Assembly: GCF_964019385.1 (NCBI RefSeq)
Contig: NC_088647.1
Location: forward strand, 4,348,798 to 4,412,797
DNA: 64,000 bases
Reading direction: 5' to 3'
Origin: Sycon ciliatum
Taxonomy: Eukaryota; Porifera; Calcarea; Leucosolenida; Sycettidae
In this document: positions 1 through 64,000 of the stretch, piece by piece
Numbering within the stretch: position 1 is the first letter of the stretch
Layout: every line of letters begins with the position of its first letter
Position numbers and translations under genes: made by a program
The notes under the pieces: generated by a model
What the model was told of the DNA's origin: nothing
Seen by the model: the letters and a program-made list of their open reading frames with translations, nothing else
Databases searched by the model: none

Positions 1-500
1 TGGATGCGTGCAATTGCGCAGGGAAGTCATAGAAAAAGAAAGCCTAGCATGTAATCAAAGGCATTGTTGCCTGTGCCTATAATGAAGTAAATAGGAGACT
101 ACAACCACAACAACACTTATAATTACTGGTATACTTGTCGCTGTTCTTGTTGTTCGTCGCGGCTGTTGCTGTTCTTGTTGAATTCTTCAGCAACAACCTA
201 GGCTATCAGTAAGACCTTTGCAGAAGCAGTTATAATAATAATGCAACGAAAACAAACAAAAAAGAATGCTACAGGGGCGGTGTAAAGGGCAAGGTTGAAA
301 GTGTGTTCAAGTAAACGCGGTGCGTGTGCAAATATAATTGGTGTAAGTATGAAAGGCCATTCGAGTCACAATCAGTGGCACACGTGCATTCATTATGAGT
401 TGGATTCAGTGGAGTTCTATGGAGTGCATTGATCTTTCCAGACAGGGAGTGCATTGATTGACTATGCATGTGTACTGTCTATCGTTGACCAGGGCCGGTT
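1..500 (-). other. 3' flank / 3' UTR of the giant gene
   Basis: Downstream of the TAA at 501-503. I see no canonical AATAAA on the minus strand here, so the polyadenylation site is unknown or lies outside the window. No other coding signal is evident. Confidence 0.4.
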
Positions 501-868
501 TTAGTTGGGGCGCTCGTAGCCAGTACAATCACACCATTCGTGTAAGCTGATCCTCTGGTCGGCATTAGCGTCGCAGTACTCCAGGAAGTTATCGGCACAG
601 GCACGTGGTCCTACGTTCTCGGAGAGGTTCACATCAAACCACTCCACCTCATGGAGCTCCAGGAAACGGTCGTACGGCGCAGTGTCGAGCTTGTCAAACG
701 CCCAGTAGACTAGCTCTTTGGCTGGCGTAGCCAGTCGTGGCTCTGCACTAGGCTCGGGGAATGGTGTGACACCCTCGGGACGCTGAATGTATGGGTCTTG
801 CTCACGCCATGAGCGGACGTGCGCTAAGAAATTGTTGTTGAAATAGGTTCGCTTTTCAGGAGTACAAA
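501..868 (-). CDS. Exon 57: EC28, terminal EF-hand module with stop codon
   Basis: Acceptor CTGCAG lies just above 868. The module starts with C-T-P-E-K-R and has the EF1-like F-D-K-L-D loop, then a paired EF-hand [12 protein letters not shown] with Gln at the usual Gly position. The usual WCWC motif is WCDC. In place of the usual splice donor the frame continues Y-E-R-P-N to TAA, so this is the 3' terminal coding exon. Confidence 0.85.
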
Positions 869-3800
869 CTGCAGGGCAGGCAAGAAAAGAATGGAACAAA
901 AAATTCATCAAACCACAATAGTCCAGAAAATAGTTAACGTTCACTTCCGTTCCTGAGGGAACTCACAATGGACGCAACCACCGGAAAAAAACCGAGCAAG
1001 ATGCAGCGCCTAATGGTGTGGTGAGGGGATCAGTCTCGACCTCACAACTACTGGCAACGGTGTGCTCAGATTGGCATGAGCATACAGCGGTACACAACAG
1101 GATGAAGCTGTGGATACCATTCACACTGCACGGGTTATACACCAAAGAGAAGAAAGACCATATGTGGGGAAATAAACACATGTTTGAAACGGTGCAAATT
1201 TTTGTTGGCACCAACTTCAATGCAACTCATCACTGGACTTCAAATCAATCCTGTAGAACGGGTAATTTTAGCGACGTAAAAACCCTAGCGAATTTAGCGA
1301 TTGACTCCTTTTCGCTAAAGTTTCAAGTCGCTAATCTGTTGAGACATTAGCAGTGCACTGGTGATCCGTGAGTAAAATCGCTGCAAATCGCTAAAATAAA
1401 AGGTCGCTAACCGGTTGACAATGGGAAAACGCTAAAATTAATAGTCGCTAAAATTACCCGTTCTACAGTAAACGGACTTGCAAACTACAAACTCGGAGCA
1501 CAGTCAGCGGCAATTTCTTACCTGGATCCAGTCCGGTGCACCAACACCATTCCATCAGGCTGATGTTGCCATTGTTGTTGTAGTCACAGCGACTCCAGTG
1601 CTCCAGTGCACACGCACGTGGTCCCACGCTGCGCTGCATGATGCTAAAGAACGCATCCGCCTCCGAGTGGGACAGCGTTCGGTCCATTGGCGATACGTCT
1701 AGCTCGTCAAACATCCAGTAGATGGCCACCTTGGCTGGTGTAGTCAACCGTGGTTCGGCCTGTGGGTCGGTTACTTGGTTGGGCTCCTCCGGCGATGGTT
1801 CGACATGTCCGGCTTCTTGGCGCATGTCAGATATGTACGTCACCAGGCGAGATTGGAACTGTGTCTCCTTCTCCGGCGTGCACTCTGCCACACAGTAAGG
1901 AATAACAGAGCTCAATCAGAAAACCACTCCATGAATTTCCGGGTCAACTAATACATGTAAAGAGGGGAGGGGGGGGGGTATTATCCAAAGTGGTGACAGC
2001 CTGCGAACCTGTTACCGCAGAGCCCCACCGAAAGCAGACAAATGTACAGCTTGGGGCTGGCAACACATACCTGATCTTCAATGGTCAGCTCCATGAATGG
2101 TGGCACCAACAGAATAGGGTCAGTAGATTTAGTTCATCACAAAGACTATGATGCTCCTTTGGAGAACGCAGAACCAACTACTGTCTACAATTCAACCCAA
2201 GAGGTACTGTGACGTATCTCAGTCACACCAATGATTGCAAACACAAGCATTTCCATGGTATCACGTGTTCGGAGGTTCTGTTGTAAAGTGTACTTGCTTT
2301 CTGAGGTGATGAACTTCAGTGTACACGTCAACCAAGCTAAAACGAAAATGGTTGATTCAATTAAAATCACGTCGGTGACAGCAAATTTAACGGTGCCAAT
2401 ACTGTTTCACCCCCTGTGGACTTGTGAGTGTAGTACAGAGAACACTAGTATGCAAGAATCCTGAGTAGCAGGGAAGAAGCACCAAATATTGCAACCTGTG
2501 GAAAACAATAGCATGATAAGATACTACACTGAACTCTACACGGCTGCCGCTAGCTTACGATTGTCGAGGCCGTTGCACCAGCACCATTCTGACAAACTGA
2601 TGTAGTCATCATCGTCATAATCACAATAGGTCCACTGACTTTCTGCACAGGCACGAGGATGAACGTTGCGCACTGTTTCATTCATGAATGCTCCCACTTC
2701 GGCACGACTTAGCTTCCTGTCCATTGGAGCTACATCCAGTTCATCAAACATCCAGTAGATGGTGATCTTGGCAGGCGTGTTCATACGAGGCTCGGCTGAT
2801 GGGTTACTGGGCTCTCCAGTACTGGGCGAAGGCTCAACATGGCCTGCCTCTGCTCGTTTCATTGACATGTACTCCAAGGTATTGTGTTGGTAGAAAATTC
2901 TCTTCCTTGCTGGGCAGGCTGCAGATTTAACAGGCAATAGTTGGTAGACAGAGGGGGCGGTGTTAGCATGCAGTGTACATGAACATATCCCCTGTACAAC
3001 AGTGACCAGATGTACCTTTGGGGCACAGTGTCCTTCAAGCAGCCACAATACCTTTTGATCTGTTGCTGCACATTATGTACCATAACACCTCCAGTACAAA
3101 GGTTGTGCAATGTTGACATGCTTAGCATTTTTAAAGGCACAGAAAAATGAAACCGAAACAAATTCAGCGCTGACTTACTCGGATCTAGGCCAGTGCACCA
3201 GCACCATTCGGATAGACTAATTGCGCCATCTTGGTTGTAGTCACAGCGATCCCAGTGCTTAACGGCACATGCACGCGGACCAACTTCACGATCTACTTCA
3301 GAAAAGAATGAACCTGCTTCGGCACGACTTAGCTTCCTGTCCGTTGGAGCTACATCCAGCTCATCAAACATCCAGTAGATTGTGATCTTGGCTGGTGTCT
3401 TGAGACGTGGTTCAGCTGTGGGGTCTGGAGTGCTGTCTGGTTCAGGTGATGGCTCAACGTGACCAGACTCTTGGCGCTTTGAAGACATGAATTGAAGGAG
3501 ATTGGCTTGGAAGTGGCTTTCCTTATCTGGGCTGCACTCTGCAGGTAGAACGGCAAGTAAAATACAGCACAGGATTTGAACAGCAACAAGTGGAGCATCA
3601 TTGAAAAAATATATGAATCTGCCGTTTCACCTACTAGTACTCTTTCTTTGCGCTGTTGCTATCACATCAGTACTGTCTAAATCCATTATATTCGGTCATG
3701 TTCTTTTTGCGTGTATTCCACCTGAGGAGAAGGCAATGAAGGTACTAATGGAGAAGTTTGGAGGTGTCAACTGTACGGAACCTGGAGCTTGTTGCTTTCC

Positions 3801-6800
3801 CGGGCGTTAATACATTAGACCGTAGAAAAACCCGCACAAAGCAGAATACTAAAAAGACAAGCCTGCATGCTTTTCAGCACTGTTCGATGGAAGAGCCATT
3901 CAAAGAGACATCACATGCTATTGCTGCCTTCCTGCTCGATCGTTCTTACCATTGTCAAGTCCAGAGCACCAGCACCATTCTGACAGAGAAATCATTCCAT
4001 CCTTGTTATAATCACAGTACTCCTGCAGTGTCTCTGCACATGCACGAGGATCCACTTCACGAACAACTTCACTCATGAATGATGATATCTCATTCTCACT
4101 CAGTTGTCTGTCCATAGGAGATACATCCAGTTCATCAAACTGCCAGTAGATGGCTACTTTGGCTGGTGTATTCAGACGGGGCTCAACTGCTGGATCGCGC
4201 TCACTATTATCTGATGTTGCCTCTGGTTCAGGAATTACATTTGCTTCCGATCTCTTCTTCTTGATGAACTGAAGCATCTTGTGTTGGAAGAACTGACGTT
4301 TGTCAGCTGGGCAAGCTGAAAACAAAAATGAGCACAGCAGGAGGAATATTGGTAGGTTTACGGGACTGAAAGTTAAGGAGCATTATATAGCCACAAAGCA
4401 AAACAACTTCAGAACACAAATCAATGTCAATAAAGGCTGCTGGAGTGCGCATCCAAAATGTGCTAGAGCTGTTAGCCAGTTAGTTGCAGAATGCCAGTAC
4501 TGTCGGTCATTGTCGTGCAATGTTATCGCATGAGCTGATTGTTTAGTAACTGGTGGTGTTAGTAGACATTATAGCATAACTTGTAGTGTCTTGGTCCTTT
4601 TTTCTTTACTATAAATGTCAATGCAAGAAACGAATCTCTGAAAACTTACTTGGATCAAGACCAGTACACCAGCACCATTCCGACAAACTGATAGAACCAT
4701 CATCATTATAATCACAATAGTTCCACTGACTTTCTGCACAGGCACGAGGATGAACATTGCGAACAGTATTGTTCATGAATACTCCAACTTCAGCACGGCT
4801 TAGCTTCCTGTCCATTGGAGCTACATCCAGCTCATCAAACATCCAGTAGATGGTTTGTTTGGCTGGTGTCTTGAGACGTGGTTCAGCTGTGGGATCTCTG
4901 GGTTCATCACTTTCTGGAAGAGGTTCAGTATGGCCAGCTTCAGTACGTCTTGCTGTCATGTAGTTCAGGAGATTATGTTGGTAGAATGTTCTCTTGTCAG
5001 CTGGGCAGGCTGGAGAACAAAGAGAGTAGAGAGTAGAGGCACATGTAGGTAAATGCATTGAGGAAGCGCTGCAGTGTATACTGGAAGATGAACACACAGC
5101 ATGTTACAAGAAATTGTTACTTTCTATCTGTGTACACCCAATCCTGTCTCATAGCTTTTGTGTGAAGCTCAGAGTCGGAAACCTCTCTCTGTAGGTGAAC
5201 CGCAAAATCCTGGAATTCCTGCTACAAGCGTGTCCTAATTTAGGCCAAGCTCCTGGCCAACAGGCAGGACAAATACAATGTCAACAGATGAAGTATGGAA
5301 AATGTTACAAAACCTACCTTCCATTTGTAAAGGCATGACAAACAAAGAGAAATGTAAAGTTCTGGATGTGATCAGTGAAACTCCAAAGGTTTAGAAGTAA
5401 GCTTGGTTCGTTTATACCAAGAATAGAGCGAAGAGTAATCAACATTAACTCATCTTGAAGTAGACTTACTAGGGTCTAGTCCAGTACACCAGCACCACTC
5501 TGATAGACTAATGGATCCATCATTGTTGTAATCACACCGACTCCAGTGATCCTGGGCACAAGCATGCGGACCAACTTCACGATCTACTTCAGAAAAGAAT
5601 GAACCTGCTTCAGCACGACTTAGCTTCCTGTCCATTGGAGCTACATCCAGCTCATCAAACATCCAGTAGATTGTGATCTTGGCTGGTGTCTTGAGACGTG
5701 GTTCAGCTGTGGGATCTGGATTGCTTTCTGGTTCAGGTGATGGTTCAACATGACCTGATTCTTGACGCTTCAAAGACATGAACTGAAGGAGGTTGGCTTG
5801 GAAGTGTCTCTCCTTTTCTGGGCTACATTCTGCAGATATGAACGGGGAATGACATGAAACAAAACATTGAGTAGAGGACATACAATGTATGCTATGCATT
5901 GTTTGTAGCAGCAATGTGGCAACAGGTGTCAGAATAAGCACGATTCTGACACGATTGCGGTTCAGAAGCCTCACGATGTAGGAAATTCAAAAACTGCAGG
6001 TAAGACTTCAGTCACTTTTGCATCAACGGTCGCACCAAAAGATGCTGGTGGCGCAAGGAGAAGCTTGTCATTTGGAGTGACAAGTGATCATATCAGAGTT
6101 GATGATAAACTTTTTTTCTAAAGCGTTGGGAGAAGTTTTGGAGTAGAAAGTGGTCGGACTAGACGTCACGGAGGGCCTGGCTTTCCGGGGCAGTTATGAG
6201 TTTGGCTGTATTTCAGCGGGGTGGAGTGGACATTGTCAAAATTGTATATTTCAAGAATATCTAAAAAGGATGATGTAGGGCATGGCTTCAGTGCTAGAGG
6301 AGAAATTCTACTATCTGCCGGTGTATAGCTCTTGTTAATGCTGGACGTATCTCACTGCTTTATCAGAGCTTGCCATCGGCTTTTTTCGACACGATTATTC
6401 GTGGCACTAGGGGATGCTGGTCCTCGTCTCCTGGCACGCTGGCATGGGTAAGTGGCGCTGCCTCAGGAACTCTTCTAAGGTGGTTAGGCCATGTTGGCTT
6501 GATGGAGTTTTGTTCGTAGCTTGTTTGTGTACGCTGCCCCATTGGCCACTTGCAGCCCCACAAATCATGTGATTTTTGGGCCACTTTGATGGGTATGCCA
6601 GTTTCAAGGCTTCCTTCTGAGGGCTTTGCATTGTCAATCCATATCCCCAAAGGAAACCTACCTGCAAATTGGAACGAAATCTGAGAGATCGACTTGCACA
6701 GAAATCGTTTGGTTTCCCAGATATGCTTTAAAATGCACCGTGGATAACATTCCCAGAAAGAGTGTACAAACACAGTGCCCTGTTTCTGCTCATCAGCAAT

Positions 6801-9800
6801 GACACTGATTCCCAGACAAGTCATAACCTAGTACTGCATTGACCATACTAGCAAACTGCTTATGGCACTAACTTACCATTGTCAAGTCCAGAGCACCAGC
6901 ACCATTCCGACAGAGAAATCATTCCATCTTTATTATGATCACAGTACTCCTGCAGTGTCTCTGCACATGCACGAGGATCCACTTCACGAACAACTTCACT
7001 CCTGAATGATGATATCTCATTCTCACTCAGTTGTCTGTCCATAGGGGCTACATCCAGTTCATCAAACTGCCAGTAGATGGCTACTTTGGCTGGTGTATTC
7101 AGACGGGGCTCAACTGCTGGATCACGCTCACTACTGTCTGATGTTGTCTCTGGTTCAGGAGTTACATTTGCTTGCGATCTCTTCTTCTTGATGAACTGAA
7201 GCATCTTGTGTTGGAAGAACTGACGCTTGTCAGCTGGGCACGCTGAAAAAAAAACACACATACAAAATGGAGAATATTAGAAGGGATATACGGTGAAACC
7301 TGTCTAAGACGACTGCTCAAGGGACCTTCACAATGTAGTCTCTGTGACCAGGTGATGTCCTTAGCCAGGGTCATTTGACTGGAAATAGCATCCCTTGGTC
7401 CTGGTTTCAGTGCTCCTTTAGGACAGGTGGTCGCCTTATCCGAGTGGTCGCCGTGACAGGTTTTGCTGTTAGTCAGTCAGTGTCAACGTGTAACCAGTTG
7501 CAACACCAGAAACATGCCAAATGCAAATCACAGGTAATGAACAAATCTCTGAAAACTTACTTGGATCAAGACCAGTACACCAGCACCATTCCGACAAACT
7601 GATAGAACCATCATCATTGTAATCACAATAGTTCCATTGACTTTCGGCACAGGCACGAGGATGAACATTGCGAACAGTATTGTTCATGAATACTCCAACT
7701 TCAGCACGGCTTAGCTTCCTGTCCATTGGAGCTACATCCAGTTCATCAAACATCCAGTAGATGGTTTGTTTGGCTGGTGTCTTGAGACGTGGTTCAGCTG
7801 TGGGATCTCTGGGTTCATCACTTTCTGGAAGAGGTTCAGTATGGCCAGCTTCAGTACGCTTCATTGTCATGTAGTTCAGGAGATTATGCTGGTAGAATGT
7901 TCTCTTGTTAGCTGGGCAGGCTGGAGAACATAGAGAGTAGAGAGTAGAGGCACATGTAGGTAAATGCATAGAGGAAGCTGTGCAGTGTATACTGGAAGGT
8001 GAACACATGGCATGCTACAGGAAATACTGACTTCCCTGTGATAGCTTATGTGTGAAGGCCAGAGTAGCCAGGGAAGTATCACCATACCCAGACAGAGCTC
8101 TTAGCCAACAGAAACAACAACAAATAACAACGTGAACAAACTTGGAAGACATAATAAAACATTTCATTTGTAATAGCATGGCAAGCGATATGCCGTGTAA
8201 AGTCTACTTGGTAAAGTGTGAACAGTTATAGAATCAGGACTAAAGCCATGCGTGATCCATCCCAAGAAATTCCAAGAATGAAGTCAATGGTAAACAACCT
8301 CTACTCATCTTGAAGTACTTCAGCAAACTCACTCGGATCTAGTCCAGTACACCAGCACCACTCTGACAGGCTAATGGATCCATCATTGTTGTAATCACAC
8401 CGACTCCAGTGATCCTGGGCACAAGCACGCGGACCAACTTCACGATCTACTTCAGAAAAGAATGAACCTGCTTCGGCACGACTTAGCTTCCTGTTCATTG
8501 GAGCTACATCCAGCTCATCAAACATCCAGTAGATTGTGATCTTGGCTGGTGTCTTGAGACGTGGTTCAGCTGTGGGATCTGGAGTGCTGTCTGGTTCAGG
8601 TGATGGCTCAACATGACCTGATTCTTGACGCTTCAAAGACATGAACTGAAGGAGGTTGGCTTGGAAGTGTCTCTCCTTTTCTGGGCTACATTCTGCAGAT
8701 ATGAACGGGGAATGACATGAAACAAAACATTGAGTAGAGGACATACAATGTATGCTATGCATTGTTTGTAGCAGCAATGTGGCGACGAATATCGGACTAA
8801 GGACACTTCTGAGACATGATTGCAGTTCAGAAACACCATTCGCTTCATGGTATGACCAGCCGCTGGCAAAAAAATGGTGGCGGAGTCAGATTTGGGATTG
8901 GTCGACCTCGGTAACTTGTCTACCTTTTTTAAGGTAACACGGTAGAATTATTCTTGAAGCAATTATTTGAAACTTTGAGTAGTAGATTTGTAATAGAATT
9001 TGCATTGTACAGCTATACAGGTAGAGCTATACAGGTAGAGCTAGAATTCGACTCTGGCTTCACGGCAGACACTGAAAGGCAGTGTTTGGGACATTGGGGC
9101 CAAACATGCACATGCTGAGCAAGGCCAATGGATCTGGGGTGGGAGGTACACATGACCCCGTGCTTCTCCCGGACTAGGCATCTTCATCAGTGGAGATCAA
9201 AAACATGGCCAGCAATCGAGGACATCTGAGAGTTGTAATTTTTGTACTCCTCCGAGGTGTGATTTTTGGCGTGCTGGGCCAAGCACAAGGAAGCCATCTG
9301 CAAAAAAACTGCAGAAAATGGTTGTTGTTTGATCCTTTGGTGTAATCTTTGTTTCTAGTCGAAGCTAGATGTGGGCTTTGCGCAGCAAAGCCTAGTTAGC
9401 CCATGCACACGCATGCTGGTGGTGGAGTGCTGCGAGTGCGTGTCATGTGACCACCTCGTGATTAAGCCGTGTGCGCCGTGTATGGCCTGGCAAAATTTTA
9501 TGGACAATCGTGGATCCGGCGTCTAATTATTTGGAGACGTGTTTTGCTGAGCTGTCTTTGTGCGAAGGAGCATTCTTTGCAGTTGCAGTTTCTGTGTCAA
9601 GTCAAAGTTTTTTCCCTCCCTCCCACCCCTTTTGAAGGGGCATTTTGTTTCTCCGGTTGGGGGGGGGGGGCAAACGGGCCTCCTATTATGTCTGTATGTT
9701 GTGACGCCTGATGCCAGGCAGTCGTGTGAGCCCTCGGTGGGCGATTGGCTGGCCTCGGTGGCCGTTTGTGTGCCCTCGGCGGGCAAGATGATATCGGCCC

Positions 9801-12800
9801 ACGGTGGGCAGTTTGCTTGCCTCGGTGGCAATTTGCGCACCCTCGATGGGTTGTCTGCTGGTTTAGCCCTCGACGGGCGGTTTGCTGGCCGCGGCGGCCA
9901 TTTGAGCGCCCTCGGTGGGCAGTATACTAGTTTACCCCTCGGCGGGCGGTTTGCTGGCCTCGGCGGCCATGTGTGCGCCCTCGGTGGGCAGTATGCTAGT
10001 TTAGCCCTCGGCGGGCGGTTTGCTGGCCTCGGCGGCCATTTGCGCGCCCTCGGTGGGCAGTAGGCTAGTTTAGCCATTTGGGCGCCCTCGGTGGGCAGTA
10101 TGCTAGTTTAGACCGCGGCGGGCCGCGGTGGCCATTTGGGCGTCCTTGGCGGGCGGATGCTAGTTTCAGGCATGCATCTTTACTCAATCAATTATTATCA
10201 AAGAGCATATTCTTGAATATTTGAATTGTCCAAAAGATATCATGGCAACCCCCAACCCAATGTGTCTATTGTATGTTTGTGCACGCCATAGAGAGCGGTA
10301 CGTTGTGCGGGTGTCTGCGTGTCAGAGCATGGGTACACCAGTGGCGTGTGCGTGCATGTGTGCGCTTGTGTCTGGCTGCATGAGTGCACGAGTGCCCAAG
10401 CTGGGCGTGCGGGTGCACTTGCGGTGCTTGCATGTTGACGGGTGCAGGGGTTAATTGCTGTTTGGAGCAGAACCGCTGAAATTGACTATTTTCTGCATGT
10501 ACTCATACATGTACTCATGTACTCAGGCATGCAGTCTCACTCGTATTTTAGCTCTTTTTCTGGAATGGATGCTGCTCTGCGCCCCTTGGTGAAAATTTCC
10601 TGCGCTCGTGGAGCAGCTGAAAAGGACCACTGGTATGTCTGGTTCCTGGTTTGAAAGTGGAGAGTCGACTTTTGTGCCTTGAAAAAGGAGTAGAGAGCGA
10701 TAAAGGTACGTCTGTGGCCAATTTTTGAGTGCTCCTCGTACATTTTTGATCGTGATAGAAATTCTCAGACCAAAGTCAGACCAAAGTCAGCGCGATGATG
10801 GCAGTACAGTTTTCTTGTGGATTTTTTAGTTGTTTCATCTCGTATCTATGTCAGTATCGTGATGGTGAAGTGGAGAGGGTGATTTTCTTCCTCTAGGCTT
10901 CGTTCGGCCGACTTTGCTTCGTCCTCGTCGAAAAGTGATCCTGAAAAAAAGGTCGATTCGCAAAATTATGTTGATTTTCAATGTACGTGATGACATGCGA
11001 TTGCTGGCTATGAGTATGCCAAGTTGCACACTACCGTGACTTGTTACACTGTATATATCATTCCTAGGAAGAGTGCACATACACAATACCCTGCAATTTA
11101 AATTAGTGGTGCGCACAGGTAATCGGGTACCCATGCTACCCGTGAGGACCTCGGGTAGACGGGTACAGAATAGTACCCAAAAACCCGAAGTCGCAGATGA
11201 CATCATATACAGTGCACGTGTACAAATTCATATAATACTCCGCATGTCTACCCAGTGTGTAAGAGAAGGGGTGCATTGTGGTGTTACCATGGAAACATTA
11301 CCCGATCGGGTATCCGTGCTACCCGTGGAAAACTACCCGAACCCGATACCCGAAGAAAAGGCTACCCGACTCAGCCCCAATTTAAAGACAAGCCAAAACC
11401 AAGTACTCCTGTGACCATACTACCAAACTGCTTATGGCACTCATAATCTTAGGCCACACGTTTTTATTTCTATGTTTCTCGTCACCCGCGCGCATACGAT
11501 TCAGGAGTCTGGAAGAAAAAAAGAAAACAAACTCTGCTGCACTGACTGTGCATGTGGGGACAAGCACACTCATGCACATGTGGCCTGTGCGACACATGAT
11601 GCGAGGTCGGCATTTGTTGTGCGCAATCTAGCTGCACATGCACAGATTGTGACAGAAGCTCCTATCACATACTAGTTGCTAACTATGGATGCTATTTTTC
11701 ATTGTGTATTGGTGGATTTTAGTGTGAACAAAGGTCTAATAAACTTTTTTTATTCTTTGGTCATTTTTTATTTTTTTCCACCTCTCGCATACGTTTTTAG
11801 ATTTTCAGGTGACGAGAAACATAGAAATAAAAACGTGTGGCCTTACCATTGTCAAGTCCAGAGCACCAGCACCATTCCGACAGAGAAATCATTCCATCGT
11901 CATTATAATCACAGTACTCCTGCAGTGTCTCTGCACATGCACGAGGATCCACTTCACGAACAACTTCACTCATGAATGATGACATCTCATTCTCACTCAG
12001 TTGTCTGTCCATAGGGGCTACATCCAGTTCATCAAACTGCCAGTAGATGGCTACTTTGGCTGGTGTATTCAGACGGGGCTCAACTGCTGGATCACGGTCA
12101 CTACTATCTGATGCTGTCTCTGGTTCAGGAGTTACATTTGCTTGCGATCTCTTCTTCTTGATGAACTGAAGCATTCTGTGTTGGAAGAACTGACGTTTGT
12201 CAGCTGGGCAAGCTGAAAACACAAATGCGCACAGCAGGACGGATATTGGTACGTTTACGGGACTGACAGCTTGGGAGTATTATATAGCCACAAAGCAAAA
12301 CAACTTCAGAACTCAAATCAATGGCAATGAAAGTCACAAATCTCTACTGAAAACTTACTTGGATCGAGACCAGTACACCAGCACCATTCTGACAAACTGA
12401 TAGAACCATCATCATTATAATCACAATAGTTCCACTGACTTTCTGCACAGGCACGAGGATGAACATTGCGCACTGTATTGTTCATGAATACTCCAACTTC
12501 AGCACGGCTTAGCTTCCTGTCCATTGGAGCTACATCCAGCTCATCAAACATCCAGTAGATGGTTTGTTTGGCTGGTGTCTTGAGACGTGGTTCAGCTGTG
12601 GGATCTCTGGGTTCATCACTTTCTGGAAGAGGTTCAGTATGGCCAGCTTCAGTACGCTTCATTGTCATGTAGTTCAGGAGATTATGCTGGTAGAATGTTC
12701 TCTTGTCAGCTGGGCAGGCTGGAGAACAAAGAGAGTAGAGAGTAGAGGCACATGTGGGTAATATGATGCACTGAGGATGCGCTGCAGTGTATACTGGAAC

Positions 12801-15800
12801 GCAATGTCAACAGATGAAGTATGGGAAGTGTTGCAAAACCTACCTCCCATTTGTAAAGGCATGGCAAACAAAATGACATGGAAAGTTTTGGATGTGATTA
12901 GTGAAGGTTCAGAACTGAACTTGCTTGGTTTATCCCGAGAATAGAGTGAAGAGTAATCAACATTAACTCATCTTGAAGTAGACTCACTTGGATCTAGTCC
13001 AGTACACCAGCACCACTCTGATAGACTAATGGATCCATCATTGTTGTAATCACACCGACTCCAGTGATCCTGGGCACAAGCACGCGGACCAACTTCACGA
13101 TCTACTTCAGAAAAGAATGAACCTGCTTCGGCACGACTTAGCTTCCTGTTCATTGGAGCTACATCCAGCTCATCAAACATCCAGTAGATTGTGATCTTGG
13201 CTGGTGTCTTGAGACGTGGTTCAGCTGTGGGATCTGGATTGCTTTCTAGTTCAGGTGATGGCTCAACATGACCTGATTCTTGACGCTTCAATGACATGAA
13301 CTGAAGGAGGTTGGCTTGGAAGTGTCTCTCCTTTTCTGGGCTGCATTCTGCAGATAAAAAAGGACATGAAACAGTGAAGCACACGAAGTAGAAGACATAC
13401 AATGTATACAATGCATTGTTTGTACACGTAGCAGCAATGTGGCAACGAATATTGCAATAAGGACACTTCTGAGACATGATTGCGGTTCAGAAACACCATC
13501 CGTTTCATGGTATGACCAGCCGCTAGAAAGAAACATGGTGGCTTGGGATTGGCCGACCTCAGTAACTTGTCTACCTTTTAAAAGGTAACACAGTAGAAAT
13601 ATTCCTGAAACAAATTGATACTTTGAGTAGTAGATGTGTAATAGAATTTGCACTGTACAGCTATACAGGTAGAGCTAGAACTCGACTCTGGCTTCACGGC
13701 AGGCACTGAAATGCGATGTTTGGGACATTTGGCCCAAACGTGCACATGCTGAGTAAGGTCAATGGATCTGGGGCGGGAGGGGGGGGGGGGGGGTACACAT
13801 GCCCCCGTGCCTCTCCCGGACTAGGCATCTTCATCAGTGGAGATCAAAAAAATTATGCCAAGTCGCACACTACCGTGACTTGTTACACTGTAGATATCAT
13901 TCCTAGGAAGAGAGTAACTTACACAATACCCTGCAATTTAGAGACAAGCCAAAATCAAGTACTGCCATGACCATACTACCAAACTGCTTATGGCACTCAT
14001 GATCTTACCATTGTCAAGTCCAGAGCACCAGCACCATTCCGACAGAGAAATCATTCCATCCTTATTATAATCACAGTATTCCTGCAGTGTCTCTGCACAT
14101 GCACGAGGATCCACTTCACGAACAACTTCACTCCTGAATGATGACATCTCATTCTCACTCAGCTGTCTGTCCATAGGAGATACATCCAGTTCATCAAACT
14201 GCCAGTAGATGGCTACTTTGGCTGGTGTATTCAGACGGGGCTCAACAGCGGGATCATGCTCACTATTATCTGATGTTGTCTCTGGTTCAGGAGTTACATT
14301 TGCTTCCGATCTCTTCTTCTTGATGAACTGAAGCATCTTGTGTTGGAAGAATTGACGCTTGTCAGCTGGGCAAGCTGAAAACACAAAAGTGCGCAACAGG
14401 AAACATATTGGTAAGTTTAAGGCACTGAAATTTGGAGGTATTATCTAGCTGCAAAAGCAAAACAACTTCCGAATACAAATCCATGGTAAATGAACAAATC
14501 TCTGAAAACTTACTTGGATCGAGACCAGTACACCAGCACCATTCCGACAAACTGATAGAACCATCATCGTTATAATCACAATAGTTCCACTGACTTTCTG
14601 CACAGGCTCGAGGATGAACATTGCGCACTGTATCGTTCATGAATACTCCAACTTCAGCACGGCTTAGCTTCCTGTCCATTGGAGCTACATCCAGCTCATC
14701 AAACATCCAGTAGATGGTTTGTTTGGCTGGTGTCTTGAGACGTGGTTCAGCTGTGGGATCTCTGGGTTCATCACTTTCTGGAAGAGGTTCAGTATGGCCA
14801 GCTTCAGTGCGTCTTGCTGTCATATATTCGAGAAGCTGGGTCTGGTATACGGTTCTTGATTCATCATTGCATACATCTGTATGTCACACAGGATGACAAA
14901 GTTGGAATGTGAGGTTTGGAATATGCAGCATACCGGTACATCTAGCAATGTGAACTAGGTGTTGCACTAGGAAGTTAGTAGAAAGATCCTAAAAAACTCT
15001 AGTGTGGAAGGAAACGCTATATAGACCAACCAGGTGATGCACTTCACAGCCATCAAATATGCTTCAATTTGAGGGTGCGTTCATCACATATTGCTATGGT
15101 ATTAGCAGAATGGAACCAGGCCTCTATCAGCCTGGACATTTCCTAATTGACTTCCGCCAACACCATCACCGGCATGCACTGGTGAAAACAAGGAGGGCTT
15201 ACCAGTTTCTGGCATTGTGTATCCACACTGTCCTGAGAGCGGCCAGTATTGACACATTCCAGTGCCTGGCTTGGTGGCGTTGGGGCACTGGCCTCCCGGT
15301 GGCATTGGACACGGAGGTGGCGGGTGTGTCATGAACCAAGCAGTATACTCGTCATGCGTCTTGCAGTACCAGTTGTTGGCGCAGCACCAGCCGCGCCATT
15401 CCTCGCACACCGGGTCGGATGATTGCGAGTTGGTGTCGGAGACATCGTTAGAGCTGGAGACGGAGTCGACCACGACATCATCTGTGGAGCCAGCAAACCA
15501 AAAAACAATAACAGCACACAACCGAAGTGATCGTTTGGTAGCTATGCATGTAGCACAGGCCGGTCCATAAGAGTTGCATGAACACAATACCAGTAGCGTG
15601 GGAGCAAAGTTACAATACTTCTCTAGCAAGGAAGTTGGCTTTGCCATCCCTTCATGGTAGAAGGTATTGCCATGCACTGGGGCAAGAACATATATGGGTC
15701 TTTTTGAATCCATGCCCTTTACCCATCCGGCCTATTATTAACGGAGTGAGACATTTGTTCAAATATTACCATTCAGTTCAGGCAACGAATATGAGCAGAT

Positions 15801-18800
15801 TGCACTCAGTGGCCAGTATTGGCACTCTCCAGTGCCCGGCTTTGTAGTGTTGGGACAAACACCCCCGGGAGCCGGGTACGGGCAGGGCACCGGAGGCGGT
15901 GGGTAGTGCGCGTTCCAGATGTCGCGCTGCGAGAGCGTGCCGCAGAACCAGGGACCGCAGCACCAGCCGCGCCAGGTGAGGCACTCCGCATTCGGCGGGT
16001 CCTCGGCGGCATCACCCGGTACTGTGCCAATACGTGCAGAGCAACATGATACACAAATCGCACACACATGCATGTACAAGGCAAACGCCATGCTTTCTTA
16101 CTACCCAAAATACAGTGTACATATAACCAAACGGCTAAAAAAGCTTGGATTGCACTTGCACAACTAGTCTACTGCAATTACCATCTGCTGTCAGAGGCAG
16201 TTGAAAGGCGCACTGATCAGCCAATGGCCAGTATTGGCACACACCAGTGCCAGGCCGAGGCACCGGAATACAGCCCGGTGGCGGTGGAGGCGGACACGGC
16301 GGAGGTATGTGCGTGCGATACCAGACCTGGCGCTGGCCTGGCGTGCCGCAGTGCCAGTCACGCGAGCCACAGCAGTAGCCCGGCCAGGACACGCAGCCGC
16401 CAGTGTCGTTACCGCCGCCTTGTCCATGTCAATGGGAGACAGTGCGCAACACAGACAACACACAACTAGTACCGTAGCATCTACCCACACTGCATCAAAC
16501 CACATAGTATAGAGCCACAAAGCCTCTACCTACTACACAATATCTACCCACACTGCATCAACCCACACAATATCTACCCACACTGCATCAACCCACACAA
16601 TATCTACCCACACTGCATCAACCCACACAATATCTACCCACACTGCATCAACCCACACAATATCTACCCACACTGCATAAACCCACACAATATCGACCCA
16701 CACTGCATCAACCCACACAATATCTACCCACACTGCATCAACCCACACAATATCTACCCACACTGCATCAAACCACACAATATCTACCCACACTGCATCA
16801 ACCCACATAGCATGGAGCCACAAAGCATGAAGGCACACAGCATCTAACTACATGGCACCCAGGTGGCGGCTTATCACTGAAGAAAGGCACAGCACCACAC
16901 TACGCCGCTTTGGCCACAAGTTCCCACAACCTTGCTGCATGCCTCATTCAGCAATGCAATTGCATACACACCGCAATATGAACATTAGCCATGACAATGC
17001 TAGTACTACTGCCATGAAAACGCCAACACTACTGTCCACGCTACCACATCACCTCACACATACTCAAAACCATGACACGCACAATGCAAGGAAGGTCCGT
17101 TGGGCATGCTGGGCTCTGCTATTATAGGAAACATTAGCATCATTCCACTTCACGTAACCAATCACGTACAGCCCGATGTAGGATCAAAAAATCTAGAATG
17201 ACCACAACCCACAAGGTCATCATTCCTTCACCTCCGCTCCAATACCATCTCAAGTCAGCTGTAAGTGGCTTGTGCAGACAAAGCCAACACGTGCGATTTT
17301 TTATTAGACCAATGGGGCCATCCAAACGGTACACGCCACCAACAGTAGTTGTGTTCTGATAGTTCTCATTGCTTCAGAACCCTGGGGACATCTCTACACA
17401 CCCACCGACAAAGAGCTCGGACACTGCTTAATGCGGCAATAACAAACACAGCTGAAACACACACACACATAGTACAAAAGAAGACTCACTTGGGTCTAGT
17501 CCAGTGCACGAGCACCACTCTGATAGACTAATGGATCCATCGTTGTTGTAATCACACCGACTCCAGTGATCCTGGGCACAAGCACGCGGACCAACTTCAC
17601 GATCTACTTCAGAAAAGAATGAACCTGCTTCGGTACGACTTAGCTTCCTGTCCATTGGAGCTACATCCAGCTCATCAAACATCCAGTAGACTGTGATCTT
17701 GGCTGGTGTCTTGAGACGTGGTTCAGCTGTGGGATCTGGAGTGCTGTCTGGTTCTGGCGATGGCTCAACATGACCTGACTCTTGACGCTTCAAAGACATG
17801 AATTGAAGGAGGTTGGCTTGGAAGTGTCTCTCCTTTTCTGGGCTGCATTCTGCAGATCATTGAAAAGGGGAAAATGCAAAAGAAAAGTAGATTAGATGAC
17901 AGAGAAGCCAAACACTCACGCAAGTGCTAAAAATACACTGTCATATCTAAGATAACGGCGATGGCAGCAAATGCAAACCACACATTTTCGTACAAAAATG
18001 CAATCGAACACACATGCTTAGTTTGCAATTCTGTGTACAGAATATAAGCTACAACGAAGAAACTTGAAGGTACATCAATGATTATGAAGAGAAAGTTCAT
18101 GTGGCAGCATATCATGTACAAAGTCTTCCAATGGACACAATACGAATGAAAGTGTGATGCAACCACAACACGTCGATCCACACATGTTCAAGAAACTGCT
18201 AGGTAACAATTCCTGCTGGATAAATCTTACCATTGTCAAGTCCAGAGCACCAGCACCATTCCGACAGAGAAATCATTCCATCGTCATTATAATCACAGTA
18301 CTCCTGCAGTGTCTCTGCACATGCACGAGGGTCCACTTCACGAACAACTTCACTCATAAATGATGACATCTCATTCTCACTCAGTTGTCTGTCCATAGGA
18401 GATACATCCAGTTCATCAAACTGCCAGTAGATGGCTACTTTGGCTGGTGTATTTAGACGGGGCTCAACTGCTGGATCGCGCTCACTATTATCTGATGTTG
18501 CCTCGGGCTCAGGAGTTACATTGGCTTGGGATCTCTTCTTCTTGATGAACTGAAGCATCTTGTGTTGGAAGAACTGACGCTTGTCAGCTGGGCAAGCTGA
18601 AAACAAGAATTGCACACAACAGGAAAATATTGGTAGATTTATGGGACTGAGAGTTTTGAAGTAGATTTATCATTTTCTCTGTGCTGCGCCGATGAGTCCA
18701 CAAAGGACGAAACAGTTCTGTCCGCAGATTCAGTAGATTTATTATGTAGCCAGTATTAGCCACAAAGCAAAGCAACTTCAGGATACAAATCCATGGTAAA

Positions 18801-21800
18801 TGAACGAATCTCTGAAAACTTACTTGGATCGAGACCAGTACACCAGCACCATTCCGACAAACTGATAGAACCATCATCATTATAATCACAATAGTTCCAT
18901 TGACTTTCTGCACAGGCTCGAGGATGAACATTGCGAACAGTATTGTTCATGAATACTCCAACTTCAGCACGGCTTAGCTTCCTGTCCATTGGAGCTACAT
19001 CCAGCTCATCAAACATCCAGTAGATGGTTTGTTTGGCTGGTGTCTTGAGACGTGGTTCAGCTGTGGGGTCTCTGGGTTCATCACTTTCTGGAAGAGGTTC
19101 AGTATGGCCAGCTTCAGTGCGCTTCATTGTCATGTAGTTCAGAAGATTATGTTGGTAGAATGTCCTCTTGTCAGCTGGACAGGCTGGAAAGAAACAGAAA
19201 AGGGAGTAAAGAATGCATCGATTGAGTTAATGATATATCTCACTTCAACATTCACCCAGAAAGGTTCGTCAAAACACCCCGGAAGGCTTGGCCTGATTTA
19301 AGAAATCCAATCAAATGTCGCTTATTCAGTTGCGAGTCTTGCGAGTATGATTTTTATAGTGACTTAATAAGCTATTATATACTCAGGTAGGGGTGAAGCG
19401 GTTACCCTTTAAGGTTACAAACGGGTACCTGGCTTAACGAGCGGGTTATCGGGTACCCTTTAGCAGCCAATAGTAACAGTGGCTATATAATAGCCTTTCA
19501 CATTTCGTACCAGGAGTACATGCAATGTCATGCAATTCACAGCAAGTACTCTACACCGCGACAAGCGCAGCATACACACTTACTGTGCTACATGCAAAAC
19601 AGTCAAAATTGTCATAAGTAGCAGGATTGAACAACCAACATCACATTCAAACTGTACATCAAACTGTACAGCTATACAAGCCAGCTAATAATACCGTACT
19701 GTACCGTCGTACACGACTTAAGGAGGCTCCGAACAGTTGCGCAGCGCAGTGTAAAAAGGGCACCTCCGAAATCTGTTTTTTGCCGCGAGATTCGAAAAAA
19801 TGTTGTGTTCCATGCGGAAACAAGCTGTTGTGTTCCGCAGGACTACACCACGCTAGTCCATAAACATTGAAAACTGTGATGGATCGTAACTACACACTGG
19901 GTTCTTCGTTATAACCAAAACGCAAACGTGCTATTAGTGAGTAAAAGCAAAGTGTAATCGACAGACGCTCTTCGTCTCACTTGGACTCTAACTCTCTAAA
20001 CGTATTCTGACTTCTGGCTTGTGTAACTGAGTCCAAGCGACCAATATTATGCTATAGATGAATATCGCAGCACAACTGCAGCGTAGCTAAGGAAAGGTGA
20101 ATTGCCTAGAGGCAAATGCATAGCTTGTCGCGATAGAACTGCGACCACATAGGTGCAAACTGACAATACTGAAACACCGGCGATGCCACAAAGTGTCTGG
20201 CGTGCCCACTACTAGTCTATTGACATGATCTATGGAAAGGCGCCTACACGTCTACCTCAAATGTCTAAGTACCGTGAAAATGGATGAATACAAACCAGCA
20301 AAGCGCCATAATGCTGTAGGGCATGCACATAGAATCGGTATGGCTCGTCTAGCCTGCAGTTACCTAAAGTACCATACATGCACAGAACAATGCATCCAAT
20401 AGTCCGTGTCCAGACACACTATCTAATGTATAGTCAAGGAGAGCCTCGTGAACATCCTCCCCCTCGAATACGCGATGAGTTACCTCGCAGCGTATTCCAC
20501 TACTACCTAGCTTACAATTGCATGTGTTGTACCTCTATCGGTCTAATCACTGCGTGGCAAAAAGATGTGGTAAACATAAAAATGATAACACTGTGGTGCT
20601 TATGTGATATGCCTGCAATGTATGCTGCATCTATTGAACTACTGCTTCTGTCTTACTTGTGTTACCACCATAACTGAATACGTACAGATCTAGCTGCCAT
20701 CTTCTCTATGCATCTAGCGGGCAGATCTTGGTGATGGGACGGGTGATTCGCTTCCCGCCGACTTGCACCTCCACAACACGCACGTGACCATCTGGGCCCG
20801 GCTTGGTCTCCATGACGCGTCCGAGTGGCCAGTGCCCACGTGGTGCATCCGGTTGCAATACCAAGACGATGTCTCCTGCCGCCACGTCTCTCCGTTCTTT
20901 TAGCCACTCCCGTCTCGCGTTGAGAGTCGGCACCCACTCCTTGAGCCAGCGCCGCCAGAACTGCTTCACCACGTCTTGAACTTGCCGCCATCGCTGGTTG
21001 GGGTGGAAACCTGTGGTGTCTACGCTTTCTGGGGCGAACTGACCGCCCATCTGACCCGTCAGAAAGTGGTTCGGCGTTAGCGGCGAGCTGTCGTCAGGGC
21101 TGGCCGACTGGTACGTGAGCGGTCTGCTGTTCATAAGGCTTTCGGCGTTCGTGAGCGCAGTTGCCAGCATCTCATCCGTCAGGTCAGCATTGCCGAGAAC
21201 TGCCTTGAGGGCGCGTTTCGCCGCCTTAACCATTACTTCGTGGACTCCGCCGAAATGCGGGGCTAGCGGCGGGTTGAATTTCCAAGCCACCCCACGGTTG
21301 GCCAGGGACTTGAAAACTGCGTCGTTATCCAGAGCCTCCACCAGTTCCCTCAGCTCACGATCGGCTGCCACGAAATTCGTCCCATTATCTGAAATGATCT
21401 CCAGCGGTTTTCCACGGCGCGCGACCATCCTTGAGAACGCGTTAAGAAACGAGCTGGCGTCGAGGCCGTAGCTCATCTCGAGGTGTACGGCTCGGGTTAG
21501 CAGGCAGGTGAAAACGCAGAGGTAACGTTTGGCTTGGCTGCGTCCTCGCCCTTGTTTCGTTAAGTATGGGCCGCCATAGTCTACCGAGGCTCTAGCGAAG
21601 GCTCTCAACGGTGTAGCGAGCCGGACCTTCGGCAACGGCGCCATAACTTGCTCTGCCGTCCTGGCTTTGCGACGTCGGCACACCATGCATTCAGCTTCCC
21701 ACTGGCGTATCTCCTCTCGGGCAGACTCCAGCCAGAACCGTTCTGTCAATGCCGCGAGCGTCTCGTTCGTGCCACCATGCTGTCGCAGCTCGTGGTGGTG

Positions 21801-24800
21801 CTTCACGATTAGCGACGTAACTTCATGTTTCCGGGGTAGAATGATCGGGAAGCGCGTGCTGTACGGGAGCCAGTCAGCTAGGCGGGTGCGGCCGTCACAA
21901 CGTAGTAGGCCATCCTCATCCAGTCGCGGACACATCTTTGCTAACCGCGATGCTGCTGGCAGAGTCTTCCCCTTCTTCAGTGCGCTGATGTCGTCACCAA
22001 ATGCATCCTGCTGCGCTCCGTAGATGATGGCAAGTTCCGCCGCTTCCAACTCTTGGATGTTTAGCTCTCCGCTGACGCGGTCCCCTTGTCTGCAGTTATT
22101 GACGAACCGGTTGATCCATGCCTGAACTCTCACAAGTCTCGTCCAGTTGGAGTAGCGGCTTGGTTGCACGACGGTGATCTGCTGCGTCACGAATGCGCTC
22201 TCAGACGCCTGCACAGCTGCCTTGCGAACTTCCGGGTCGTCGCTCAACCCCGAAGTATCCTTTAGCTCCGTGGCTGGCCAGGTTGAGCCGTTGCTCAAAA
22301 ACGCCGGTCCTTACCACCATAGGTCTGCGTTGACCAGGTCGTTGACGCAAGCTCCTCGTGATGCCAGGTCAGCTGGGTTCTGTCCCGTAGGGACGTAGCG
22401 CCACTGTCGCGGTGCGGTACGCTGCTGGATGTAGCTGACGCGATTCGCGACGAATGGTTTGAACCGCCGACTGTAGCTACGAATCCAGTGGAGGACCGTC
22501 GTGCTATCGCTCCAGAAGGTGACAGTACTAAGTGGCACGTCGAGCACTTTACTCATTCGAGTGGCAACCTGATGGCCGAGAACTGCCGCCATGAGCTCGA
22601 GCCGGGGAATGCTGGTAGCGGCGGTGGGCGCGACACGACTCTTCGACACGAGGAATCTGCACTCCGCTGTTCCATCTTCGCGCACACTTCTCGCATACAG
22701 AACAACTCCATAGGCTTCGCTGGACGCATCGCAGAATGCATGCAGCTCGAGCTTGCCGGTCGATGCTTCAAATTGACGCGGGACTCGGACGTTGCTGAGC
22801 TCGCTCAACTCTTGGAACCATTGCTGGGCTTTATCAACTATCGCGTCGGGAAGTTGCTCGTCCCAGTCGACGCCACTCATCCAGCATTCCTGCATCAGCA
22901 TCTTGCCTCGAACGACGAACGGCGATATGAAGCCGAGTGGGTCGAATACGGCTGCTGTCCGCTGCAAGAGGTAGCGCTTTGTGATACGCTTGGGCAGATC
23001 CGGTTGCTGCACGCGGAACGTGAACTCGTCATCGAGGGCAGACCATGTCACTCCGAGCGTTTTTACCGATGGTAGGTCTCCCACCGTCAGGTCGACATCC
23101 GCTGCGCGTTCTTCTTCTGGGATCGTACTCAGCAACGCAGTCGAGTTGGATAACCACTTTCTCGGTCGCATGCTTGCCTTCCCCCACAGCTCCATTAGGT
23201 CGTCATGGAGCTTGGTACCGTCGGCGACCGTGGCAGTACTGTCCATCGTATCGTCCATGTACGTACTGTCCAGGATGGCCTCTGCTGCTGATCGGTGGGT
23301 ATCGACGCTTGCGTCCGCGACTTGGCGGGCGACATACTGAGCCAAGAATGGCGACGCGTTTACACCGAAGACTAAGCGGTTGAACTGGTACTTCTTGACC
23401 GGACCATCGGAGGCCGGGTCCTGCCACAAAAAGCGGTGGTACGGCCTGTCCTCGGGGCGTATTGAAACTTGCAGATACATCTCTGCTACGTCGCAGGCAA
23501 CGGCGATGGGCTTTCTTCGGAACCGGGTGAGAACATCGCAAAGGTCTCGCTGCAACTTCGGGCCGGCGTGGATGGCGTCGTTAAGTGAGATGCCGTGGTA
23601 GGAGGCGGCTGCGTCAAACACAATCCGGACCTTAGTTGTCGTCTTCTGTGGCCGCACAATGGCGAAGTGTGGCAGATACCAGCATTGGTCGGTAGGCGCT
23701 TCGTCAGTGACGTCGGTGATATATCCTTTCTCGAGGTAATCTTGGATCACTCTGGCGTATGCTCGGGCTACTTGCGGTTCACGTTGCAGTCGTCGACGTG
23801 TTGACTCCAGCCGCTTAGTCGCCATATCAACGTTGTTGACTAACTCCGCCTTACGACTGTTCCATGGTATCGATACTTCATACCGGCCGTCTACTAGCCG
23901 CGTGGAGTCTTCCACTAATTTCACCGCTGCGGCCTCGTCTGCCGATGTTGGTCCTGGAGCCGCATTGTCCGTCTCGACGCCACAGCTGTCGACCTTCCAG
24001 AACTGTTGCAGGGCTTGCTCGACTCCTGCAATTGACTTGTCTCCACCGACGTAGTACGAACGGTTGGGCTGTGGGCCCTGCGTCTGCTTGGAGTTGGGTG
24101 CTCTGAGCTTCCCTACGCAGGTCCATCCGAGCGGTGTTAACCTAGCGACGGGTTGCCCAGGTTCACCAATGACGTCACGCGTCGATACGTGCAGCTGGAC
24201 TTGGTCACTGCCGATCAGCATATCTACAGTGTCGTGTTCTCCCACCGCTGGGAACGGAATCTCCCTCAGGTGCGGGTAGTTACTAGCCTCTTCTAGCCAG
24301 TCGACTGCGCGAAGGTCGCCAGTCACGGATTTGTCGGTGGTGTACGCCGTGATCGTCTGCTTCAAGTTGCCATCAACACTCCTCAGCTCGATGTCTACTG
24401 GCATAGTCTCGAACGTCTCCAGTTTGCCATTGAGCGTGCTGACCGTCGTCCGTTGGCGTTTGCCACTCAACCCGAGTCGAGTGGCGATACTAGTGTGCAC
24501 ATACGTCACAGTGCTGGCATCGTCCAGCAAAGCGTTGACAGTCACTGACTGCTGACCGTTGCACAGTGTCACCGGGATTGTCCGTAGAGCTACACGGTCC
24601 GTCCGGCGCCCTTGTGCCACATGTGTCGCTGCTTCTGGCTCCCCCTCTGTGACAGTCGTGACCAGTGATGTCTGGGGTGCGGGCTTCTCAGCTTCCGGAG
24701 TTGGCTGTGCGCCGCCGGTAACATTGCTGCCATGGAGCAGCGGGTGGTGATGTTTGATGCATCCACTAACCGGGCACTCACGATCACGGGGGCAGTCCTT

Positions 24801-27800
24801 GCCAGCATGGCCACTGCCCAAGCACCGGAAGCACGCGTTGCTCTGCTTGGCGAGCCGCCAACGCTGATTGACCGACATGACCTTAAATGCCGCACACTTC
24901 CACAGGGGATGTGCGCCTTTGCATACTGCACAGTTGACGTCGCTCTTCTGTTGAGCATGATATGCGTGGTTGCGACTAGGCGGAGCACTACGCCTCTGGA
25001 ACCGGTTATCTCGGGGTGGTTGCTGCTGTTGGGGCGTGGTTTTTACTGCTACGCCGCTCACCGTTTCTGCCGAGATCATCATTAGCTCTGATTCTACTCG
25101 TGCCCATTCGAGCAGGGCTTCGACGGACTCTTCTACTTGCCGATCATACCGCCATCGATGGTACTGTGCAAGCACACGTTCGTCGAACTTACGGAGGAGC
25201 TTCTGGTAGAACGTACCAGCCTCCAGTTCTGCGGCCCGGCCGCTGTCTTTCAGGTTGATGACTACTACCTCGAGGAGCTCCGTGAATTTCTCGAACTCGG
25301 ACGCTCTGTTGTAGCCAACCTTACCGAACTGCTCGATTTCTTCTACGTGGATCGCGACACGCCTGCGTTCTCCGCCATACTTCCTGACCAGTAGCGCTTT
25401 GGCGGCCTCGTACGCAGCAGGGGAATAGCCTAAGCTATCGATGGAGTCCAGTGGGTCGCCGACTAGGTACTGCCTGAGTTGCAGTAGCTTGTACTCTGGT
25501 GCTGCCGGACATGCGTCTATGCATGCCATGAACGCCGCACGCCAAGACTCGAATTTTCTTTTGTCGCCGTTGAATGTCGGAATGCCGATCTGCTTCAGCT
25601 GACGCCATGGTTCCGGTTGGTGAGGTGCCGTCAGTGCACTCTGCGGTTGTGGCATGGTGGTGGACTCTGCAGCAGGTAAGGCTAGACCATGCTGAGTTGT
25701 CATGCTTGGTGTCTGTGCGACCATTTGTGGGACGTTGCTATAGGTTGCATAGCTAGGCTGCGTGATGTTGTTGCCTGTCCACATAGGTTGCTGTGTTCCA
25801 TACTGGTTGGGACTACTGAATTGCATACTTGGCATGGCACTGTAGCTGTTAGCACCATAACTACTACTGCTGTATATGTAGCTTGCACTAGCAGATGCAG
25901 GATTCGCACTAGGGGTAGGGTAGATCCTTGGCATAGAAAATGCACTTGCACTGGTCAAGTGCTGCCGAGTGGCAGGCTGTGAATGCGTCGACCTCACTTT
26001 CGATGCCTGCGATGCGTGGGCTGCGATGCCCTGACTTGCCTGATGCTGCCTGCCCGCGGCAGGCCGACTTGCACTGCTAGATTGTGCACTATACGAAGTG
26101 CTCGCGGTCGCACGTGTTGTGACTTCTGCTGCACCGCGTGGTTGGCGCGGAGCTTGCGTCTTCGTAGCGGATGTTGCACTTGAGGCGGTCGGCGCCACCA
26201 CGAGTCCTGCAACTGACGAGGTTTGCGGTACGACACACGAACTCGTGGCGGGTGGCGGAGCTGCCACTGCTGTCTGCGTGACCTGCGGGACTTCTCTCTG
26301 AGACTGCTGTTCGTGCTCTGAGGAGATTTGGATTTCTTTCGTTTGATCTCCCCCATCCGCGCTCAGGCCGGTTGGCGTTCGCCTTTCATCACTAGCTTGC
26401 GGCCATCCCTGAACTGGTGCGTGGTGCTCCTCGTGAATGGCGGCAGCTACGTTCACGGCATCTCGGGGTCCCTGAATGGATAAATCACTCAGGCTCTGCG
26501 AAAGCTGACGCGAGTTCAGCGATCGTCTCTGTAACGGTAAATACGGGCTAGCCCCACGTGTGCGTGCGTCGTATCTACTATCTTGAAACTGAATTGACCT
26601 TTCGTCATGCGAACTATCGTGAGGTGCTGCATACAGCGTCCTAGATCTAGGGACAGGGTCTTCTACTGCGCCTCTGCCATACTCAACAATCATGGCCGAT
26701 GCCTCTGCATATTCTTCTTGCAACTTCTCAAGTTCTCTCAACATCTTCTCTGCCTGACTATTGTTATCCTCCGTGGTGTAAACACTAACGAGCTCGGCAA
26801 TTACGGATGCAGCTCGTTCGTAACACTCAGTCAACACGGGTGAGCTTGCTACCTGATCAAATGACAACTCACCGGAACTGACCCGACGGAGATCGACGAT
26901 CAGGGTCCTTCTCGCGTTGGTGAAGTCCGACTTCACTTGCACTTTCAGCGCTCTGAGTTTGCCTGAGTCCAGGGCGACCGCCTCTGGTTCACTATCCGAA
27001 AGTGACGTACCAGACGCTTGCGATGCCACCTCCTGCTCCGCATCCTCCATGCCTGCAGTGCTCCGATTTTCGGTATCGGACGTGCTCATGACTACAGTTC
27101 TCTCTGTAATCAACTTCTACGAAACGCGATCAACCATCCTCTGCTACCATTAATGTTCCGCAGGACTACACCACGCTAGTCCATAAACATTGAAAACTGT
27201 GATGGATCGTAACTACACACTGGGTTCTTCGTTATAACCAAAACGCAAACGTGCTATTAGTGAGTAAAAGCAAAGTGTAATCGACAGACGCTCTTCGTCT
27301 CACTTGGACTCTAACTCTCTAAACGTATTCTGACTTCTGGCTTGTGTAACTGAGTCCAAGCGACCAATATTATGCTATAGATGAATATCGCAGCACAACT
27401 GCAGCGTAGCTAAGGAAAGGTGAATTGCCTAGAGGCAAATGCATAGCTTGTCGCGATAGAACTGCGACCACATAGGTGCAAACTGACAATACTGAAACAC
27501 CGGCGATGCCACAAAGTGTCTGGCGTGCCCACTACTAGTCTATTGACATGATCTATGGAAAGGCGCCTACACGTCTACCTCAAATGTCTAAGTACCGTGA
27601 AAATGGATGAATACAAACCAGCAAAGCGCCATAATGCTGTAGGGCATGCACATAGAATCGGTATGGCTCGTCTAGCCTGCAGTTACCTAAAGTACCATAC
27701 ATGCACAGAACAATGCATCCAATAGTCCGTGTCCAGACACACTATCTAATGTATAGTCAAGGAGAGCCTCGTGAACATGTTGAGTGTTGTTCAGAAAAAA

Positions 27801-30800
27801 GTTTTTTGATTTCTCTGTGCCCGCAGTTGTTCCAGGATGTAGTTCTACTCGTTGCAGTGTTTCTGTAGCCGTGGCTGTTTCTACGCTGGAAAGAATCACT
27901 GGCCATGGGTAATGCAAAACAAAGGCAGTTCCTACGCTGCTTGATTTTTCTGTGAAAACTTTGTTGAAGCGGTACGATGTGGCCACGAAGAACAAATAAT
28001 TATATTACTGACGAAGAAGGGTGAGAGAAGCAGGCTGAAGTCAGTGAAGACATCGATGTCGAACGTAGTGATACTAGTACTGGTACTGGAATTTAGCATG
28101 GACTACCTGTGGAGCGTGAAGTGGCTGCCCACTCGCTGGTAAGTGGACCCACTTGCAGCTCCAGTCGCACGAGTACCGTTTGAAACTTTCTGTGGATCCT
28201 AGAGTATCCTGAGCTCAGTGGACGACGCATCTCAGAGCTGCTGAACTTGGGCTACTGTCCCTGTAGGAATGAGGTTCGTGTCAACCACTGTACTGCACTG
28301 ATGGTGTAAGGAAAACGCTGGCTTTACAGTACAGGAGTTGCATGTGAATGTGCATTTGTGAACCGTATTTGAGACACAAAAAGAATTGCCGAGAGAGCAT
28401 GACAGTACACTACATGTATATCGTATGTGTGGACGCCAGCGTGTGTAGATGCATATTGCCCTTCATGCGATGTTTTTCTGGAGTCTGCTGCTATCAACGC
28501 AAGTGACAACCAGCAAATGCATGCCCAGTGCAGTGGCTGGTCTTCATGCTTTTATTTACACTAAGTCCTACTATGGACTAGTAGTGTTACAATGATGCGT
28601 GCACGAGAGTGCGTGCGTGTGGGTGGGTGTTTATGTGCATGCGCACGCACGCGTGTGAGTGTTTAGTGTGCCTGATTTTGAATGCCTGCTTTCACATTAT
28701 TCATGTGCCAGTTTCATGGTCGAGGTTGTTATGAAACCTCGCTGCCTTACATGCACATGTACACTACTCGTATATCAATGTGCTAGGACTGAAGGCTACA
28801 TGACATACATGTAATGATACATGTACCTTTCCAAGCACAGACTGTCTGGTATGTCCAAAGGAGGTTGCAGCATGAAAATAACTTCTTCTAAAATAATATT
28901 ACCATACTACCATGTCATTGGTAGTGATATTTAGTCAAGAAGGCAAGAATGGTCAGATTTTCTAAAAATGCTATTTTCAGAATTGGCCTAAAAATACCAT
29001 ATTTTGATACCTATATTGTTTGGTAGGGGCCTAAAGTGCCTGGTGACACCATCAAAACTGTCCATTAGCGGTTTCCTTGGGGCTCAAGGATCACAGAAAG
29101 CCACAAAAATCAATATGTCCATGGACAAAATGTTGCAGGCTGAACCATTTCACAATTCAGCACCCGATGGAAATTTCGGTACCCGTAATTTCGAAAAAGT
29201 GGCTCGCCAAGAGCAAAACCAAGACACAGTCTATCTTGTGTAGCCAAGATACCTCCAAATGTGGTTCTTAAACATATGATGAAGAAAATGCTTAGTATCC
29301 TCCTTCCAGGAGGCTTCTTTGGGTCAAAAACCAAAAACATTTACCATTTTTTTGCCGAAAATCAAGAAATTGTACACTAACTAAATACACCAGAATACCT
29401 CTTATATGCCTGGTGACCCTACCTAAAAACTATACCAAATTTGAGAAGAGACATCACTCCACCATTCTATGCATAAAAAACAGGGTGTCCATGGACCTTT
29501 TATTTTTACTTCTTTAGGTGGGAGCCTCCTTAACGGGTACTCGACTGCTAACTGATCAGCAGCTAAACAGATGGGTACCCAGGTACCGGGATCACCCTTT
29601 TCACCCCTAAAGTTATAACTGGAGAACAATGACACCATTCTGAAATGTGAGAAAGGAAAACATACAATCCAAACGAAGACTTACTTGGATCTAGTCCAGT
29701 ACACCAGCACCACTCTGATAGACTAATGGATCCATCATTGTTGTAATCACACCGACTCCAGTGATCCTGGGCACAAGCACGCGGACCAACTTCACGATCT
29801 ACTTCAGAAAAGAATGAACCTGCTTCGGCACGACTTAGCTTCCTGTTCATTGGAGCTACATCCAGCTCATCAAACATCCAGTAGATTGTGATCTTGGCTG
29901 GTGTCTTGAGACGTGGTTCAGCTGTGGGGTCTGGAGTGCTTTCCGGTTCAGGTGATGGCTCAACATGACCTGATTCTTGACGCTTCAAAGACATGAACTG
30001 AACGAGGTTGGCTTGGAAGTGTCTTTCCTTTTCTGGGCTGCATTCTGCAGATAAGAAGGTAAAAATACAGAAGAAAAGCCTACTAGATGACAGAAAAGCT
30101 GAACATTCATGCAAGTGCTGCTAACACACATTAGCATCCCCCCACCTCACAACAGAGCAACCGAGTTTTGCATTAAGCTGGGAGTGCCGATTCGAGCAAC
30201 TGGTATAATGGCTCGCAGCTGAGCCAGCAAATGACTCCGCTTGGAGCAGGCGAATGACTCCGCATGGAGCCGGCAAATGACTCCGCATGGAGCCGGCAAA
30301 TGACTCCGCATGGAGCCGGCAAATGACTCCGCATGGAGCCGGCAAATGACTCCGCATGGAGCAGGCGAATGACTCCGCATGGAGCCGGCAAATGACTCCG
30401 CATGGAGCCGGCGAATGACTCCGCATGGAGCCGGCAATTGACTCCGCATGGAGCCGGCAATTGACTCCGCATGGAGCCGCCGAATGACTCCGCATGGAGC
30501 CGCCGAATTACTCCGCATGGAGCCGCCAATTACTCCGCATGGAGCCGCCGAATGACTCTGCATGGAGCCGCCAATGCCTCCGCATGGAGCCGGCAATGAC
30601 TCTGAATAGAGCCACCAAATGCTAGATATATAGAGATGCATAACCAGTTGAGAGCATATATTCTCATGGACTATACAGATACCATCATGTGTGCGCCAGA
30701 AACATGAGTTGAGCTAGTGGGTGGGAGGGTGGGAAGGAAATTGTTTTGGGAACACCTGTTCCGCAAGTTGCACGCTCGAAAGTCCAAACAGCAATGACAT

Positions 30801-33800
30801 GAAAGAGACATTGTACAGGATTTTGAAGGGCGCGTGCCCACGTGACTCGCGCATGCGTGCAGGTTGGGCCAGCTCGCTGGGCTGCTGCTAACTCGCGTTA
30901 GCATGCTAACGCTCATTCTAAGTAATGAATATAGCGAATATAAGTTGATACAAAAATGCAATCGAAGCGTGCGGCATACACGCTTAGGTTGCAGTTTGGT
31001 GAAGTAGAGAAATAAAAAGCTACCACGAAGGAACTAGAAGGTATCGTGCTACTCAATGAAATCTGATCAAGTAAGGCAATGCCACACTCTGTACTAGTAT
31101 TGTGCGGCCCTAGACCTGCAAACACTGGGATGTGAACTGGTACAAGGCACTAACTTGACTCACGAGATTGGATTTCATGGAGCAGCAGTGTATATCAATA
31201 ATTTTGGAAACAAGTTCATATGGCAGCATTACATGCCTAATGTCGTCCAATGAACACGATTTGAAGGGAACTGTGACTCAGCTGCAATACGTCCAACCAC
31301 ACAATGAGATCATGCTTGGCCACATTTCCTGCTGGATAAATCTTACCATTGTCAAGTCCAGAGCACCAGCACCATTCCGACAGAGAAATCATTCCATCCT
31401 TATTATAATCACAGTACTCCTGCAGTGTCTCTGCACATGCACGAGGATCCACTTCACGAACAACTTCACTCCTGAATGATGATATCTCATTCTCACTCAG
31501 TTGTCTGTCCATAGGGGCTACATCTAGTTCATCAAACTGCCAGTAGATGGCTACTTTGGCTGGTGTATTCAAACGGGGCTCAACTGCTGGATCACGCTCA
31601 CTACTATCTGATGTTGTCTCTGGTTCAGGAGTTACATTTGCTTCCGATCTCTTCTTCTTGATGAACTGAAGCATCTTGTGTTGGAAGAACTGACGCTTGT
31701 CAGCTGGGCAAGCTGAACACACAAATGCGCACACCAGGAAGAATGTTGGTAGGTTTGCGGGACTGAGAGTTTTGGCGTACAGTACTGGACAAAGAAACCC
31801 AGCCTCAAGAATAAACTAGCGCCGGGGCTGTACAGCCCTAGCACTACAAATACTGTTCTGTGCACTCAAACACCACGCTGCTTTATTCATAAGGTTGGAT
31901 TTCTCTGCCCAGCACTGTACATGTATCATATACTGAGTAGCCACAAAGCAACACAACTTCAGAACACAAATCCATGGTAAATGAACGAATCTCTGAAAAC
32001 TTACTTGGATCAAGACCAGTACACCAGCACCATTCCGACAAACTGATAGAACCATCATCATTATAATCACAATAGTTCCACTGACTTTCTGCACAGGCAC
32101 GAGGATGAACATTGCGAACAGTATTATTCATGAATACTCCAACTTCAGCACGGCTTAGCTTCCTGTCCATTGGAGCTACATCCAGTTCATCAAACATCCA
32201 GTAGATGGTTTGTTTGGCTGGTGTCTTGAGACGTGGTTCAGCTGTGGGATCTCTGGGTTCATCACTTTCTGGAAGAGGCTCAGTATGGCCAGCTTCAGTA
32301 CGCTTCATTGTCATGTAGTTCAGGAGATTATGTTGGTAGAATGTCCTCTTGTCAGCTGGACAGGCTGGAAAGAAACAGAAAAGGGAGTAAAGAATGCATA
32401 GCCAGAGTTTACTTCCTCCGTTAACAAAAACTTCGTGATGGATTTTGATGGATATGAAAACGCTTAGAACAGGTCAAGAACAGTTTGTGTCAACTGCAAA
32501 TCACTGGACGAAGGCAGTTCAGCCTATGTACAGCGTATTTACAAGAGAAACTGTTGGCGATATAAGCAGAGACTTCAGTTTGCGTCGCTTTCGCTGGACT
32601 CATTTTTGACCCTGCGTCGTTGTCGTCATCTGCTAGCTGCTGCACACGAGTTGTCATCTCTCTCGAGTCGTTGTTCAGCTCGTTTCAGCCTTGCCTCGCC
32701 TTCTTTGATCACACTCCGCTGATCTTGATGTCGCCGTTGTTCAAGTAAGTAGTTGGCTTTCAAGCTGCGTGATCCGCCACGGTGGCGATAACTCGTTTCC
32801 ACCAGGGAGTCGTACAAATATTTTACGACTCCCTGGTTCATCTTCGCTCTCCAGAAATCCGCGAAACGAGGACTAAAGGCATAGCCAAACTGATTCCATT
32901 TTCTCTGATGGATACCCCTGCCAGCACTGAACGGCAGTGGCTAGCAAATCCAGTCGACTTTCTTGAGCCATGAGACTCGCGCCGGGTTGCAGACTTCTGA
33001 AAGAATGCATGGTCATCAACATTCGCATCTGGGCTTTGCACAGGTTGAACAAGAACTTGAATTCAGAATTATTTCATTGCGCCGTGCGATTGAAGCAGCT
33101 CCTTGTTCACTCGCTCATTGTGTAGGATCGCTGCTCCGTTCCATCGCTCTCTATAACTCTCTAAGTCAGTGCTAGATTAGTAGAGAGGCCAAGCAGCGCA
33201 TTATCCCCTCGGAGAAGTGGTATTTCGGTTTCGCTCGCCATGACTGTCATCACCTATGTTGCCACAACGCAACCATCGATTCCGCTCGGCTTGTTGTGAA
33301 AGGTCGCTTTCCTTGCATCGTACCTTTTTCATGGCATGCAAGAGAAGGCCGAGAAAGTGATCGCGACTCATTTCACGGCAGTTTGTGTGCAAAGGAGTCC
33401 CTCAAAAATCCATCACGAAGTTTTTGTTAACGGAGGAAGTATGATTTATCGCTCTAACATTACATCACCCAGAAAGGTTTGTCAAAACACCCAGAAGGCT
33501 TGGCCTCATTCCGACATGAAAACGGAAACCCCTCCCTATAAAAACCGGACTACTGTAAATATACAAATTTTCGGCAGCTATTTAATTTCGGCTATATTCG
33601 GCACCGACCCAAAACGCCTAAATTAAAACGCCGATGAAATTTTTCACAGCATCTGTCGCACTATACTATGCCCTCTACCCCACGCCGAAAATAAATCGCC
33701 GCCGAAATGTCAAAAATCGTAAAGTGCCGAAATTTTGCAGCGCCGAAATCTTGTATATTTACAGTATTTAATGAAGGGAAACGCCAGGAATAGGATCAAA

Positions 33801-36800
33801 GGACAGCAACTAGAAATCCAGCCAAATGCTGCTTATTCTGTTGCCAGTCATGCTAGTATTTTTCGTGTATCTGACAGGCCGGTGGCGTATTCAATTACAC
33901 CGCCCCATTGTGAAGCTCTTCAACCTGGTAGTATGGCCACGGCTGAGTCACCGAAGATGGAAAAACCTGAAATGTCTCATTTGGCACATGCCAATTGGCA
34001 GCCTATAACTCTTTGAGACCCCAACGATCGAATTCGATCGTTTGGTATACAGTGACACTAAAAACATATCTCTGGTGTTCCTTCACCATTTTCATAAACA
34101 AAGCCGTGATCTCAGTTTCGAGAAGAACCTTGGCTATCATGTCGAAGTTATCCGAAACCTCTAGGAGTTACGATGCTGCCATGGAGACAAACTGATAAAT
34201 GCACTCAGAACGAAAATTTCAAATTTTCAGAGGATTTCCCCGGAATGGTACGTCATACTCAAGCATGCTGCACACCGAAATTTTGCGCTTCAAACGAGCT
34301 TTCCGCTGTAGTTTGTTTGAAGTCGATGTGATGATGGAGAATGGAATGGCGGCTGTTTGAACTTTGCTGAAGCTGTTTGCGCACGGCTGCTGTTTTGGGC
34401 GGCATTATAGGCCACGCAGAGCAGAGGCTGTGCAGGTAGCTGGCTTGAGTGTGGTGCTAATCTCTCCATCTGGGAAATACCTTTTCAACGGTGGTTAGTT
34501 TGTAAAATCCGGTGAATGTTTGGTAGAGATACGAGCGAAAGTACATGTTATTTGAAGGTGCGTAAATTGTCGTACTTTCAGTGGGGTCTCAAAGGGTTAA
34601 TAAGTTCACGGTTCGCGTGAGACTTGGCTAGAGGCCGACTTTTCTGCATCCGTAGGACCGCCACAACCCCCAAGGATCAAGGCGCAGATGCAGCTCCTAA
34701 AGCGGTGGGAGGTGAGTAGATCAGACCCACCAAAGTGGTCAGAGACCGAAGATCCCATTTGTTGCATCCGGGCATCCATGCATCCGTGGCAGCTTTATCG
34801 ATGTGAATAACAATACCTGTGCGTATAATTCCTTCATTCTCCAAGTACATCAACAAGTAAATCCTACATGTTGGGAAGTTCAAGTTTTTTTCTAACATGG
34901 ATCCATTCTCGAAGATCTCCACGAGTGCCATTCTACAGCACACATACATACTCGCTTTGGAGGTCCAGTGAGTATGAACTACAGTCGACCTACCCTCATA
35001 ACGATATTACCCTTTTAACGATATTTTTCTGCCAAACCAAATCATTCCATTGACTTGTGTATACAATGTCTCACCTCTACAACAATATTGCTATAACGCC
35101 ACCGACGTCGGACATCGCTTCCTCCAGCTAGTGGCCAAACACTTCCCCAAAGGCTCAAGCCTCAATAAAATCGTCCAACCGGAACTCGGTAAAAGTTAGC
35201 TACAGTTGCATGTAGAATATGGCCATGATCATCAAACAACACAATAACACGATTCTACGACCCAAGAAACAAGCCAACGGAGGTGACAGCAACACCAGGA
35301 CATGTAACTGTCGGGCGAAAGACTCATGTCCACTGGACGGAGCGTGTCTAACGGAGAGTATTGTGTATAAGGCTAGAGTCACCGCAGGTATGGACAAGAA
35401 GGAGTATACTGGATTAACAGCAACACCATTCAAACAACGCTACTATAACCACCAATCATCATTCCGCCACAGACAACACGAGAAGGACACCCGCCTATTG
35501 CAGTACGTCTGGGCCAAGAAGGATGAAGGGAAGGCATGCAGCATTCAATGGGCGGTGCACAGCAGAGCAGTGGCCTACAGCAACAAAAGCAAAAGGTGCA
35601 ACCTGTGCCTGGCGGAAAAATTGGCAGTCGCGCAAGCACACAAGCACCTCTCTCTCTCAACAAGAGTAGTGAGCTTGTGTCAAAGTGTCGCCACGAGAAT
35701 AAGTACTACCTTCGGAACTTCAAACCATCCACAGCCATCACCTAATTAAGTGAGAGACAACCAGCTCCAGCGGTTGTCACCATTCACCACTGCTGTCATT
35801 CGCACTTTTAGATTCGCCCCATGACTCGATGATGCAGTCATGTACACTTTGCAAGTTTGTGGGTATATAAACCAATACTGATCCAGATTTGCTCATTGCT
35901 ATTTTTTAGTGCGTGAAAAAGTTAAAATACTTTTCTGTCCTCTTATTGTTTGTTTTAACGATAGTACGCCTAACGTTATAACGATATAAAATGGGCTCAC
36001 CAATCGACATTTTCCATTTTATAACAATATCTAGCAGGGAATATCTCGAGCCCACAATCCAGGCAGGGCAAGCTTTGCAAGCTTCACTTGATAAGTCGCT
36101 GGGACATGACGAAATGCAATGGGGGCACCAGTGGGTACCTTGCTGTGTACATAATGTGTATGTACGTCAGTTTTTATGCTCTGAAGAGTGTGAAAAATGA
36201 ACAAAATCCAAGCATTATGACGTTCATGTATGTGTATGAAATAAAATGAACCAGTTACCCCTATAACAATATTACCCTTACAACAATATTTCTTGGTCTG
36301 ACGGAAATATCGTTATAAGAGCAGGTCGACTGTATTGGAGAACAATGCCATTACTCTGAAAACAAAATTCGAACGAAGACTTACTTGGATCTAGTCCAGT
36401 ACACCAGCACCACTCTGATAGACTAATGGATCCATCATTGTTGTAATCACACCGACTCCAGTGATCCTGGGCACAAGCACGCGGACCAACTTCACGATCT
36501 ACTTCAGAAAAGAATGAACCTGCTTCGGCACGACTTAGCTTCCTGTTCATTGGAGCTACATCCAGCTCATCAAACATCCAGTAGATTGTGATCTTGGCTG
36601 GTGTCTTGAGACGTGGTTCAGCTGTGGGGTCTGGATTACTTTCTGATTCTGGCGATGGCTCAACATGACCTGATTCTTGACGCTTTAAAGACATGAACTG
36701 AAGGAGGTTGGCTTGGAAGTGTCTCTCCTTTTCTGGGCTGCATTCTGCAGATAAGAAGGTAAAAATACAGAAGAATAGCATATTAGATGGCAGAGAAGGC

Positions 36801-39800
36801 AAGCACTCATGCCAGTGTTACAAATACACTGTCATATCTAAGAAATGATGGCAGCAAATGCAAACCACATATTTTGCTACAAAAACACGCATGCTTAGTT
36901 TGCAGTTTTCTGCAGAAAAAAAGCTGTCACAAAGAAATTAGAAGGAATGTCAATAATTTTGAATGAAAGTTCATATGGCAGCATTACATGCATGATGTCT
37001 TCCGATGGACACACTTGAAAGGAAATGTGACGCAACCACAACACGTCAAACCACACAATGAAGAAAACGCTCAGCCACATTTCCTGCTGGATCAATCTTA
37101 CCATTGTCAAGTCCAGAGCACCAGCACCATTCTGACAGAGAAATCATTCCATCCTTGTTATAATCACAGTGCTCCTGCAGTGTCTCTGCACATGCACGAG
37201 GATCCACTTCACGAACAACTTCACTCATGAATGATGATATCTCATTCTCACTCAGTTGTCTGTCCATAGGAGATACATCTAGTTCATCAAACTGCCAGTA
37301 GATGGCTACTTTGGCTGGTGTATTCAGACGGGGTTCAACTGCTGGATCACGCTCACTACTATCTGATGTTGTCTCTGGTTCAGGAGTTACATTTGCTTGC
37401 GATCTCTTCTTCTTGATGAACTGAAGCATCTTGTGTTGGAAGAACTGACGCTTGTCAGCTGGGCAAGCTGAAAACAAAAATTGGCACAAGAATGGAGAAT
37501 ATTAGAAGAGATATGTCAGTCAGTGTCAACGTATAACCAGTTGCAACACCAGAAACATGCCAAATGCAAATCAAAGGCAATGAACAAATCTCTGAAAACT
37601 TACTTGGATCGAGACCAGTACACCAGCACCATTCCGACAAACTGATAGAACCATCATCATTGTAATCACAATAGTTCCACTGACTTTCTGCACAGGCACG
37701 AGGATGAACATTGCGCACTGTATCGTTCATGAATACTCCAACTTCAGCACGGCTTAGCTTCCTGTCCATTGGAGCTACATCCAGCTCATCAAACATCCAG
37801 TAGATGGTTTGTTTGGCTGGTGTCTTGAGACGTGGTTCAGCTGTGGGATCTCTGGGTTCATCACTTTCTGGAAGAGGTTCAGTATGGCCAGCTTCAGTGC
37901 GTCTTGCTGTCATGTATTCCAGAAGGTGGGTCTGGTATACGGTTCTTGATTCATCATTGCACGTGGATTCTTCTGTGAAGGGTCAAAAGACAGTGGAAAA
38001 CTACAATGTCCTAGATGTATGTAGATATGTATATCACAAACAATCTTACATTATCAACTCCTAGCAAACGGCATTCATCTTCTGAAATTTCGTGTTTTGG
38101 GAATGCCCTGGCCCTGATCTTGATAGCATGGCATGCAGCTAGGATGCTTGCCAAAACCGTCACATCGTTTTCTGCCTATTGCAAGTCGAGTCTCCCTATC
38201 ACTAGTATCCCATTTGGTATTAAATCATTTTGTTTGGGTATCGTGACTTTGTGAACATATTTAAATAGCTCTATTTTTTTGGAACTGATTTTTGCTCAGT
38301 ACATGACAATATAGAATCATCATCATCCTCACAAGATATGCTTGACCACTACGAGTGCCCCGCGTGTGCTAGAAACCCTTCAAAGTCGGAACAAAAACCA
38401 TCAAACAGCCAGCCCACACCTTGAGTTAGGTGATATCGATCTGAAATGATCTGAAGACCATTTTTGATGGATACTGAGATACAGAAGTGAGTTTCACGTC
38501 CAACACCAGACTACAGTCAAACCTCTTTAGGATGAACACCTAGGGACCGATAGTAAATGTTCACAAAACGGGAGTTCTTCTTATCCATATTTGTACACTG
38601 TCAACACATAGTGCTTTCTTTATCTAAAAGAGTTATGAACACTAGTTCTTCTAAAATAGCAGCTTGTCAAATCAGCGTCCTTCTTATGCAGGTTTCACTG
38701 TATTTTAGGATAATTCGGGATAGTCGGGGGGCATGCTCGTATGGATCGCCGAGTCTTGCCCAATAGTGTGTAATTACCAGCAATCTCTGGCATTGCAAAA
38801 CCACACTGGCCGGCCAGGGGCCAGTACTGGCAAATCCCGGTGCCGGGTCGAGGTGGGAGGTGGCAGACCGCCGGAGGCGGTGGTGGTGGACATGGCGGTG
38901 GCGGGTGTGACTGTATCCATACTCTTTGCTCTCCGGGTGTGCCACAGTACCAGTCCCTGGAGCAGCAGTAGCCCAGCCAGGACACACAGCCGCCGGTGTC
39001 ATTATCACCTTGTGCGGCACACACAACAAGAGGCAAAGAGGATGGATGCAGTGGTTACAAACCCCAGGACACACGCATAGAATTACCAGCAATCTCTGGC
39101 ATTGCAAAACCACACTGGCCGGCCAGGGGCCAGTACTGGCAAATCCCGGTGCCGGGTCGAGGTGCGGGGTCACAGCCCGGAGGCGGTGGTGGCGGGCATG
39201 GTGGTGGCGGGTGCGACTGTATCCATACTCTTTGCTCGCCGGGTGTGCCGCAGTACCAGTGTGTGGAGCAGCAGTAGCCCAGCCAGGACACACAGCCGCC
39301 GGTGTCATTATCACCTTGTGCGGCACACATAACAAGAGGCAAAGGGGATGGACGCAGTGGTTACAAACCCCAGGACACACGCATAGAATTACCATTCATC
39401 TCTGGCATTTCAAAACCGCACTGTCCCGAGAGAGGCCAGTACTGGCATATTCCCGTGCCTGGCTTGGGAGCATCCTGGCACTTGCCCCCAATAGGTATAG
39501 GGCACGATATTGGTGGGTTCTGCATCTGCCAGGCTTTCTGGCCGTCCCTGGTTGAGCAGAACCACTTCGTGGAACAGCAATATCCACGCCAGTACACACA
39601 TGTGCCGTTGGAATCGTCACCGGCGTCTAAACAGTACAGAAATATACCTGTGTTGAAATCGGTCGTCCAGGCCATTGGTGAGCTTACTGAACCAGAGGTT
39701 GGGGATGTGAATGGGGATGAGAAAAAACCACACATCCTACAGCTCACGCAGTCCACTTCACTGCCCTTCGAGCAGCTTCAATGTTGCATAAGTGTGTTTA

Positions 39801-42800
39801 TTTTGCTGATGGGTATGCATGTAGTACAGCATGTAGCGTGGTAGTTAGCGAAAGTATCCAAAAGTGGACAGTAGTTGTGATGGTTTGGCTGCACAAGAAA
39901 TTGTCAGTACCCACACCGCAATTCAGAGTCAAACTGCTACAGCGAGCATAGTCTATAAACAACTCACCTCCGGCTGATGGCACATCTTCCACAGTCTCCT
40001 GCGGTGGTCCGATCGGAGGCATTCGAATGCCCAGACCACGGAACCACTCAACCCAGTTGATACGTCCGTCGTCGTTGGTGTCCATAGCTCCAATCATGCC
40101 CAGGGCGCACGCACGTGGTCCCACGTTTCGGCTGACATTGGCGACAAACACGTGAGTCTCTGCCGCGGTGAGGTGGCCATCGACTGGAGAAGTGTCCAGC
40201 CGTCGGAACAACCAGAACAGCAGGTCTTGGTCGCTCAGACGGTGGGGTACCATGACGGCAAAACCACCTGCTCTACCGCTGTTCTTGATCATTGGGTGAA
40301 GATGAGCGTGCCACTCAGCTGCCCGCTTCAACAAGTTAGCATTGAAGTAGTTTTTATTTTCAGGAGTGCATTCTGTATGCAACATAGGCACACATAGAGG
40401 AGGGAATGAACAGAAGGGACGGAAATCTGACACAAGCAGGCAGCATAACATTGTTGCTCCGAATGGCAAAATCAGCAATCATAGCAGACATGCACAGGAA
40501 ACACAGGAAGAATTGAAAAAACACATCACAGCTCCTGTGAGACTCGGACTGAGTTTTCCGCATCCATGGGAACGTCATCACCCTCAAGGATCAAGAAACA
40601 CACAGGAAACACATACATACACAGATACTACTGTCCAATGATTGTCCTTTGACACGCAACTTGAAGTTATAACAAAATAATAACCTGTTCCATCTTGTCC
40701 ACATTGTGTATACATAGTTGCACTCACATCGAATAACCAACGCCTGTGGATAGTCGCTAACCAAATCAGAAGCTATTTTCGAAGCTGAAAGAAAAGTGAG
40801 AGCCCATATACACCGTTCTCTAGCTCACACAACGCATAGTCAGGTTTCAACCTACCATTATCCAGCCCACTGCACCAACACCACTCGTGCAGAGATACGA
40901 AGCCGTCCTCGTTGTAGTCACAGTATGATTGCAGCGACTCTGCACACGCTCGGGGACTGACCGTGCACTTCGCCTCGGCTAGGAAGCCAGTGAGCTCACG
41001 GTCGCTGAGCTTGCGGTCTCTCGGCGCCACGTCCAGCTCGTCAAACATCCAGTAGATCGTCTGCTTGGCGGGCGTGTTGAGCCTGGGCTCGGCTCTCGGA
41101 TCGTACGGTTCGTGAGAGGAGTCGTCGGATGGTTCCGTCTCGGGCTCCGGCACGGCGAGAGCTTTCTTCTTGTTCATGAACTCGAGCATTCTCTGCTGAA
41201 AGTACTGTCGACGATCGGCAGGACAAGCTGCGGTGGTGAGCACAAGCAACAGAAGAGAGAGAGATACTTAGCTACAAAGCCATGAAAGTACGCACACACA
41301 GCAGGGTGAAAATCAGCAGCTGCAAATAAGCCGTGTGTACGTACTGTACACTCCGTATGATTCTAATTGCTCGGAAACCTTCATATATACATTCTTGACC
41401 AAACTTATGGTAGTAAAATACAAAGAGACAGAAAAACTAAAGAATGTGGGTGCAGGAAAGAGAGGTAGGCAGGGAGAGAGAGGGAGGGCGAGGAAAAGAG
41501 GGAGAGAAAGGAAGGAAGAGAGGGAGAGGGAGAAGGAGAAGGAGAGAGGAAGGGAGAAGGAAAGAGGGAGGGGAGGGGAGGGGAGAGGAGAGGAGGAGGG
41601 GGAGAGGGAGGGAGGGAGAGAGGGATGGGGAGAGAGGGAGGGGAGAGGGAGGTAGGGAGAGAGGGAGGGAGGGAGGGAGGGAGAGAGGAGGGAGAGGAGG
41701 GAGGGAAGAAGCGAGGGAGAGAAGAAGGAAGAGAGGGACAGAAATGGGAGGGGGAAGGAAAGGACAGAGAGTCTTGGAGGCTAGGAGAGAGGGCGGGAGA
41801 GAGGGCGGGAGAGAGGGAGGGGGAGGGAGGGAAGGGAAAGTGAAGAGGCAGGATGAAGAGCAAGACAAAAGACAAAAAGAGACAGGTGGCAACCATAATG
41901 CTTAGTGGTTCTGTACTGTTAAACAGAGTTTATGTAATGCGAGGATCAAAGACACACCCCAATTCTACTTCCAGCAGCTACTTACTATTGTCCAGCCCCA
42001 GACACCAGCACCACTCATTCAGTCCAATTCTCTGATCATTATTGCAATCACAGTGTTCCAAGAGGGAACTACCACAGGCTCTCTGCGTCACGTTGGTCTC
42101 GAGGCCCTCCACAAATCGCCAGGTCTCCTTCTGGCTGAGATGGCGATCGTATGGCGCCACATCTAGCTCGTCAAACATCCAGTACACAAGTTCCTTGGCT
42201 GGCGAGTCGAGCCGTGGCTCAGCTGTGGGTACATTAGGATTGCGCTCTGGCTCAGGTTGGCTCCCCTCGGCTTGCTCCTTCTCTGCCTTCAGGTCTTTGA
42301 TGTGATCTAGAATTTTTTCGTTGAACATGGTGCGCTTCTCCGGTGTACAGACTGCATACGGATGAGAGACACCAGGACAGAGTGAAACAGAGGTGGTCAG
42401 CCTTGAAACTGTCCATTTACTCACTCAGCAACTTCATTTGTTTGTATTCCTACAACATTGGACTGGCTTGTTCACCTTCAGTGGTTTTAGCGTTTCGCCC
42501 GGGAGCACGCACGGGCCATGCCTGATATTTTCGCAGCACAGAGACTATCAGTGTGAGAATTCAGATTGAGTACCATATTTCACCGGTTAGAAGTCGATTC
42601 CAGTAAGAAGTTATAAGTCGATCCCAATACTTGGGACTTCGATTTACAGGTTCAATATCAATATCATCAATAGCAGTTAAACCCCGGTTGCAAGTTGACT
42701 AGCCCATTTCGGCTTTGGAGTCATAAAAGGTTGCCGTATAACCGGGAAAATACGGTGATTGGGACGGCTTCTACAACATACTGCCCCGCAGTCCTGGTGG

Positions 42801-45313
42801 AGGGGAATGCATAGCATAAGTGCAGGGAGTGTTAAGTGTTTTACCTGAGTCCAGACCGGTGCAGTAACACCATTCGCTGAGCGAGACGTGGTGATCTCGG
42901 TTGTAGTCGCACGACGCCCACATGGTACTGGCACAGCCCTTCAGACCGATCTGGGACTTCAGCTCCTGACAGGGCACACCGGACAGCATATAACACAACC
43001 AGCAGAGTTGTTGATTATTAGAGAGGTTAAGATGCATGTGATTTCTGACGCAACGCGAAAGTTCAGCTCTCGTTATTTGGCTCGTGCGTCGAAAAACAAC
43101 GCGAGTGACCTGCAGCTCGCGTCACAATCAGGAGTTTTACGACAAATTTGACGTGAAAATGCATGTCACGTCAGAAATAGCGTGCATCTTAACCTCTCTA
43201 TTATCTCAACTGTACTCCACAACGCAGCACATCATGAGCTGCATGCTAGCCCACAATGGGAACCGGTTCACTTTGAAACTACTAATACATCGGAGGTTCA
43301 AGTACACAAAGGCAGGCACTTGTAAGTGTAAACGATAGCTGGCCAGGGATCTCCCACCTTCAGTGCAGGTATTTCAGTTGCCCATCAGTCTCCAGTTACC
43401 GTTGTCTGATGATCTCCGTTTGGTGTGGAACTTGAAGTGACAACTAACAACTTGTTCCGGGTTCTTCCACAGGGCGCGAAGTCCAAATACATGCACACAA
43501 ACTGTGTGGTGTGCTACTGGGGCTGCACGCATGTGGCAGAGCAGAGCTTGCTCCGCACAGGTGCCCGTAATGATGTAGGCCGCATACAATTACTGGGAAG
43601 CACATCTTTGCCTGTCTGTGAACCCATGTAACTACAGGGCATTCGCCAAATCGGGGTCCCTGATACACTAAAACTATATGTATGTGCACCATCTTGACGA
43701 ACTCTCCATGATGGCCCAGGATCGAGCAGCTTGGAGAGGCTGTATTCACGTGTCAAAGCACGAGTGCGGGTGATTTCCAGCGGAGGAACAGCAGCGGAAC
43801 GATGTGTTGCAAAAAATATCATACGTATTGTGTCAATGCATATTGTACGTGATCAGTCAAATATCTGTGTCTGAAAAAAATACATTCTTACACATATCTT
43901 GATCAATTTTCACAGCATTCACTTCATCTTAGGCTTAAAACAACGGCTATCATATTTCTGACCTTGTTTCTGACCTATATAGGTCATCGACTTCACGATC
44001 TTGATAAAGAAAAAAGTGAGACTGTGAAAAACCAATGGACCCAGATTTGGCGAATGCACAATAGTAGCCCGCACAGCTCACGTACCGTCAGGAATGCCCT
44101 GGCCTCTCTCTTGCCCAGCCTCCTGTCTCTAGGGTTAACGTCCAGCTCATCGAACATCCAGTAGATGGCCTTCTTGAACGGGACACGGGAAATATTCGGT
44201 TCCGGCTCAGCTGAGCCGGATTGTCCGGCGGCAGCAATAGGCTCTGGTCTGGGAGGGGAAGCCTCCATCTTCTTCTGAATGTACCGGACAAGCATTGAGT
44301 TGAAGACAGCACGATCTCCAAGATTACACCCTGAGTGTAGAACACAGCACAGGCAATACAAATGTCCTGCTTGACACAGTTTGCAAGAGACCACTAACAC
44401 ATTACTTGTTTTACAGTCGAAAGTAAATAACCAGGATTGGAATGGCACGCCAGTATAAGCTGGTAAAGCACGTGCCATGCATCCAAATCTCAGGATGAAA
44501 GTGAGATGGGAATGCTCAAAACACTTTGCAAAAACATACTGAGATGGACATAGCAGCAGCAAACGGTAAGTTGCAAGCACAAGTGGAGGACGCTCGCCTA
44601 CCTGGACTTCTGCACTGGCGCTTGTAGCTGACCTGAACGGCCTTGTTCTTCAGGCACTCCTCGCGACGCAGGGCACACAGGTTCGGATAGGACATGCCGT
44701 CATTGCCGCAAAGAGGCTCGTACATTTCATTGTTGCAGGTCATGCAATCTAGAACACAGTCAGTCATAAAATATTCAAGGTGTGATTTCTCACGAAAGCG
44801 TGCACAAAAACATGGGTACGAGAACTAAGCAGGTCAGTCATAGCAACACATTCCCAGGAAATTTTCTGTATTAAACTTTTTTTATTGAAGCCTAGCCTGT
44901 TGCAACTGCACGTGGAGGATTGGTCTGACCTCTTATCTACGAAGCCTAAACCTGGTAGTCTAAGCATCTAGGGAGACAGCACAAGACTATGGCACCTGAA
45001 ATTAAAACAAGAAGAGGACGAAAAAAGTATTTTTACTCTCGAGTTTCACGCACTATTAGCAATCATCAGAAAACACCTGAAATTATGTAATTCAACCTCG
45101 AAGTTTGGAAGTCATGTGTACACATTTCACAACTCCCCTTGGTGCTGAACAACCCTCATGTACATATGTACCCAATGCAATGCACTGCAGTGAAGCTGAA
45201 CTAGAGACTAGAGTGACACACGTCAAAGCAGTATTCCCTGACAAACTGGAGCTTGTGTTTACTCACCTGAACCATCCACGGTTGCCTTCTTATTGGCTGA
45301 ACCAGAACAATGA

Positions 45314-45367
<54 letters not shown>

Positions 45368-48300
45368 CACGCACACACACACACATGCACATGTACATGT
45401 ACTCACATGCACGCACATGTATGGGCACAGACATCAACACATGTGCACATGCACACACGTGCATACACATGCGCGCACACTTTAAACCTTGAACCTTGAA
45501 CGCCCGTAGCAATGATAGCGATGGCTTCCTCACGCTGAGGCTCTAAATCCGAAATCTGCAGTGCGGCGCATGCCGCTTGAGGTCACCAGGACGACGGAAC
45601 ACTCTGTGACAGCGGTAGTTGGGGCACGGGATGTCTGGGGCTTCCTTCTCGACCCTCTGTCGGCAACACTGAAACCAGGTGAATCTCTCCTGCGCATACC
45701 AAGTATGCACTATCGTACGCGCAGTTCGAGTGACGAGGCGTGTGCACTGTACACTGCACTGCATGCACTGACTGTGCAGTCGTCTTAAAATTTTCCCGAT
45801 TCTCCCGTCACTCCCATTGACTTCTGTTCCCTGCGAAAGTCCAAATTAGGTGCACTTCAAAATCACTATAACTCAAGAATGGCTGGGCGGATTTGAATAA
45901 TACTTGCAGATTGCCTATGCTACGCCCTGGAGAATCGAACGAGACCAAAATCGAAGCGATGGGAGCAAGTTTGCAACTTGGGCGACGTCCCTACCAGCAG
46001 GGTGGTCTCCGGGTGAATTTAGGCTAAGCACAAGTGCTACTGCACAGCGCAAACCTCTCAATTACATTCACTACATGTAGATACACTGCAGGTACATACT
46101 CAATCTCTGGACAGATAGCTCTTTCCACCTCATAAGGTCTCATCAGCAGATCTCAGAGTTACTGGCCGACCCGATCTCACTGAGGTATTAGAAAAGCAAC
46201 AAAGCAGTTCTAAATCGGCTAAAAAGCGTCATGTGTTTGTAGTGTTGGACACATCATGCATCGAAGGGTGTGCTGACTGTAGAACTCACTACAACTTGAA
46301 TCACAGCATTTGTGACTGAACAGTCATTTCCCTAACTGGAATGTCTGTCCTTAAGTGGCATGCACTAACGGAGTTCTACTCGTACTCACCACAAGTGACT
46401 TGCGGCACACAGCGGCCACCGGCCTCGGAGCGAACAAAGCCTGGCGCGCAGAAGCACCCCTGCACGCACTGCATGGAGCAGACGGCGGGAACGGTGTCAT
46501 TGCATGTGGCTGGGCAGGCTGAACCGCACGTCTGAAATACCTCCAGAGGATCCGAGCAAGCCCCTGCGTGCAGCACAACCAAAGGGATTGAAAATCGACA
46601 TAATCATCATCACCATAGTGACATCACATTGCCATGACATCATGACCACATGATGATAACATCACAATGCAGCATGGAAGAGTGCTTAGAGTGGTGCGAT
46701 ATTATACAAATGAAGCATGGATACCAGAATCAGGAGGAGCTCCCCTCCCCTGCGGGAAGCAGGAATACTAGCCTGGTCGCATACTACACTCTCGAACCCC
46801 TCAGTGTATAGAATTCATGGCCGGCCCTACTTGAAGTACAAACAAGAGATTGCTCACGGTGGGGGTGGACCTGAATACCCGGGGGCCACCAGTCAAAACT
46901 ACCTTCTGGAAGACTCTGCAGGTGATAGCCGAAAACACTGCATGTTGCCTAGTGAGGTGGTAGATGCGACACCGGGCAGCAGTTTTTGCAGCACGGAACT
47001 AGCTAACAGGGGCTGGTACATGAATGCACAATGCTAGACTTACTTGTTACTGAGAAGATGAGGTCGTGGTCGATGAAAACATCGGCATTGGGGCCAACAG
47101 TTGAGGGCGGTGAGGTTGTAGGAACTAAACCAGAACATTTAAAAACATGACCCAAAACAGAGGCAGGCACACGATTACACTCTCACTCATATTCTTACTC
47201 CACACTGTTTAGTCAATGTGGGCAATCCAATGTTAGTCTAGATGTATCGGTATCTGGCAGTATCGATGAACGTGTTGGTACAAGAGGAATGGGAAACACG
47301 AGAGACAAATGATCAGTCCACTGCAGCTGTGAAAACAACGCAAGGCAATACAAACTGGAAAATTCAGACTTTGAGCTTGCAGCATGAATAAGTTACCAGG
47401 ACCGGGAGATTGAAATGCCAATAGTACATATCATCCTGGACTCCTACACGTGTTGGAAACCTTTCTACGACCGTGCTGCTCAATGAAATCCGATCAAACG
47501 AGTCAATACCCATGCCAGGCGCTGTGCAGCCCCAGACCTGTGAACAATGGGATCTGTACTGGCACAGGGGCGCAAACTTCACTTAGACAGTTTGATTCCT
47601 TTAAGCAGCACTATAGTTCTGCGCAGACACGCACACGATAACAATATCCACTGAACCATCATCATTGACCTACCGGGACAGCTCGATGCTTGCACACACG
47701 GGGCGCCATTCTCCTCCGATTGCCTCACAGAGCCCACAGGACAAAAGCAGCCACGCGAGCAGATCCTGGAGCACGGTCTCGGACCAGGATGTGCGCATGA
47801 TGACGGGCATGCCGTGCCACACGCTTGGTACACCTCTCCAACTGGACATTCCTCGTGAAGTACTGCTCCAACACAAGCAGAGAACAATACAATACAACAA
47901 TGTTGTAACTAACAAACATAATTATGAATTATGAACAAGATATACACCATGGGGCAGATCACACAGAAACTATTGAGCCAGAAACTTTCTTTGGATGCAA
48001 ATTTTTCAGTTTCCAGAGCTACACTGGCTTGCGGTGAGAAACATTCGTGATTCTATCTATTCAGTCGGATAATGTATTATCCACAATCAGTGCAGAGACT
48101 CGGCAGCTCGCAGCAATCTAAATTTGCATGGAAGCGAAAACGGCAAACATTAATCCCTGGCAACAGTCTTCCACTTTGCAGTAGACACACACATCAGTGC
48201 TGCTTGTTAAATCAGCTGTTGCATGACCACTACAGCCCAGGAAATAGCAGCAATTCTATCCCATGAAAAGCGTAGAAAGCTGGAACACTGAAACATTGAC

Positions 48301-51300
48301 TAATGAACATTACGTTACCTGGGCAGTCATGGGATTGCACACACGGTGCACCGTTCTCACTCGATTGCCTTACGAAACCCTCGGGGCAGAAGCAGCCACG
48401 AGAGCAGATCTTGACGCACGGCCTGGGACCGGGTTGTGTGCAAGTTGACGGGCATGCTGTGCCACATTCATTATACACCTCCCCGGATGGACATACTGCT
48501 TCGGTTGCCACAGCTGATGACAAGAAATACATCCATAAATAAAAGTATACCTACATGAGCACACTAGTGAATCACTGAAAGAAGCACTGCAGAAATCCTG
48601 ATGAAGTTCTGATCGGTTTCCGGTGAAGTTGTCTTGTACAATTCAATACGTGCTACACTGAATCCCTTACCAGTCTCTGGGGCAGGCGGTTGAGTTGCAG
48701 ATTGACGGGCTGCACAGCAGGATATAGACACCAGCACAGTGGAACGGTGATTGTTGATAGAAGAAAAAAAGATTACTTGGCACAATCCAAAACCGGGGCT
48801 AAACCCGATAAAAACAGATATTCCTCCAGGACCATTTTAATCCAAGAGTCACTGTGACTAAACCCCCGGACAGCTAGCTGCTTCAACCTGGTTTGGTCTC
48901 GTCAGCGAACTCAGAATGACTGGCCCAACTGATCGCAATGAAGCCTAGTCCAAGAATAACATGCCAATCGATACACGTGGGAATTCAGTCCATACAGAAC
49001 TGCACCTTCGTTGTATGAATATTGGTAATTTCACCATCGGATTTTTGCCTAGCATCCATGCACATGAAAGTGAAGAAGCGTTTAACTATGGCAGCAACCG
49101 CTCTTACCTTCACATTCCGCATGGCTGATACACTGGGCACCGTTAGCACTGGATTCAAGGACAAATCCTGACTGACAGAAACATCCCATAACACACTGCA
49201 TGGTGCACATCCTAGGGCCTGAAACACCGCATGTTGCTGGACATGCCGTGCCACACTCCTGGTAGACTTCATTCTGACTGCACTGAGGCGTGTCCACCTG
49301 GGTATTTGCTGTCAAGGAAGCAAACAGCAACAAACAAAGGAAATTGCTTACCTAGCGACTCGAAGAAAAAATTTCGAACCATCGTATCGATTTAGAATCC
49401 TGCAGGACGCTTCACTCTGCTCCATAAGTAGAAAATGGTTGGGATCAATACTGGCCAACACTCACTGCAGTTTACTAGTTCATTTCAGGAAAAAAATGTT
49501 TCTGTCATGAAATAACCATCATAAGGAATGTAGTGGGTACGGGTGGGACTGGGTTAAAATGAGCAGCACTGCAAGGAGATAGTTCACACATTACGATTAT
49601 TTCATGACCAAAATGTTGAAATATTTTTTCAACTGCAATGATTGAATCTGGGCCGACCTTTGTCGCTCACAACCTTTTCTCATCATAATGATTATGAGCA
49701 AAACAACACAAGCTGGAGCAGATCACAATGTTAGACACACACATCAGTGCTGCTTGTTAAATCAGCTGTTGCACGACCATGACTGCCCAGGAAATAGCAG
49801 CAAATCTACCCCATGAAAAGCGTAGAAAGCTGGAACACTAAAACATTGATCAATGAACAATACGTTACCTGGGCAGTCATGGGATTGCACACACGGTGCG
49901 CCGTTCTCACTCGATTGCCTTACGAAACCCTCGGGGCAGAAGCAGCCACGAGAGCAGATCTTGGCACACGGCCTGGGACCGGGTTGCGTGCAAGTTGACG
50001 GGCATGCTGTGCCACATTCATTGTACACCTCGCCGGATGGACATACTGCTTCGGTCGCCACAGCTGATGACGAAAATCACACCCATAAATACAAATGTAT
50101 ACATTATATGAGCACACTAGTGCATCACGTAAAGAAGCACAGAGGAAATCCTGATACAGTTCTGATCAAATTCCTACACAAGAAAGATGATCACATTCCT
50201 ATGAAGGTCTCTGGTACAATTAGCAAGATGTGCTACATTGAATCCTTACCGGTCTCTGGGGCAGGCGGTTGAGTTGCAGATTGACGGGCTACACAGCAGG
50301 ACAAAGACACCAGCACAACACAGCACAGTGGAACGGTTATTGTTGATAGAAGAAAAAAATTATAGGCACACTCCACAACTAAAGTATTGCTCAATGAAAT
50401 CCGATCAAGCAAGTGAATGCAAGCCCTAGACCTGCGGACACTGGAATGGTGTACTGGTGCGGGGTGCAACTTGAGCGATGCGACCAGATTTCATTGAGCA
50501 GCACTGTAGTACTTTTAACCCCTACAAAGTCACTCCTCGAAAACCTTTTTTTTTAATCCAACGACTCGTCTGTCAATCAATACAACCATATATTTATGAT
50601 AATTCTTTTCACACAGAACTGCACTGTGGTTGCACTAGTATCGGGAATTTTCACTACAGCATCTACTACAACCACCACTCTCACCTTCACATTCAGCATG
50701 GCTGATACACTGGGCACCGTCAGCACTGAATTCAAGTACAAATCCTGACTGACAGAAACATCCCATAACACACTGCATGGTGCACATCATCGGAGCTGAA
50801 ACACCGCATGTTGCTGGACATGCTGTGCCACACTCCTGGTAGACTTTATTCTGACTGCATTGAGGCGTGTCCACGTGTGTGCTTGCTGCATAGAAAGATT
50901 GTACAAAGGCAGAGAAGGATGAGCGACAACTTGGCAGATTCAAAATCTGGCGTAGAATGAGAATCAGATTCAGGGACAAGGATGTTTCACTTTTCACGCT
51001 TTAGTGCACACACACCCTTGCACAAACGTACTCACACGCATGCACAAACACACCCATATATATATACTACCGTAAAAGTCCGTAAATAAGTACGTATTTA
51101 CTTTCGAATTTAGTGGCAACACCCGTACTAACTTTCGGGCGGGTACTGACTTCGGGCACGAACTAACTTTCGGACCTGACTTGTGTGTAGTGGAGAAGTC
51201 ATTTTCATGTCGATGTACATGCTACGTGCTGCATGTGCGCACCGTACCGGTACTTATTTCGGGCAGTATGTTTATCGGGCTTGACTTGACTTCAACAGAC

Positions 51301-52703
51301 AGAGCCAAAAGAATGAAGGGTGTATTTCTTTCGGTCAGGTACTTATTTACGGACTTTTACGGCATATTTATTATTTACATGGATACACACACACATGCGC
51401 GCGTTGCCAGAATTGCTTTGATTGAATAGGGTCTCGATCATTCCCTCCCTCCCCGTTCATGCCCAATAAATGTGGTTTGCAAAAATGCCAGGCCCGGAGC
51501 CAGCTCATAAATGGTGGCACGGCCCCGGGTCGGTTACAGCCCCGGTCATTCCCCAATGCCTAATTTCAGGGTCATGGGAGGATGCATCAGTGCTGCATCA
51601 TATCTGATTGTTTCAGATCATTCCGCTAGCAACGAATATACAGCTAGCACAGTAGTCCTCACTGGACAAGAACGACAGTTTAGGAGGAAGAGACTCTCGC
51701 AAGGATAGCTTGCTGGTGCTTTCACATAATTAAGGATACTCATCATAGACGAGACATCACATGAAAGCTGGAATTGGTAAAGTCTGGTGCGGCCATGGCC
51801 GCACCGGCTGTACCAGTGGCGCCGGCACTGACTGGTCCTTGGATTAGAAGACCACCAAAAGTTTATATGAACACGTCGCTCTGGCAGCAAATCAAGAAGC
51901 AAAGCCTTAGCATTTATGACCCTGAGTCATAAATGCGAAAGCTTTCCTTGCTGATTATAAAATACATGTGTTGTTGGCATTTTAACCTTTGTGTTACCTC
52001 ACCAATTGTACAGACAGTGTTGCATTTTCATTGCATGCATGTGCTTGCCTACAACAACACTTACAGTCAAAAAGATCCAAGTCGATGTGATCCTCAAGAT
52101 GAACTGCTGGCGGTGTCGCTTGCCGTGCTGATTCGAAAAGACAGGAACAAGCACATTATTTTGTCAAGAAGAAGACAAAGGGCGTAATATCTTCACACAA
52201 GTAGGCACACAGGGTTCAGTTATCTGTGAACAAACACCCCATGCAAATAACGCAAACATGTTCAATGTATGCAGTTTCTTGTCTTAAAAAAAAACAAGCA
52301 TCAGAAATCTGACATGTGAAATGTTTCCCTCATGGACACTCGATTGCTCTCACCTTCACATTCAGCATGGCTGATACACTGGGCACCGTTAGCACTGGAT
52401 TCAAGTACAAATCCTGACTGACAGAAACATCCCATAACACACTGCATGGTGCACATCATCGGAGCTGAAACACCGCACGTTGCTGGACATGCTGTGCCAC
52501 ACTCCTGGTAGACTTTATTCTGACTGCACTGAGGTGTGTCCACCCCGGTATTCGCTGTCAAGGAAAACACGGAAACATGCACACATGGTTTACGTTCCAG
52601 TGAAGTACTCAAAGTAGATGACAACACTTTTTAGTTGCCTGATGATCGTGACTACGTGAAACTCGGAGTTGCAGCACAGCTCCCCCCCCCCCCTTTCCCT
52701 CCC

Positions 52704-52780
<77 letters not shown>

Positions 52781-52783
52781 ATC

Positions 52784-52831
<48 letters not shown>

Positions 52832-55800
52832 GTGCTGTGTAACACTTTTTAAATTATACTGGCGGAAGGAGCAAGCTAGAAGGCATGTGTCATGTAATAT
52901 AATGCATGATGACGATGATACAATTTGCTCGTATCAAAGCTCTTTGGTACACCTGATGATGATATCGAGGCTCTAAGGTACCAAAAGAAGCTAGCAAGCA
53001 GCATTATACGACGTACGATACATGCTCACCTTCTGCAGGCAGTTCAAGCCCAAAGTTTCCAACCGGTGCAATCTCTGGTGCTGGAGTGTCCACTTGTTGA
53101 GCTAAGGCGGAATGACACCAAGAAGCAAAAGAAAATGCTTACTATAAACATCACGGTGATGAAGTCAGCTCAGGTAAATTACATGATATCCACTGAGAGT
53201 AAACCAAGTGTGCGCAGCTGGCTACCATGCTAGGTGCTGCTCCATGACTGTAATCTGCAAACTAAATGATTATAAACTTAGAAGTTCCTCGTTGGAACAA
53301 CCAACTTCATAAATGATTATATTTCTACTTATTCCAACAAAGCAAAGGACTAGCATGGACTTCACACAAGAGTCCCGTGGGACAAGAGAAGCCACCATAG
53401 TGTAGCAGGGCGGATAAATGCCGGATCCCTTACCTTGGCATTCCAAAGCGCTAATGCAGCGTGCACCATCGGTAGCAGATTCGCGCACAAAGCCGTGCTG
53501 GCAGAAGCAGCCGACCACGCACTGCAGTGTGCAGATCAGTGGTGCAGCAACGCCACAAGCCGTCGGACATGCCGTGCCACACTCGGTGAAGACCTCGTTC
53601 AGTCCACAGGCAGCAGAGCTTGCCTGGTTGCCGTCTACAGAAACAAGTTCAGAGCAGCACATCACAGCATTCATACTGAGAGATCAGGCACATGCTGGGA
53701 CATACAAAATTGATAGTGGTGCATAACTAGTGCCTATCTACCCTATCCCAGAACCATCTATCCTTTCCCATCCATGTAAGAGCTGAAATGCTGGCCACCG
53801 TGATAGGCCAAAAACTACACTAGCCAGCGCAGTCCTCAAGGACAAGAAACAGAAAGACGCTCCTTTGAAGATGGCGGTGGAGGGGGGGGGGGGGGGCTGG
53901 CTTGGCAGAGGTGTGCGCTAGTGTCACTGACAAACATCAGTCGTGTGGCACGCTCAAGCGGGGTTCAACTCAGGCTGCACAGGGGACGGTTGGACATTTT
54001 CGAGCTCCGTAGATTTTCGTGCGATTTCTCAGCCCAGCCGGTCTGGAGGTACAGTGAAACCTGTCAAGGCGACCACTCGGATAAGACGGCCACCTGTCCC
54101 ACAAGACCACTGGAACCAGAATCAAGGGATGCTCTTTCCAGTCAAATGACCCTGGATGAGGAGACCACCTGGCAACAAAGACCACGTTTCGAAAGTCCCT
54201 TGAGCGGTCGTCTCGCGTCTTAGACAGGTTTCCCTGTAGTTACAGGATAGGAGAGAAGAGTGGTGAGTAGTAAATACTGTCTAGGTAGGAGCAATTGGCA
54301 GACATAGGTAGCCATGCTGCCCAAAACTGCCACCCACAGCCTCCTGACGGCATTGGAAATAAAACTTTTGAGCTCCGTCCCTGAAATAGAATCGTCCGTC
54401 TTTGAAATTGCCAAGATGCTGCCAGCACTCGTGTCGGAGTCTGCCAACCGGGAGGACCGTCTCCAAAGCTGGATTGACGAACTGGTGATACAGATAACAG
54501 GACTGAATGAGGAGGTTGTCGCCATGGAGACCGCCATAGCAACGGCAACCGTGTTACCTTTCCTCCGGCTAAACCGCCCCAGCGTACGACGAGGCGCAAG
54601 GGATCTTGTAGCCGTACCCGTACGCGCAAAGGCCAGGTCACCACATGCACTGGTGCAGCAACAGGAGAACACCGTAGCACTTTCCAACGCGTACACGTGT
54701 GTGATACTGACAGTGATCGTGAGATCTCGAGCGACGAAGATGACAGTTTTCAGACTGTTGGGCGCCCCCCAGTCAAGCCCCAGAAAAACATCGTTCGACC
54801 CAATCGCTGATGAATCGTGGAAACTAGTATCCAAAGAACACCACCAAACAAGGAAGGCAGTTGTGTATGTGGGAAATCTGAACTCTGATTGCACAGAGGA
54901 GTGTGTAACAGAGTTCACTCAGCAGAGATCTGTGGCTGTGGCCAAACCTGTCAAGGTCCAAGTTGTGTATGTGGGAAATCTGAACTCTGATTGCACAGAG
55001 GAGTGTGTTACAGAGTTCACTCAGCAGAGATCTGTGGCTGTGGCCAAATCTGTCAAGGTCCATGAGTGCAGCATACACACCACAGAAGACGGGGAAAGTG
55101 TCCGCCCGATTGACGCTCCACGCCACTGGCTTAGAAACAGTCACTGCTGCGAACGTCTGGCCCCGACCGCTTTACGCTTGACCCAGCACACTTGCCTTCT
55201 CCTTCAACTCAGATACTACTTGAAGCCGCACGTTCCTCGACAGCCAGTATGGTTTCCGCAGCAACAGAGGAACTGCTGATGTTCTGACTGCTCTACAAAA
55301 TGAATGGGTCCAGATCGTCGCCAACGGTGGAGCTGTACAGGTGGTTGCCGTCGGCGTTGCCGGAGCTTCCGACCGAGTGTCACACATCAGAGTCCTCCAC
55401 AAAGCAGAGCAAGCTGGCCTCACTGGCACACTACGCACCTGGCTCCAGCATTACCTCTCTAGCCGACGAGAGCTGAAGGTCTTAGTCCGAGGCCAAACTT
55501 CCTGTGCCCAACCAATTTTAAAAAGCTGGGGTGCCACAAGGAAGCATCCTTGGCCCAACTTTGTTCCTTCTTTATGTCAGTGACCTTGACCAATGTTTAG
55601 CCCCGGGAACCAGAATCCTTTGCCGACGACACCACCCTGTACAGCCTCCTGAGCCCCGGAACCCCTGCTGACAACACTGCCTCCTTGCAAGCGTCACTGT
55701 CCCTCCTGAACGAATGGGGGGGGGGGGGGGGGGGGAAGAGCGCTGGAGGGTGAAGTTTTAGCCAGCTAAATCCCAGAAAATGCTCTGCACAAGACCCCCT

Positions 55801-56355
55801 GCTCTTTTCCGGCAAGAATTATCGTTGAAGAGTATGCCTGCTGCTTTCAAGGACTGGCTGTGGGCCACAGACGGCAACTAAGATCAACTAAGAACCATAA
55901 AACAGTACAAACGCCTTACACCTTAATGTGATTTTCTACTTTTATGCTGTTATTTTAGTACTACATTCCTCCCCCCCCCCCCCTCCTCAACCCGCCCCCA
56001 CCCCTTCCTGTTGCGCGCATCCAGTGCTGACTCCGAGACCTCTGGTCGGACTAGCTGGACTAGCTGGACTTGCCTCACCTGCACCTTGCTTTTGCATGTC
56101 CAACCCCTTTTGTCTGTTTGTCCTAGTCTTCTGGCCCACTTTACTGTTACCCCACATCATCAGTAGGATCGTGTGCTTTAAACTTTAAAAGAAAAATGAA
56201 AAAAACAGTGACCGCTGCATAGTACCCGCTTGGCAGCTAATGGTGCTATAGCTCCGTTCCTCACACGTGTATGTGCGAACAAACACATGCATACACGCAC
56301 GCACATACACACATTTCTATACCCAGTCCTGGCTAGCCGTACACTTCCTTTTATT

Positions 56356-56399
<44 letters not shown>

Positions 56400-57152
56400 A
56401 TTCTTTCTTCCTCTCGTTTCCATACACTCCACCACCGCACGTAGCAGAGCTCACATGAGACAGAAGCGGAAAGGTTGGCATTGCTGCCCAGTATGCAGGC
56501 TGCATCCACGCCTAACAACACCTACACACCATGATACCTCGTGCAAACATCGTTCTGCTTCATCAGATTGCAGGAACCGTGAAGTGGGCTATGTTTCAGG
56601 ATTGACATGTACCATTGTTTGCGATTTATGCGAGGGATGCCAAATCGTGAACTTTGAACTTTGCAAACTTCCAGCAGGATTATTAATCTGGTCTGTGTTC
56701 AAACTTTAATCACAGTCATACCACTGAAAACTGCTCTAGCTTTCTAAATAACCGGAGTTTCTTGTCGCAAAATAATCCGCCTTTGATACAGACAGAAACA
56801 GTCTTAGGAAATATAGTCACCTTAAGTACTGCCTGCACGTGGTATGACAGTTTGAGTTACCAAGACTTACTTTGTGCCGGGGGTTCAACCGCCAAGTCCT
56901 GTGTGTCAACGCCAGTGTGGACTCCAGCAGGGGGTTCTGAGGCAGATCAAACCGCATGACCAAGAGTGTGTGTATTCAAAGGCCAATGAGTGTCACGAAA
57001 TACTCAAACCAACTTAAAGGTAGCACAAGCCTGTGTTACACGACGGGTGGAGGAACGGCAGGAGACAGGCAGTCAGGTAGACAGACAGACATGCAGACAG
57101 ACAGACACTAGGAGTTCGCTGGTGACCACAAGAATGGCAAACAGGCATGTGT

Positions 57153-57193
<41 letters not shown>

Positions 57194-58979
57194 TGAGTGA
57201 GAGAGAGAAGGTGAAAGACAGCAGACAGCAGCATGGTTGCTTCAGGAAAGGCCAAAAACTGGCTACACAAGCCTACCCAGACACATGTGTTCCATGACAC
57301 ACGGTGAGTTGACGACAAGCGTATCACGGATGTAGCCAGGGTCACAGAAGCATCCGCTCACACACACGTCAGGGCACACCTGGTCAGCAGTGTTGCTGTT
57401 GCCACATGTTGCCTCACATGCAGAGCCACAATCAGAGTAGGTTGCATGGGCGCCACAGTCTGCCACACATAACACAAGCATACCCACAAACCAACTCTGA
57501 ATTGGTCCCAACACAATTCAAAAACTTATCCAGATTGTTTACCTCCCGGCAACAGGTTTATCCATCATCCATAGAATCAACTTTCAATCGAGCCATGCAC
57601 TGTTGCTATCTGTCCAGTTCCACGTTACTGGACGTTTCTCTTCAGATATGGAGAGCTGGCACTATGTAAATCTCAAATATAAGTGCTTTACACAGAGGCG
57701 CACCTTTTCTCCTAAGAAATGTCAGGAACGCGCCCTCCAGCTACCACATGAACATTCACTTTCGTATGTACAAATACGAACTGGCATGTGACGTTTCCTA
57801 CCAAGAGGGGCGCAGCTCATACACCGGCGCGACTTCGACCCAGGAGATACGGCAACCCACAGTAGTGCTGCCACATAGTTCCAACACAACAGGGATAATG
57901 CCAGAGCCATCCATGGTACAAGCCTCACCACCAACTAAGCGCTCCTACCTGATCGTTCTGTTTGCGTTTGACCCTCGGCAACAAAGGTCTGCTCTTCAGA
58001 AGCCAATGGAGCTGTGGGTAAACGAAGACAGCATGAGCAAAAGCAATAACTTTGTTCAATTTGCACCACCATAACAGAAAAATAAGGGCTACCAGTTGAG
58101 TACAGTATCAACCAGCAGGGTAGTTTATGATAGAACTGAGCCCAATTATTCGTACACTGATGAAATACTAGTTTCGGTGAAGTATCTTCTAACCGACCAG
58201 CCATGGTATCGCGCTGGATTCAGGACCTGGTGTGCAGGAACATAGAGGATGCATATTATTCCAAACATTGGGCTGATGCTGAAAGGATGGACTCGGTCCA
58301 GCAAGTAAGAACACACTTTTGATAAGTTCGATCAAGTAAGACGAGAAGTACATGACAAAACAGCAACCAACACCAACAACCAGACTAACCCATAGGCTCA
58401 GACACAAAGTTGCTTTCAGGTCACACATGCACACAGCACAAAAGACTTTGGAGAATGTCATCACTCAAAACAATGTCATTCCAGAGCAGACATCAATAAT
58501 ATCGCTGTCTCCTGCATGGTCTATCACGGTGGATCTTCCCAGCCTTACTTCAGCCACCCAGTGGACAAAATCAATACCGGAAACCTGACCGGCGTATGTG
58601 TGACATAAGGCACAACGGACAGATGCACCCCTCCAAAAGGGATGTATCCAAGCACATTGCCCACATGACTGAGCTGGGTAGAAGTAGAACATCGGGGAGA
58701 AAATGGACCACCTACCCTACCCGAGGAAAATCAACGTATGCCACTGAATAGCACCAGCCATGCCATGCCAACTCACCTGTGCACGTTTCTTTGCGAACGC
58801 ATCCAGCTCCATTCTCGCCGGACGCACGCACAAAGCCTTCGGTACAGAAGCAGCCCATCACACACATAGCGGGGCAAATGCGCGGACCCGAGTTCATGTT
58901 GTCGCACGTAGCGGGACACGCCGTGCCGCACTCATGGTACACCTCGTTCGCAGCACAAGCTGTGAGTCAAAGAACACAT

Positions 58980-59035
<56 letters not shown>

Positions 59036-61700: not shown

Positions 61701-62250
61701 CTTGGCGACCACGAGTAAGGGTAGGCGAGCGAATCAAAGTCGGAAGACGAGACAGAAGAATATGCGAACAGCTTGGACAAGAGTTTCCAACGAGTCGCGA
61801 CTTCAACCAGGATCGAACCGGTAATGTAGGTCGCCTCTCGGAGATGTCATTTCGGAGTAGAGGAAAATCGCACTGGTCAACGGCCTAGGGATGGGCCACT
61901 GCGGCTGCTGTCAACGGCTTTGGCCAGTACAGCCTACTACAGGAACACGACTGGCCGATGACGAGTCGAGCGAATACTGCCGAGCGAGCAATTCCGTATT
62001 TTCCCGTCCACGTGAGCGACCTGTCGCTGGGGAAACTCCTGACAACTGGCTACGTCGTGCTGGTGACTACATCTCCATATATAACACTTCCTAATCATCA
62101 CACATTCTTCTTGCCCCGTCTTCACTTTCAAGGTGGAAAGCCATTCAACACTCTTTTATGATGAGGAAGAACTGTAAGAATGATCCCCTCCGAACACGTG
62201 CAACGCAAACAACATGATTGAGCAAAGGAGCAGATTTAGAAACTGAGAAA
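61701..62250 (-). promoter_or_regulatory. 5' UTR and promoter region
   Basis: Upstream of the ATG. A TATA-like TTATATATGG occurs on the minus strand at 62076-62085, which would place transcription start near 62050 and a 5' UTR of about 350 nt. This is a motif match only. Confidence 0.3.
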
Positions 62251-62410
62251 GAAGGAAGTCACTTTGGCGTGCGCATGTGCAGGATATGTATGTTCCGCCG
62301 CGTTCATTTCTACCTGGTTTCCATGTTCCGGTTTCCACGGTTTCAGAAAGAAAAGCATCGAGCTAGCCAGACAGGGACACAATCATCATGTCTGTGGCAG
62401 TGCAGTCTCA

Positions 62411-63685
62411 GGGCGCGTTCGACGTTCGTCTTCAAGACTGCATCAACTGTTCAAACAAAGTTTATAAAGAGATTACTGTAGAACTTACTTAAAAGCCATT
62501 ATTCTAACGAGGCGCATATAATAATATAAAAATAATTATAACGATTTCCCAAAATTGACTACCGGTAGTTTACGTGTACCAAAGGTAACGATTCTCACTC
62601 ATTCTCAACGCTCAATAGGACAGTATATGTATCGATTTCTGTATAACGATTTCTATTTTAACGACAGATTTTTCCTCGTTAGAGTTAGCACGTCGTTATT
62701 ATAATACATATGGCTTTTACAGTAGTTGAAGTGTCCCATTAGAACGGTTTCTATCATTTTTAGAGTTTTTCAGTGGAATTGTTATGGCGATGATGACGTC
62801 CGATCAGATCGACCATCTCCACGGCCACGCACTACGTGACGTAGCTATTCCAATCTCTTCGAAACTAAGGGCGCGTTTGAATTGTCTTCATCAACTGTTC
62901 AAACAAATTTTATAAAAGAGATTAGTTGAAGTGTCCGATTAGAACGGTTTATATTATTTTTAGAGTTTTTCAGTGGAATTGTCATGGCGATGATGACGTC
63001 CGATCAGATTGACCATCTCCACGTACTACGTGACGTAGCTATTCCAAACTCTTCGAAACTAATCCACCTTCCCATCGGATGAGTTTCGAGGAGCTTCGTT
63101 TTTCTGAAGAGGCCAATAAGGCCACCTCTTCAGAAAAACGAAACTCCTTGAAAAGTCAAAGAGTGACAATTCAAACGCGCCCAAGGTTGTGGAGTTTCGA
63201 GGAGCTTCGTTTTTCTGAAGAGAGGCCAATAAACGAAGCTCCTCGAAAAGTCAAAGAGTGACAATTCGAACGCGCCCTAAAACTAAAAAGGGCATGGCCT
63301 ACACTAGCCACACTTCAGATCTACCCGCCTGCACAGCATGCATGGGGATGGCCTACACATGGCCTACACTAGGGGCGCGTTCGAATTGTCACTCTTTCAC
63401 TTTTCGAGGAGATTCGTTTTTCTGTAGAGGTGGCCTTATTGGCCTCTTCAGAAAAACGAAACTCCACAACCTCATCCGATGGGAGAGGTGGATTAGTTCC
63501 GAAGAGTTTGGAATAGCTACATCACGTAGTCCGTGGAGATGGTCGATCTGATCGGACGTCATCATCGCCATGACAATTCCACTGGAAAACTGAACAGATA
63601 GAAACGGTTCTAATGGGACACTTCAACTAATCTCTTTTAAAAATTTGTTTGAACAGTTGATGAAGACAATTCGAACGCGGCCTAG
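62411..63685. repeat. Foldback-type composite repeat upstream of the gene
   Basis: Two direct copies of a block (GCGCGTT(C/T)GA..., CATCAACTGTTCAAACAAA, GGAATTGT(C/T)ATGGCGATGA) at 62411 and 62870 face an inverted copy at about 63480-63685. Between them are shorter hairpins with GAGGAGCTTCGTTTTTCTGA and TCAGAAAAACGAAACTCC. GGGCGCGTT ends are hAT-like, but no transposase is seen. Confidence 0.65.
62476..62722. mobile_element. pogo-like MITE inside the foldback
   Basis: About 247 bp with CTGTA(A/G)..AAAAGCCAT ends and TA duplication. The second copy of the host block at 62920-62935 reads GAGATTAGTTGAAGTG without the insertion, giving the empty site. Confidence 0.65.
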
Positions 63686-63689
63686 GCTT

Positions 63690-64000
63690 TTTTTGAGCAT
63701 AGGAAAAATGGCTTTAGTTTACCATCAGTTTGGGCTTCCCAGAACGTGACAAGACCGAAGACCGCAGCCAAGACGATTCCTGAATCCTCTTTCTACGGCC
63801 TAAAGCAGTGTAGTAGATGTACATCAAGTATGTCATGCACCTGTAAGGCTGCAATGCCTATCAGTTGGCAAGAAGAGTACATTTTAGGACCGAGTCAGCA
63901 CAAGACTGAAGAGACTACAACCTTGCAGCCTAAAGTCGCTAGTCGGGCTAGATAAGGAGAAGTACAAGCTAACGTGACAAAAGGAGGAATTGCAGGGATC
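63690..64000. other. Distal upstream sequence
   Basis: No supported gene in the last 310 bases. Confidence 0.4.

Follow-up and report, generated by a model that had tools for sequence, protein, structure and literature searches.

A probable giant secreted mosaic gene of the SPARC superfamily with 28 EC modules in the calcareous sponge Sycon ciliatum

Background

Named SPARC-family proteins, in which an EC domain is paired with a follistatin-like domain, are matricellular modulators. SMOC and FSTL1 are both secreted and carry one FS-EC pair with one EC each, and SMOC also contains thyroglobulin domains. In SPARC (BM-40, osteonectin) and hevin (SPARCL1), the EC includes a loop, IPMEHC or VPMEHC, which we take to hold the collagen-contact residues. 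As described in PMC7763218, the follistatin-like domain of the FS-EC pair precedes the EC, the first EF-hand (EF1) of the EC contains an inserted Pro, and the testicans are secreted proteins in which this pair is joined to other domains.

The locus described here resides in a window of 64,000 nucleotides, part of a 39 Mb contig in a 538 Mb genome of the presumed host, Sycon ciliatum. Like SPARC and hevin, its predicted product combines the EC fold, EF1 with the inserted Pro, a canonical EF2 and a Kazal domain adjacent to an EC, but there are 28 ECs compared to one in either of these proteins, and the FOLN (EGF-like) half of the follistatin domain is not seen. Like the testicans, it is a predicted secreted protein with other domains joined to the EC-containing core; unlike the testicans, which possess thyroglobulin domains and one EC, it contains TIL modules and an orphan cysteine-rich module of an unrecognised type (hereafter U).

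Structure of the predicted gene

The gene model runs on the minus strand from an ATG at 61700 to an in-frame TAA ending at 501, both ends having been re-derived independently, and consists of 55 exons encoding 4,762 amino acids. All coding exons are on the minus strand, all 54 introns are of the GT-AG type, and the 14,289 spliced bases form a single frame with no internal stops. Behind its signal peptide, the predicted protein has ten TIL modules, a single Kazal domain, 28 ECs of the SPARC type, six U modules and eight short linkers, arranged from 5' to 3' as follows: TIL modules with linkers, Kazal, EC1-EC4, three U modules and EC triplets 1-3, then three further U modules, triplets 4-7 and EC26-EC28. 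Phase 1/1 is shared by nearly every module exon. The preliminary description of this locus, which gave the same limits (61.7 to 0.5 kb) and the same module counts apart from linkers, listed 57 exons, two of which were not recovered here; frame-breaking exon junctions, which it named as evidence against its model, are absent across the 55 spliced exons. Independent re-derivation thus confirms the giant-gene observation. The 500 bases between the stop codon and the window edge contain neither AATAAA nor ATTAAA; an AATAAA is found 518 bases after the stop, just beyond the window.

Exon 1 (61623-61700), with the ATG and the signal peptide, has a phase 0 donor and encodes a stretch identical to residues 1-26 of scpid49483, a protein from the EukProt collection that is discussed below. 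A 22-base linker exon (59502-59523, encoding SRTENNE) shifts the frame from phase 0 to phase 1, and the same residues follow the signal peptide of scpid49483. Next come TIL 1 (58777-58959), a linker starting with PLASEEQTF (57949-58011), TIL 2 (57277-57459), a linker starting with EPPAGVHTG (56871-56936), TIL 3 (53434-53634) and another linker (53030-53101), all six with a counterpart in scpid49483. The series continues with TIL 4 (52354-52554), TIL 5 (50685-50885), the first copy of a linker that is present twice (50250-50288), TIL 6 (49869-50063), TIL 7 (49108-49308), the second copy of that linker (48671-48709), TIL 8 (48319-48513), TIL 9 (47674-47862, 100% identical to scpid49483), a linker (47044-47124), TIL 10 (46390-46563), and the linker NKKATVDGS (45267-45296), which again matches scpid49483; TIL 5-8 and TIL 10 were delineated by module search and by comparison with scpid49483.

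The Kazal exon (44602-44748) is spliced directly to EC1, which is spread over two exons with a phase 0 junction, 44086-44330 (EF-hand 1, found in scpid49483) and 42845-42965 (EF-hand 2, 100% identical to scpid49483), and was recognised by similarity. EC2 (41986-42351) and EC3 (40856-41227) both match the SPARC_Ca_bdg profile and scpid49483, which ends inside EC3 at 41034. EC4 (39968-40426) is divergent, lacks the fifth cysteine and has a less certain acceptor. Three U modules follow (38778-39626; exons 39626-39393, 39314-39087 and 39008-38778, the last two with poor acceptor scores). Most of the array consists of seven A-C-B triplets (21 ECs), flanked by four other ECs on the 5' side and three on the 3' side. 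Triplets 1 (36385-37972; A 37972-37604, C 37467-37102, B 36744-36385), 2 (29685-32364; A 32364-32005, C 31712-31347, B 30044-29685) and 3 (17490-19183; A 19183-18824, C 18596-18231, B 17849-17490) are separated by three more U modules (15203-16418; exons 16418-16182, 16021-15770 and 15481-15203, the first two with poor acceptor scores) from triplets 4 (12988-14876; A 14876-14514, C 14374-14009, B 13347-12988), 5 (8333-12718; A 12718-12359, C 12212-11847, B 8692-8333), 6 (5470-7920; A 7920-7561, C 7242-6877, B 5829-5470) and 7 (3179-5009; A 5009-4650, C 4315-3950, B 3538-3179). The gene is completed by EC26 (2559-2918), a diverged A type that matches SPARC_Ca_bdg, EC27 (1522-1884), and the terminal exon, EC28 (501-868), which ends in TAA.

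Identity of the modules

The profile scan that the preliminary description had proposed identifies all three module families. All 27 single-exon ECs match Pfam SPARC_Ca_bdg with E <= 0.001 (e.g., 3.4e-14 for EC27), the match of EC4 being weak (19.9 bits, below the cut-off of 22). The two of the ten TIL exons that were scanned match Pfam TIL with E-values of about 1e-12 (9e-13 for TIL 2 and 1.7e-12 for TIL 4), and the Kazal exon matches Kazal_2 with an E-value of 3e-11 and also shows similarity to agrin and follistatin. A Pfam scan of scpid49483 reports seven TIL stretches and does not list the Kazal domain, although the same stretch, taken as a window frame, scores 43.7 bits. Thus, the Kazal half of an FS-EC pair is present, whereas no FOLN-type half of the follistatin domain is detected by Pfam in the window exons or in scpid49483. 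Given the Pfam E-values and the dN/dS estimates reported below, chance open frames are rejected as an explanation.

All 28 ECs contain both the EF1 pattern with the inserted Pro and the canonical EF2 pattern, and 27 of the 28 contain a fifth cysteine, which replaces the Ala or Gly of the SPARC and hevin motifs EWAGC and EWGHC. The fold that AlphaFold predicts for one EC corresponds to the EC domain of SPARC crystal structures. In the A-type ECs, the loop that aligns with IPMEHC/VPMEHC of SPARC and hevin reads VHPRAC. The acidic hinges of the preliminary description do exist as acidic stretches, but these are located inside each EC, between the first helix and the EF-hand pair, rather than between modules. 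A genome-wide search (538 Mb) with the SPARC_Ca_bdg profile, which can miss an EC split by introns, scored 31 candidates and gave 26 matches above the cut-off, all of them within the window; a second genome search gives at least 29 EC matches (29 candidates scored), again all within the window.

One gene or several

Independent evidence on gene continuity comes from scpid49483 (scgid27402), which is named 'Chymotrypsin-elastase inhibitor ixodidin' in the source. Identifiers of the scpid style are assigned to Sycon ciliatum in PMC6526912, and a Tree of Life genome assembly of this species, described by chromosome, is used in PMC12419799. With three TIL exons and one linker removed from the model, scpid49483 agrees with it at 943 of 950 residues, the tiny linker exons among them, so the window very likely stems from S. 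ciliatum or a very close relative; a COX1 search gave no match. The record covers the region from 61700 to 41034 and contains the signal peptide, the 22-base exon, six further linkers (one of which is doubled in the window), the Kazal domain and EC1-EC3, joined as predicted. It represents the same gene, from which it differs in ending within EC3, in having seven TIL modules and in carrying a name that refers to an inhibitor only. The 22-base exon suggests, although not with certainty, that the record is RNA-derived, i.e., a transcript rather than a genome prediction. Thus, scpid49483 supports a single gene over 61700 to 41034, and given that it ends mid-exon in EC3 with no stop codon, its reading frame continues past 41034. 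Within 46390-58959, the window has 10 TIL modules and the record seven, and the window contains a repeated block that consists of a VDTPQC-type TIL, an RQSAT linker and a VATEAV-type TIL. The difference could stem from individuals differing in copy number, from splicing, or from the collapse of copies in an earlier assembly.

The assignment of the 3' 40 kb, with 25 of the 28 ECs, to the same gene rests on exon phase, on selection, and on the absence of further initial or terminal exons. The clean frame is weak evidence for one gene because phase 1/1 exons are interchangeable and would also fit several genes. The main alternative, then, is that two or more adjacent genes, a TIL-Kazal-EC gene (61.7 to about 39 kb) followed by one or more EC-array genes, appear continuous owing to phase 1/1 exons that are compatible with any order. 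The end of scpid49483 inside EC3 and the large gaps at 36385-32364 and 29685-19183, the latter containing a retroelement, are in line with such an arrangement, but the record stops mid-exon, and the stretch that it spans also includes introns of comparable length (2.1 and 3.2 kb). Furthermore, a stop is reached in the final EC exon alone, and all the EC exons before it have a scoring donor. A scan for signal-peptide first exons, which applied thresholds for hydropathy, cleavage site and donor and so could miss a weak candidate, identifies 14 start codons, and each of those other than 61700 is either a module exon read in the wrong frame or part of a CA repeat (ten block-shuffled controls give 0-4 each); there is accordingly no other signal-peptide-like first exon with a usable donor in the array. 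On balance, we regard several genes as improbable. The single SPARC-superfamily gene of the preliminary description is therefore supported, with its 5' part backed by scpid49483 and its 3' part predicted from phase, exon ends and selection.

Relatives of the predicted protein

Homology searches, which were bounded by length and shared words and may overlook distant relatives or those of very different length, identify two proteins. The search with 1,045 amino acids finds scpid49483 and LOC134179790 from Corticium candelabrum among 7,105 candidates; the search with 561 amino acids finds only scpid49483 among 4,771 candidates; a search for giant homologues with 2,530 amino acids (region 640-1600) has no hit at E <= 0.001 among 5,905 candidates. 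No others are detected at E 0.001 in these size-limited searches. LOC134179790, an uncharacterised protein of 1,269 amino acids from a sponge of the class Homoscleromorpha, consists of a signal-like N-terminus, a Kazal domain, two ECs, a Kunitz domain and seven ECs. It shares with the Sycon protein the signal-like N-terminus, the Kazal domain directly before EC1, the subsequent EC array, an acidic insert after the first helix of the EC, and the fifth cysteine in an EWC motif, but differs in having nine ECs, a Kunitz domain between EC2 and EC3, and no TIL or U modules. Hence the statement in the preliminary description that SPARC proteins carry one EC holds as the usual rule but not for Corticium candelabrum, with nine, or for the present locus, with 28; multi-EC SPARC relatives are not unique to Sycon, but 28 ECs is extreme.

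All module types except U are already known, and the nine-EC relative is present in databases, unannotated. Among the matches listed from the open-licence literature, the titles and beginnings of abstracts contain no description of this gene or of a multi-EC SPARC protein, and the 28-EC architecture, the TIL array and the triplet growth are new within these matches.

Predicted function

We consider it rather probable that the locus is one gene, of Sycon ciliatum or a very close relative, for a secreted SPARC-superfamily mosaic of about 4,760 residues that forms a calcium-loaded acidic matrix chain. In the proposed arrangement, a Kazal-EC core would be preceded by the ten TIL modules and extended by 27 further ECs, most of them in the seven tandem triplets. 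Each EC would fold like the EC of SPARC and hold two calcium ions, so that up to 56 ions could lend stiffness to the chain, which is long, acidic and rich in cysteine and would be deposited in the extracellular matrix. The fifth, probably unpaired cysteine could cross-link modules or chains, and the TIL and Kazal modules are candidate protease inhibitors or rigid spacers. The predicted protein contains no RGD, and simple hydropathy scanning shows no clear membrane anchor downstream of the signal peptide, so that its matrix location is presumptive.

Whereas the gene anatomy, the reading frame, selection on the repeated EC types and the predicted fold of one EC follow directly from the analysis, calcium binding, cross-linking and a matrix role are what we infer for this protein. 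The calcium-loaded acidic matrix protein of the preliminary description fits the motifs and the composition (pI 4.74, net charge -279), with the binding itself predicted from motifs. Sea water contains about 10 mM calcium. Of the two EF-hand motifs of testican-2, only one binds calcium, so motifs do not prove binding, and the calcium affinities of testican ECs are 17-68 micromolar, both according to PMC7763218. Affinities of this kind are far below the sea-water concentration, so that the sites would always be loaded and calcium would stiffen the chain rather than signal, which favours a structural role. We therefore favour a calcium-loaded structural matrix polymer as the likeliest role.

A spicule (calcite) matrix protein, with calcium sites that serve mineral deposition, is a possibility that comes to mind given that the presumed host makes calcite spicules and that the protein is acidic, with a signal peptide and many calcium-site motifs. 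The nearest relative, however, comes from a homoscleromorph, Corticium candelabrum, i.e., from a class that, to our knowledge, lacks calcite spicules, and testican-type sites would be saturated in sea water. Moreover, the main text of the Sycon spicule proteome (PMC12419799) names calcarins, CAP, fibronectin III, subtilisin-like and EGF-like proteins, with 35 identifications placed in the supplement, and names no such protein: the words Kazal, EF-hand, osteonectin and calcium-binding are absent from that text, and SPARC occurs 0 times. Thus, the biomineral use considered in the preliminary description is not supported, and we view it as quite unlikely.

Sponge aggregation factors carry Calx-beta and aggregation-factor-specific domains. 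Pfam detects neither of these in scpid49483 (E <= 0.01), in 27 ECs (E <= 0.001) or in the six U modules (E <= 1).

History of the EC array

The dN/dS ratios among paralogous ECs are 0.161 for type A (28 pairs, including EC26), 0.195 for type C (21 pairs) and 0.161 for type B (21 pairs). Purifying selection acts on each of these repeated types. Comparisons between triplets give dS values of 0.04-0.40, often about 0.1, and dN values of 0-0.07; three A copies have identical residues with a mutual dS of 0.13-0.17. Given these dS values, the exons appear to be homogenised relative to the introns, or else constrained at synonymous sites: the A-C introns, which differ widely in length, are on average 68% identical (21 triplet pairs, aligned columns only), with a range of 48-89% in which the low values are near unalignable, compared to 94-96% for the exons. 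Intron similarity between triplets 1-7 (37972-3179) is mosaic (e.g., 0.89 for triplets 1 and 6, and 0.87 for triplets 5 and 7). The combination of mosaic introns with far more similar exons suggests exon-limited gene conversion. That most of the array arose through misassembly, or is a tandem repeat in decay, as one might suppose from the lower number of TIL copies in scpid49483 and from the identical residues of three A-type ECs, is highly implausible, considering that artefactual copies would match in their introns too, that all 28 frames are open with intact EF-hand motifs, and that dN among triplets is low against dS.

In a tree of 28 Sycon and nine Corticium ECs, which is unrooted and has long branches, the ECs of the two species fall on either side of one split (88/86 support, present in 90% of bootstraps), so the two arrays probably grew independently. 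A broader reading, which we put forward only tentatively, is that Calcarea and Homoscleromorpha share an undescribed sponge family of SPARC relatives with multiple ECs, long calcium-loaded chains with a spare cysteine per module that might be cross-linked covalently into a matrix or adhesion polymer stiffened by calcium, and that triplet duplication with exon-wise homogenisation has expanded the Sycon gene to 28 modules with 56 EF-hands. If so, sponges would have a calcium-dependent matrix polymer of their own, which would either complement or replace aggregation factors and collagen-binding SPARC. Irrespective of this reading, a 28-EC protein would be an extreme of extracellular EF-hand amplification, would show that the EC can be used as a polymer repeat, beyond its part as a matricellular adaptor, and is a concrete candidate for what makes the cohesion of sponge tissue depend on calcium; the locus also offers a natural experiment in exon-wise homogenisation, in which introns drift and exons stay alike.

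Introns and neighbouring sequences

The intron between EC triplets 2 and 3 contains a BEL/Pao-type LTR retroelement (19831-27778, on the minus strand, as is the gene). The two LTRs of the element, each of 625 bases, share 100% identity, which indicates a recent insertion, and the spread of the repeat array by a retroelement is rejected given that this element is wholly contained within one intron. Plus-strand open frames in a TIL intron (54308-55583), with a 102-base tandem duplication, read by eye like a decayed reverse-transcriptase element; Pfam gives only matches below the cut-off for these frames, reverse transcriptase not among them. Minisatellites with units of 23, 30 and 69 bases are present in introns at 30221-30621, 16479-16807 and 9729-10075, respectively. 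A six-frame motif scan of the flanks (four 10-kb stretches, 20 kb on each side) returns one match, to GCFC in stretch L012, just behind a stop, which is chance-like. In the left flank, an exon on the minus strand (L009:749-1183) resembles by eye an Aurora-type kinase, with no Pfam match, and an RRM exon on the plus strand (L009:5711-5953, E-value 2.8e-5), presumably similar to PABPN1, implies that another gene begins within a few kilobases.
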